A stretch of 64,000 nt of DNA, from the NCBI GenBank assembly GCA_037783545.1, contig JBBELK010001550.1, positions 1-64,000 on the forward strand. Direction: 5' to 3'. Position numbers and translations under genes: made by a program. The DNA is from Henricia sp. BOLD:AAB3569 (lineage: Eukaryota > Echinodermata > Asteroidea > Spinulosida > Echinasteridae). This document shows, piece by piece, positions 1-64,000 of the stretch. The notes under the pieces are model-generated. The model ran no database searches and was not told the origin of the DNA. It saw only the letters and a list, made by a program, of their open reading frames with translations. How positions within the stretch are numbered: the stretch's first letter is position 1; every line of letters starts with the position of its first letter.

Positions 1-560
1 GCACAGTTTTCGCACGAGCAGACGCCGCTTTCGTGAAACCTTGCGTCTGAAACGGTCGCTATTTTGGAACTGAAGGGATTGGCAGACAAACTTCCAATTT
101 TGCCTGCTAAAACAACTCTATATCCCAAACGTGTTGTGCAAATTTCAGCAATTTCCCGTTTAAAACCGACAGAGTTATCGTCGAATCTAGCAAAAACTCC
201 CTGCCGCACAGTTTTCGCACGAGCAGACGCCGCTTTCGTGAAACCTTGCGTCTGAAACGGTCGCTATTTTGGAACTGAAGGAATTGGCAGACAAACTTCC
301 AATTTTGCCTGCTAAAACAAACTCTATATCCCAAACGTGTTGTGCAAATTTCAGCAATTTCCCGTTTAAAACCGACAGAGTTATCGTCGAATCTAGCAAA
401 AAACTCCTTTTCGCACGAGCAGACGCCGCTTTCGTGAAACCTTGCGTCTGAAACGGTCGCTATTTTGGAACTGAAGGAATTGGCAGACAAACTTCCAATT
501 TTGCCTGCTAAAACAACTCGATATCCCAAACGTGTTGTGCAAATTTCAGCAATTTCCCGT

Positions 561-3500
561 TTAAACCGACAGAGTTATCGTCGAATCTAGCAAAAACTCC
601 CTGCCGGCACAGTTTTCGCACGAGCAGACGCCGCTTTCGTGAAACCTTGCGTCTGAAACGGTCGCTATTTTGGAACTGAAGGGATTGGCAGACAAACTTC
701 CAATTTTGCCTGCTAAAACAACTCTATATCCCAAACGTGTTGTGCAAATTTCAGCAATTTCCCGTTTAAAACCGACAGAGTTATCGTCGAATCTATCAAA
801 AACTCCCTGCAGGCACAGTTTTCGCACGAGCAGACGCCGCTTTCGTGAAACCTTGCGTCTGAAACGGTCGCTATTTTGGAACTGAAGGAATTGGCAGACA
901 AACTTCCAATTTTTCCTGCTAAAACAACTCTATATCCCAAACGTGTTGTGCACATTTCAGCAATTTCCCGTTTAAACCGACAGAGTTATCGTCGAATCTA
1001 GCAAAAACTCCTTTTCGCACGAGCAGACGCCGCTTTCGTGAAACCTTGCGTCTGAAACGGTCGCTATTTTGGAACTGAAGGAATTGGCAGACAAACTTCC
1101 AATTTTGCCTGCTAAAACAAACTCTATATCCCAAACGTGTTGTGCAAATTTCAGCAATTTCCCGTTTAAACCGACAGAGTTATCGTCGAATCTAGCAAAA
1201 AACTCCTTTTCGCACGAGCAGACGCCGCTTTCGTGAAACCTTGCGTCTGAAACGGTCGCTATTTTGGAACTGAAGGAATTGGCAGACAAACTTCCAATTT
1301 TGCCTGCTAAAACAACTCGATATCCCAAACGTGTTGTGCAAATTTCAGCAATTTCCCGTTTAAACCGACAGAGTTATCGTCGAATCTAGCAAAAACTCCC
1401 TGCCGGCACAGTTTTCGCACGAGCAGACGCCGCTTTCGTGAAACCTTGCGTCTGAAACGGTCGCTATTTTGGAACTGAAGGAATTGGCAGACAAACTTCC
1501 AATTTTGCCTGCTAAAACAACTCTATATCCCAAACGTGTTGTGCAAATTTCAGCAATTTCCCGTTTAAACCGACAGAGTTATCGTCGAATCTATCAAAAA
1601 CTCCCTGCAGGCACAGTTTTCGCACGAGCAGACGCCGCTTTCGTGAAACCTTGCGTCTGAAACGGTCGCTATTTTGGAACTGAAGGAATTGGCAGACAAA
1701 CTTCAACTTTTGCCTGCTAAAACAACTCTATATCCCAAACGTGTTGTAAAAATTCAGCAATTTCCCGTTTAAAACCGACAGAGTTATCGTCGAATCTAGC
1801 AAAAACTCCCTGCCGCACAGTTTTCGCACGAGCAGACGCCGCTTTCGTGAAACCTTGCGTCTGAAACGGTCGCTATTTTGGAACTGAAGGAATTGGCAGA
1901 CAAACTTCCAATTTTGCCTGCTAAAACAACTCTATATCCCAAACGTGTTGTGCAAATTTCAGCAATTTCCCGTTTAAACTGACAGAGTTATCGTCGAATC
2001 TAGCAAAAACTCCCTGCCGGCACAGTTTTCGCACGAGCAGACGCCGCTTTCGTGAAACCTTGCGTCTGAAAACGGTCGCTATTTTGGAACTGAGAGAATT
2101 TACAGACAAACTTCCAATTTTGCCTGCTAAAACAACTCTATATCCCAAACGTGTTGTGCACATTTCAGCAATTTCCCGTTTAAACCGACAGAGTTATCGT
2201 CGAATCTAGCAAAAACTCCTTTTCGCACGAGCAGACGCCGCTTTCGTGAAACCTTGCGTCTGAAACGGTCGCTATTTTTGGAACTGAAGGAATTGGCAGA
2301 CAAACTTCCAATTTTGCCTGCTAAAACAAACTCTATATCCCAAACGTGTTGTGCAAATTTCAGCAATTTCCCGTTTAAACCGACAGAGTTATCGTCGAAT
2401 CTAGCAAAAAACTCCTTTTCGCACGAGCAGACGCCGCTTTCGTGAAACCTTGCGTCTGAAACGGTCGCTATTTTGGAACTGAAGGAATTGGCAGACAAAC
2501 TTCCAATTTTGCCTGCTAAAACAACTCGATATCCCAAACGTGTTGTGCAAATTTCAGCAATTTCCCGTTTAAACCGACAGAGTTATCGTCGAATCTAGCA
2601 AAAACTCCCTGCCGGCACAGTTTTCGCACGAGCAGACGCCGCTTTCGTGAAACCTTGCGTCTGAAACGGTCGCTATTTTGGAACTGAAGGGATTGGCAGA
2701 CAAACTTCCAATTTTTCCTGCTAAAACAACTCTATATCCCAAACGTGTTGTGCAAATTTCAGCAATTTCCCGTTTAAACCGACAGAGTTATCGTCGAATC
2801 TAGCAAAAACTCCCTGCCGCACAGTTTTCGCACGAGCAGACGCCGCTTTCGTGAAACCTTGCGTCTGAAACGGTCGCTATTTTGGAACTGAAGGAATTGG
2901 CAGACAAACTTCCAATTTTGCCTGCTAAAACAACTCGATATCCCAAACGTGTTGTGCAAATTTCAGCAATTTCCCGTTTAAACCGACAGAGTTATCGTCG
3001 AATCTAGCAAAAACTCCCTGCCGGCACAGTTTTCGCACGAGCAGACGCCGCTTTCGTGAAACCTTGCGTCTGAAACGGTCGCTATTTTGGAACTGAAGGG
3101 ATTGGCAGACAAACTTCCAATTTTGCCTGCTAAAACAACTCTATATCCCAAACGTGTTGTGCAAATTTCAGCAATTTCCCGTTTAAACCGACAGAGTTAT
3201 CGTCGAATCTAGCAAAAACTCCTTTTCGCACGAGCAGACGCCGCTTTCGTGAAACCTTGCGTCTGAAACGGTCGCTATTTTGGAACTGAAGGAATTGGCA
3301 GACAAACTTCCAATTTTGCCTGCTAAAACAACTCTATATCCCAAACGTGTTGTGCAAATTTCAGCAATTTCCCGTTTAAAACCGACAGAGTTATCGTCGA
3401 ATCTAGCAAAAACTCCTTTTCGCACGAGCAGACGCCGCTTTCGTGAAACCTTGCGTCTGAAACGGTCGCTATTTTGGAACTGAAGGAATTGGCAGACAAA

Positions 3501-4756
3501 CTTCCAATTTTGCCTGCTAAAACAACTCTATATCCCAAACGTGTTGTGCACATTTCAGCGATTTCCCGTTAAAACCGACAGAGTTATCGTCGAATCTAGC
3601 AAAAACTCCCTGCCGCACAGTTTTCGCACGAGCAGACGCCGCTTTCGTGAAACCTTGCGTCTGAAACGGTCGCTATTTTGGAACTGAAGGAATTGGCAGA
3701 CAAACTTCCAATTTTGCCTGCTAAAACAACTCGATATCCCAAACGTGTTGTGCAAATTTCAGCAATTTCCCGTTTAAACCGACAGAGTTATCGTCGAATC
3801 TAGCAAAAACTCCCTGCCGGCACAGTTTTCGCACGAGCAGACGCCGCTTTCGTGAAACCTTGCGTCTGAAACGGTCGCTATTTTGGAACTGAAGGGATTG
3901 GCAGACAAACTTCCAATTTTGCCTGCTAAAACAACTCTATATCCCAAACGTGTTGTGCAAATTTCAGCAATTTCCCGTTTAAACCGACAGAGTTATCGTC
4001 GAATCTAGCAAAAACTCCCTGCCGCACAGTTTTCGCACGAGCAGACGCCGCTTTCGTGAAACCTTGCGTCTGAAACGGTCGCTATTTTGGAACTGAAGGA
4101 ATTGGCAGACAAACTTCCAATTTTGCCTGCTAAAACAAACTCTATATCCCAAACGTGTTGTGCAAATTTCAGCAATTTCCCGTTTAAACCGACAGAGTTA
4201 TCGTCGAATCTAGCAAAAACTCCTTTTCGCACGAGCAGACGCCGCTTTCGTGAAACCTTGCGTCTGAAACGGTCGCTATTTTGGAACTGAAGGAATTGGC
4301 AGACAAACTTCCAATTTTGCCTTCTAAAACAACTCGATATCCCAAACGTGTTGTGCAAATTTCAGCAATTTCCCGTTTAAACCGACAGAGTTATCGTCGA
4401 ATCTAGCAAAAACTCCCTGCCGGCACAGTTTTCGCACGAGCAGACGCCGCTTTCGTGAAACCTTGCGTCTGAAACGGTCGCTATTTTGGAACTGAAGGGA
4501 TTGGCAGACAAACTTCCAATTTTGCCTGCTAAAACAACTCTATATCCCAAACGTGTTGTGCAAATTTCAGCAATTTCCCGTTTAAAACCGACAGAGTTAT
4601 CGTCGAATCTATCAAAAACTCCCTGCAGGCACAGTTTTCGCACGAGCAGACGCCGCTTTCGTGAAACCTTGCGTCTGAAACGGTCGCTATTTTGGAACTG
4701 AAGGAATTGGCAGACAAACTTCCAATTTTGCCTGCTAAAACAACTCTATATCCCAA
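561..4756 (+). repeat. Satellite segment repeated at 3816-bp offset
   Basis: The run of three monomers near 561-955, with variants such as GAATCTATC and CCCTGCAGGCACAG, is repeated near 4377-4756 at an offset of 3816 bp (about 19 monomers). Between these, shorter blocks (for example 970-1330 and 2180-2540) share the paired variants AAACAAACTC and AAAAAACTCC. This part of the array is therefore organised by a different higher-order unit from the 4139-bp one to its right. I did not delimit exact unit borders. Confidence 0.6.
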
Positions 4757-6649
4757 ACGTGTTGTAAAAATTTCAGCAATTTCCCGTTTAAACCGACAGA
4801 GTCATCGTCGAATCTAGCAAAAACTCCTTTTCGCACGAGCAGACGCCGCTTTCGTGAAACCTTGCGTCTGAAACGGTCGCTATTTTGGAACTGAAGGAAT
4901 TGGCAGACAACCTTCCAATTTTGTCTGCTAAAACAACTCTATATCCCAAACGTGTTGTGCAAATTTCAGCAATTTCCCGTTTAAACCGACAGAGTTATCG
5001 TCGAATCTAGCAAAAACTCCTTTTCGCACGAGCAGACGCCGCTTTCGTGAAACCTTGCGTCTGAAACGGTCGCTATTTTGGAACTGAAGGAATTGGCAGA
5101 CAAACTTCCAATTTTGCCTGCTAAAACAACTCTATATCCCAAACGTGTTGTGCAAATTTCAGCAATTTCCCGTTTAAACCGACAGAGTTATCGTCGAATC
5201 TAGCAAAAACTCCTTTTCGCACGAGCAGACGCCGCTTTCGTGAAACCTTGCGTCTGAAACGGTCGCTATTTTGGAACTGAAGGAATTGGCAGACAAACTT
5301 CAAATTTTGCCTGCTAAAACAACTCTATATCCCAAACGTGTTTGTAAAAATTTCAGCAATTTCCCGTTTAAACCGACAGAGTTATCGTCGAATCTAGCAA
5401 AAACTCCCTGCCGCACAGTTTTCGCACGAGCAGACGCCGCTTTCGTGAAACCTTGCGTCTGAAACGGTCGCTATTTTGGAACTGAAGGGATTGGCAGACA
5501 AACTTCCAATTTTGCCTGCTAAAACAACTCTATATCCCAAACGTGTTGTGCAAATTTCAGCAATTTCCCGTTTAAACCGACAGAGTTATCGTCGAATCTA
5601 TCAAAAAACTCCCTGCAGGCGCAGTTTTCGCACGAGCAGACGCCGCTTTCGTGAAACCTTGCGTCTGAAACGGTCGCTATTTTGGAACTGAAGGAATTGG
5701 CAGACAAACTTCCAATTTTGCCTGCTAAAACAACTCTATATCCCAAACGTGTTGTAAAAATTTCAGCAATTTCCCGTTTAAACCGACAGAGTCATCGTCG
5801 AATCTAGCAAAAACTCCTTTTCGCACGAGCAGACGCCGCTTTCGTGAAACCTTGCGTCTGAAACGGTCGCTATTTTGGAACTGAAGGAATTGGCAGACAA
5901 CCTTCCAATTTTGTCTGCTAAAACAACTCTATATCCCAAACGTGTTGTGCAAATTTCAGCAATTTCCCGTTTAAACCGACAGAGTTATCGTCGAATCTAG
6001 CAAAAACTCCTTTTCGCACGAGCAGACGCCGCTTTCGTGAAACCTTGCGTCTGAAACGGTCGCTATTTTGGAACTGAAGGAATTGGCAGACAAACTTCCA
6101 ATTTTGCCTGCTAAAACAACTCTATATCTCAAACGTGTTGTGCAAATTTCAGCAATTTCCCGTTTAAAACCGACAGAGTTATCGTCGAATCTAGCAAAAA
6201 CTCCTTTTCGCACGAGCAGACGCCGCTTTCGTGAAACCTTGCGTCTGAAACGGTCGCTATTTTGGAACTGAAGGAATTGGCAGACAAACTTCCAATTTTG
6301 CCTGCTAAAACAACTCTATATCCCAAACGTGTTGTGCAAATTTCAGCAATTTCCCGTTTAAAACCGACAGAGTTATCGTCGAATCTAGCAAAAACTCCTT
6401 TTCGCACGAGCAGACGCCGCTTTCGTGAAACCTTGCGTCTGAAACGGTCGCTATTTTGGAACTGAAGGAATTGGCAGACAAACTTCCAATTTTGCCTGCT
6501 AAAACAACTCTATATCCCAAACGTGTTGTGCACATTTCAGCGATTTCCCGTTTAAACCGACAGAGTTATCGTCGAATCTAGCAAAAACTCCCTGCCGGCA
6601 CAGTTTTCGCACGAGCAGACGCCGCTTTCGTGAAACCTTGCGTCTGAAA

Positions 6650-9600
6650 ACGGTCGCTATTTTGGAACTGAAGGAATTGGCACACAAACTTTCAATTCTG
6701 CCTGCTAAAACAACTCTATATCCCAAACGTGTTGTGCAAATTTCAGCAATTTCCCGTTTAAACCGACAGAGTCATCGTCGAATCTAGCAAAAACTCCTTT
6801 TCGCACGAGCAGACGCCGCTTTCGTGAAACCTTGCGTCTGAAACGGTCGCTATTTTGCACCTGAAGGAATTGGCAGACAAACTTCCAATTTTGTCTGCTA
6901 AAACAACTCTATATCCCAAACGTGTTGTGCAAATTTCAGCAATTTCCCGTTTAAACCGACAGAGTTATCGTCGAATCTATAGCAAAAACTCCTTTTCGCA
7001 CGAGCAGACGCCGCTTTCGTGAAACCTTGCGTCTGAAACGGTCGCTATTTTGGAACTGAAGGAATTGGCAGACAAACTTCCAATTTTGCCTGCTAAAACA
7101 ACTCTATATCTCAAACGTGTTGTGCAAATTTCAGCAATTTCCCGTTTAAACCGACAGAGTTATCGTCGAATCTAGCAAAAACTCCTTTTCGCACGAGCAG
7201 ACGCCGCTTTCGTGAAACCTTGCGTCTGAAACGGTCGCTATTTTGGAACTGAAGGAATTGGCAGACAAACTTCCAATTTTGCCTGCTAAAACAACTCTAT
7301 ATCCCAAACGTGTTGTGCAAATTTCAGCAATTTCCCGTTTAAACCGACAGAGTTATCGTCGAATCTAGCAAAAACTCCTTTTCGCACGAGCAGACGCCGC
7401 TTTCGTGAAACCTTGCGTCTGAAACGGTCGCTATTTTGGAACTGAAGGAATTGGCAGACAAACTTCCAATTTTGCCTGCTAAAACAACTCTATATCCCAA
7501 ACGTGTTGTGCAAATTTCAGCAATTTCCCGTTTAAACCGACAGAGTTATCGTCGAATCTAGCAAAAACTCCCTGCCGGCACAGTTTTCGCACGAGCAGAC
7601 GCCGCTTTCGTGAAACCTTGCGTCTGAAACGGTCGCTATTTTGGAACTGAAGGAATTGGCGGACAAACTTCCAATTTTGCCTGCTAAAACAACTCTATAT
7701 CCCAAACGTGTTGTGCAAATTTCAGCAATTTCCCGTTTAAACCGACAGAGTTATCGTCGAATCTAGCAAAAACTCCTTTTCGCACGAGCAGACGCCGCTT
7801 TCGTGAAACCTTGCGTCTGAAACGGTCGCTATTTTGGAACTGAAGGAATTGGCAGACAAACTTCCAATTTTGCCTGCTAAAACAACTCTATATCCCAAAC
7901 GTGTTGTGCAAATTTCAGCAATTTCCCGTTTAAACCGACAGAGTTATCGTCGAATCTAGCAAAAACTCCTTTTCGCACGAGCAGACGCCGCTTTCGTGAA
8001 ACCTTGCGTCTGAAACGGTCGCTATTTTGGAACTGAAGGAATTGGCAGACAAACTTCCAATTTTGCCTGCTAAAACAACTCTATATCCCAAACGTGTTGT
8101 GCACATTTCAGCGATTTCCCGTTTAAACCGACAGAGTTATCGTCGAATCTAGCAAAAACTCCCTGCCGGCACAGTTTTCGCACGAGCAGACGCCGCTTTC
8201 GTGAAACCTTGCGTCTGAAACGGTCGCTATTTTGGAACTGAAGGAATTGGCGGACAAACTTCCAATTTTGCCTGCTAAAACAACTCTATATCCCAAACGT
8301 GTTGTGCAAATTTCAGCAATTTCCCGTTCAAACCGACAGAGTTATCGTCGAATCTAGCAAAAACTCCCTGCCGGCACAGTTTTCGCACGAGCAGACGCCG
8401 CTTTCGTGAAACCTTGCGTCTGAAAAGGTCGCTATTTTGGAACTGAAGGAATTGGCACACAAACTTTCAATTCTGCCTGCTAAAACAACTCTATATCCCA
8501 AACGTGTTGTGCAAATTTCAGCAATTTCCCGTTTAAACCGACAGAGTCATCGTCGAATCTAGCAAAAACTCCTTTTCGCACGAGCAGACGCCGCTTTCGT
8601 GAAACCTTGCGTCTGAAACGGTCGCTATTTTGCACCTGAAGGAATTGGCAGACAAACTTCCAATTTTGTCTGCTAAAACAACTCTATATCCCAAACGTGT
8701 TGTGCAAATTTCAGCAATTTCCCGTTTAAACCGACAGAGTTATCGTCGAATCTAGCAAAAACTCCTTTTCGCACGAGCAGACGCCGCTTTCGTGAAACCT
8801 TGCGTCTGAAACGGTCGCTATTTTGGAACTGAAGGAATTGGCAGACAAACTTCCAATTTTGCCTGCTAAAACAACTCTATATCCCAAACGTGTTGTGCAA
8901 ATTTCAGCAATTTCCCGTTTAAACCGACAGAGTTATCGTCGAATCTAGCAAAAACTCCCTGCCGGCACAGTTTTCGCACGAGCAGACGCCGCTTTCGTGA
9001 AACCTTGCGTCTGAAACGGTCGCTATTTTGGAACTGAAGGAATTGGCGGACAAACTTCCAATTTTGCCTGCTAAAACAACTCTATATCCCAAACGTGTTG
9101 TGCAAATTTCAGCAATTTCCCGTTTAAACCGACAGAGTTATCGTCGAATCTAGCAAAAACTCCTTTTCGCACGAGCAGACGCCGCTTTCGTGAAACCTTG
9201 CGTCTGAAACGGTCGCTATTTTGGAACTGAAGGAATTGGCAGACAAACTTCCAATTTTGCCTGCTAAAACAACTCTATATCCCAAACGTGTTGTGCAAAT
9301 TTCAGCAATTTCCCGTTTAAACCGACAGAGTTATCGTCGAATCTAGCAAAAACTCCTTTTCGCACGAGCAGACGCCGCTTTCGTGAAACCTTGCGTCTGA
9401 AACGGTCGCTATTTTGGAACTGAAGGAATTGGCAGACAAACTTCCAATTTTGCCTGCTAAAACAACTCTATATCCCAAACGTGTTGTGCACATTTCAGCG
9501 ATTTCCCGTTTAAACCGACAGAGTTATCGTCGAATCTAGCAAAAACTCCCTGCCGGCACAGTTTTCGCACGAGCAGACGCCGCTTTCGTGAAACCTTGCG

Positions 9601-12600
9601 TCTGAAACGGTCGCTATTTTGGAACTGAAGGGATTGGCAGACAAACTTCCAATTTTGCCTGCTAAAACAACTCTATATCCCAAACGTGTTGTGCAAATTT
9701 CAGCAATTTCCCGTTTAAACCGACAGAGTTATCGTCGAATCTATCAAAAACTCCCTGCAGGCGCAGTTTTCGCACGAGCAGACGCCGCTTTCGTGAAACC
9801 TTGCGTCTGAAACGGTCGCTATTTTGGAACTGAAGGAATTGGCAGACAAACTTCCAATTTTGCCTGCTAAAACAACTCTATATCCCAAACGTGTTGTAAA
9901 AATTTCAGCAATTTCCCGTTTAAACCGACAGAGTCATCGTCGAATCTAGCAAAAACTCCTTTTCGCACGAGCAGACGCCGCTTTCGTGAAACCTTGCGTC
10001 TGAAACGGTCGCTATTTTGGAACTGAAGGAATTGGCAGACAACCTTCCAATTTTGTCTGCTAAAACAACTCTATATCCCAAACGTGTTGTGCAAATTTCA
10101 GCAATTTCCCGTTTAAACCGACAGAGTTATCGTCGAATCTAGCAAAAACTCCTTTTCGCACGAGCAGACGCCGCTTTCGTGAAACCTTGCGTCTGAAACG
10201 GTCGCTATTTTGGAACTGAAGGAATTGGCAGACAAACTTCCAATTTTGCCTGCTAAAACAACTCTATATCTCAAACGTGTTGTGCAAATTTCAGCAATTT
10301 CCCGTTTAAACCGACAGAGTTATCGTCGAATCTAGCAAAAACTCCTTTTCGCACGAGCAGACGCCGCTTTCGTGAAACCTTGCGTCTGAAACGGTCGCTA
10401 TTTTGGAACTGAAGGAATTGGCAGACAAACTTCCAATTTTGCCTGCTAAAACAACTCTATATCCCAAACGTGTTGTGCAAGTTTCAGCAATTTCCCGTTT
10501 AAACCGACAGAGTTATCGTCGAATCTAGCAAAAACTCCTTTTCGCACGAGCAGACGCCGCTTTCGTGAAACCTTGCGTCTGAAACGGTCGCTATTTTGGA
10601 ACTGAAGGAATTGGCAGACAAACTTCCAATTTTGCCTGCTAAAACAACTCTATATCCCAAACGTGTTGTGCACATTTCAGCGATTTCCCGTTTAAACCGA
10701 CAGAGTTATCGTCGAATCTAGCAAAAACTCCCTGCCGGCACAGTTTTCGCACGAGCAGACGCCGCTTTCGTGAAACCTTGCGTCTGAAACGGTCGCTATT
10801 TTGGAACTGAAGGAATTGGCACACAAACTTTCAATTCTGCCTGCTAAAACAACTCTATATCCCAAACGTGTTGTGCAAATTTCAGCAATTTCCCGTTTAA
10901 ACCGACAGAGTCATCGTCGAATCTAGCAAAAACTCCTTTTCGCACGAGCAGACGCCGCTTTCGTGAAACCTTGCGTCTGAAACGGTCGCTATTTTGCACC
11001 TGAAGGAATTGGCAGACAAACTTCCAATTTTGTCTGCTAAAACAACTCTATATCCCAAACGTGTTGTGCAAATTTCAGCAATTTCCCGTTTAAACCGACA
11101 GAGTTATCGTCGAATCTATAGCAAAAACTCCTTTTCGCACGAGCAGACGCCGCTTTCGTGAAACCTTGCGTCTGAAACGGTCGCTATTTTGGAACTGAAG
11201 GAATTGGCAGACAAACTTCCAATTTTGCCTGCTAAAACAACTCTATATCTCAAACGTGTTGTGCAAATTTCAGCAATTTCCCGTTTAAACCGACAGAGTT
11301 ATCGTCGAATCTAGCAAAAACTCCTTTTCGCACGAGCAGACGCCGCTTTCGTGAAACCTTGCGTCTGAAACGGTCGCTATTTTGGAACTGAAGGAATTGG
11401 CAGACAAACTTCCAATTTTGCCTGCTAAAACAACTCTATATCCCAAACGTGTTGTGCAAATTTCAGCAATTTCCCGTTTAAACCGACAGAGTTATCGTCG
11501 AATCTAGCAAAAACTCCTTTTCGCACGAGCAGACGCCGCTTTCGTGAAACCTTGCGTCTGAAACGGTCGCTATTTTGGAACTGAAGGAATTGGCAGACAA
11601 ACTTCCAATTTTGCCTGCTAAAACAACTCTATATCCCAAACGTGTTGTGCAAATTTCAGCAATTTCCCGTTTAAACCGACAGAGTTATCGTCGAATCTAG
11701 CAAAAACTCCCTGCCGGCACAGTTTTCGCACGAGCAGACGCCGCTTTCGTGAAACCTTGCGTCTGAAACGGTCGCTATTTTGGAACTGAAGGAATTGGCG
11801 GACAAACTTCCAATTTTGCCTGCTAAAACAACTCTATATCCCAAACGTGTTGTGCAAATTTCAGCAATTTCCCGTTTAAACCGACAGAGTTATCGTCGAA
11901 TCTAGCAAAAACTCCTTTTCGCACGAGCAGACGCCGCTTTCGTGAAACCTTGCGTCTGAAACGGTCGCTATTTTGGAACTGAAGGAATTGGCAGACAAAC
12001 TTCCAATTTTGCCTGCTAAAACAACTCTATATCCCAAACGTGTTGTGCAAATTTCAGCAATTTCCCGTTTAAACCGACAGAGTTATCGTCGAATCTAGCA
12101 AAAACTCCTTTTCGCACGAGCAGACGCCGCTTTCGTGAAACCTTGCGTCTGAAACGGTCGCTATTTTGGAACTGAAGGAATTGGCAGACAAACTTCCAAT
12201 TTTGCCTGCTAAAACAACTCTATATCCCAAACGTGTTGTGCACATTTCAGCGATTTCCCGTTTAAACCGACAGAGTTATCGTCGAATCTAGCAAAAACTC
12301 CCTGCCGGCACAGTTTTCGCACGAGCAGACGCCGCTTTCGTGAAACCTTGCGTCTGAAACGGTCGCTATTTTGGAACTGAAGGAATTGGCGGACAAACTT
12401 CCAATTTTGCCTGCTAAAACAACTCTATATCCCAAACGTGTTGTGCAAATTTCAGCAATTTCCCGTTCAAACCGACAGAGTTATCGTCGAATCTAGCAAA
12501 AACTCCCTGCCGGCACAGTTTTCGCACGAGCAGACGCCGCTTTCGTGAAACCTTGCGTCTGAAACGGTCGCTATTTTGGAACTGAAGGAATTGGCACACA

Positions 12601-13990
12601 AACTTTCAATTCTGCCTGCTAAAACAACTCTATATCCCAAACGTGTTGTGCAAATTTCAGCAATTTCCCGTTTAAACCGACAGAGTTATCGTCGAATCTA
12701 GCAAAAACTCCTTTTCGCACGAGCAGACGCCGCTTTCGTGAAACCTTGCGTCTGAAACGGTCGCTATTTTGGAACTGAAGGAATTGGCAGACAAACTTCC
12801 AATTTTGCCTGCTAAAACAACTCTATATCCCAAACGTGTTGTGCAAATTTCAGCAATTTCCCGTTTAAACCGACAGAGTTATCGTCGAATCTAGCAAAAA
12901 CTCCCTGCCGGCACAGTTTTCGCACGAGCAGACGCCGCTTTCGTGAAACCTTGCGTCTGAAACGGTCGCTATTTTGGAACTGAAGGAATTGGCGGACAAA
13001 CTTCCAATTTTGCCTGCTAAAACAACTCTATATCCCAAACGTGTTGTGCAAATTTCAGCAATTTCCCGTTTAAACCGACAGAGTTATCGTCGAATCTAGC
13101 AAAAACTCCTTTTCGCACGAGCAGACGCCGCTTTCGTGAAACCTTGCGTCTGAAACGGTCGCTATTTTGGAACTGAAGGAATTGGCAGACAAACTTCCAA
13201 TTTTGCCTGCTAAAACAACTCTATATCCCAAACGTGTTGTGCAAATTTCAGCAATTTCCCGTTTAAACCGACAGAGTTATCGTCGAATCTAGCAAAAACT
13301 CCTTTTCGCACGAGCAGACGCCGCTTTCGTGAAACCTTGCGTCTGAAACGGTCGCTATTTTGGAACTGAAGGAATTGGCAGACAAACTTCCAATTTTGCC
13401 TGCTAAAACAACTCTATATCCCAAACGTGTTGTGCACATTTCAGCGATTTCCCGTTTAAACCGACAGAGTTATCGTCGAATCTAGCAAAAACTCCCTGCC
13501 GGCACAGTTTTCGCACGAGCAGACGCCGCTTTCGTGAAACCTTGCGTCTGAAACGGTCGCTATTTTGGAACTGAAGGAATTGGCGGACAAACTTCCAATT
13601 TTGCCTGCTAAAACAACTCTATATCCCAAACGTGTTGTGCAAATTTCAGCAATTTCCCGTTCAAACCGACAGAGTTATCGTCGAATCTAGCAAAAACTCC
13701 CTGCCGGCACAGTTTTCGCACGAGCAGACGCCGCTTTCGTGAAACCTTGCGTCTGAAACGGTCGCTATTTTGGAACTGAAGGAATTGGCACACAAACTTT
13801 CAATTCTGCCTGCTAAAACAACTCTATATCCCAAACGTGTTGTGCAAATTTCAGCAATTTCCCGTTTAAACCGACAGAGTCATCGTCGAATCTAGCAAAA
13901 ACTCCTTTTCGCACGAGCAGACGCCGCTTTCGTGAAACCTTGCGTCTGAAACGGTCGCTATTTTGCACCTGAAGGAATTGGCAGACAAAC
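6650..13990 (+). repeat. Higher-order satellite repeat, 4139-bp (21-monomer) period
   Basis: Rare monomer variants recur at one fixed offset. The CACACAAACTTTCAATTCTG variant lies at 6681 and again at 10820, and also at 8456 and 12595. The TTTTGCACCTG variant lies at 6857 and 10996. The ATAGC insertion variant lies at 6977 and 11116. Every offset is 4139 bp, which equals 7 L plus 14 S monomers (7x205 + 14x193 = 4137) plus the 2-base AT insertion. Slightly fewer than two periods are present. An end-proximal segment (about 12660-13500) deviates, so the last copy is rearranged. Confidence 0.8.
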
Positions 13991-14093
13991 TTCCAATTTT
14001 GTCTGCTAAAACAACTCTATATCCCAAACGTGTTGTGCAAATTTCAGCAATTTCCCGTTTAAACCGACAGAGTTATCGTCGAATCTATAGCAA

Positions 14094-14755
14094 CAGCATT
14101 GGATATATTTTGGTATTATTGGAAATTTGATTATTTCATTTTTTACTATTAATTTCAATGAAATACGTCTTTTTAAGAGGCCAACTACATTTTTTGACAG
14201 CATTTTTTTAAGGTTGCAGGTAAATTGAGGGAAACTTAAGGTTCTGACAGCATATTATCGTAATTACACGTGAAACACACCAGATGACAAACAAATTTAG
14301 AAGCGTTCAAAACATAATTAGTCAACTGAGCATCTTTATTTCTTCTTTTAAATTCTAAATTACACAAATAAAATAACAAGTAGTAATAAATTATAAATGT
14401 TGTCTGCCAAAATTAAACAATCTGTTATACTATGGAAACCAAACTGAATAAGTAACACATATGTACCCAAAAGTGGCACAGGCAATAAACCATACCGTTT
14501 TTAAACTAAAAAATACTAACTATTGTGTTTAAGGCCGTTTGTGTTCTATATTTGACAATTCCAACATAATTTTTAACAACTTCTTTAAAATAAGTGGATT
14601 TAGCAGGAAAAATAAACAACAGTGACATGACAAAGCCTTTACAACAACAAAACTTTCAAAATACAGACCAATACATGTAGTGAGCATTGTTTATAACACC
14701 GAAAGCAGTTTGTAATAAGCACAACGCAGATGGGGAAGTTGTTGTGATACGCTCT
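14094..14755. other. AT-rich non-satellite DNA, no feature recognised
   Basis: The sequence is AT-rich and unique within the window, without open frames of note. It separates the satellite edge from the 54-bp minisatellite. The corresponding right-hand spacer (46440-46762) has similar composition, but I could not align the two convincingly. Confidence 0.5.
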
Positions 14756-14829
14756 CTACATGAACCATAGAGGGCAGATTATTATGGTACACCGACCACC
14801 TTACTGTTCATGGACCACATAGGGGAAAG

Positions 14830-15580
14830 ACTATTAGGGTACGCCACCTGGCGTACCTTACTGTACATGAACTATATGGACAATTTCTTAGGGTACGCCA
14901 CCCGGCGTACCTTACTGTACATGAACTATATGTGCAATTTCTTAGGGTACGCCACCCGGCGTACCTTACTGTACATGAACTATATGGGCAATTTCTTAGG
15001 GTACGCCACCCGGCGTACCTTACTGTACATGAACTATATGTGTAATTTCTTAGGGTACGCCACCCGGCGTACCTTACTATACATGAACTATATGGACAAT
15101 TTCTTAGGGTACGCCACCCGGCGTACCTTACTATACATGAACTATATGGATAATTTCTTAGGGTACGCCACCCGGCGTACCTTACTGTACATGAACTATA
15201 TGTGCAATTTCTTAGGGTACGCCACCCGGCGTACCTTACTGTACATGAACTATATGGGCAATTTCAAAGGGTACGCCACCCGGCGTACCTTACTATACAT
15301 GAACTATATGGACAATTTCTTAGGGTACGCCACCCGGCGTACCTTACTGTACATGAACTATATGTGCAATTTCTTATGGTACGCCACCCGGCGTACCTTA
15401 CTGTACATGAACTATATGGGCAATTTCTTAGGGTACGCCACCCGGCGTACCTTACTATACATGAACTATATGGACAATTTCTTAGGGTACGCCACCCGGC
15501 GTACCTTACTGTACATGAACTACATGTATATTGGCAATTTCTTAGGGTACGCCACCCGGCTTACCTTACTGTACATGAAC
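14830..15580 (+). repeat. 54-bp minisatellite, plus orientation, about 14 units
   Basis: The unit is GGGTACGCCACCCGGCGTAC followed by CTTACTGTACATGAACTATA and a short variable TGTGCAATTTCTTA-type tail, 54 bp in all. Each unit holds the perfect dyad GGTACGCC-ACCC-GGCGTACC. Because 54 is divisible by three, any stop-free frame stays open across the array. This produces a 260-codon frame of 18-residue repeats (14810-15592) and a second overlapping open frame. I regard both as by-products of the repeat length. The same unit forms an inverted array at 45405-46372. A diverged leading half-unit (14760-14830) also has a counterpart beyond the right array (46373-46425). Confidence 0.95.
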
Positions 15581-15596
15581 TATATACAGTGAAACC

Positions 15597-15732
15597 TGCT
15601 ACTAAGGCCACCTTACTTTGGTCCCAAACAAAATTTGTATAATGCTTAAGAAACCTTTATAAAGAGGCCACCTGTTTATAGTGGCCAGTTTTTTACGGTC
15701 CCGAGAGTGGCCACTATATTCAAGTTTCACTG
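15597..15732. mobile_element. 136-bp MITE with CAGTGAAAC termini and TA duplication
   Basis: The element begins CAGTGAAACC and ends with the inverted match GTTTCACTG. It is bracketed by TA at 15595-15596 and 15733-15734. Inner inverted copies of GGCCAC (AAGGCCACC and AGTGGCCACT) extend the imperfect terminal repeats. CAG-initial ends with a TA target duplication are typical of pogo/Tigger-like Tc1-mariner elements, so a non-autonomous member is likely. It sits exactly at the inner edge of the minisatellite. Confidence 0.65.
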
Positions 15733-15874
15733 TAGTGTAATTCGAGCAACATTTAGTGAGCCCGCCCTCTTGTGGTTATTGCATTGTTACTGCGGTGTAT
15801 GTCTATTGTGACATCACGTAAATGAATTGGAGATACACTGCAGTTTTTGTTAATTGGATTAGTCTATTAGGCAT

Positions 15875-16280
15875 GTTCCCATTGGACTTTCTTTTCCGCT
15901 GCCTCGCGGGAAGTTACCGCGACCTTCGGTAACATTCCTTCGTTTAATCTTCCCATGCGTTCCCATTTGCAATTGTTTTCAGTGCCCATGCGGAAAGCTA
16001 CCGCGACCTTGCAGTAAACTTTTGCCGTGCAGGCACATAGTTTACTGCATGGTCGTATTCATTTTACAGGGCGAAACTGTTCCCATTGGACTTTTCGATG
16101 GCCCTGTAAAACTCCCGCGGCCGAGCGGAAAGTTTCCGCGGACTCTTTTACCCTGTAAGTTTTACATCGTGGTCGCGGTAGCTTTACAGGGACGCTAATT
16201 CTCCGTGCGTCTCCATTGGACTATTTTGTTACTCTCCCGCACAACCACGGTAGTTTTACCAAAATTAGTCCAATGGGAAC
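15875..16280. mobile_element. MITE with 13-bp GTTCCCATTGGAC inverted ends
   Basis: GTTCCCATTGGAC at 15875 is matched by GTCCAATGGGAAC ending at 16280. A third copy of the terminal motif starts near 16080, so this is probably two related copies joined or one internally duplicated copy. Internal GC-rich blocks (AGTTACCGCGACC, AAGTTTCCGCGGACTC, GTGGTCGCGGTAGC) recur in both halves. It lies within the tail of the 54-bp minisatellite, because degenerate units resume after it. Confidence 0.55.
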
Positions 16281-16282
16281 CC

Positions 16283-16430
16283 ACTTATGCCTTACTATAC
16301 ATGAACTATAACATGAGCAATTTGTTAGGGTATGTGTATGCCGCCCAGTGTACCTTACTGTAAGTGAACCATAGTCATTAGAGGGCTGTGTGCTACAGTA
16401 CACCAGCAAGCAGACCTTATACACCTATCA
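16283..16430 (+). repeat. Degenerate 54-bp minisatellite units
   Basis: CCTTACTATACATGAACTAT, then GTTAGGGTATG, then GTACCTTACTG are recognisable decayed copies of the minisatellite unit at 14830-15580. They show that the MITEs at 15597-15732 and 15875-16280 inserted into or at the edge of the array. Confidence 0.65.
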
Positions 16431-16599
16431 ATTGTGTGCCCCACCTAAGAGGTGGACAATGTCACTTTTTGAGTAGAGTTTTCCACCCTAGGGGCAAATT
16501 TTGAGTGACAAAATCCCCACCCACGGGGCAAATGTGAGGTCATAAAATAATGTTGGCTCCGCCCCCGCACAAACCAATAAGTCCCACTTTTCGAGGGCT

Positions 16600-16757
16600 A
16601 CAATGTATGTAAAACTGCCGCGACTGAGCGGAGAGTTTTATAACGTGGTCGGGTAACTTTATAGCGACGCTAATTTTCCTTGCATCCCCATTGTACTAAA
16701 TTGTGTTACTCTCCCGCACAACCACGGAAGTTTTACCAAAAATAGTCAAATGGGAAC
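16600..16757. mobile_element. Second, partial copy of the GTTCCCATTGGAC MITE
   Basis: The segment CCCGCACAACCACGG and the following AGTTTTACCAAAAATAGTCA near 16712-16750 match 16237-16275. GCGACTGAGCGGAGAG near 16619 matches the GCGGCCGAGCGGAAAG block near 16115. The inverted end here reads GTCAAATGGGAAC. The left terminus is missing or decayed. Confidence 0.5.
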
Positions 16758-16789
16758 ACCACTTAAGACACACAAATCTAACCGCAGTC

Positions 16790-17215
16790 AAGGATAAGCT
16801 CCGACAGCATGTTGAGTTTACTGGGAATGTTGCCGACCAACTACATGTCCAGTATGAAGTGGCCAAACTCGTGTTACGCCTACTCAGGACTGCAAGGTGG
16901 TAGTGCAACTTTTTCATGTGTGGCATCATGACAGCATAAAGACAGCCACAAGACGGTTCAGGACTAACGGCAGGCCAACATCTGTATGAGCCACCAAATT
17001 GTATGCAAAAGTTTGTGCTGCTTGTTCTATAGCAGCCGATGATCTCTGCAAGGGGAGGGTGCCATGGTCATAGGTACGTGTAGCAAAGCAACAATGGAAG
17101 TGGCACAAAGCAGATTGAGCAGGGCAGGTAGAGCAGGGCAGATGGAGAGACCCGGCATCATGGTGTGGGCGAGTGTCATTGCGCATTCACAAACAGATAG
17201 GCCTATTGGATGAAT
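16790..17215 (+). pseudogene. Decayed Tc1/mariner (IS630-type) transposase remnant
   Basis: Translation shows two disconnected islands resembling IS630/Tc1-type transposases. Near 16930-16985 a segment reads as DSIKTATRRFRTNGRP, like the linker after the N-terminal helix-turn-helix domain, which is typically a basic stretch ending in GRP. Near 17140-17190 a segment reads as ERPGIMVWASVIAHSQ, like the conserved G-G-S/P-x-MVWG block in front of the second catalytic aspartate. The two are in different frames with stops between, and the region is far shorter than the roughly 340-residue family norm, so it is non-functional. An inverted, similarly decayed copy lies at 44400-44790. The assignment rests on motif memory only. 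Confidence 0.4.
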
Positions 17216-17329
17216 GTCATGAAACCACAGTCCTTCATTTTTCCGCCTCTACGGTGAGATCAACTTTTCTCGGTCTCTTGTCTATTTGTTGATTGTAACG
17301 AGTCTGTTGATGGAATACAGTAGTTTGCT

Positions 17330-17960
17330 AGTACATGTACATGTATCTGGCTCAGCACTGATGCAGTTTCGTCTTTCGGCAAGACAGGCCAACATCGCAG
17401 TTCAAGTAGAATCACAAGTCAACTGTGGAAGGAATCACAAAAAATGAGGTAACGCACACTCTTGTTACAACACCCACTGATATAAAGCTCCCCTGATATG
17501 TAAAGCTCTGCTTAATTTAAAGCTTCCCCATTACATGTAGCCATGTTAGCTATAGCGCTCTCTGGGTATAAACCTCAAATTATATGGTTTGGTTTCTTTA
17601 AAGATGTATTGTCCGTGCATTTTGGCTGTGTCACCCCAAAAAATAAATTGTTTTCTTTAATAGATTTTTTTCTAGAAACATTGGCTTTCAAATAAGACAT
17701 CAGTGAAGAACAATGACGAACGTTTAGTTATTTAACAATTACTGTCAATATATATTTCAAATTATTGGTGGTCTGCCAATAATCAACTCACTGCAAGGCC
17801 GACTTGCCCAAGTCCGACTTCTCATGTTCGTCTGAATTGGGAAACATACAGTGCACCCATGGACTAATGGCCTGTCTCCACTAGTCCAGAGGGTGCACTG
17901 TACACTGCGCATTACCGGCCAAACACGGTAAGTCAGACTAGGGCATGACTAGGGCAAGAC
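17330..17960. repeat. Left arm segment mirrored at 43665-44230
   Basis: Several blocks match the reverse complement of the right arm: the run around ATAGCGCTCTCTGGGTATAA (17552) with its match near 43985; GTCCGTGCATTTTGG with its match near 43930; AACGTTTAGTTATTTAACAA with its match near 43870; and CTAGTCCAGAGGGTGCACTG with its match near 43650-43680. By eye the similarity is about 75-85% with indels. No coding potential is seen. Confidence 0.75.
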
Positions 17961-18154
17961 ACAGAAACTACCATATAAAAAATGGCATTTTAAAAGTATG
18001 ATTTCCTTTTTTAAAATTAAAGTAAATGCTTTAGAATCGAATTTACTGAGAACCACGGACAATATAACTTTAAGAGCACTACAAATAATGAGAAGTTATT
18101 GTATTAAGATTTTAAGTTTAGGATGAAAGCACATTTAAAGAGCTAGAGTCCCCC

Positions 18155-18560
18155 TTGACGAACCCAAAGATTCCAGACTTAAAGATTCCAATTATTCAGT
18201 CACCGCGACTAACTCAACTGTTTACCATTACCAACTCGACTCGAACCAACTCGACTGCTGTGTGTACTCGGAGCACAACGGTCGAGTTGGTAAAATGGTC
18301 GAGTTGGTTCAAAGGCGAGTTGGGATATGGGAACCTGTCTAATGTTTAACACGTGCCAGTGCACTCGACATGAACTTGGCGCATGATAAGGAGCGTGCAA
18401 AGCAGATCTTCCCAAGATTTGGTCGAGACCAAATTTTGACTTGCATCTCTCTTACTGGTTGACTACTGAAATATGACAGCCAAGTGGGGAATCCACCAAG
18501 ACGATACATAGAGTGAGTAGCACGCATTTTAAGAAGAAATAGGCATTCAAAGATTTCTAA
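18155..18560 (+). mobile_element. Element of the CAACTCGACC family
   Basis: AAAGATTCCAATTATTCAGT is followed by several CAACTCGAC units, then by inverted GGTCGAGTTGG units, then by CCCAAGATTTGGTCGAGA and TAGAGTGAGTAGCACGCATT. The same order occurs at 28085-29400 (+) and, reversed, at 27610-28060. This is therefore a dispersed repeat whose middle carries divergent arrays of the motif. There is no coding sequence. Confidence 0.6.
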
Positions 18561-19095
18561 GCGAGATGGACTGTAGCTAGTGTTACCGTGCTCATTTCAG
18601 TTCGTTGATAAGAAAATAGGAGGAAATGTACGTACTCTACTGATGATAAATGTTTTCCGTGCCTTCTTATGATGGTGTCGGTGAATTGATTCCGAGTCCT
18701 GTGTGGGGTATACGAAAATACGCCGTCTTTGTCATCAAGTTCAGTCTTTTTCACCTGCAATAATTAGGGTATAACAAAATATAACGTTTGTAATTTAAAG
18801 CTGTAGACATTTAACACTACACGTCTCTGTGTGAAGAATGTACAAGTCATACATGTACATCACCTATTAAGGCTACCACCTCATCATGTACAAATCATGA
18901 GTACAGAGATGTTTCTGCACCAGCTGCATGCATATTCGTGATCGATCCTATGCGTACGTACGCCTGTCCTCCGGATGGCTCCGGCGGTTAGATTTTTTGA
19001 ATGGGAATCACCATCGCCAGCGGCGCCTTTGCCGGGCGTTCGCCTTCGATATTCATTTTCGCTGTGTACATTTATATATTTAATTCTGTACATAT
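18561..19095. other. No feature recognised
   Basis: Mixed-composition DNA without convincing open frames, terminal repeats or tandem structure. Confidence 0.4.
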
Positions 19096-19109
19096 ATGTC
19101 AGTCATATA

Positions 19110-19300
19110 TGTCCGTCAAGGTGCGTCGTTTTTTAAAGATGGTGCGTCAAAATTTGGTAGTTTGAAGCGTCATTTGACAAGAATGGTCCGTCAAAAAAAA
19201 TGACCGAGGGTGCGTCATGTTACCCAAAAGGATGACGCTCCTGTGCCAGGACATTGACGCACCTAGTACCTTTCCCGGGGGTCCGAAGGTGCGTCCTACA
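19110..19300. repeat. Cluster of GGTGCGTC motifs in both orientations
   Basis: GGTGCGTC or close variants (GGTCCGTC, GAAGCGTC) occur near 19120, 19140, 19167, 19187, 19209 and 19288, with an inverted GACGCACC near 19256. Spacing is irregular, so this is a degenerate motif cluster rather than a clean tandem repeat. Function unknown. Confidence 0.45.
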
Positions 19301-19317
19301 ATTGATAGGTGCATTAA

Positions 19318-19420
19318 AGGCACAGGCTCGTCAGCAATACGCGCGCGCCATATTCGTGCCTTAAAATACGCACCTTAATGCCTTTGCTATGGCGCTCGCA
19401 TTGCTGACGAGCCTGTGCCT
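19318..19420. mobile_element. 103-bp foldback MITE, AGGCACAGGCTCGTCAGCAA ends
   Basis: Both ends carry AGGCACAGGCTCGTCAGCAA as an inverted repeat, and the inner part is also self-complementary, so the whole element can fold. It is flanked by TTAA on both sides (19314-19317 and 19421-19424), as with piggyBac-type insertions. The second copy at 32664-32796 does not show a clean TTAA pair, so the superfamily is uncertain. Confidence 0.7.
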
Positions 19421-19734
19421 TTAAGTGTCAATTAATAAAACAACCATCGGGAAGTGCAGCGCAGCCAAATCACTTCATCTGTGCGTACTAACACTAGCGG
19501 CACGGAAAGGACTGCGTACGTGTAAATGTATTTTTGCCCGATTAACGATCAGGCTTGATACAAGCCTGTCCACAATTGGGCATTGGGCATGCCCAACTGT
19601 AATTTATTTTCACGTAGGAAAGCACCCTCTTACGCCCAGAATGATTAAAATGGCAACAAGAAAACCTGTCGTCGAGTTTGCACGTGGGAGAACATTTTGG
19701 CTTAAAAAACGGTGTTTGTAAGTATTTTTTTTGT

Positions 19735-19850
19735 TCAATCATTTTCCAATAATGGACATCTCAAACCACTGCAGGACACAACTAGGAGGAAATTTTTGGG
19801 TGTGATTCCAATTGAGGCAAAATGACAACCACTCACATGAAAAGGGTGTG
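19735..19850 (+). mobile_element. Solo terminal fragment of the 39918-40708 foldback
   Basis: CCACTGCAGGACACAACTAG and AAATTTTTGGGTGTGATTC followed by AAAATGACAACCA match the right terminal repeat of the element ending at 40708, and in reverse complement its left end at 39918. Only one end is present here. Confidence 0.7.
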
Positions 19851-19894
19851 CACAGACTAGCCCATGTCGTTGGTCGTAGTACCTTGGGAGTCAG

Positions 19895-20040
19895 GTCAAC
19901 TCGACCGTTTACCAACTCGACTCGTACCAACTCGACTCGTACCAACTCGACCGCAAACCAACTCGACCGCAAACCAACTCGACCGCAAACCAACTCGACC
20001 GCAAACCAACTCGACCGCAAACCAACTCGACAGCGTACAG
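19895..20040 (+). repeat. 16-bp minisatellite, CAACTCGACCGCAAAC
   Basis: Five near-perfect CAACTCGACCGCAAAC units follow CAACTCGACTCGTACC units. Divergent GGTCGAGTTGG copies follow at 20222-20262 after an intervening block. Open frames across it exist on both strands only because of the repeat composition. Confidence 0.85.
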
Positions 20041-20089
20041 TCACCGCCGACACACTTTTGTATGGAGGCGGGCATGACAAAAACACAAT

Positions 20090-20275
20090 TTTTAGGGAAA
20101 TGCAACATTTGCGACGGAAATGCCAATGGAAACATGAGAAAAGGTATTCTAAAATCATCCAAGCTATCGATTCCAATAATTATTTTCCTTAAACTCGAGT
20201 TGTGACATAATATTTTTTTCCCGGTCGAGTTGGTCCGAGTCGAGTCGGTATTCGGTCGACTTGACGGACATTCGT
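20090..20275 (+). mobile_element. Element fragment shared with 30215-30410
   Basis: GGAAATGCAACATTTGCGAC, TCGATTCCAATAAT and TTGTGACATAATA followed by GGTCGAGTTGG occur in the same order at 30280-30410. Together with the CAACTCGACC array to its left, this forms one dispersed element. Confidence 0.6.
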
Positions 20276-20661
20276 ACCATGGAGCTGGTACATGCCTACA
20301 CACTGAGAAATGACAAGTTCATGAAGTTAAAGTACTTAGGCCATCGGAATTAAAGTCATAGAATACCGTCCTCCGCCCGTATGACCAAATGGCCGCCGCC
20401 GAAATTTTTCATTATTCAAAATTTTTTCATTATTTCCAAAAATTTGGAACTTCAACATACTTTCAATAGGTACTTGTTCATGAAAGAAATCGATATATAT
20501 GGCGCCAAACCGAGAAATTCCGACCAATCAACCAGATTTTTCAAAATCAGACGGCAGACGATAGTCTTAAGCGCGAGATCCAAGTGCTGACACACAATTC
20601 CACTGTTCGTGTTTCGGTGTAGCCGCGCGAGACTGCAAATCCGAATGAAGTCCCGGGGCGA

Positions 20662-20760
20662 GTTCAATAGCGCAATACGTATGCATACCGACAATACCTT
20701 CAACGGTGAAGGTATAGGAAAATACCCATACCGGCGTACGTATGTATTGTGCTATTGAAC
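20662..20760. mobile_element. 99-bp nested foldback MITE
   Basis: It starts GTTCAATAGCGCAATACGTA and ends with the inverted counterpart TATTGTGCTATTGAAC. An inner pair, ACCTTC-AACGGT-GAAGGT, continues the fold. It lies inside the 20335-21460 element. Confidence 0.7.
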
Positions 20761-21053
20761 GCGCCCCCCATCTCACTTCGGCAATCTTCGGACGTTCTGT
20801 ACACGTATGTATTCCGTCATCTGATTGGCTGTTGCCATCGCGACATCGAATTTTGGCCAATGAAAAATTACGTCTCATCGGTGTCTGCCTGTCATGCAAT
20901 GATGGCAGACGTGAAAACGATCTGAAGACGAAAACGTAAGAAAAGTCCCGATTTCCCAAATTTCGTCCACTTTATAATCAATATGAAAGAAAAATAATGA
21001 AACCAAATCGTATATAGAATACTAAAGAAACCGTAAGAGGTTTTCATATGAAT

Positions 21054-21218
21054 AAGCCAGTTCGGAATCTCGAGCGCGCAATGAACGTCTATGGGATTGT
21101 GTCAAAGGTCATTTGAGATAAACACAATGCATACGTACAGGGTGCGCCTTTGTTTATCTCAAACCATCGGTCGTCAAAGTCGGGAGACGCATGCGCAGTC
21201 GAGACTCCGAACTGGCTT
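21054..21218. mobile_element. 165-bp nested MITE with AAT duplication
   Basis: The left end AAGCCAGTTCGGAATCTCGA and the inverted right end AAGCCAGTTCGGAGTCTCGA agree at 19 of 20 positions. AAT at 21051-21053 and 21219-21221 is the likely 3-bp target duplication. Inner TTTGAGATAAACA and TGTTTATCTCAAA are a further perfect inverted pair. Confidence 0.75.
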
Positions 21219-21916
21219 AATATTGATGGTGAGAATAAAACATGGTAGGCTTACTACCGACTACTTCTGTAGTGTAGGCCTATTAATGCTATTTGGCGAT
21301 TGATCTGATTAATCCGAGTCTATCATTGTCTATGTAGGTCTACCCCTCGGGCACCCGTTTTACAAAATAATGAAAAATGAATAATGAAAAAAAGCCTCAT
21401 GACATGTGTTTTTGAAATCTTTCGGACGGTATTCTATGACTTTCATTCCGATGGCCTTAGTTCATGTAGTTAGCATGGTTAGGGCTTTTTAGTTTTAGGC
21501 CTATTCACCAACAGAACAATCCGCACAAACACACTTTGATCTCGGTCATCTCTGTATTACTTGATGACCATCATCTCCACAACAGTACTAAATGTATAGA
21601 TGGATTTGTTTTCAAAAAGAAACGGAAACATTGCAATTATTTCGCAAAATCGATACTGCACCCACCTGTTCACGAAGATTTCTTAAAAGTTCAGTCAAAC
21701 GGTTGTAGGCCTACCGTTGGTTCCCCGACTCATGACAACGTGTTCAATATTGTTCAGATTTGTTCAGATTGTTCAGTGGTACACTGACACTAGACTGGTT
21801 AGACTGGTTGCCGCTCCACATATTCCACATACAACAACCGACGAGGACCGGGTACGTGGTGTAGCACTGTACTACTGTAGGGGGCTTCAACGGGTGGACG
21901 GTTGTTTAATAACTGT

Positions 21917-23003
21917 AAACAAAAGCAGGAAAAACACTTGTTAAATATGCTGTTCACTTAAGCATGGGTCTGCCTCAAGTGTTTAATTTTAACAAGTTCT
22001 GCTGCTCTAATAAAATTAAACAATGCAATAAAATTAAACAATACATTAAAACTAATTTTAGGCTTTACCTAAATACGGAAATAATTCCCAAATAAAAGTT
22101 ACGTGTGTTTGTGTGCAAGACACTATTTTGATTTAAACATGTGTATAACAACACCTTAAATTTGTGTGGCCACAGATATAACTTGTTTACTATGAAACAG
22201 GCAGATAGTAAACAAGTCTTAGAATTCAGATGGCCATGGCTCCACTACATAGTGCAGTTAATTCCCTAGCTTGGTACTTTCCTCTAGCCAAAACAAACAG
22301 GGTACATACAGTGCTCCACTAGTCTGTAACCACAAACTATCCCAGGCTAGGCTACTCTGGCCAACCAGTCACTCATCACTTCCATTAGGGCTAACCACAG
22401 AGCCTGGGTTTTATGACCCTGGGTTTCAAGTTACTTACACATGGCCACAGGACTTACACATTGTGCACAATGTGGTTTACTCTGTGCCCTGCCATGTGCA
22501 GCACTCAGTACATGCATTAAAAACTTTATGTATGCACTACACTAACTGCTAAGAATATACTATAAAGTTAAGAAATAATTTAAAACAATAACTTCACTGA
22601 ATTCATTCAGTACAAGTACATGTATATGAAAGGAAAATACAAAATAATCACTTAAAGATTGTTGTTAAATAAAACAGTAAATTCCACACTTGAAAGTGTC
22701 CGAACTTCTGAACATTGTATAAATTACAATTGAAGTGCAAGTAGCACACGGTGAAAGTGTGAGAACTTTAATATTTGTAGAGTTTAACCATGAATGATTT
22801 CTATACGAGCAAATAAAGTCAACTACTATTGGTTGAGGTAGGAAGTGTTTCAGTCATTGAAGAAAACAATATTAGTTAATTAAGAAGTTATATAATAAAA
22901 GAAAACAACAACATACCTGTAAACAAAAGAAGGAAAAGCACTTGTTGAATATGCTGTTCTTCCTCCATGGTTCACTTAAGCATGGGTCTGTCTCAAGTGA
23001 CAT
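21917..23003. repeat. Pair of 70-85-bp direct repeats about 1 kb apart
   Basis: CTGTAAACAAAAGCAGGAAA, TTAAATATGCTGTTC and AAGCATGGGTCTGCCTCAAG near 21917-21982 recur with small changes and a 16-base insertion near 22918-23000. The interval holds AT-rich DNA with no coding evidence. It could be a tandem duplication or the decayed ends of an element. Confidence 0.55.
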
Positions 23004-23228
23004 GGGGCCAATTTCATAAAGCAGTTAAGCAGAAAAATTTGTGTGCTTTATAAAAATGGGTTAATAAACAAACTTCAACTTGTGTTTTTAGAAAGAATAG
23101 CAGATATTCTTGTGAAAAACACAAGTTGACATGCAATTTCGAATATATTGACCCATTTTTATATTAAAGCAAACCAATTTTGGATTAAGCAAAAATTTCT
23201 GCTAACATGCTTTATGAAATTGGCCCCA
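23003..23228. mobile_element. MITE, GGGGCCAATTTCATAAAGC family, copy 1
   Basis: Ends TGGGGCCAATTTCATAAAGC and, inverted, GCTTTATGAAATTGGCCCCA define the element. AAGCAGAAAAATTTG-type inner sequences extend the inverted repeats. It abuts copy 2 directly. Confidence 0.75.
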
Positions 23229-23474
23229 GGGGCCAATTTCATAAAGCTGTTTAGCAGAAAAATTTGCTTAATCCAAAATTGGTTTGCTTTTAATATAAAA
23301 TGGTTTTTGTTGGTCAAAATCTTATATGATGTGCATTACAATTGACTGGTGTTCTGCTATTCTTGCTAAAAAGTTGACATACAATGTTGACTATTAACCC
23401 ATTTTTATTAAGCAGACAAATTTTTGATTAAGCAAATGTATTGCTATATAAACATATTTATGAAATTGGCCCCA
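23229..23474. mobile_element. MITE, GGGGCCAATTTCATAAAGC family, copy 2
   Basis: It begins GGGGCCAATTTCATAAAGC immediately after copy 1 and ends ATGAAATTGGCCCCA. Inner blocks GCTTAATCCAAAATTGG and AACCCATTTTTATTAAGCAG match copy 1. A truncated relative starts at 32963. Confidence 0.75.
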
Positions 23475-24570
23475 TACAGCACAGCCAACAAAGCACTTTC
23501 CTGTACTCCGGTCTCTCCCATTTGTCTATACAGGGTAAGAACAGACTAGACCATTAACATTTTAGGGGTGATCTAAACTCTGCTCTCTACATACGTCATG
23601 CATTTATTATTCGAAGCGCATAACCGTTAATTTTCAAAGCGCGCTGCGCGCTACGGCACAATTAAGTTTATAACAATTTGAAATGGAATAGAAATTTTAA
23701 ATATTAACCTTAAAATATTACACATACCCATTATATAGCATCAAAAATCAAATTCAAACCTTGTCTGTATCATCGTAAATAAACACGCGCGAAACACTGA
23801 CGAATCGTACCCGACGATTAACGATAATGTCCGGGCGTGCATTCGGGTAACTTCGGGAACCTTCGGAAAAAGGAGGAATTCCTCCTGTTTCAATTTGGCG
23901 GACTGGCGGTTGCCGGACCTTAAAATCAGTTAAGTTATCGAATTTGTTGGTCCGGGAACTATACTATAATGATTAGGACCGGGTTTCGGGTAGGTTCAAA
24001 CACTTTTTCCGTGGTTCAAATATATAGGCCTATATAGCTAGCTTTCATATATTTCTTTTTTTTCATAATTTTTTCTTCAAATACAATTTTCCGCTCTCTG
24101 ATAGATCTTAATTGATTCTCCTGTATTGTTTTTGTTTTCGTCATTCATTTTCTTTGTAATTGTTCATTTTAGTATATACTTAGTCTATTACTAGTCTATA
24201 CTTTCTAACATATAGCATTTTTAAAAACGTATGTTAAGAAACGTTTGTAATATTTGTCTTTTCCATTCGTTTTTGGCTCATTTTACCTAAAAGGCCGGGG
24301 AAAGAAAATGGGTCCCACTTTTTGGGATTCAGTTGGAAATAAGTGGGCAAACTTTGCCCAGTTTGTAACCAGATGGGTAGTCCCATCATGGAGGTAGGTT
24401 CCATGGTCCCATTCACAGTGTGGGAATCTTCATTGTTTATTTTTGTACCCTAATCCCGAGCGATTTATGACTTGGCCGGATTAGGCAATTACTGTTGCAC
24501 TGGCCAAGGCCACAGGTCTTGCGTTGCACACTGTACTGCTGCACTTACAGTGTATTCATGTATATGGCAT
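23475..24570. other. No feature recognised
   Basis: AT-rich DNA without a convincing gene. A 16-bp perfect palindrome, AGGAGGAATTCCTCCT, lies at 23871-23886. No tandem structure or terminal repeats seen. Confidence 0.4.
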
Positions 24571-24580
24571 GTGGGACCAT

Positions 24581-25067
24581 AGATTGGTTCCCGATCCCTA
24601 TAGATTGGTTTGCTTATTGCGAAAATATGGGGTTCGGTAAAGGGCAGCCATGACGGGCAGAATTCTGCCCGTCACGTGGTTATTATTATTTTGTTTTTTT
24701 AGTAAGTGCGCAGATTTTGCATTGACATTTGTAACTTGGCCGTGCTTGTCGAACATATCCAATTATGTAAAGTACATTGCCTAAAGCAAAGGGCTTGGCA
24801 AATTTTTCAATATAAAAAACACAATGCGCACGCCCAAAAACGACAAATTAAAGATCAAGATGAAGCGCCCTTTACCTGGGCTGCGTTCTAAACACGCGAA
24901 CATTGCAAACGTTTTTATCGTTCGCCAAGAACTGGTACCCGGCTTTTCATAGACGAGTGCACAAAAGTACAGTAACCAGTGGCGAACGTTGGCAACGTTC
25001 GCGTGTTTAAAACGCAGCCCAGTCCTTATATTCTCCTGTGTGGAATATGTGGACGGGAACCAGTCTA
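24581..25067. mobile_element. 487-bp MITE with TAGACTGGTTCCCG-type ends (copy 1)
   Basis: The left end AGATTGGTTCCCGATCC and the inverted right end TAGACTGGTTCCCGTCC form the termini. GTGGGACCAT (24571-24580) and GTGGAACCAT (25068-25077) flank it as a 10-bp target duplication with one mismatch. That length suggests a Mutator-like element. An inverted copy spans 36063-38617, and a 90-bp internally deleted copy lies at 33488-33577. It contains a nested MITE (24879-25019). Confidence 0.7.
24879..25019. mobile_element. 141-bp nested MITE, GGCTGCGTT ends
   Basis: GGCTGCGTTCTAAACACGCG is matched by an inverted GGCTGCGTTTTAAACACGCG at the right end. The paralogous sequence at 36097-36120 lacks it and reads, inverted, TTACCTGTCCTT, giving a natural empty site. 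The element is flanked by CTG and CAG, compatible with a 3-bp target duplication with one change, as in Harbinger-type elements. Its right half (about 24936-25019) is related to the interior of the MITE at 62900-63292. Confidence 0.7.
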
Positions 25068-25084
25068 GTGGAACCATGGAGAAG

Positions 25085-25310
25085 AAACGTTGCAAAATTC
25101 GATAATGCACAAATATATATGTGCGATGTTTGATATAAATGTGCGATGTTTATATGTGCGATGTTTTGTCATATGTATGCGATGTAGAAAATATATGACA
25201 ATATTTTGACATATATGCAATGTTAAAAATATGCGAAATGTTTACATAATGCAATGTTAAAAATATATATGCGAAGTTTTGACATTCATATGCGATGTTT
25301 AAAATACGGT
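25085..25310 (+). repeat. Degenerate TGCGATGTT repeat
   Basis: TGCGATGTTT or TGCAATGTTA motifs recur every 20-40 bases, interspersed with ATATAT and TTTTGACAT. About nine copies, irregularly spaced. Confidence 0.6.
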
Positions 25311-25404
25311 GTGTTATTTCGACATGCGATATTCAATGTGTGGGATCGCCTTTAGTGTGGATGATCTTTCAATATATATACACTGGATGAAGTATGCAAT
25401 ATCA

Positions 25405-25498
25405 CACTATGAGCAACTAACAATGGAAATTGGGCACAAACCATTGTTATTAACAATGTACGTGTGTGCCCAATTTCCATTGTTAGTTGTTCATAGTG
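25405..25498. mobile_element. 94-bp CACTA-like hairpin MITE with TCA duplication
   Basis: The first 34 bases, starting CACTATGAGCAACTAACAAT, are the reverse complement of the last 34 with one mismatch. TCA flanks both sides (25402-25404 and 25499-25501). A CACTA start plus a 3-bp target duplication is the signature of the CACTA (EnSpm) superfamily. The mirrored right arm near 32380-32420 lacks the hairpin. Confidence 0.75.
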
Positions 25499-25607
25499 TC
25501 AGTTGGCTATACGAGAATTGAAGTCACGCGCGGGCCGCCATTGTACCTCACGAACAATACTTGGCCTATAGACTGCTCCCCGTTCCATGCGATCGCTTGC
25601 ACCCTTA

Positions 25608-26632
25608 CAAAAAAGTTCTATAGAATTCTATAAAAAAAAATCCTATAGAATCTCTATAAACTATTCTATAGATTTTCTTTATAGAGTTTTTATAGAGTTT
25701 TTATAGAGTTTTTATAGAAGTCTTCTATAGGTGTTTATAGAGTTTCTAAAGAAAAATGGGCCATAATTCTAAAGAAACGCTATAGGATAATTCTATAGAA
25801 TTCTATAGAAAAACATTATCTAATTCTATAAACTTTTGGCAATAGATTGTATAGAACATTTGATAGAAGTCTATAGAACATTTGATAGAATTCTATAGAA
25901 AATCGGGTGGAATTGTATAGAAAATCGGATTGATTCCTATAGAACATTTGATAGAATTCTATAGAAAATCGGATGTAATTCTATAGAAAATCAAATGGAA
26001 TTCTATAGAAAATCGGATGGAATTCTATAGAAAATCGGGTGGAATCAAATAGAAAATCGGATGGAATCCTATAAAAAATCGGATGGAATCCTATAGAAAA
26101 TCGGATGGAATCCTATAGAGAATCGGATGGATTCCTATAGAAAATCGGATGGATTCCTATAGAAAATCGGATGGATTCCTATAGAAAATCGGATGGATTC
26201 CTATAGAAAATCGGATGGATTCCTATAGAAAATCGGATGGAATCCTATAGAAAATCGGATGGAATCCTATAGAAAATCGGATGGAATCCTATAGAAAATC
26301 GGATGGAATCCTATAGAAAATCGGATGGAATCCTATAGAAAATCGGATGGAATCCTATAGAAAATCGGATGGATTCCTATAGAAAATCGGATGGATTCCT
26401 ATAGAAAATCGGATGGATTCCTATAGAAAATCGGATGGATTCCTATAGAAAATCGGATGGATTCCTATAGAAAATCGGATGGAATCCTATAGAAAATCGG
26501 ATGGAATCCTATAGAAAATCGGATGGAATCCTATAGAAAATCGGATGGAATCCTATAGATAATCGGATGGATTCCTATAGAAAATCGGATGGATTCCTAT
26601 AGAAAATCAGAAGGAATTCTATAGAAAAATGA
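25608..26632 (+). repeat. CTATAGAA-rich region with 21-bp minisatellite
   Basis: It starts CCCTTACAAAAAAGTTCTAT, passes through irregular TTCTATAGAA motifs, and then settles into about 28 copies of the 21-bp unit CTATAGAAAATCGGATGGAT, with T/A variants at the unit junction. Runs of GGATTCC-type and GGAATCC-type units alternate in blocks. The CCCTTACAAAAAAG border recurs inverted at 32277, the end of a related CTATAGAA region. Confidence 0.9.
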
Positions 26633-26746
26633 ATGAAAAAAAAGCTTCGTGGTGTAAATCTTAAGGAAATTTGTCAGTGAAATTATTTTAAAAACAAACA
26701 GTACAGGCATTGATCTAGCTCTGTGAACAAGGAGTAACTTGCTTAT

Positions 26747-26981
26747 GGGTCTTTCTATAAATTAGGGGTCTAATTTTGGTGTCCCCCGTTACATTTTACA
26801 TCTTGTTTTTGTAAATTCAGGACACATTCTTTAAATACTCAAAGCGTTTGTACCTAAAGTACAATTCATACAAAATGGTTTAAAAGCCATTTTAATGATT
26901 TGTGTACGAAAAATAACATATCAGGTGTAACGGGGGACAATAAATGTCACACTTTTAGACCCCTAATTTATAGAAAGACCC
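26747..26981. mobile_element. 235-bp MITE with GGGTCTTTCTATAAATTAGG ends
   Basis: GGGTCTTTCTATAAATTAGG at the left is perfectly inverted at the right end (CCTAATTTATAGAAAGACCC). An inner pair, GTCCCCCGTTACA and TGTAACGGGGGAC, extends the fold. No target duplication assigned. Confidence 0.75.
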
Positions 26982-26984
26982 TTT

Positions 26985-27609
26985 GTGCCATTTTTGTGGG
27001 TCTTGAATGAGACTGCAGTTAAAGGGGCTATGTCACGGTTTGCGCATGCTAACTTTTTCCAAATTTGTCACCGGGTTTTGCATAAATCCTATTCAATATT
27101 TGCCATCCCTTATAATTCTTTAGTAATTTTGGCAGTGGTGTACTCGTCAACGTCCAGGATGTCCTAATGCATTACTTTTTACTTGAAATCGCACTGTTTG
27201 CCGTATTTTTAAGCCGCCAAACATCGACATCACCAGATGTGCGGCCGTCGTTAAAAAGAGAGTTTTTTTATCCCATCAAAAAACTCGACAAAACATGACA
27301 GAAACGGCATCGAATGATATAAATGACGTGGTTGGATATACAGTAATTTGTTTAACCTTGTTTTCCATCAAAACTGACATGCTTATTTGGTCCCGACAGC
27401 AATTTTACAGCATATCTTCTGTCCTTGGAAAGACACCGTGGCCGCCACCGCTGTACGATTTTGTTTTCCAGACACTGAAACTTACATCCACATCTGGAGA
27501 CGAACAAAAACTTACACCGACTTAAATCTGGTGTAGATACCTTGGCATGGGTCCTCACTTCACTTCTAAGCTGTTTTCCAGTGGACGAGGATGGAGTGGT
27601 GGGTCTGGA
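26985..27609. other. No feature recognised
   Basis: Moderately AT-rich. Open frames of up to 76 codons show no family resemblance. Confidence 0.4.
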
Positions 27610-28060
27610 TTATAGCTACGGTACATCACACCTAGAAATTTGCGAATGCCTATTTCGTCTTAAAATGCGCACTACTCACTCGTCTGTCATATCTCGGTAG
27701 TCAACCACGAAAAAGCAATAACGTCCAAATGAAATGTTTCGCACAAAACGTCCGATCTCGACCAAATCTTGGGACGATCTGCTATGCGTGTTCCTGATAC
27801 TTCAAATCCATTAATTCGAGTGCACCGGCGCATATTATTTATTAGGCAGGCTCCCGTATCCAAACTCGCCGTTGAACCGGCCAACTCGACCATTGTGCCA
27901 ATTCAACCATTTACCAACTCGACCGTTGTGCATTGAGTACCACAGCAGTCGAGTTGGTTCGAGTCGAGTTGGTTCGAGTCGAGTTGGTGATGGTAAACGG
28001 TCGAGTTAGTCGTGGCAACCGAATTATTGGAATCTTTAGGTTGGGAAACCAGACAATAGC
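27610..28060 (-). mobile_element. CAACTCGACC-family element, left half of central inverted repeat
   Basis: Read on the minus strand, this runs from AACCTAAAGATTCCAATAAT through CAACTCGACC arrays to CCCAAGATTTGGTCGAGATC and GAGTGAGTAGTGCGCATTTT. That is the same order as 28085-29410 on the plus strand. It is the uninterrupted version and supplies empty sites for two insertions in the right half. Confidence 0.75.
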
Positions 28061-28192
28061 AGTGCGCCACCTAACAGCCGCGAAGGGTATGTCTGGTTTC
28101 CCAACCTAAAGATTCCAATCATTCGGTTGCAACGATCGACTAGCTAACTCGACCGTTTACCATCACCAACTCGACTGCTGTGGTACTCAATG

Positions 28193-28438
28193 AGGGGCAG
28201 ATCCAGGATTTTAAAAAGGGGGTGGAGCGTGAAATTTTTAAGCTTGAAATGCTGATAATGAAATAGCGAGCGCGTAGCGCGTAGCCCTAACGGCTTCTAG
28301 ATAGATTCTAGATGCTCTGTGGTGCAACATTTAACCACTTTAAGCAGGAAAAGTGCGCACAAAAAGTGGATTTTTTTTTGGGGGGGGGGGGGGGGGGAGG
28401 AGGCGTGCACCCCCCACGCACCCCTGGATCAGCCCCTG
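28193..28438. mobile_element. 246-bp hAT-like MITE with TCAATG duplication
   Basis: The ends AGGGGCAGATCCAGG and, inverted, CAGGGGCTGATCCAGG are flanked by TCAATG at 28187-28192 and 28439-28444. The left-half copy (near 27930, inverted) reads TACTCAATGCACAAC without the insertion. CAGGGG-type termini suggest hAT, although 8 rather than 6 bp would be usual. It carries a run of about 20 G at 28379-28397. Confidence 0.75.
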
Positions 28439-28656
28439 TCAATGCACAACGCTCGAGTTGGTAAATGGTTGAATTGGCACAATGGTCGAGTTGGTTCAAC
28501 GGCGAGTTGGGATACAGAACCTGCCTAATAAATAGCACTCGAGTTAATGGATTTGAAGTATCAGGAACACTCAAATCAGATCATCCCAAGATTTGGTCGA
28601 GATCGGACGTTTTGTGCGAAATGTTTCATTTGGACGTTCTACCAAGATGCGACAGA

Positions 28657-29287
28657 TAATGCTGTAACCGACGAACCGAACGGGATTTTACCGAACTTGG
28701 CACTTCCGAACCAAACCGGACCAAACCGAACATTTCACTAAGTTCGGCTGTTCGGGAGTGATTCACTTTGGATTTCACATCTTGCGTATTTTAATTGTAA
28801 ATGTGAAATAGCTGGCTTCCTAAATGTCAAAAATGCACTCAACATTTCACAACATTGAAACAGAAACACAGCGATACTTGCTTGCGTGTACTACAAACAA
28901 TCGTCGGAAAATGAACCCCATTGGCTAGAAAAAAAATACCATCTCGAGCAATCTCACGACGGTTTGCACGTGGTACATGTATACCGTACAAATCAAATGC
29001 ATGCACACCGCATGTTCGGACAGTAGCACCGCGGATTCCATTCAGTTTCCCGGGTCAATTTCATCACACCAAAGCCGTTATCTTGATCATTACGACAAAT
29101 AAATCTTGTTAAGAGAGCTAGTTAGTTTGAAGATTTTTTAAAAATACATACTTTATAAAGAAAGCTAGCTGCACGTGCGTGATCACTTTCAACCCACACT
29201 GCCGGTAATACTTGCCGAACCCAAACCGAACAAATGTTCGGGAAGAAATTGTCGAACTTTTACCGAACCGAACCCGAACTTCGTTGC
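28657..29287. mobile_element. 631-bp CCGAAC-rich insertion with CGACAGA duplication
   Basis: CGACAGA at 28650-28656 and 29288-29294 brackets the insert, and the copies at 18450-18530 and 27700 lack it. Both ends are rich in CCGAAC or ACCGAAC motifs (28668-28735 and 29213-29280), but I see no simple terminal inverted repeat. The interior has no recognisable coding region. Confidence 0.6.
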
Positions 29288-29449
29288 CGACAGACCAGTA
29301 GATAATCCAACAGTACGATAAATAGAGTGATGAATAGTACGCATTTTCAAACGATATAGGTATTCGTAAGTTTCTAGGTGTGATGTACGTGGCTAGGTCT
29401 GGATGGCCCTTGGTTAGTGTACGTGTGTATGTACGTACCTATATAGGGT

Positions 29450-31055
29450 GCAGGTCAACTCGACCGTTTTCCAACTGGACTCGAACCAATTCGACCGTTG
29501 TGCGTTTAACCGGAGAAGTCAACTCGACCGTTGTACTAACTCGACTGTTGTCCAACTCGGTATTTTTTTAGTTTATGCCACAACACGAATTTAAGAAACC
29601 ATAATGGATTTGTTTTTCAGATACATTGAACACGGATGTACTGTGGGTGAATTTATATACAGGGGAATCGATAGCTTATTCAATTCTAAGATATACTTAA
29701 TTTCCACTGACACTTCCGTCACAAATGTTGCATTTCTGAGATAAATAAATAATAAAATGACTGCATAAAGTAATGCACAAAATGACGCGGCGAGCGGTCT
29801 GTGCATAAGCGCGACAACAGAGGGCGCTGCGCGCGTGTGAATAGTTATCTTGTGCACCAACTGAAGGCAATTTTTAAAGAAGAAAACATGATTTTTCTAC
29901 AGAAAAGCAACATTTGCGACAAAAGTGCAAGTGGGGAGTATATCTTAAAATTACATTATGTGTTGATTCCAGAAGGTAATTTACTTAAAATCTTTGTTCA
30001 ATGTATACGAAAAAATACCAAAATAATTATTGGAATCGATAGCTTGGACGATTTTAGAATTGGAATACTTACACGCATTTCCGTCGCAAAGGCTTAGTTT
30101 TAGAGAAAAATCACGAAAAGAATATAGCATATGATTGCACGCAAAGCAGCCGGCCAGAAACTAAACGGATCATCACGCGCACGCCCTCTTTCTTCGCTCG
30201 CTTCACACACGCAGTTCGCAGCAGTTTCACACACATTTGTATGGAGGCAAACGTGGAAAAAAATAATAAATTGTCATGGAAATGCAACATTTGCGACAGA
30301 AATGTCAATGGAAAAGGAATTTCAAAATCATCAAAGATATATCGATTCCAATATTCCAATAAATTTTAGTTGTGGCATAAACTAAAAAATACTTCCAACT
30401 CGACCGTTGTCCAATGTTCAACAGGAAACTAAGTTTGCGGCACGAGGTTGCAAGGTGAAAGCGATGTCGCGATGTCGAATCATCAGCGAAAGTGACATAA
30501 ATATAACGTCAAATATTTCCCTGTAAACCTTTGCGCAAGCTGAATTTGCTGAAACTAATTGAACTTTCTGCAATTTCACGGCACGAAAAATTTTGCTTTC
30601 GCGTTTTGCTGCAACGTGTAAACATCTTTGCACGCACGCGTATAGGGGTGCCATCGGTTTGTGCACGTTTCGGCGCAATGCGCGTGATTCAGCCCATTAT
30701 CTGCATGGCAAATCGGCCATCGTACATGCAGGTAAAACCCGTATCAGGTTTTACAGCTGATTATTCATTTTTGTACAAAAGGTAAATATCCGTGCTTGGT
30801 AAATCGCTGCGAGAAAGTCACAACTCTGAACTCACAAACGTGGAAGGAGTAGTGAGCACAGCGGTCGAGTTGGTTCAAGTCGAGTTGGCAAACGGTCGAG
30901 TTGACTCTACGACGTAATTGAAGTCGAGTTGGTCGACGGACGAGTTGGTTCAACGGTCGAGCTGGTACAACGGTCGAGTTGCTGGTACAACGTATGGTCG
31001 AGTTGGTCCGAATCGAGTTGGCAAACGGTCGAGTTGGCAAACGGTCGAGTTGACT
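29450..31055. mobile_element. Composite element bounded by GTCAACTCGACCGTTT ends
   Basis: The left end starts GTCAACTCGACCGTTTTCC, and the right end (inverted) starts GTCAACTCGACCGTTTGCC followed by several more GGTCGAGTTGG units (30860-31050). The interior includes AAGCAACATTTGCGACAAAA (29905) and GGAAATGCAACATTTGCGAC (30278). These are parts of the same dispersed family seen at 20090-20275 and, inverted, at 38855-39330. No protein is recognised. Confidence 0.55.
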
Positions 31056-31800
31056 GTAAACCCGTATATATACCGGTACCGGTACGTACGTGCAGAATGC
31101 ACGCTTTGCTACACAAAAAACAAAGGATTCTGCTGCTGTCATTTGAGCAAATATCCACAAAATAATGTATAAATAATTTCAGTTTTATGCAATTATTACA
31201 CATAATACCAACATATTGTAAGAATAATGGCTGATGGAGATGATTCAGGCATGATTCAGGTGAGAGGATTCGGCAAATTTTGAATGACCCACTTCTAAAC
31301 TGTACACACTTTGACAGAATATAATGTAAGTAGTCTGGTGCTGTATACATACACATACTAATTTGTTAAATGTTGGTGTTAGGCACCAGACGAAAGAGTA
31401 TAGACTGGTTCCCGGTCTATACAAAACTTGACAAGGTGCATGTAGGTCATAGGAAATTGGAAATGTTATACTTTAATTTGGCATATTTTTTTTGTTTTAT
31501 TGAGATGTGTTTTGGGGAAGAGTTGATATGTTGATCATGCAGATTTGTTTGGGTAAGTGCAGTTTTGGTAGAAAAACCTCAAAATTAGGAGAGAGAAAAT
31601 TTAAAGATTTTGTAACTGAAACACTAGATTTTTGTTCAGCCTGTTTATGTGTTTTGTACACAAGGTCATCTGATGAAGCCATGATCAACTATTCTTTTTT
31701 TTTCAGAAAAAAATACAGCTCAAAAGATTGTGAATAACTCTGTCAAGCAGATTTTCCCAAAAACATTAATTGCTGGACAAATCTTAGAGACGAAGCTTCA
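31056..31800. other. Island segment without confirmed feature
   Basis: It contains a TATA-like GTATATATACC (31063) and an ATG in good context (31227) reading MADGDDSGMIQ up to a GTGAGA donor-like site. It also has a polypyrimidine tract plus CAG (31686-31706) followed by a 32-codon open frame. These could be chance (see findings). A truncated TAGACTGGTTCCCG motif lies at 31402. Confidence 0.3.
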
Positions 31801-31804
31801 AAAT

Positions 31805-32277
31805 TAACTTAAATTCTATAGAAGTGTTCTATAGAAACATATAGACATTCTGTACAAAGATCTGCTATAGAATTGTTCTATAGAATTATATAGACAAAAA
31901 TCGTTCTCTATAGTCTATAGACAATCTCAAAAAGGTTCTATAGAGGAGTGTCAAAGTTTCCTATAGACGTTCTATATAATTCTATAGAAAAAATCATTCT
32001 CGATAGTCTATAGACAATCTCAAGAATATTCTATAGAGGAGTGTCAAAGTGTTCTATAGAATTCTATAGAAAAAATCGATCTCTATAGACTATAGACAAT
32101 CTGAAAAAGGTTCTATAGAGGTGTATCAAAGTTTGCTATAGAAGTTCTATAATATTCTATAGATATAATGATTTTCTATAGACGATCCAAAAAAGTTCTA
32201 TAGAAAAGCGGCAATTCTATAGAGTTCTATAGAACTATATAAAGCGTTCTATAGAATTCTATAGAACTTTTTTGTAA
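31805..32277 (-). repeat. TTCTATAGAA-rich region, mirror of 25608-26632
   Basis: Dense TTCTATAGAATTCTATAGAA motifs occur in about 105-115-bp super-units (GTTCTATAGAGGAGTGTCAAAG and relatives recur three times). It ends ACTTTTTTGTAAGGG, the inverse of the start of the left copy. The flanking 32281-32420 also matches 25365-25607 inverted (for example GCCATTGTAC and TACACTGGATGAAG). Confidence 0.8.
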
Positions 32278-32663
32278 GGGCATGCCACTCAACACATGAC
32301 GTAACCATGACGTAACTAGTGAAGACAGTATGACCAGTCTAAGCAATGCATTGTATTAGGTGGTGTACAATGGCGGACGTTGGCATCAACGTCATTGCTT
32401 CATCCAGTGTATACATATATGTCACCCATGCAGCTATCATTCACGTGATGTGTATCACGTGATAAGAAACACGTGGGCGATGATAACCGTTTCCCTTCGT
32501 TTATTTAGGCATGATAATTGATATACATGTACAATGTAGTTGAATAAACCTAACCACACCATTAGCTACGCGATGAAGGTCAGAAATAAAGGTTGCCTCG
32601 CCGTTATGTTTTTAGCATCGCATATATAATTATGTCAGAATTTTGCATATTTCTAGCATTGTA

Positions 32664-32796
32664 AGGCACAGGCTCGTCAGCAATGCGCGTGCGAAATTCG
32701 TGCCACGAAATACGCAGCTCCGTGTAGCAAAGGCACGGAGCTGCGTATTTCGTAGCACGAATTTGGCGCGCGCGCATTGCTGACGAGTCTGTGCCT
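32664..32796. mobile_element. 133-bp foldback MITE, AGGCACAGG family, copy 2
   Basis: Same ends as 19318-19420. The middle holds a perfect 19-bp stem (CGAAATACGCAGCTCCGTG and its inverse) around a 9-base loop, so the whole element folds into a long hairpin. Flanking bases do not give a clear duplication. Confidence 0.75.
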
Positions 32797-32962
32797 TTAT
32801 TAAGTACAATTACAAAGAAAATGAATGAGGAAACAATTACAGCATAATCAAATATCTGTCAGAGGGCGGAAAACGGTACTTGAAGAAAAAAGTGAAAAAA
32901 AAGAAATATATGAATGCTGGATTTGAACCTACTTAGTCCTAATTATCACCCTGACCTGCTAA

Positions 32963-33060
32963 GGCCAATTTCATGGCACTGCTAAGCACTAAAATGTGCT
33001 TAGCACAGGATTTGTTTGCTTTATTTTGCTAAAATGGATTGCCAGCCAAAATCGTAAGAG
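32963..33060 (+). mobile_element. Truncated GGCCAATTTCAT MITE
   Basis: GGCCAATTTCATGGCACTGC followed by AAGCA and GCACAGGATTTG resembles one end of the elements at 23003-23474. The other end is absent. Confidence 0.45.
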
Positions 33061-33373
33061 ATGTGTATTGAAAGGTATTATCCTACTCTTGTGAAGAACA
33101 CAGTTTGGCGTATAATTTTGGCTTGTAATCAATTTTACAAAGCCAATAAATTTTGTGGCGTTTTTAGCATATTCAACACATTGAGTCGGGGAACCAGACT
33201 GCATGCAACAGTTTGTCACACTTTCAAAGAAAATCTTCGTGAACAGTGCGGTCAGCATGGTATACATAATAGTATCGACTTTGCGAAAATAATTGCACTG
33301 TTTTCGTTTCTTTTTGAAAATAAATCCGTCTATACATTCATCGGCTAACTACAGAATGCAGGGCCCACTATTA

Positions 33374-33645
33374 CTTCAATCTCTACGTCTCCGGAGACGT
33401 AGTCACGGACTTGCACATTCATATATTGCGCCCTCTTTAAAATGAACTGTGAATATATTGCGCCCTCTATATTGCGCCCTCTTTACAAGCTAGACTGGTT
33501 CCCGTCCACATATTCCACACGGAAGAATCGCAATATGCGAACTAATTTATAGGGATCGGGAACCAATCTATGAAAAAGCAGGGGCTCGGAAATGCCCACT
33601 TTAATTCAATCTCCACATCTCCGGAGACGGAGTCACGGACTTGTC
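33374..33645. repeat. Direct repeats with CTCCGGAGACG palindrome around a deleted MITE
   Basis: TTCAATCTCTACGTCTCCGG (33375) and TTCAATCTCCACATCTCCGG (33604) are direct repeats, each followed by AGTCACGGACTTG. The first contains the perfect 20-bp palindrome CTACGTCTCCGGAGACGTAG (33383-33402). Between them lies the 90-bp deleted TAGACTGGTTCCCG MITE (33488-33577). Confidence 0.6.
33488..33577. mobile_element. Internally deleted TAGACTGGTTCCCG MITE (copy 3)
   Basis: CTAGACTGGTTCCCGTCCAC followed by ATATTCCACAC matches the right end of copy 1. TTTATAGGGATCGGGAACCA followed by ATCTATG matches its left end. Nearly the whole interior is missing. Confidence 0.7.
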
Positions 33646-35110
33646 CAGAGTCTGGAAACAGAGGGCGTTCTACGAGTCTGGAAACAGAGGGCGTTCTACG
33701 TTTCAACTTAATTCGATAACCCCCGCCCCCAAGGTAAATAAAGTCTGGAAACAGAGGGCGTTCTACGTTTCAACTTAATTCGGTCACCGCCCTCCCCTCT
33801 CCCCCTCCCCCCCCCCCCCCCACCCCCTTTTGGCGTTTTACTGGTTACTATGTGGATTCTCGGGCCAAACTACCACCAATGGGTTCGAACCCTTTTATTA
33901 CTAGGTGGGGAGTTCTTTTTATTGTGCCTCTAATTTTTTCCTATTTCGACACAAAACAGAACTCCCTAACCCTCTGAAATTTCGAAAATTATTGACGAGA
34001 GGGCTCCCCAACTGGCGATCCACACAGTTACACGATGCACATAGTGAGCGCGTTCCACATAGTGAGCGGTATAAATTGCACAATCCACACAGTAATCACG
34101 TATTTGGTTACTCTGTGGAATTTCTGCCTTACTGCACACCACAGAGAGTTTGGTTGTGCACGGAGCATGGGGCCGGTTATCCCCTTACATTCACAACCGT
34201 CTCCGCGTCGCCGCTCCTCCAGAGACCCTTTTACCTAGAATAATCGCGGCACGTTTAAAAAAAGGTAAATAAAGTCTGGAAACAGAGGGCGTTCTACGTT
34301 TCAACTTAATTCGGTCACCCTCTCCCCCCTCCCCCCTCCCCCTCCCCCACATTCACAACCGTCTCCGCGTCTCCGCTCCTCCAGAGACCATCTTACCCGG
34401 AATAATCGCGGCACGAGAGGGCCAGGGATGTTTCAAAAAAGGTAAATAAAATCTGCAAACAGACATCCTGAGATTTCAGGGAATTTCCACTCTGCAAAGC
34501 GACGTGACAATACCCTGAGGAAATACGCGCAAATCTGTGGAGCGAGCCGGCTGTTGTCTTGAGCCAACTCACGCCCGAGTCATTTTGATGTAATTTAATC
34601 AATTCGGTCATGTTATGCCAAAAAGAAACAATTTCTATACTTTCCAGAAATTGTATTGGGTTCCGTTCCTTATGACTGTCCCATTCCTACCAAAATTTCA
34701 AACGACGAACCTTATTTACTCCGCAGCTTTTCAAATTAATAACAGGGATGCATGCTGACGAATGTAATGGAACGGATTCCCCAGTATGCTTTAAATAGCA
34801 GCCAATCGCCGTCGCGGACAACGGCCAGCATTACCGAGTACATGTATCACATGCGTGCACGGTGTTTACAATCTGCGCGCGTTACATTTGAATGCCTGCA
34901 ATCGTGCTGCACAGTGCACAATGCACTGCAAGCGTCCTGATTGGTCCAGCAGAGGCGACAAGATTTCTGTCGCTAGTCCCACCGCCAAATGGGGCCTTTT
35001 TCAACAGGGCCACTGTACGCAGGAGTTAGGGAGTGCTTTAAAGGGGCACTGTTGCAAGAGGATGGCAAAGAGAGGGCGTTCTACTTTTCAACTTAATTCG
35101 AGGGCGCTTA
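33640..35110. repeat. Repeats of AAACAGAGGGCGTTCTACG with C-rich tracts
   Basis: AAACAGAGGGCGTTCTACG occurs near 33656, 33681, 33750 and 34280, with a partial copy near 35070. It is usually followed by TTTCAACTTAATTCG. A block starting TTCACAACCGTCTCCGCGTC is duplicated in tandem (34190 and 34350). Polypyrimidine tracts of mostly C lie at 33787-33830 and 34318-34350. The intervening open frame (33905-34243) has no recognised domains. Confidence 0.6.
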
Positions 35111-36062
35111 AGGGCTTATTTAGGATTTTTATCAATGAAATCTATGCTTTAAAACTACTCTACTCAGTTAAAGTCATAACAATCCTATTTGGAGCTTGCT
35201 TTGGGTGTTAAAACAAATGTTTTTCGTTTTTATGCTAATGAAAATATGCATATTCATGACCAAGGTCACTATGTCACAAGAGGCAAACACAGGAAAATCA
35301 CATTCAACTGTGCACAAAAGATTCCACTTTTTTCTCAATTTTCCTGAAACTTTTGTAATCCATGGCTGTTTGAGTTTGTTTTACATGTTGCCTGCTGTAA
35401 GCCATGACACAACTGGGGGTAGAAACTGCAGCAATTTGCCACAAGTCCAACTTGAAGTCTTATGTTTTTTTCTTAACTTTTCCCTTCTGTCTTCCTTATG
35501 TGATGCACTCAAAACAGCGCCCTCTGTCTGTGATTTATTGCAGTGAAATCTTAAAAGTTTTTTCATAACGCACGTGGCTCGAGTGATAACCGGCAAAATT
35601 AAGAAAAGCGAATTGGTTGCACTAATATCTCCATACCTTGCTTTAGGTTGTTGCGCCAAGGCTTTTGTATCGATAAAGATAAAATGTATTTCTTCAGGCA
35701 AAAAATCGCGATCAAGTAGAAGCACTTTCGTGTTTACAAGCTGACTGCATGCTCAATATTTTGAACGTATCGCAACGCGCGTGTGTGGCATCTTCGAATG
35801 AAAATACGCTGGTGAGTATTTTTTACGCGTGTTCATGTGCGTCTATTGGCGCGCTCGTGTACGCGCGTGACTGTTGCCCACCACACATTCCCGGATGTTC
35901 TACGTCATCGAATGCAATCAATAGTATGTCTTGCTGAACAAGTAATCCGTCATTATGAAGCAAAGCTTAGGCACAAAGTTGTTTAGCATGTCACGGCCCT
36001 TTAACGAATTCACGGCAAAGTTGTGCTTTCGACCACAAGAGGGCGCTCCTCTTCCGTCTCCC
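35111..36062. other. No feature recognised
   Basis: AT-rich to balanced DNA without recognisable genes. The block at 36010-36055 (TCACGGCAAAGTTGTGCTTT) has a similar direct copy near 38685, on the other side of the nested element complex. Confidence 0.4.
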
Positions 36063-38617
36063 TAGACTGGTTCCCGTCCACATATTCCACAGGAGAATAT
36101 AAGGACAGGTAAAGGGCGCTTCATCTTGATATGTAATTGGTCGTCTTTGCGCGTGCGCATTGTGTTTTTTATATTTAAAAATTGGCCAAGCCCTTTGCTT
36201 TAGGCAATGTACTTTATTTACATAATTGGATATGTTCGATACGCACGACCAAGTTACAAATGTCAATGCAAAATCTGCGCACTTACTAAAAAAATACAAA
36301 TAAAAATAACCACGTGACGGGCAGAATTCTGCCGGTCATGGCTGCCCTTTTACCGATCCCTATATTTTCGCAATTGATCACGTTCACAGACGCCATCTTC
36401 GTAGGAAGAAATGCTACTGCGTATTAAACGCTATCAAGTACGCGCACGCACACGCTGTAACATGTTCCAAACACGCGCGCGTGTTGCTCGAAATACGGCG
36501 CAATCGATGCGCGTCAACAAAAAATACGCTCAAAATCATGATGCACGTGGCAATAAGCCAGTTGCGTGATAGATTTGCATAAATCCTAGAGTCCTGCCTC
36601 TGCGCTATGGCGCTCGCATAATAAGAGAGTACTGCACCAGACTACCAGGCCGTTGGCAACGGTTGCCAAGTGGCAAGGGGGTGCACGCTAGAACATGTTA
36701 GCCGGCGCGAAAGTCTGTACGGTACCTGGAATACCTCGCACAGTACTCTATGCATTTTGAAGCGTGACCATCCGAAATTACATGTTGAAATTGCATGTTA
36801 AAACATGTACTCGCCATGAAGTTTCGTCAAAATAACGAGTTAGAACGTCTTGTTTGACTCGAAATGAACGTTAACTTTGAAAGCTGGATTGTTCCCAATC
36901 TGTGCATGATCAATTCAAGAAAAGAGTAACGATTTCGGGTTATGAGACCGGTTCAAAGTTGCCGATTGAACGTCGAACCCGAACGAAGGGAGACGTATAC
37001 ACTTTACAGCAAACTTGACTTGAAATAGGGGAAATAAGATGACATGCAGCTAGTAAATCTTGCCACAATATGATACAAAATTAATATCGCCGTTGATTGT
37101 TTAATATCCATTCGACGGAACTTCGTCAGAAATTGGCGAGTTTTGCTGTTTCAGATCGCCGTTCAACGCGACAGCGAGCGACTCTCGTTTTGCGTACATG
37201 ACCGGCATATTCCGAAGCCCAAGTAAAATCGCGAGAAATACATCAACGTACGCGACTTAATTAAGTGGAGATATAAATACCGTACACCCTCGCCACTAAT
37301 TCTTTCTAATATTACATGATATTATGCCCCCATAAAGTTTAAATTTGGTTAGGAAACGTGATTTGGTTTAATAGGAAACATGAATTTTGCGTGTGTGGAC
37401 CGGGAAAAATGGAAATGCGAAAATTATGCGATGCCTACTAAATATACCAAAATAAAAAGGTCGATCGTATCCCGGTTCGTGTTTGCTAGACAGATTTGTG
37501 AAACTGAGGACTGTTAGGAGATATAATTGTTTGTCTTTGTTTAAAATTTTATTCTAATCGAAGTGTGTTACGGGTGCTGTTTGTCGCCCACAAATTAGAG
37601 CCTGCCCTTTTTTCCCATCTCAATTTTTAGTGGTGAATTCCGTATTCCGCACGGATATAGACAAACTCAACAACGTATAACACAACAACCGCTCGGTCAA
37701 GTTTTTGCAGCCAAAGTATTTCTAAAATCTGTTGTAACTTGTGTGTAGCTAGATAATCATTTTAATTCATAATTGAATTACTTTTGATTTTACCCAAGTT
37801 GCTGCGAGACGTCGATCATTTGCGGAAACAAACAGGCATGACCTTTTCTTTTCAAAAAATTCGGAAGGTGTATTTGAAATCGTATGCCGGTCTTGTACGC
37901 AAAACGAGAGTCGCTCGCTGTTATGTTGAACGCGCGTTTTGGAACAGTAAAACTCGCCAATTTCTGACGATGTTCCGTCAAATGGATAAACAATCAACGG
38001 CGCTATTAATTTTATCATATTGGCAAGATTTACAATCTGCATGTCATCTTATTTCCCCTATTTCAAGTCAAGTTTGGTGTCTAGTGTATACGTCTCCCTT
38101 CGTTCGGGTTCGTGACGTTAAATCGGCAGCTTCAAACCAGTCTTATAACCCGAAATCGTTACTCTTTTTTTTGAATTTATCATGCACAGATTGGGAACGA
38201 TCCAGCTTTCAAAGTTAACGTTCATTTCGAGTCAAACAAGACGTTCTAACTCGTTATTTTGACGAAACTTCATGGCGAGTACATGTTTTAACATGCCATT
38301 TCAACATGTAATTTCGGATGGTCCAGCTTCAAAATGCATAGAGTACTGTGCGAGGTATTCCAGGTACCGTACAGACTTTCGCGCCGGCTAACATGTTCTA
38401 GCGTGCACCCCCCTGCCACTTGGCAACCGTTGCCAACGGCCTGGTAGTCTGGTGCAGTACTCTCTTATTATGCGAGCGCCATAGCGCAGAGGCAGGACTC
38501 TAGGATTTATGCAAATCTATCACGCAACTGGCTTATTTGTACACGTGTTGTAGGAAGTGACGTCATTTGAACGTGATCAATAAGCGAACCAATCTATAGG
38601 GATCGGGAACCAGTCTA
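36063..38617. mobile_element. TAGACTGGTTCCCG MITE, copy 2, split by a 2.2-kb foldback
   Basis: Its left part (36063-36374) is the inverse of 25067 back to about 24620. Its right part (38580-38617) is the inverse of 24617-24581. Together they make one element inverted relative to copy 1, lacking the nested 141-bp MITE and carrying the foldback at 36375-38579. Confidence 0.75.
36375..38579. mobile_element. 2.2-kb foldback element with about 660-bp inverted arms
   Basis: The termini are TGATCACGTTCA and its inverse, flanked by AT (36373-36374 and 38580-38581). The undisturbed copy near 24625 reads, inverted, CGCAATAAGC, the predicted empty site. The long arms (36552-37217 and 37859-38537) are inverted copies at high similarity. 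They include AGTCCTGCCTCTGCGCTATG, GGTACCTGGAATACCTCG and CATGAAGTTTCGTCAAAATA blocks. The spacer of about 640 bp (37218-37858) encodes nothing recognised, but its second half recurs diverged at 42505-42975. A 144-codon frame (37784-38218) crosses the arm border and has no known domain. Confidence 0.8.
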
Positions 38618-38854
38618 ACGCGTCCCGCGTCTTCGAAGTTCTCTCCTCGGTCACTTTGTACTTCGGAGATTTTTTTTATTACGAAGTCACGGCAAAGTGA
38701 TACTTTCGCAAACCAAAGGGCGCCGTCTCTTCGATCACATCGTCTTTGAAAAGGTGCTGTCGCGTGGGCCCTGTATTCTATAGTTCCTCCGTTGGTGAGT
38801 AGCCTCCATGTTACACTGTACAGCCATGACAGCCTGGCATGATAGGAATACTAG

Positions 38855-39330
38855 ACAACTCGAACCCGGGACAACTCGACCCCTCTACTTTTAGTAGGCT
38901 AAGTGTTTTGGTATTTTTTTCGTATACATTGAACAGAGATTTTAAGCATATTACCACCTCCTGGAATCAACAGAGAATGTAATTTTAAGATATAGCCTAC
39001 TTCCCACTTGCACTTTTGTTGCAAATGTTGCTTTTCTGTAGAAAAATCACGTTTTCTTCTTCAAAAATTGCCTTCAGTTAGTGCACAAGATAACCATTCA
39101 CGCGCGCGCGCAGCGCCCCCTGTTGTCGCGCTTACACACAGACCGCAAGCCACGTCATTTTGCACTGTTTTGTGCATTACTTCATGCAGTAATTTTATCA
39201 TTTATTTATCTCAGAAATGCAACATTTGCGAAAGAAGTGTCAGTGGGAAGTATATCTTAGAATTGAATAATAGCTATCGATTCCTATAAATTCACTGAAA
39301 TCCGTGTTCATTGGGATGTTATCATTTTCT
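38855..39330 (-). mobile_element. Dispersed element fragment, inverse of 29590-30010
   Basis: ACAACTCGAACCCGGGACAA begins it. Blocks such as TGTAGAAAAATCACGTTTTC, AATTGCCTTCAGTTAGTGCA and AGAAATGCAACATTTGCGAA match 29590-30010 on the opposite strand at perhaps 75-80%. Confidence 0.6.
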
Positions 39331-39877
39331 ATACAACACTTTTAGCCCCTTACCAATTTAACCCCATTCGCTATCTTGAATTTTCCTGCACGACCAAGAT
39401 GGCTGCCGTACTCCAAACTAAAATTTTACTTTACAGTCAAAATTACTTTTAGAAGGCTAAAAGTGTTTATTTGACATTTATATTGGGACGTTATCATTTT
39501 GTATGTAACACTTTTAGCCCCTTTTAACCCCTTCGTCGTGTGGAACATTCGAGCACGCCCTCAATAGTCCAAATACCCGTGTGAAAAATCTTACCGTAAA
39601 TTCCAAATCAGACATTTAAAAGCACACCATGGAGGTCCTTGTAATCTCAAGACTTCTGTACCCTTGTCGTTCTTTTTCCATGAAGACTCAAACATCAAAA
39701 AAGGATAAAAGGGAGCAACATTTGGAGTAAAATCGACAAATCTGGAACAGACGGGGGACTTGACTTCGCTACGCGTCAAAAGGAAAGTAGTCCCACCAAC
39801 GCGGATGGATTCTGTTTACACTACCGGTATGTTAAGCCTAGACTGGTCCCCTGTCTATGTGCGCTTAGACAGAATGA
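39331..39877. other. No gene; short internal duplication
   Basis: GTTATCATTTTCTATACAAC (39318) and GTTATCATTTTGTATGTAAC (39490), each followed by ACTTTTAGCCCCTT, are a direct duplication about 170 bp apart. Otherwise nothing recognised. Confidence 0.5.
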
Positions 39878-39911
39878 TTCTGTCCCTACGGGATCTCCCG
39901 TAGGGACAGAA
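39878..39911. other. Perfect 16-bp-stem hairpin
   Basis: TTCTGTCCCTACGGGA and its exact inverse are separated by two bases. No T-run or gene context supports a terminator; it may be the core of a small element. Confidence 0.6.
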
Positions 39912-39917
39912 GGTACC

Positions 39918-40708
39918 CCTTTCATACAGTGGATTGTTGTCATTTTGCCTCGAAATTAGAATCACACCCAACTATTTCCAGCTAGTTGTTTCCTGTAGTG
40001 GTTTTAGATATTCTTGATTAGAAGACAAATAAAAAGCACTACTTACATTGCCGTTTTTGAATCAAAAACGTCTATTTCCGACAATCTTCGACGAAGAAAT
40101 TTCTCGGACTCCTTATCACGATAAAAACGATTGCAAACGTGTAGTTGTGCATTGACGGACGCCCAAAGAGAACGTCAAACGAAACTGTACATTGTATGCC
40201 GCGCCCTATAAATGCGTGTGACATAAGAGCGCCACCCGTACTCTCTTTGGGCCTCCGTAGATGCACACCAACTGTACGTTCGCAAAAAAAGACCACGTCG
40301 AACTTTGGCGTGACTCCACACTAGAATCGATTAGAATGGGTTGTCTTAATTGGACACAACAAGAAATCGCAGTGTACACGTATGTTTTCATACGAAAAAT
40401 GGAATCGATCCGGATTAGAATTTTGATTCTTTTTTGGAATCGGAGTCGACTCCGAAAATGCTGTAGCGCCCCCAAGCGTTACGCCTAGCCAACTTTGTTT
40501 TAGCTGGTCACATCGTAACAACAGGTTTTCTCGTCGAAGATTGTCGGAAATAGACGTTTTTTATTGAAAAACGGCAATGTAAGTAGTTCTTTTTTGTTTG
40601 TTTTCCAATCATGGACATCTGAAACCACTGCAGGACACAACTAGGAGGAAATTTTTGGGTGTGATTCTAATTTGGAGGAAAAATGACAACAATCCACTGT
40701 ATGAAAGG
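39918..40708. mobile_element. 791-bp foldback with about 185-bp terminal inverted repeats
   Basis: The left end CCTTTCATACAGTGGATTGT is mirrored exactly at 40708. Similarity continues through ACATTGCCGTTTTTGAATCA and AACGTCTATTTCCGACAATC to about 40100 and back from 40524. A second inverted pair inside (GCCCAAAGAGAACG near 40170 and ACTCTCTTTGGGCC near 40237) suggests a nested foldback. There is no coding capacity. A solo end occurs at 19735-19850. Confidence 0.8.
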
Positions 40709-41221
40709 AAAGCTGACTGACTATGTGCGCTATGCTGCTCTCGCTCATATACGACGCGTGGGGAAGTAAATATGTGGACAGGGGGCCAGTTTTAGCCTTC
40801 TAAAAGTAGGACAACCCGTACCCGAGACAACTCGAACCCGAGACAACTCGTCCCCCCTTTTGTTGTTATCATTTTGGTAATTAAATGTCCTGCGAAACGT
40901 CCCCAAAAGTTCTAGCAAACATCGCGGCAAAAGTCAGTAAAGTCAAAACAGATGTCCTGTGAAATTTCCCGGCAAAAGTACCAGGAAATGCTGTGGCAAA
41001 ATTGCGAATGAAATCGGGTGAAATTTTGCAAAACTATTGCCGGCAAAAGTGACACAAAAACTCGCGCAAAAAGTCCGAAAGTCTTGGCAAACATCCCGGC
41101 AAATTCCTGATAAAGGTCCTACAAGAGTTACGCTAAAAGTGTTGTTCCAAGTAGGGGGAAAAGTGCCTTAAAAAAAGTCTCTACAAAAATAAGTTAGTGA
41201 AACGGTTTCATAAAGTGGCGC
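40709..41221. other. Sparse CAACTCG motifs, otherwise nothing recognised
   Basis: GAGACAACTCGAACCCGAGA and related motifs lie at 40808-40850, next to a TTCTAAAAGTAGG block that is inverted relative to 38881. The 40880-41150 stretch has repeated GGCAAAAGT or GGCAAA motifs about every 25-40 bases. Confidence 0.4.
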
Positions 41222-42042
41222 GCACGTACATGATAGAAAGGGTACGAGTTGTCCCTGGTACGATATGTCCCGGGCACGAGTCGTCCTGGGTACGAGTAGT
41301 CTTGGTGCAAGACGATACTGCGTGATATTTGTCACTGACCGCCGCACGCTAACCAACATTCACCGACATTCGCCAAGAGAGGGCGCCATACACTGTACTA
41401 TGAGGACAGGGAACCAGTCCACGTCCGTGCTCTGCAGTATCGTCTTGGGACAAATCCTGAATCGCTCGGGAAATTCCGAGCGCATTCCAAGCATTGCTCA
41501 TTATGCCATGCATACCTATGACGTAGGGCTTATTAACATATTTCAAGCCGAGCGCTGTGAAGTCTGGTACCTGTACGTACGTCTTAATTATCAAACAGGA
41601 AAAGCACACGTTATCGCGTCAGACAAGTCCGTGCTTTATTTGTTTTTAAAAGAAAAAATATGAAAATGTGGCAATGGGGCCAGTTTTTTTCCCAATGGAT
41701 TCAACGAACTTCGGCTTTGGTTTGTCGGCCCGGCAACCAAAGCCGTTATTTGGCTGAACCCGTACGCTGCAGAAACGTGTCTTTATTATGATTTCAGACT
41801 GCGAAAACCGTACGGCACTCGCTGGCTAGCTAGCGCTATACGCGGACGAGACTGCCATGGGTCCTGTGTTTGAAGAAAAAACATAATTTTTGTTACTACT
41901 AAAATCACGTTTCATCGCCAAATTTAAAGATAGTTTTCATGATTGGTAAACTGTTGCAAATAGTTTTATCCCCCTGTGTGATTGAAGATATGCATGATTA
42001 AAATTAACCTGAGCAAAAACCAGCTTCGAACTTCGTCTAACC

Positions 42043-42073
42043 ATGGAGGAAGGAAAGTCTTTCCTTCCTCCAT
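42043..42073. other. Perfect 15-bp-arm palindrome
   Basis: ATGGAGGAAGGAAAG and its exact inverse are separated by a single T. It is a purine/pyrimidine strand-asymmetric hairpin of unknown role. Confidence 0.65.
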
Positions 42074-42116
42074 ATGGTCTAACTTTTGAGAAAACAGTCA
42101 AAAAAGGGTTTGCAGT

Positions 42117-42322
42117 CATTTCGCCCCAAAACCACTTTGCCCTGAACCATTTCGCCCTGAACCTTTTCGCCCTGAACCTCGGCCTGTGCACAAAGTGGTT
42201 TTGGAGCGAAGTAGCATGTGGGCGATGTAGTGTTTGGACGAAGTGATTTGGGGCGAAATGGCACTCAGGCAAAGTGGTTTGGCGGCGAAATGGCACTTGG
42301 GCGAAATGGTTTTGGGGCGAAT
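42117..42322. mobile_element. Foldback rich in GGGCGAAATGG motifs
   Basis: ATTTCGCCCCAAAACCACTT at the left is mirrored by GGTTTTGGGGCGAATT at the right. About eight CGCCC or GGGCG-plus-AA units occur, direct in the left half (CGCCCTGAACC) and inverted in the right half (GGGCGAAATGG). Confidence 0.65.
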
Positions 42323-42504
42323 TGAATTTTCGTCTCATGAGGCGAAAACTAATTGTTTTACTGATTTCTCAAAGACTATAGCACTTCAGACAAAACCATT
42401 TCAGGGGAAGTTTTCTACGGTCATCGTGTTTATATTGTGTAAGTTAGGCGTAAATCTGTGAACATTTCTGATTTTCGAGAATTAGTGTCTACAAAAATGT
42501 TCTG

Positions 42505-42975
42505 ATTTTTTTTAAAACAAAAGGTCATGCCTATTTGTTTCCGCAAATGATCGACGTCTCGCAGCAACTTCGGGAAAATCAAAAGTACAATGATGAAGAA
42601 AAATGATTCTCTAGCTACACACAAGTTACAACAGATTTTAGAAATACTTTGGTTGCAAAAATTAACCAAGCGGTTGCTGTGTTATGCTTGGTACAGTTCG
42701 TCCATCTCCGTGTGGAATATACAGTGAATTTACCCACTAAAAATTATGACGCTGGCAAAGGGCAGGCTTTAATTTGTGGGCGACAAACAGCACCAGTAGC
42801 ACACGTTTATTAGAATACAATTTTAAACAAATAGTATCCCCATGAACAGTAGACAGTTTCACAAATCTGTCTCGCAAACACGAACCTGGACACGATCGAA
42901 CTTCTTTTATTTCGGTATATTTAGCAGGCATCGCATTTTCATTATTCCCGGTCCGGCACACGCAAAATTCTGCAA
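42505..42975 (-). mobile_element. Diverged copy of the foldback spacer (37380-37850), inverted
   Basis: Matching blocks in reverse orientation include TTTCCGCAAATGATCGACGT, ACAAGTTACAACAGATTTTA, TTTGTGGGCGACAAACAGCA and TTTCACAAATCTGTCTCGC. Both copies can encode the peptide PKLLRDVDHLRKQ-GMTF in the matching orientation. Neither frame is long, and no family was recognised. Confidence 0.65.
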
Positions 42976-43480
42976 AATGTGTGAAATGCCGTGCGGCACG
43001 TACAGAAACGGTCTCGAAATCGGTCGGAAAATTGCACTTTCTCTAAGAATGTAAGTCAGTCATTGTACCCAGCTAAAACCTCGATAGGCTACTCTTGTAC
43101 CTCAGATGTATTTGTGGCCATTTTGAGATTACAACAGTTGCTTTTTGGGGGCGTGTGTGGATCGGGAATTCCACCGCGGGGCGCGGGCCGCGCCAAGTAT
43201 GTCTATAGCTCGGCAGCGGACAATCTGAGCCGTTCTTTTAAATTTTACGTTTATGATTCTCCCCAATTTGTAACACACTTGATTCGGGTATAACGTATAT
43301 ACAAGTGGCTATCTTTTTTGGAGGATATATGGGACTATGATTTAGTAGGAAGGAAATAACCCTAGTTGTGCAGGCACAGAAAGTTGCCAGGCTGGCATGC
43401 TCATTATGTGGAACTCTGTTGACCTCTACAATGCATATGTATAAGCTTAGGTTAGAGGTCACACAGTGTCACATACCAAC
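42976..43480. other. No feature recognised
   Basis: Mixed composition. The open frame at 42991-43293 lacks recognisable motifs. Confidence 0.35.
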
Positions 43481-43664
43481 GTTCGACAAATGTCCCAAGA
43501 CGATACTGGAGACTGGTGTGTATGGCGCCCTCTCTTGGCGATTGTCGGTGAGTGTTGGTTATCGCGCAGTACGCGTCTTGCACCAAGACTAGGGTACGAG
43601 TTGACCAGGGTGTCTTTTTTTGGTTTCAAGTTGTCCCGGGTTCGATCGCTGCTCCAGTGCACCC

Positions 43665-44230
43665 TCTGGACTAGTGGCCTGTCTAATCTCGTTTTTTTTC
43701 TGTCTCAGAATTAGAAGATAACTAGTTACACAGGCAGCTAGTCCACGGGTGTACTGTACATTGCCCATTTTAGACCAAACACAAGAAGTCAGACTTGGGC
43801 AAGTCTTTGCCTTGCATTGAGTTGATTATTGGCGGAACGCTAATAATTTAATATGTAATTGTTAAATAACTAAACGTTCATCATTGTTCCTCGTTGATTT
43901 CCAATTTGGAAGCCAATGTTTCCAGGTGCCACAGTCCAAATGCACGGACAATACATCTTTAAAGGAACCAAACCAAATAATTTGAGGTTTATACCCAGAG
44001 AGCGCTATACATGTAGCTAATGTGGAAGCTTTAACTTATGCAGAGATTTACATGTACATATCCGAGGAGCTTTATATCGGGGGGGGGGGTGTTGTAACAA
44101 GAGTGTGTGGTACATGTACTCATATTTATTCGTTATTCCTTCCCCAGTTGATTCTACTTGAACTGCGATGTTGGCCCATCTTGCTAAAGGACGACACTGC
44201 ATCAGTGCCGAGCTAGATAGTAACAAACTA
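43665..44230. repeat. Right arm segment mirroring 17330-17960
   Basis: Reverse complement of the left-arm segment with indels. Shared blocks include GTTAAATAACTAAACGTTCA, GGACAATACATCTTTAAAGG and TTTATACCCAGAGAGCGCTA. A G-run of about 10 at 44080 is specific to this copy. Confidence 0.75.
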
Positions 44231-44399
44231 CGGTATTCCACCGACCGACCTGTTACAATCAGCAAATAGCCAAGAAACCAAGGAAAGTGGATCTCACGGA
44301 AGAAACATAATCAGCAACATGTAAAGAGGATAATGGGGAGGTGGAAGACACTGGTTTCATGACATGTACAGAAGAACTACTTGGACTGCAACCAATCAT

Positions 44400-44790
44400 T
44401 CATCCAATAGGCCCGTCTGTTTGGGAATGCGCTATGACACCCGCCCACATCATGATACTGGGTCTCCCCATCTGCTCTGCTCAATCTGACCTGTGCCACT
44501 TCCATGGTTGCTTTATCACACGTATGACCATGGCACCCTCTGCTCGCAGAGGTCATCCACTGCCATAGCAACACGTAATTTTTCAATACAATTTGGTGGC
44601 TGATACATGTACATACCGTATGTTAGCCTCCCGTTATTCCTGACTTGTCTCGTAGCTCTCATGGCGCCGTATACGAAAATGCTGCACTACCACCTTGCAG
44701 TCCCGAGTAGACGTGGTAATGCGAGGTCGGCCACTTCATAGTTAGTAGGCAACATTTCCAGTGACCTCAACCTGCTATTGGAGCTTGCTT
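44400..44790 (-). pseudogene. Decayed Tc1/mariner-type transposase remnant, inverted copy
   Basis: Read on the minus strand this aligns with 16790-17215 (for example CACCAAATTGTAT, AGGGTGCCATGGTCATA and GGAAGTGGCACA). Near 44446-44490 it can be read as GRPSIMMWAGVIAHSQ, the same block as ERPGIMVWASVIAHSQ in the left copy. Both resemble the G-x-MVWG motif of IS630/Tc1 transposases. Stops and frameshifts interrupt it. The resemblance is by eye. Confidence 0.4.
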
Positions 44791-45294
44791 ATACTTGACT
44801 CATGGACATGATACTGTCTGGCAGCATAGAAAACTGACATTCAAGTGACTTTCTTTTCTGTTTTTAAAATCTGAGGGTACTCCAACAGTTTACCCGGGCG
44901 TGCCTCAAAGATACTTTAACAAACTGTCCTAATGGTTCATTTAGGCCAAGAAAAAGAATACCTTTGTCTCCTATTAAATCAAAAAAATATTCAAAGTGGA
45001 TAGGTGGGAAATATCTGTTTATTTTGCTCTAAATTTTTCAGCCAAACATTTTACGGTGGGATGACGGTCAGTAATTTTTTTTACCACTTGCACATTACAA
45101 CACTGCAAATATACAAGAGTGAGCCACTTTTTCATGTTTTTAAGGGGTAAAAATGTTGGCTTCAGGTTTTTGAATTGTTAGCAAAAAAATATAGGTTATG
45201 CATGATTTTTTAAGTCGGAGTGGGTAATAGGAAACACGGCTATTTTTTTTTTGGCCTTATAGTAATGCACCTACATTGTATCAATTAATGCGAA
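44791..45294. other. No feature recognised
   Basis: AT-rich DNA. Nothing coding or repetitive stands out. Confidence 0.4.
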
Positions 45295-45402
45295 ACACCC
45301 ACACACCCCACCCTGCCCCCCTCCCCCCTCCCCCCCCCTCCCCTCCCCTCTCCACCCCCCTCCCCTCCCTACACCCCCTCCCCCCTCCCCTACACCCCTA
45401 CG
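45295..45402. repeat. C-rich low-complexity tract
   Basis: About 100 bases composed almost wholly of C with scattered T and A (CCCCTCCCC-type). The complementary strand has many G-runs of three or more and could form quadruplexes. It borders the inverted minisatellite directly. Confidence 0.85.
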
Positions 45403-45404
45403 AA

Positions 45405-46372
45405 ATTGCACATATAGTTCATGTACAGTAAGGTACGCCAGGTGGCGTACCCTAAGAAATGTTCAATATAGTTCATGTACAGTAAGGTACGCCGGGTGGC
45501 GTACCCTAAGAAATTGCACATATAGTTCATGTACAGTAAGGTACGCCGGGCGGCGTACCCTAAGATATTTTCCATATAGTTCATGTACAGTAAAGTACGC
45601 CGGGTGGCGTACCCTAAGTAATTGCACATATAGTTCATGTACAGTAAGGTACGCCGGGTGGCGTACCCTAATAAATTGCACATATAGTTCATGTACAGTA
45701 AGGTACGCCGGGTGGCGTACCCTAATAAATTGCACATATAGTTCATGTACAGTAAGGTACGCCGGGTGGCGTACCCTAATAAATTGCACATATAGTTCAT
45801 GTACAGTAAGGTACGCCGGGTGGCGTACCCTAATAAATTGCCCATATAGTTCATGTACAGTAAGGTACGCCGGGTGGCGTACCCTTAGAAATTGCACATA
45901 TAGTTCATGTATAGTAAGGTACGCCGGGTGGCGTACCCTAAGAAATTGCCCATATAGTTCATGTACAGTAAGGTACGCCGGGTGGCGTACCCTAATAAAT
46001 TGTCCATATAGTTCATGTACAGTAAGGTACGCCGGGTGGCGTACCCTAATCAATTGCCCATATAGTTCATGTACAGTAAGGTACGCCGGGTGGCGTACCC
46101 TAAGAAATTGCCCATATAGTTCATGTACAGTAAGGTACGCCGGGTGGCGTACCCTAAGAAATTTGCCCTCATAGTTCATGTACAGTAAGGTACGCCGGGT
46201 GGCGTACCCTAATAAATTGCCCATATAGTTCATGTACAGTAAGGTACGCCAGGTGGCGTACCCTTAGAAATTGCACATATAGTTCATGTACAGTGAGGTA
46301 CGCCGGGTGGCGTACCCTAAGAAATTTGCCCTCATAGTTCATGTACAGTAAGGTACGCCGGGTGGCGTACAT
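45405..46372 (-). repeat. 54-bp minisatellite, minus orientation, about 18 units
   Basis: Reverse-complement array of the unit at 14830-15580, each unit again with GGTACGCC-ACCC-GGCGTACC. Two units near 46150 and 46320 carry a one-base insertion (AAATTTGCCCTC), which shifts the frame. This explains why the 154- and 256-codon frames differ, and argues against coding function. Confidence 0.95.
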
Positions 46373-46762
46373 GTACTTTAATAGACTGCCCCTATGGTTA
46401 ATGAACAGTATTTTGTTTACAGTATATTTTTGTTAGTCCACATAGCGTATACACACTTTATATGTGAGTTGTATGTATCTACGTGTGTCTATGCAGATTT
46501 GTTTACCAAATAAAGTGACTTCAGAAAATTACTGTGTTCTTTTGATTACTTTTTTACATAAATTTGAGTTTTCTCTCTTTGCACCAATGAAATTCAGTTT
46601 TTCGTTATTAATTTCATTTGTTGGAACCCGAGGTTCGTGACAATTCATTAATTGCACTATAATTTCGGTTATTTACACATTTTTCACAGGATAGTTTAAT
46701 TATTCTTATGTAAAAACTGAAATTCCGGTTGAATCAAAAATTGTGAGGACAATATCAGTTTG
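46373..46762. other. AT-rich spacer between minisatellite and satellite
   Basis: The first about 50 bases (ATAGACTGCCCCTATGGTTA) are the mirror of 14790-14840. The remainder is unique AT-rich sequence up to the first satellite bases GGCAGACAAAC at 46763. Confidence 0.5.
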
Positions 46763-49700
46763 GGCAGACAAACTTCCAATTTTGCCTGCTAAAACAACTC
46801 TATATCTCAAACGTGTTGTGCAAATTTCAGCAATTTCCCGTTTAAACCGACAGAGTTATCGTCGAATCTAGCAAAAACTCCTTTTCGCACGAGCAGACGC
46901 CGCTTTCGTGAAACCTTGCGTCTGAAACGGTCGCTATTTTGGAACTGAAGGAATTGGCAGACAAACTTCCAATTTTGCCTGCTAAAACAACTCTATATCC
47001 CAAACGTGTTGTGCAAATTTCAGCAATTTCCCGTTTAAACCGACAGAGTTATCGTCGAATCTAGCAAAAACTCCTTTTCGCACGAGCAGACGCCGCTTTC
47101 GTGAAACCTTGCGTCTGAAACGGTCGCTATTTTGGAACTGAAGGAATTGGCAGACAAACTTCCAATTTTGCCTGCTAAAACAACTCTATATCCCAAACGT
47201 GTTGTGCAAATTTCAGCAATTTCCCGTTTAAACCGACAGAGTTATCGTCGAATCTAGCAAAAACTCCCTGCCGGCACAGTTTTCGCACGAGCAGACGCCG
47301 CTTTCGTGAAACCTTGCGTCTGAAACGGTCGCTATTTTGGAACTGAAGGAATTGGCGGACAAACTTCCAATTTTGCCTGCTAAAACAACTCTATATCCCA
47401 AACGTGTTGTGCAAATTTCAGCAATTTCCCGTTTAAACCGACAGAGTTATCGTCGAATCTAGCAAAAACTCCTTTTCGCACGAGCAGACGCCGCTTTCGT
47501 GAAACCTTGCGTCTGAAACGGTCGCTATTTTGGAACTGAAGGAATTGGCAGACAAACTTCCAATTTTGCCTGCTAAAACAACTCTATATCCCAAACGTGT
47601 TGTGCACATTTCAGCGATTTCCCGTTAAAACCGACAGAGTTATCGTCGAATCTAGCAAAAACTCCTTTTCGCACGAGCAGACGCCGCTTTCGTGAAACCT
47701 TGCGTCTGAAACGGTCGCTATTTTGGAACTGAAGGAATTGGCAGACAAACTTCCAATTTTGCCTGCTAAAACAACTCTATATCCCAAACGTGTTGTGCAA
47801 ATTTCAGCAATTTCCCGTTTAAACCGACAGAGTTATCGTCGAATCTAGCAAAAACTCCTTTTCGCACGAGCAGACGCCGCTTTCGTGAAACCTTGCGTCT
47901 GAAACGGTCGCTATTTTGGAACTGAAGGAATTGGCAGACAAACTTCCAATTTTGCCTGCTAAAACAACTCTATATCCCAAACGTGTTGTGCAAATTTCAG
48001 CAATTTCCCGTTTAAACCGACAGAGTTATCGTCGAATCTAGCAAAAACTCCCTGCCGGCACAGTTTTCGCACGAGCAGACGCCGCTTTCGTGAAACCTTG
48101 CGTCTGAAACGGTCGCTATTTTGGAACTGAAGGAATTGGCGGACAAACTTCCAATTTTGCCTGCTAAAACAACTCTATATCCCAAACGTGTTGTGCAAAT
48201 TTCAGCAATTTCCCGTTTAAACCGACAGAGTTATCGTCGAATCTAGCAAAAACTCCCTGCCGGCACAGTTTTCGCACGAGCAGACGCCGCTTTCGTGAAA
48301 CCTTGCGTCTGAAACGGTCGCTATTTTGGAACTGAAGGAATTGGCACACAAACTTTCAATTCTGCCTGCTAAAACAACTCTATATCCCAAACGTGTTGTG
48401 CAAATTTCAGCAATTTCCCGTTTAAACCGACAGAGTTATCGTCGAATCTAGCAAAACCTCCCTGCCGGCGCAGTTTTCGCACAAGCAGACGCCGCTTTCG
48501 TGAAACCTTGCGTCTGAAACGGTCGCTATTTTGGAACTGAAGGAATTTGCAGACAAACTTCCAATTTCGCCTGTTAAAACAACTCTATATCCCAAACGTG
48601 TTGTGCACATTTCAGCAATTTCCCGTTTAAACCGACAGAGTTATCGTCGAATCTAGCAAAAACTCCTTTTCGCACGAGCAGACGCCGCTTTCGTGAAACC
48701 TTGCGTCTGAAACGGTCGCTATTTTGGAACTGAAGGAATTGGCAGACAAACTTCCAATTTTGTCTGCTAAAACAACTCTATATCCCAAACGTGTTGTGCA
48801 AATTTCAGCAATTTCCCGTTTAAACCGACAGAGTTATCGTCGAATCTAGCAAAAACTCCTTTTCGCACGAGCAGACGCCGCCATCGTGAAACCTTGCGTC
48901 TGAAACGGTCGCTATTTTGGAACTGAAGGAATTGGCAGACAAACTTCCAATTTTGCCTGCTAAAACAACTCTATATCCCAAACGTGTTGTGCAAATTTCA
49001 GCAATTTCCCGTTTAAACCGACAGAGTTATCGTCGAATCTAGCAAAAACTCCTTTTCGCACGAGCAGACGCCGCTTTCGTGAAACCTTGCGTCTGAAACG
49101 GTCGCTATTTTGGAACTGAAGGAATTGGCAGACAAACTTCCAATTTTTGCCTGCTAAAACAACTCTATATCCCAAACGTGTTGTGCAAATTTCAGCAATT
49201 TCCCGTTTAAACCGACAGAGTTATCGTCGAATCTAGCAAAAACTCCTTTTCGCACGAGCAGACGCCGCTTTCGTGAAACCTTGCGTCTGAAACGGTCGCT
49301 ATTTTGGAACTGAAGGAATTGGCAGACAAACTTCCAATTTTGCCTGCTAAAACAACTCTATATCCCAAACGTGTTGTGCAAATTTCAGCAATTTCCCGTT
49401 TAAACCGACAGAGTTATCGTCGAATCTAGCAAAAACTCCCTGCCGGCACAGTTTTCGCACGAGCAGACGCCGCTTTCGTGAAACCTTGCGTCTGAAACGG
49501 TCGCTATTTTGGAACTGAAGGAATTGGCAGACAAACTTCCAATTTTGCCTGCTAAAACAACTCTATATCCCAAACGTGTTGTGCAAATTTCAGCAATTTC
49601 CCGTTTAAACCGACAGAGTCATCGTCGAATCTAGCAAAAACTCCTTTTCGCACGAGCAGACGCCGCTTTCGTGAAACCTTGCGTCTGAAACGGTCGCTAT

Positions 49701-51238
49701 TTTGGAAGGGAAGGAATTGGCAGACAAACTTCCAATTTTGTCTGCTAAAACAACTCTATATCCCAAACGTGTTGTGCAAATTTCAGCAATTTCCCGTTTA
49801 AACCGACAGAGTTATCGTCGAATCTAGCAAAAACTCCTTTTCGCACGAGCAGACGCCGCTTTCGTGAAACCTTGCGTCTGAAACGGTCGCTATTTTGGAA
49901 CTGAAGGAATTGGCAGACAACTTCCAATTTTGCCTGCTAAAACAACTCTATATCCCAAACGTGTTGTGCAAATTTCAGCAATTTCCCGTTTAAACCGACA
50001 GAGTTATCGTCGAATCTAGCAAAAACTCCTTTTCGCACGAGCAGACGCCGCTTTCGTGAAACCTTGCGTCTGAAACGGTCGCTATTTTGGAACTGAAGGA
50101 ATTGGCAGACAAACTTCCAATTTTGCCTGCTAAAACAACTCTATATCCCAAACGTGTTGTGCAAATTTCAGCAATTTCCCGTTTAAACCGACAGAGTTAT
50201 CGTCGAATCTAGCAAAAACTCCTTTTCGCACGAGCAGACGCCGCTTTCGTGAAACCTTGCGTCTGAAACGGTCGCTATTTTGGAACTGAAGGAATTGGCA
50301 GACAAACTTCCAATTTTGCCTGCTAAAACAACTCTATATCCCAAACGTGTTGTGCAAATTTCAGCAATTTCCCGTTTAAACCGACAGAGTTATCGTCGAA
50401 TCTAGCAAAAACTCCCTGCCGGCGCAGTTTTCGCACAAGCAGACGCCGCTTTCGTGAAACCTTGCGTCTGAAACGGTCGCTATTTTGGAACTGAAGGAAT
50501 TGGCAGACAAACTTATAATTTCGCCTGCTAAAACAACTCTATATCCCAAACGTGTTGTGCACATTTCAGCAATTTCCCGTTTAAACCGACAGAGTTATCG
50601 TCGAATCTAGCAAAAACTCCCTGCCGGCACAGTTTTCGCACGAGCAGACGCCGCTTTCGTGAAACCTTGCGTCTGAAACGGTCGCTATTTTGGAACTGAA
50701 GGAATTGGCAGACAAACTTCCAATTTTGCCTGCTAAAACAACTCTATATCCCAAACGTGTTGTGCAAATTTCAGCAATTTCCCGTTTAAACCGACAGAGT
50801 TATCGTCGAATCTAGCAAAAACTCCTTTTCGCACGAGCAGACGCCGCTTTCGTGAAACCTTGCGTCTGAAACGGTCGCTATTTTGGAACTGAAGGAATTG
50901 GCAGACAAACTTCCAATTTTGCCTGCTAAAACAACTCTATATCCCAAACGTGTTGTGCAAATTTCAGCAATTTCCCGTTTAAACCGACAGAGTTATCGTC
51001 GAATCTAGCAAAAACTCCCTGCCGGCACAGTTTTCGCACGAGCAGACGCCGCTTTCGTGAAACCTTGCGTCTGAAACGGTCGCTATTTTGGAACTGAAGG
51101 AATTGGCACACAAACTTTCAATTCTGCCTGCTAAAACAACTCTATATCCCAAACGTGTTGTGCAAATTTCAGCAATTTCCCGTTTAAACCGACAGAGTTA
51201 TCGTCGAATCTAGCAAAACCTCCCTGCCGGCGCAGTTT

Positions 51239-54200
51239 TCGCACAAGCAGACGCCGCTTTCGTGAAACCTTGCGTCTGAAACGATCGCTATTTTGGAACT
51301 GAAGGAATTTGCAGACAAACTTCCAATTTTGCCTGCTAAAACAACTCTATATCCCAAACGTGTTGTGCAAATTTCAGCAATTTCCCGTTTAAACCGACAG
51401 AGTTATCGTCGAATCTAGCAAAAACTCCCTGCCGGCACAGTTTTCGCACGAGCAGACGCCGCTTTCGTGAAACCTTGCGTCTGAAACGGTCGCTATTTTG
51501 GAACTGAAGGAATTGGCACACAAACTTTCAATTCTGCCTGCTAAAACAACTCTATATCCCAAACGTGTTGTGCAAATTTCAGCAATTTCCCGTTTAAACC
51601 GACAGAGTTATCGTCGAATCTAGCAAAACCTCCCTGCCGGCGCAGTTTTCGCACAAGCAGACGCCGCTTTCGTGAAACCTTGCGTCTGAAAGGGTCGCTA
51701 TTTTGGAACTGAAGGAATTTGCAGACAAACTTCCAATTTCGCCTGCTAAAACAACTCTATATCCCAAACGTGTTGTGCACATTTCAGCAATTTCCCGTTT
51801 AAACCGACAGAGTTATCGTCGAATCTAGCAAAAACTCCTTTTCGCACGAGCAGACGCCGCTTTCGTGAAACCTTGCGTCTGAAACGGTCGCTATTTTGGA
51901 ACTGAAGGAATTGGCAGACAAACTTCCAATTTTGCCTGCTAAAACAAACTCTATATCCCAAACGTGTTGTGCAAATTTCAGCAATTTCCCGTTTAAACCG
52001 ACAGAGTTATCGTCGAATCTAGCAAAAAACTCCTTTTCGCACGAGCAGACGCCGCTTTCGTGAAACCTTGCGTCTGAAACGGTCGCTATTTTGGAACTGA
52101 AGGAATTGGCCGACAAACTTCCAATTTTGCCTGCTAAAACAACTCTATATCCCAAACGTGTTGTGCAAATTTCAGCAATTTCCCGTTTAAACTGACAGAG
52201 TTATCGTCGAATCTAGCAAAAACTCCCTGCCGGCACAGTTTTCGCACGAGCAGACGCCGCTTTCGTGAAACCTTGCGTCTGAAACGGTCGCTATTTTGGA
52301 ACTGAGAGAATTTGCAGACAAACTTCCAATTTTGCCTGCTAAAACAACTCTATATCCCAAACGTGTTGTGCACATTTCAGCAATTTCCCGTTTAAACCGA
52401 CCGAGTTATCGTCGAATCTAGCAAAAAATCCCTGCCGGCACAGTTTTCGCACGAGCAGACGCCGCTTTCGTGAAACCTTGCGTCTGAAACGGTCGCTATT
52501 TTGAAACCGAAGGAATTGGCACACAAACTTTCAATTCTGCCTGCTAAAACAACTCTATATCCCAAACGTGTTGTGCAAATTTCAGCAATTTCCCGTTTAA
52601 ACCGACAGAGTTATCGTCGAATCTAGCAAAAACTCCTTTTCGCACGAGCAGACGCCGCTTTCGTGAAACCTTGCGTCTGAAACGGTCGCTATTTTGGAAC
52701 TGAAGGAATTGGCAGACAAACTTCCAATTTTGCCTGCTAAAACAACTCTATATCCCAAACGTGTTGTGCAAATTTCAGCAATTTCCCGTTTAAACCGACA
52801 GAGTTATCGTCGAATCTAGCAAAAACTCCCTGCCGGCACAGTTTTCGCACGAGCAGACGCCGCTTTCGTGAAACCTTGCGTCTGAAACGGTCGCTATTTT
52901 GGAACTGAAGGAATTGGCACACAAACTTTCAATTCTGCCTGCTAAAACAACTCTATATCCCAAACGTGTTGTGCAAATTTCAGCAATTTCCCGTTTAAAC
53001 CGACAGAGTTATCGTCGAATCTAGCAAAACCTCCCTGCCGGCGCAGTTTTCGCACAAGCAGACGCCGCTTTCGTGAAACCTTGCGTCTGAAACGATCGCT
53101 ATTTTGGAACTGAAGGAATTTGCAGACAAACTTCCAATTTTGCCTGCTAAAACAACTCTATATCCCAAACGTGTTGTGCAAATTTCAGCAATTTCCCGTT
53201 TAAACCGACAGAGTTATCGTCGAATCTAGCAAAAACTCCCTGCCGGCACAGTTTTCGCACGAGCAGACGCCGCTTTCGTGAAACCTTGCGTCTGAAACGG
53301 TCGCTATTTTGGAACTGAAGGAATTGGCACACAAACTTTCAATTCTGCCTGCTAAAACAACTCTATATCCCAAACGTGTTGTGCAAATTTCAGCAATTTC
53401 CCGTTTAAACCGACAGAGTTATCGTCGAATCTAGCAAAACCTCCCTGCCGGCGCAGTTTTCGCACAAGCAGACGCCGCTTTCGTGAAACCTTGCGTCTGA
53501 AAGGGTCGCTATTTTGGAACTGAAGGAATTTGCAGACAAACTTCCAATTTCGCCTGCTAAAACAACTCTATATCCCAAACGTGTTGTGCACATTTCAGCA
53601 ATTTCCCGTTTAAACCGACAGAGTTATCGTCGAATCTAGCAAAAACTCCTTTTCGCACGAGCAGACGCCGCTTTCGTGAAACCTTGCGTCTGAAACGGTC
53701 GCTATTTTGGAACTGAAGGAATTGGCAGACAAACTTCCAATTTTGCCTGCTAAAACAAACTCTATATCCCAAACGTGTTGTGCAAATTTCAGCAATTTCC
53801 CGTTTAAACCGACAGAGTTATCGTCGAATCTAGCAAAAAACTCCTTTTCGCACGAGCAGACGCCGCTTTCGTGAAACCTTGCGTCTGAAACGGTCGCTAT
53901 TTTGGAACTGAAGGAATTGGCCGACAAACTTCCAATTTTGCCTGCTAAAACAACTCTATATCCCAAACGTGTTGTGCAAATTTCAGCAATTTCCCGTTTA
54001 AACTGACAGAGTTATCGTCGAATCTAGCAAAAACTCCCTGCCGGCACAGTTTTCGCACGAGCAGACGCCGCTTTCGTGAAACCTTGCGTCTGAAACGGTC
54101 GCTATTTTGGAACTGAGAGAATTTGCAGACAAACTTCCAATTTTGCCTGCTAAAACAACTCTATATCCCAAACGTGTTGTGCACATTTCAGCAATTTCCC

Positions 54201-54860
54201 GTTTAAACCGACCGAGTTATCGTCGAATCTAGCAAAAAATCCCTGCCGGCACAGTTTTCGCACGAGCAGACGCCGCTTTCGTGAAACCTTGCGTCTGAAA
54301 CGGTCGCTATTTTGAAACCGAAGGAATTGGCACACAAACTTTCAATTCTGCCTGCTAAAACAACTCTATATCCCAAACGTGTTGTGCAAATTTCAGCAAT
54401 TTCCCGTTTAAACCGACAGAGTTATCGTCGAATCTAGCAAAAACTCCTTTTCGCACGAGCAGACGCCGCTTTCGTGAAACCTTGCGTCTGAAACGGTCGC
54501 TATTTTGGAACTGAAGGAATTGGCAGACAAACTTCCAATTTTGCCTGCTAAAACAACTCTATATCCCAAACGTGTTGTGCAAATTTCAGCAATTTCCCGT
54601 TTAAACCGACAGAGTTATCGTCGAATCTAGCAAAAACTCCCTGCCGGCACAGTTTTCGCACGAGCAGACGCCGCTTTCGTGAAACCTTGCGTCTGAAACG
54701 GTCGCTATTTTGGAACTGAAGGAATTGGCACACAAACTTTCAATTCTGCCTGCTAAAACAACTCTATATCCCAAACGTGTTGTGCAAATTTCAGCAATTT
54801 CCCGTTTAAACCGACAGAGTTATCGTCGAATCTAGCAAAACCTCCCTGCCGGCGCAGTTT
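51239..54860 (+). repeat. Two tandem copies of a 1811-bp, 9-monomer higher-order repeat
   Basis: The monomer order by type is L, L, S, S, L, L, S, L, L. Its sum, 6x205 + 3x193 + 2 single-base insertions, equals the observed 1811 bp. Copies run 51239-53049 and 53050-54860. Marker variants (AAAGGGTCGC, ACGATCGC, CCGACCGAG, TTTTGAAACCG) recur at exactly 1811 bp. A third copy follows after an extra 808-bp (3 L + 1 S) duplication, so its markers lie 2619 bp further on. Confidence 0.85.
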
Positions 54861-57800
54861 TCGCACAAGCAGACGCCGCTTTCGTGAAACCTTGCGTCTG
54901 AAACGATCGCTATTTTGGAACTGAAGGAATTTGCAGACAAACTTCCAATTTTGCCTGCTAAAACAACTCTATATCCCAAACGTGTTGTGCAAATTTCAGC
55001 AATTTCCCGTTTAAACCGACAGAGTTATCGTCGAATCTAGCAAAAACTCCCTGCCGGCACAGTTTTCGCACGAGCAGACGCCGCTTTCGTGAAACCTTGC
55101 GTCTGAAACGGTCGCTATTTTGGAACTGAAGGAATTGGCACACAAACTTTCAATTCTGCCTGCTAAAACAACTCTATATCCCAAACGTGTTGTGCAAATT
55201 TCAGCAATTTCCCGTTTAAACCGACAGAGTTATCGTCGAATCTAGCAAAACCTCCCTGCCGGCGCAGTTTTCGCACAAGCAGACGCCGCTTTCGTGAAAC
55301 CTTGCGTCTGAAAGGGTCGCTATTTTGGAACTGAAGGAATTTGCAGACAAACTTCCAATTTCGCCTGCTAAAACAACTCTATATCCCAAACGTGTTGTGC
55401 ACATTTCAGCAATTTCCCGTTTAAACCGACAGAGTTATCGTCGAATCTAGCAAAAACTCCTTTTCGCACGAGCAGACGCCGCTTTCGTGAAACCTTGCGT
55501 CTGAAACGGTCGCTATTTTGGAACTGAAGGAATTGGCACACAAACTTTCAATTCTGCCTGCTAAAACAACTCTATATCCCAAACGTGTTGTGCAAATTTC
55601 AGCAATTTCCCGTTTAAACCGACAGAGTTATCGTCGAATCTAGCAAAACCTCCCTGCCGGCGCAGTTTTCGCACAAGCAGACGCCGCTTTCGTGAAACCT
55701 TGCGTCTGAAACGATCGCTATTTTGGAACTGAAGGAATTTGCAGACAAACTTCCAATTTTGCCTGCTAAAACAACTCTATATCCCAAACGTGTTGTGCAA
55801 ATTTCAGCAATTTCCCGTTTAAACCGACAGAGTTATCGTCGAATCTAGCAAAAACTCCCTGCCGGCACAGTTTTCGCACGAGCAGACGCCGCTTTCGTGA
55901 AACCTTGCGTCTGAAACGGTCGCTATTTTGGAACTGAAGGAATTGGCACACAAACTTTCAATTCTGCCTGCTAAAACAACTCTATATCCCAAACGTGTTG
56001 TGCAAATTTCAGCAATTTCCCGTTTAAACCGACAGAGTTATCGTCGAATCTAGCAAAACCTCCCTGCCGGCGCAGTTTTCGCACAAGCAGACGCCGCTTT
56101 CGTGAAACCTTGCGTCTGAAAGGGTCGCTATTTTGGAACTGAAGGAATTTGCAGACAAACTTCCAATTTCGCCTGCTAAAACAACTCTATATCCCAAACG
56201 TGTTGTGCACATTTCAGCAATTTCCCGTTTAAACCGACAGAGTTATCGTCGAATCTAGCAAAAACTCCTTTTCGCACGAGCAGACGCCGCTTTCGTGAAA
56301 CCTTGCGTCTGAAACGGTCGCTATTTTGGAACTGAAGGAATTGGCAGACAAACTTCCAATTTTGCCTGCTAAAACAAACTCTATATCCCAAACGTGTTGT
56401 GCAAATTTCAGCAATTTCCCGTTTAAACCGACAGAGTTATCGTCGAATCTAGCAAAAAACTCATTTTCGCACGAGCAGACGCCGCTTTCGTGAAACCTTG
56501 CGTCTGAAACGGTCGCTATTTTGGAACTGAAGGAATTGGCCGACAAACTTCCAATTTTGCCTGCTAAAACAACTCTATATCCCAAACGTGTTGTGCAAAT
56601 TTCAGCAATTTCCCGTTTAAACTGACAGAGTTATCGTCGAATCTAGCAAAAACTCCCTGCCGGCACAGTTTTCGCACGAGCAGACGCCGCTTTCGTGAAA
56701 CCTTGCGTCTGAAACGGTCGCTATTTTGGAACTGAGAGAATTTGCAGACAAACTTCCAATTTTGCCTGCTAAAACAACTCTATATCCCAAACGTGTTGTG
56801 CACATTTCAGCAATTTCCCGTTTAAACCGACCGAGTTATCGTCGAATCTAGCAAAAAATCCCTGCCGGCACAGTTTTCGCACGAGCAGACGCCGCTTTCG
56901 TGAAACCTTGCGTCTGAAACGGTCGCTATTTTGAAACCGAAGGAATTGGCACACAAACTTTCAATTCTGCCTGCTAAAACAACTCTATATCCCAAACGTG
57001 TTGTGCAAATTTCAGCAATTTCCCGTTTAAACCGACAGAGTTATCGTCGAATCTAGCAAAAACTCCCTGCCGGCGCAGTTTTCGCACAAGCAGACGCCGC
57101 TTTCGTGAAACCTTGCGTCTGAAACGGTCGCTATTTTGGAACTGAAGGAATTGGCAGACAAACTTATAATTTCGCCTGCTAAAACAACTCTATATCCCAA
57201 ACGTGTTGTGCACATTTCAGCAATTTCCCGTTTAAACCGACAGAGTTATCGTCGAATCTAGCAAAAACTCCCTGCCGGCACAGTTTTCGCACGAGCAGAC
57301 GCCGCTTTCGTGAAACCTTGCGTCTGAAACGGTCGCTATTTTGGAACTGAAGGAATTCGCAGACAAACTTCCAATTTTGCCTGCTAAAACAACTCTATAT
57401 CCCAAACGTGTTGTGCAAATTTCAGCAATTTCCCGTTTAAACCGACAGAGTTATCGTCGAATCTAGCAAAAACTCCTTTTCGCACGAGCAGACGCCGCTT
57501 TCGTGAAAACTTGCGTCTGAAACGGTCGCTATTTTGGAACTGAAGGAATTGGCAGACAAACTTCCAATTTTGCCTGCTAAAACAACTCTATATCCCAAAC
57601 GTGTTGTGCAAATTTCAGCAATTTCCCGTTTAAACCGACAGAGTTATCGTCGAATCTAGCAAAAACTCCCTGCCGGCACAGTTTTCGCACGAGCAGACGC
57701 CGCTTTCGTGAAACCTTGCGTCTGAAACGGTCGCTATTTTGGAACTGAAGGAATTGGCACACAAACTTTCAATTCTGCCTGCTAAAACAACTCTATATCC

Positions 57801-58859
57801 CAAACGTGTTGTGCAAATTTCAGCAATTTCCCGTTTAAACCGACAGAGTTATCGTCGAATCTAGCAAAACCTCCCTGCCGGCGCAGTTTTCGCACAAGCA
57901 GACGCCGCTTTCGTGAAACCTTGCGTCTGAAACGATCGCTATTTTGGAACTGAAGGAATTTGCAGACAAACTTCCAATTTTGCCTGCTAAAACAACTCTA
58001 TATCCCAAACGTGTTGTGCAAATTTCAGCAATTTCCCGTTTAAACCGACAGAGATATCGTCGAATCTAGCAAAAACTCCCTGCCGGCACAGTTTTCGCAC
58101 GAGCAGACGCCGCTTTCGTGAAACCTTGCGTCTGAAACGGTCGCTATTTTGGAACTGAAGGAATTGGCACACAAACTTTCAATTCTGCCTGCTAAAACAA
58201 CTCTATATCCCAAACGTGTTGTGCAAATTTCAGCAATTTCCCGTTTAAACCGACAGAGTTATCGTCGAATCTAGCAAAACCTCCCTGCCGGCGCAGTTTT
58301 CGCACAAGCAGACGCCGCTTTCGTGAAACCTTGCGTCTGAAAGGGTCGCTATTTTGGAACTGAAGGAATTTGCAGACAAACTTCCAATTTCGCCTGCTAA
58401 AACAACTCTATATCCCAAACGTGTTGTGCACATTTCAGCAATTTCCCGTTTAAACCGACAGAGTTATCGTCGAATCTAGCAAAAACTCCCTGCCGGCACA
58501 GTTTTCGCACGAGCAGACGCCGCTTTCGTGAAACCTTGCGTCTGAAACGGTCGCGTATTTTGGAACTGAAGGAATTGGCAGACAAACTTCCAATTTTGCC
58601 TGCTAAAACAACTCTATATCCCAAACGTGTTGTGCAAATTTCAGCAATTTCCCGTTTAAACCGACAGAGTCATCGTCGAATCTAGCAAAAACTCCTTTTC
58701 GCACGAGCAGACGCCGCTTTCGTGAAACCTTGCGTCTGAAACGGTCGCTATTTTGGAACTGAAGGAATTGGCAGACAAACTTCCAATTTTGTCTGCTAAA
58801 ACAACTCTATATCCCAAACGTGTTGTGCAAATTTCAGCAATTTCCCGTTTAAACCGACA

Positions 58860-61681
58860 GAGTTATCGTCGAATCTAGCAAAAACTCCTTTTCGCACGAG
58901 CAGACGCCGCTTTCGTGAAACCTTGCGTCTGAAACGGTCGCTATTTTGGAACTGAAGGAATTGGCAGACAAACTTCCAATTTTGCCTGCTAAAACAACTC
59001 TATATCCCAAACGTGTTGTGCACATTTCAGCAATTTCCCGTTTAAACCGACAGAGTTATCGTCGAATCTAGCAAAAAATCCCTGCCGGCACAGTTTTCGC
59101 ACGAGCAGACGCCGCTTTCGTGAAACCTTGCGTCTGAAACGGTCGCTATTTTGGAACCGAAGGAATTGGCACACAAACTTTCAATTCTGCCTGCTAAAAC
59201 AACTCTATATCCCAAACGTGTTGTGCAAATTTCAGCAATTTCCCGTTTAAACCGACAGAGTTATCGTCGAATCTAGCAAAAACTCCCTGCCGGCGCAGTT
59301 TTCGCACAAGCAGACGCCGCTTTCGTGAAACCTTGCGTCTGAAACGGTCGCTATTTTGGAACTGAAGGAATTGGCAGACAAACTTATAATTTCGCCTGCT
59401 AAAACAACTCTATATCCCAAACGTGTTGTGCACATTTCAGCAATTTCCCGTTTAATCCGACAGAGTTATCGTCGAATCTAGCAAAAACTCCCTGCCGGCA
59501 CAGTTTTCGCACGAGCAGACGCCGCTTTCGTGAAACCTTGCGTCTGAAACGGTCGCTATTTTGGAACTGAAGGAATTGGCAGACAAACTTCCAATTTTGC
59601 CTGCTAAAACAACTCTATATCCCAAACGTGTTGTGCAAATTTCAGCCATTTCCCGTTTAAACCGACATAGTTATCGTCGAATCTAGCAAAAACTCCTTTT
59701 CGCACGAGCAGACGCCGCTTTCGTGAAACCTTGCGTCTGAAACGGTCGCTATTTTGGAACTGAAGGAATTGGCAGACAAACTTCCAATTTTGCCTGCTAA
59801 AACAACTCTATATCCCAAACGTGTTGTGCAAATTTCAGCAATTTCCCGTTTAAACCGACAGAGTTATCGTCGAATCTAGCAAAAACTCCCTGCCGGCACA
59901 GTTTTCGCACGAGCAGACGCCGCTTTCGTGAAACCTTGCGTCTGAAACGGTCGCTATTTTGGAACTGAAGGAATTGGCGGACAAACTTCCAATTTTGCCT
60001 GCTAAAACAACTCTATATCCCAAACGTGTTGTGCAAATTTCAGCAATTTCCCGTTTAAACCGACAGAGTTATCGTCGAATCTAGCAAAAACTCCTTTTCG
60101 CACGAGCAGACGCCGCTTTCGTGAAACCTTGCGTCTGAAACGGTCGCTATTTTGGAACTGAAGGAATTGGCAGACAAACTTCCAATTTTGCCTGCTAAAA
60201 CAACTCTATATCCCAAACGTGTTGTGCAAATTTCAGCAATTTCCCGTTTAAACTGACAGAGTTATCGTCGAATCTAGCAAAAACTCCCTGCCGGCACAGT
60301 TTTCGCACGAGCAGACGCCGCTTTCGTGAAACCTTGCGTCTGAAACGGTCGCTATTTTGGAACTGAGAGAATTTGCAGACAAACTTCCAATTTTGCCTGC
60401 TAAAACAACTCTATATCCCAAACGTGTTGTGCACATTTCAGCAATTTCCCGTTTAAACCGACAGAGTTATCGTCGAATCTAGCAAAAAATCCCTGCCGGC
60501 ACAGTTTTCGCACGAGCAGACGCCGCTTTCGTGAAACCTTTCGTCTGAAACGGTCGCTATTTTGGAACCGAAGGAATTGGCACACAAACTTTCAATTCTG
60601 CCTGCTAAAACAACTCTATATCCCAAACGTGTTGTGCAAATTTCAGCAATTTCCCGTTTAAACCGACAGAGTTATCGTCGAATCTAGCAAAAACTCCCTG
60701 CCGGCGCAGTTTTCGCACAAGCAGACGCCGCTTTCGTGAAACCTTGCGTCTGAAACGGTCGCTATTTTGGAACTGAAGGAATTGGCAGACAAACTTATAA
60801 TTTCGCCTGCTAAAACAACTCTATATCCCAAACGTGTTGTGCACATTTCAGCAATTTCCCGTTTAATCCGACAGAGTTATCGTCGAATCTAGCAAAAACT
60901 CCCTGCCGGCACAGTTTTCGCACGAGCAGACGCCGCTTTCGTGAAACCTTGCGTCTGAAACGGTCGCTATTTTGGATCTGAAGGAATTGGCAGACAAACT
61001 TCCAATTTTGCCTGCTAAAACAACTCTATATCCCAAACGTGTTGTGCAAATTTCAGCCATTTCCCGTTTAAACCGACATAGTTATCGTCGAATCTAGCAA
61101 AAACTCCTTTTCGCACGAGCAGACGCCGCTTTCGTGAAACCTTGCGTCTGAAACGGTCGCTATTTTGGAACTGAAGGAATTGGCAGACAAACTTCCAATT
61201 TTGCCTGCTAAAACAACTCTATATCCCAAACGTGTTGTGCAAATTTCAGCAATTTCCCGTTTAAACCGACAGAGTTATCGTCGAATCTAGCAAAAACTCC
61301 CTGCCGGCACAGTTTTCGCACGAGCAGACGCCGCTTTCGTGAAACCTTGCGTCTGAAACGGTCGCTATTTTGGAACTGAAGGAATTGGCGGACAAACTTC
61401 CAATTTTGCCTGCTAAAACAACTCTATATCCCAAACGTGTTGTGCAAATTTCAGCAATTTCCCGTTTAAACCGACAGAGTTATCGTCGAATCTAGCAAAA
61501 ACTCCTTTTCGCACGAGCAGACGCCGCTTTCGTGAAACCTTGCGTCTGAAACGGTCGCTATTTTGGAACTGAAGGAATTGGCAGACAAACTTCCAATTTT
61601 GCCTGCTAAAACAACTCTATATCCCAAACGTGTTGTGCAAATTTCAGCAATTTCCCGTTTAAACTGACAGAGTTATCGTCG
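58860..61681 (+). repeat. Two tandem copies of a 1411-bp, 7-monomer higher-order repeat
   Basis: Variants ACTTATAATTTCGCC (59385 and 60796), TTTAATCCGACAG, TTTCAGCCATTTCC, CCGACATAG, GGCGGAC and TTTAAACTGACAG each recur at 1411 bp, equal to 5 L + 2 S (5x205 + 2x193). Borders are approximate. Confidence 0.8.
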
Positions 61682-62899
61682 AATCTAGCAAAAACTCCCT
61701 GCCGGCACAGTTTTCGCACGAGCAGACGCCGCTTTCGTGAAACCTTGCGTCTGAAACGGTCGCTATTTTGGAACTGAAGGAATTGGCAGACAAACTTCCA
61801 ATTTTGCCTGCTAAAACAACTCTATATCCCAAACGTGTTGTGCAAATTTCAGCAATTTCCCGTTTAAACCGACAGAGTTATCGTCGAATCTAGCAAAAAC
61901 TCCTTTTCGCACGAGCAGACGCCGCTTTCGTGAAACATTGCGTCTGAAACGGTCGCTATTTTGGAACTGAAGGAATTGGCAGACAAACTTCCAATTTTGC
62001 CTGCTAAAACAACTCTATATCCCAAACGTGTTGTGCAAATTTCAGCAATTTCCCGTTTAAACCGACAGAGTTATCGTCGAATCTAGCAAAAACTCCCTGC
62101 CGGCACAGTTTTCGCACGAGCAGACGCCGCTTTCGTGAAACCTTGCGTCTGAAACGGTCGCTATTTTGGAACTGAAGGAATTGGCGGACAAACTTCCAAT
62201 TTTGCCTGCTAAAACAACTCTATATCCCAAACGTGTTGTGCAAATTTCAGCAATTTCCCGTTTAAACCGACAGAGTTATCGTCGAATCTAGCAAAAACTC
62301 CTTTTCGCACGAGCAGACGCCGCTTTCGTGAAACCTTGCGTCTGAAACGGTCGCTATTTTGGAACTGAAGGAATTGGCAGACAAACTTCCAATTTTGCCT
62401 GCTAAAACAACTCTATATCCCAAACGTGTTGTGCAAATTTCAGCAATTTCCCGTTTAAACCGACAGAGTTATCGTCGAATCTAGCAAAAACTCCTTTTCG
62501 CACGAGCAGACGCCGCTTTCGTGAAACCTTGCGTCTGAAACGGTCGCTATTTTGGAACTGAAGGAATTGGCAGACAAACTTCCAATTTTGCCTGCTAAAA
62601 CAACTCTATATCCCAAACGTGTTGTGCAAATTTCAGCAATTTCCCGTTTAAACCGACAGAGTTATCGTCGAATCTAGCATAAACTCCCTAAAGGCACAGT
62701 TTTCGCACGAGCAGACGCCGCTTTCGTGAAACCTTGCGTCTGAAACGGTTGCTATTTTGGAACTTAAGGAATTGGCAGACAAACTTCCAATTTTGCCTGC
62801 TAAAACAACTCTATATCCCAAACGTGTTGTGCAAATTTCAGCAATTTCCCGTTTAAACAAACAAAGTTATCGTCGAATCTAGCAAAAACTCCCTGCCGG

Positions 62900-63292
62900 T
62901 GTCACGGTCTCAGATGTTCCGCGTGCTCAGATGTTCCGATGACGTCACGGAACAGTTCAGCACGTTGCGTGCACGATCTCAGATGTTCCGCGTGCTCACA
63001 TGTCCCGGTGTAAAAGGTAAAACTGTCCCCTTGCGAATGTGTACCCGGCTTTCCATAGACGAGTGCATACAAGCATTGTAACCAGTGGCGAACGTTGGCA
63101 ACGTTTGCGTATGTGGAACGCAGCCCTGTACATCTGCGCGCCTACGTACATGGCGCGAATTCTGCTGATCAACTCAGCACTTCACCTAAACTGGTATAAT
63201 TACGTATGCTGTGCGCATGTCGTTCCGTGACGTAAGCTACCATATTTGGTCATCGGAACATCTGAGCACGCGGAACATCTGAGATCGGGACA
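62900..63292. mobile_element. 393-bp MITE with CCGG target duplication inside the satellite
   Basis: The left end TGTCACGGTCTCAGATGTTC and the inverted right end TGTCCCGATCTCAGATGTTC continue in agreement for about 44 bases (CGCGTGCTCAGATGTTCCGA). CCGG at 62896-62899 and 63293-63296 is duplicated from the single CCGG in CTGCCGGCACAG of an L monomer. An extra internal copy of ATCTCAGATGTTCCGCGTGC lies near 62978. The middle (about 63030-63125) resembles the right half of the MITE at 24879-25019 (CATAGACGAGTGCA, GTAACCAGTGGCGAACGTTG). The superfamily is not assigned. Confidence 0.85.
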
Positions 63293-63590
63293 CCGGCACA
63301 GTTTTCGCACGAGCAGACGCCGCTTTCGTGAAACCTTGCGTCTGAAACGGTCGCTATTTTGGAACTGAAGGAATTGGCCGACAAACTTCCAATTTTGTCT
63401 GCTAAAACAACTCTATATCCCAAACGTGTTGTGCAAATTTCAGCAATTTCCCGTTTAAACTGACAGAGTTATCGTCGAATCTACCAAAAACTCCCTGCCG
63501 GCACAGTTTTCGCACGAGCAGACGCCGCTTTCGTGAAACCTTGCGTCTGAAACGATCGCTATTTTGGAACTGAGAGAATTTGCAGACAAA

Positions 63591-63959
63591 CTTTCTTGAT
63601 TCTGTGGGTGGTGGTGCATGGCCGTTCTTAGTTGGTGGAGCGATTTGTCTGGTTAATTCCGATAACGAACGAGACTCTGGCTTGCTAAATAGTCGCGCCG
63701 GCCGCCGCGCCGGGCGCTGACTTCTTAGAGGGACAAGTGGCGTTCAGCCACGCGAGATTGAGCAATAACAGGTCTGTGATGCCCTTAGATGTTCGGGGCC
63801 GCACGCGCGCTACACTGAAGGGATCAGCGGGTCTGGCCGCCCTTGGCCGGAAGGTCTGGGCAATCCGCTGAACCCCCTTCGTGCTTGGGATAGGGAGTTG
63901 CAATTGTCTCCCTTAAACGAGGAATTCCCAGTAAGCGCGAGTCATCAGCTCGCGTTGAT

Positions 63960-64000
<41 letters not shown>
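63591..64000 (+). rRNA. 18S rRNA: 18S ribosomal RNA gene, 3' portion, 5'-truncated, runs off the window
   Basis: Small-subunit rRNA of the cytoplasmic ribosome. Universally conserved eukaryotic blocks appear in correct order: GTGGGTGGTGGTGCATGGCC (63604), GGTTAATTCCGATAACGAAC (63651), TTCTTAGAGGGACAAGTGGC (63721), CAATAACAGGTCTGTGATGC (63763), TGTTCGGGGCCGCACGCGCG (63789), GAGGAATTCCCAGTAAGCGC (63919) and TTTGTACACACCGCCCGTCG (63974). Variable regions V7 (about 63690-63720) and V8 (about 63830-63870) are GC-rich and animal-like. Roughly the first 70% of the gene is absent: the sequence changes from satellite to 18S at about 63591 with shared bases at the joint. It is either a genuine truncated copy or an assembly join. 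The antisense open frame over 63685-63903 is not a gene. Confidence 0.96.

Follow-up and report, generated by a model that had tools for sequence, protein, structure and literature searches.

The island at 14092–46767 of the window (the whole 64,000-nucleotide stretch analysed here) is, with a probability of about 0.9, one copy of a foldback-like giant DNA transposon that appears to be gene-free (non-autonomous) and was presumably moved in trans. This reading derives from a genome search, and not from the nested mirror-image order for which the island had been singled out in an earlier note. That note had offered two origins, one of them a very large element whose inverted ends span several kilobases, and further copies with the same outer ends were indeed found. 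It had also set the island at 14094–46762: the left end lies in fact two bases further out, at 14092, and the right end is broken, with its true terminus missing. The main features of the window are as follows.

1–14091, + strand: 193/205-bp satellite (the target), left side
14088–14091, + strand: probable target duplication TAGC, the four satellite bases adjoining the left end, assigned by position; its partner is deleted
14092–14127, + strand: left terminal inverted repeat, 36 bp (AACAGCATTGGATATATTTTGGTATTATTGGAAATT), the element's true left end
14196–14254, + strand: two subterminal GACAGCAT motifs, terminus-like, at element positions 105 and 155
14754–15585, + strand: left 54-bp tandem array, 13 cores by pattern, forming the outer part of the left arm
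16286–16438, + strand: degenerate 54-bp units between left array and arm (score reached by 0/500 shuffles)
16786–17900, + strand: left subterminal arm, 1.1 kb
25601–32279, + strand: distinct nested repeat of 6.68 kb; none of the five copies compared has it, and many copies exist elsewhere in the genome
36552–38537, + strand: distinct nested element of ~2 kb whose inverted ends are ~660 bp long (94%)
41298–43591, + strand: stretch missing from all five copies compared, presumably a further insertion
43655–44800, − strand: right subterminal arm, 1.1 kb, in the opposite orientation to its left counterpart
45396–46410, − strand: right 54-bp tandem array, 18 cores by pattern
46411–46767, − strand: right subterminal region, tip lost (the final ~97 bp are missing, and with them the right terminal repeat)
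46763–62899, + strand: 193/205-bp satellite (the target), right side

Base 14092 is the start of all ten left ends compared, five of which represent one duplicated insertion. The 36-bp terminus has 70 matches in the 740.7-Mb genome (59 exact, 35 per strand), against none for a reversed control, and 13 copies with both ends read have it in inverted form at the far end, one with two mismatches. It was present at the right end in 5/5 copies of a first comparison (one with two mismatches), while eight of nine further loci had exact termini at both ends, the left terminus of C1467 being damaged. Target duplications of 4 bp were exact in 11/13 copies, with 3/4 bases matching for C1381 and 2/4, i.e., none, for C523, although C523 has termini. 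Searching for the 44-bp site among the fetched copy flanks, own flanks included, recovered an exact empty site for 6/9 satellite insertions tested (C1198, C150, C142, C1760, C823, and C1584), a site with one mismatch for C182 and with three for C1381, and none among these flanks for C523 or the four non-satellite loci. Terminal inverted repeats at the exact ends of several copies, together with a target duplication of fixed length and empty sites, point to class II for the family. Facing termini are spaced 2.9–52.3 kb apart, and at least 14.3 kb apart in 19/20 cases; unpaired termini include those on C525, C1030, C1325, C1777, C43, C194, and C861. The terminal ~170 bp are common to other element types, and both GACAGCAT motifs also occur in the left-type ends L031 and L033 (as C/T variants) and one in C1b, with none in the two right-type ends examined; these motifs may act in binding.

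The window copy retains the left terminus only, the right terminus and second target duplication being missing. The element's last five bases at the right (GGCAG) are common to the satellite, and the right tip was probably lost, along with ~83–96 bp of satellite, through deletion at this 5-bp microhomology. The flank variant GAATCTATAGC recurs in two further satellite units within the window, and the satellite has one and the same orientation left and right of the island, as previously noted. Across the genome, satellites hold 10 of the 16 insertions with flanks read, a description rather than an enrichment; the other six flanks were not recognised as satellite.

Among the best 40 of 2428 candidates scored, 15 other contigs carry a left-type arm and, about 9–45 kb away, an inverted right-type arm, with left-type arms 93–99% identical to that of the window. 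The bodies of five copies read through are colinear with the window and 89.6–97.0% identical to it. Left arms are 99.0% identical to one another (nine arms, the best matches plus C319) and right arms 98.9% (four arms), whereas left and right arms are only 80.9% identical. The description "ancient" in the earlier note thus suits the divergence of the two arms but not the copies, with bodies this similar to the window's.

The giant inverted repeat proposed in the earlier note holds for the outer arrays and the 1.1-kb arm but not for the whole island, the mirror region found amounting to the outer ~3 kb per side. The arrays (14754–15585 and 46410–45396, paired in that note as 14.8–15.6 and 45.4–46.4 kb) are inverted to each other and about 91% identical, and the same variant unit opens both on the outer side, as read by eye from the alignment. 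Cores per end range from 3 to 39 in the 20 ends counted, and a possible degenerate unit lies inward of the right array at about 44874–44943, a weak match whose score is reached by 16/500 shuffles. Two further proposed pairs (16.8–17.2 with 44.4–44.8 kb, and 17.3–17.96 with 43.67–44.23 kb) are a genuine inverted match but constitute a single 1.1-kb arm, in which 788/967 ungapped positions are identical (81.5%; 16786–17885 against 44800–43721). Left-right homology was rejected for the outermost 660 and 352 bp, where 62/500 shuffles reach the score and a reversed, non-complemented control for the outer flanks scored better (18/500), and for the stretch between array and arm (323/500 shuffles). 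The element resembles foldback elements in its long inverted ends, each containing a tandem array, but these ends are not near-identical along their length: leaving aside the arrays and the 36-bp terminus, the arms are 80.9% alike.

Neither the window nor any of the five copies read through contains a recognised gene; the interiors of the 52-kb C842 (839867–892197) and the 47-kb C523 (98991–146070) lie outside this set and could harbour some. Forty-eight open frames (20 of 50 listed in the window, 18 of 43 from other copies, eight from a related end, and two from host flank) gave no Pfam match at the curated cut-off, in a search that would miss small exons or a family unknown to Pfam and that covered a minority of the short frames, with array frames among those outside it. 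When the window is aligned with C1381, shared open runs reach at most 124 codons (control, 144) and 13/47 indels are multiples of three, so that the core appears from this alignment to carry no coding signature. No transposase was recognised in the five copies read through, nor in the 4–6.8-kb stretches at the related ends L031–L033, L054, and L055; L031–L033 have no frame of 130 amino acids, the frames of L054 have no Pfam match, and L055 was covered at the level of its listed frames. The P superfamily (Galileo-like) was rejected: the P-type RNase-H domain (PF21787) has 19 genome matches, none between paired termini, and the sole match to share a contig with any listed terminus (C156) lies 48 kb from it. 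The arm had no match in phages, and viral and prokaryote contigs gave none to 39 bases taken from the 54-bp unit, as expected for an animal repeat. Rfam yielded no element RNA at gathering score, and five weaker miRNA-like matches were taken as chance or palindromic repeats.

No transposase was found, and mobilisation in trans by an enzyme encoded elsewhere is our inference. Such a transposase would bind the 36-bp terminal repeat, and perhaps also the subterminal motifs or the 54-bp arrays, excise or copy a unit of some 15–50 kb, and insert it at staggered 4-bp cuts; it would also act on the other element types with the common terminal ~170 bp. The unit in the window entered the 193/205-bp satellite. 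A broader picture of the family is offered tentatively, the odds being somewhat against it as a whole: gene-free cut-and-paste-type transposons of some 15–50 kb, moved in trans by a transposase whose superfamily is unassigned and which can cope with exceptionally large DNA, with copies landing or surviving preferentially in satellite arrays and 54-bp arrays in both arms helping to pair distant ends.

The most serious competitor to a transposon moved in trans, though still an unlikely one, is a self-encoding giant element in decay (Polinton/Maverick, for example, or a member of some other superfamily) with genes that are gone or go unrecognised. The size class is that of known giant elements (PMC6431247), and the interiors of two large copies (C842, C523) lie outside the reading; however, the core is colinear and highly similar in five copies yet lacks a coding signature against C1381, the frames sent gave no Pfam match, and target duplications are 4 bp rather than the 6 bp given for Polintons (PMC10045372). 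Much less probable is a spread of copies mainly by segmental or satellite amplification instead of transposition. Amplification does occur, since the C10 and C129 loci have all fetched host flank beside the element in common, at least 2.2–2.9 kb, and are one insertion multiplied by host duplication, and many copies lie in satellites; yet target duplications vary between copies (CTCG, GAAA, GCTG, GTTT, GGAA, ACAG, and CAGC), as do positions within the satellite unit, and the six insertions in flanks not recognised as satellite also argue against it.

The other origin offered in the earlier note was an old inverted duplication, caught in the satellite and then broken up by small transposons; a hairpin-derived palindrome of host DNA is a variant of it. 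Such an origin would fit arms 81% alike and the many small inverted-repeat elements in the island, but not the same unit beginning at the same first base at many loci, where copies end in inverted repeats, with target duplications of 4 bp and empty sites, nor window flanks that lack left-right homology outside the arrays; at this locus it is refuted and was accorded very little probability, although the two arms of the ancestral element may themselves stem from a duplication. That a dispersed repeat made up of a 54-bp array and 1.1 kb inserted twice by chance, in opposite orientation, is scarcely credible: the left arm is a multi-copy repeat, but the same left/right pairing and relative orientation recur on the fifteen other contigs among the best 40 candidates, with intervening DNA colinear with the window in the five copies read through.

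Rolling-circle elements (Helitrons and Helentrons) are not known to generate a target duplication or to have a terminal inverted repeat, and were rejected for an element that has both. Polinton/Maverick was likewise rejected, with duplications of 4 and not 6 bp and no polymerase, integrase, or capsid Pfam match in the frames sent. The Drosophila virilis foldback Tetris (PMC4079207) is similarly non-autonomous, with no conserved ORF and no transposase found, inverted ends containing a tandem-repeat domain of variable copy number, and termini common to another element type. It differs in an array unit of ~220 bp instead of 54 bp, and in the passages describing it is not presented as a tens-of-kb unit; here, facing termini are up to 52 kb apart and the two arms differ from each other by 19%. 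Galileo, a foldback-like element of the P superfamily, also has long, internally repetitive inverted ends, which its authors propose offset length through repeated binding sites, but its transposase is identified (PMC3688188), whereas no P-type match lies between paired termini here. Polinton/Maverick, Teratorn, Terminons, and large Helitrons reach tens of kb as well, but are described with genes, none of which was recognised here (PMC6431247), and an oyster Helentron with satellite-like arrays is reportedly likewise a mobile element carrying a short tandem array (PMC7492417).

Its size without genes makes the element unusual. In the literature searched, with partial coverage such that other wording might find one, no title or abstract opening described a gene-free transposon of this size. 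Transposition efficacy is stated to fall significantly above 6 kb of cargo, and artificial constructs to have moved cargoes of 100–200 kb, in the same review (PMC6431247). Tens-of-kb units without a recognised gene, with clean 4-bp duplications and similar copies, would make the natural size limit testable in one genome, along with the part that long, repetitive subterminal arms play in bringing distant ends together, and their insertions provide satellites with datable events.

Inward of the arms, the proposed mirror order dissolves into nested or repeated elements for all interior pairs tested. The pairs 25.37–26.63 with 31.8–32.4 kb and 27.61–28.06 with 28.09–29.41 kb lie within the separate 6.68-kb repeat at 25601–32279, and the supposed symmetry centre near 28.07 kb is that of a local fold-back in this repeat. 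For 19.74–19.84 with 39.92–40.0 kb, a direct match at 40564–40690 is better (84.8% vs. 74.5%). The nested order, held to exceed random placement, does not do so in the interior: the best nested chain in 17950–43650 has a score of 1546.9 (random mean, 1639), which 602/1000 random placements reach, while the whole-island chain, outer pairs included, is reached by 9/1000. With arrays masked, the island contains 65 inverted and 65 direct matches. The island is rich in small inverted-repeat elements. Inner inverted pairs in nested position were also seen in two other copies, two further ones in C182 (650 bp at 80.8% and 391 bp at 88.2%) and one in C1381 (180 bp at 73.3%), all of which could be small inverted-repeat elements.

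A genome search for further copies sharing the outer ends of the island (window 14092-46767), as proposed in the earlier note, returned left/right arm pairs on 15 other contigs. With the left 1.1-kb arm as query against the 740.7-Mb genome (G000, in which the window is contig C1550) and the best 40 of 2428 candidates scored, each of these contigs carried a left-type arm at 93-99% identity and, ~9-45 kb away, an inverted right-type arm, which BLAST against the left query placed at 68-77%. Five copies were read through, bar single bases at stretch joints, and all were colinear with the window.

Copies read through, named by contig, with the coverage of the window element by chained blocks and the mean identity of these blocks
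C1381: 19225 of 32676 bases, 97.0%
C1198: 16982 of 32676 bases, 94.4%
C319: 18045 of 32676 bases, 94.0%
C129:944248-964408: 11367 of 32676 bases, 89.6%
C182: 7418 of 32676 bases, 89.7%

Terminal repeats, target duplications, empty sites and colinear copies are all shown, and we consider it highly probable (about 0.9) that the island is one copy of a family of giant, foldback-like DNA transposons apparently free of genes. A very large old element, the first alternative in the earlier note, was right in substance, by virtue of the copies elsewhere and not of the nested-mirror argument. Both termini and both outer flanks were read at 13 loci, 11 of which show an exact 4-bp target duplication; three of the four bases agree at C1381 and two of four at C523, i.e. 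no target duplication. For nine satellite insertions, a 44-bp empty site was reconstructed by joining both host flanks and keeping the four bases a single time; it was then sought among the fetched flanks, own included. Exact empty sites were found in uninterrupted satellite for C1198, C150, C142, C1760, C823 and C1584; the site of C182 differs by one mismatch and that of C1381 by three. Among the same flanks, none was found for C523 or for the four non-satellite loci. At C10 and the further C129 loci the host flank is shared as far as it was fetched (2.2-2.9 kb at least), and they are one insertion, multiplied by duplication and entered once in the counts. Copies of this insertion (fetched stretches L024-L028) are both inverted and direct, either large host duplications or haplotype copies.

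Window base 14092 is where the element begins; the same sequence opens 10 of 10 left ends compared, five of which are one duplicated insertion. The right ends of the five read-through copies carry the same 36 bp, inverted (two mismatches in C319). In these copies the inverted terminus comes 97 bp after the position at which the window copy breaks off, and because the 97 bp reaching through the terminus are absent, the right end of the window copy is a deletion product. Element and satellite have five bases in common at this junction, GGCAG, and past it the satellite restarts 83 bp on by 57 of 81 intact units, and 84 or 94-96 bp on by 24. Genome-wide, a pattern search allowing up to three mismatches found 70 termini (59 exact, 35 per strand), while the reversed control gave 0 matches. 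Facing termini delimit 20 intervals, the shortest 2.9 kb and the longest 52.3 kb, and all but one reach 14.3 kb or more; these lengths count nested insertions too, interiors were read through in five of the 20, and three (C10, two on C129) stem from the duplicated insertion. On C827, another left terminus is present 4.4 kb farther out.

For mobility, we infer a transposase that works on the 36-bp terminus in trans; subterminal motifs and arrays may serve it as accessory sites. Left-type ends contain GACAGCAT-like motifs at ~+105 to +112 and +149 to +161 (only the first in C1b, one left-type end), which are absent from the two right-type ends examined. None of the P-type genes of this genome lies between paired termini. 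In Galileo, according to PMC3688188, binding sites within long repetitive ends were measured and proposed to offset length. Target duplications of 4 bp are compatible with Ginger1, Ginger2 and several others (PMC10045372), and the nearest described element found, Tetris, is likewise without known transposase (PMC4079207). Related ends occur on C849, C112 and C450, which resemble the left end over its terminal ~170 bp (75-77% to the window) and have other interiors; C849 and C112 are 95% alike over 6 kb, and no open frame of 130 aa was found in any of the three. Right-type ends were found on C1111, where eight frames had no Pfam match, and on C1172.

The earlier note had described all of 14094-46762 as a giant inverted repeat, from six mirror pairs numbered here from outside inward. 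Self-comparison bore this out for two strong outer pairs, the arm pair taking in the second and third of the note; farther in, the description fails.

14754-15585 / 46410-45396, inverted: 54-bp tandem arrays, outer inverted pair
16786-17885 / 44800-43721, inverted: 1.1-kb arms, outer inverted pair

With arrays masked, matches within the island numbered 65 inverted versus 65 direct. The nested order of the inner pairs carried no weight, the best chain within 17950-43650 being equalled in 602 of 1000 random placements. At 39918-40708 lies a small inverted-repeat element, one arm of which is the fourth pair; its relative at 19692-19847 matches in either orientation. The fifth and sixth pairs are the CTATAG-rich ends and inner fold-back of a nested 6.68-kb repeat.

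The two window arms are identical at 788 of 967 ungapped positions (K2P 0.216). The outer edge of both arrays is the same variant unit, and a degenerate 54-bp unit lies inward of the left array (score reached by 0 of 500 shuffles) and, weakly, of the right (16 of 500). Given this shared outer variant and inner degenerate unit, both sides of the island resemble copies of a single composite segment. Left-right homology was not found between array and arm (323 of 500 shuffles as good) or outside the arrays (62 of 500). Array units are 94.5% alike between sides, and 95.5% and 94.2% within sides; that they are equally alike between and within sides though the adjoining arms differ by 19% points to array homogenisation or constraint. 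The 54-bp unit (14834-15585, 45396-46370) contains a perfect hairpin, GGTACGCC-ACCC-GGCGTACC, and 54-bp cores number 3 to 39 per end (20 ends counted). Across copies, arm identity is 99.0% left-left (nine arms, 36 pairs), 98.9% right-right (four arms, 6 pairs) and 80.9% left-right (36 pairs). Because the nine left arms were picked as best search matches plus C319, 99.0% overstates family likeness; other left arms range down to 93%, and whole bodies are at 89.6-97.0%. Even so, left and right arms split into separate lineages earlier than the copies did.

Relative to C1381, the larger extras of the window are 25602-32279, 36375-38577 and 41298-43591. The first is the 6.68-kb repeat (25601-32279), present in none of the five read-through copies; among the best 25 of 11153 candidates, matches reaching both its ends occur, for example, in C605, C141, C842:624527-631803 and C1146. 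It may be another large mobile element. Its ends are CTATAG-rich, it has an internal fold-back, and it is found in many other contigs, with long matches mostly at 85-98%. The second extra holds a 2-kb element (36552-38537) with inverted ends of ~660 bp. C1198 carries this element in the same region of the giant element, in opposite orientation and at 99.4%, perhaps through inversion between its ends. Comparison of the window with C1381 revealed no coding signal: the longest shared open run was 124 codons, versus 144 in reversed or complemented controls, and indels were multiples of three in 13 of 47 cases. No Pfam match at curated cut-off was obtained for the open frames tested (20 of 50 in the window, 18 of 43 from other copies; frames over 54-bp arrays left out). 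Array frames are long on both strands because the 54-bp unit is 18 codons without a stop. Two open frames in the C1467 flank (L043:546-2132; 243 and 276 aa) had no Pfam match, and by eye we take them to resemble frames of Polinton-type elements.

As a description of these loci, tandem satellite flanks 10 of the 16 insertions with flanks read.

Host satellites
Window copy: 193/205-bp satellite
C1381, C182, C150, C1760, C823, C523 and C1584 (n=7): 273-bp satellite
C1198: 297-bp satellite, a relative of the 273-bp one, ~71% alike
C142: 186-bp satellite

C1584 and short flanks were assigned by BLAST to other flanks. The six insertions without recognised satellite (C319, C129, C10, C842, C597, C1467) have flanks ~180-2500 bp long, on one side only for C10 and C1467. 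At 5270-5330, 60-90 bp of the window satellite show 72-82% likeness to the 273-bp satellite hosting seven other copies; by sequence likeness, the two satellites share a segment. Between the last satellite units, at 62895-63300, lies a ~400-bp inverted-repeat element with ends CCGGTGTC...GACACCGG (by eye), and array spacing at this site is 602. At 63590-64000, a eukaryotic 18S rRNA gene is fused at its middle to the satellite (Rfam match good from about model position 1260 onward), the junction being either an array interrupting an rDNA unit or one joined to a pseudogene.
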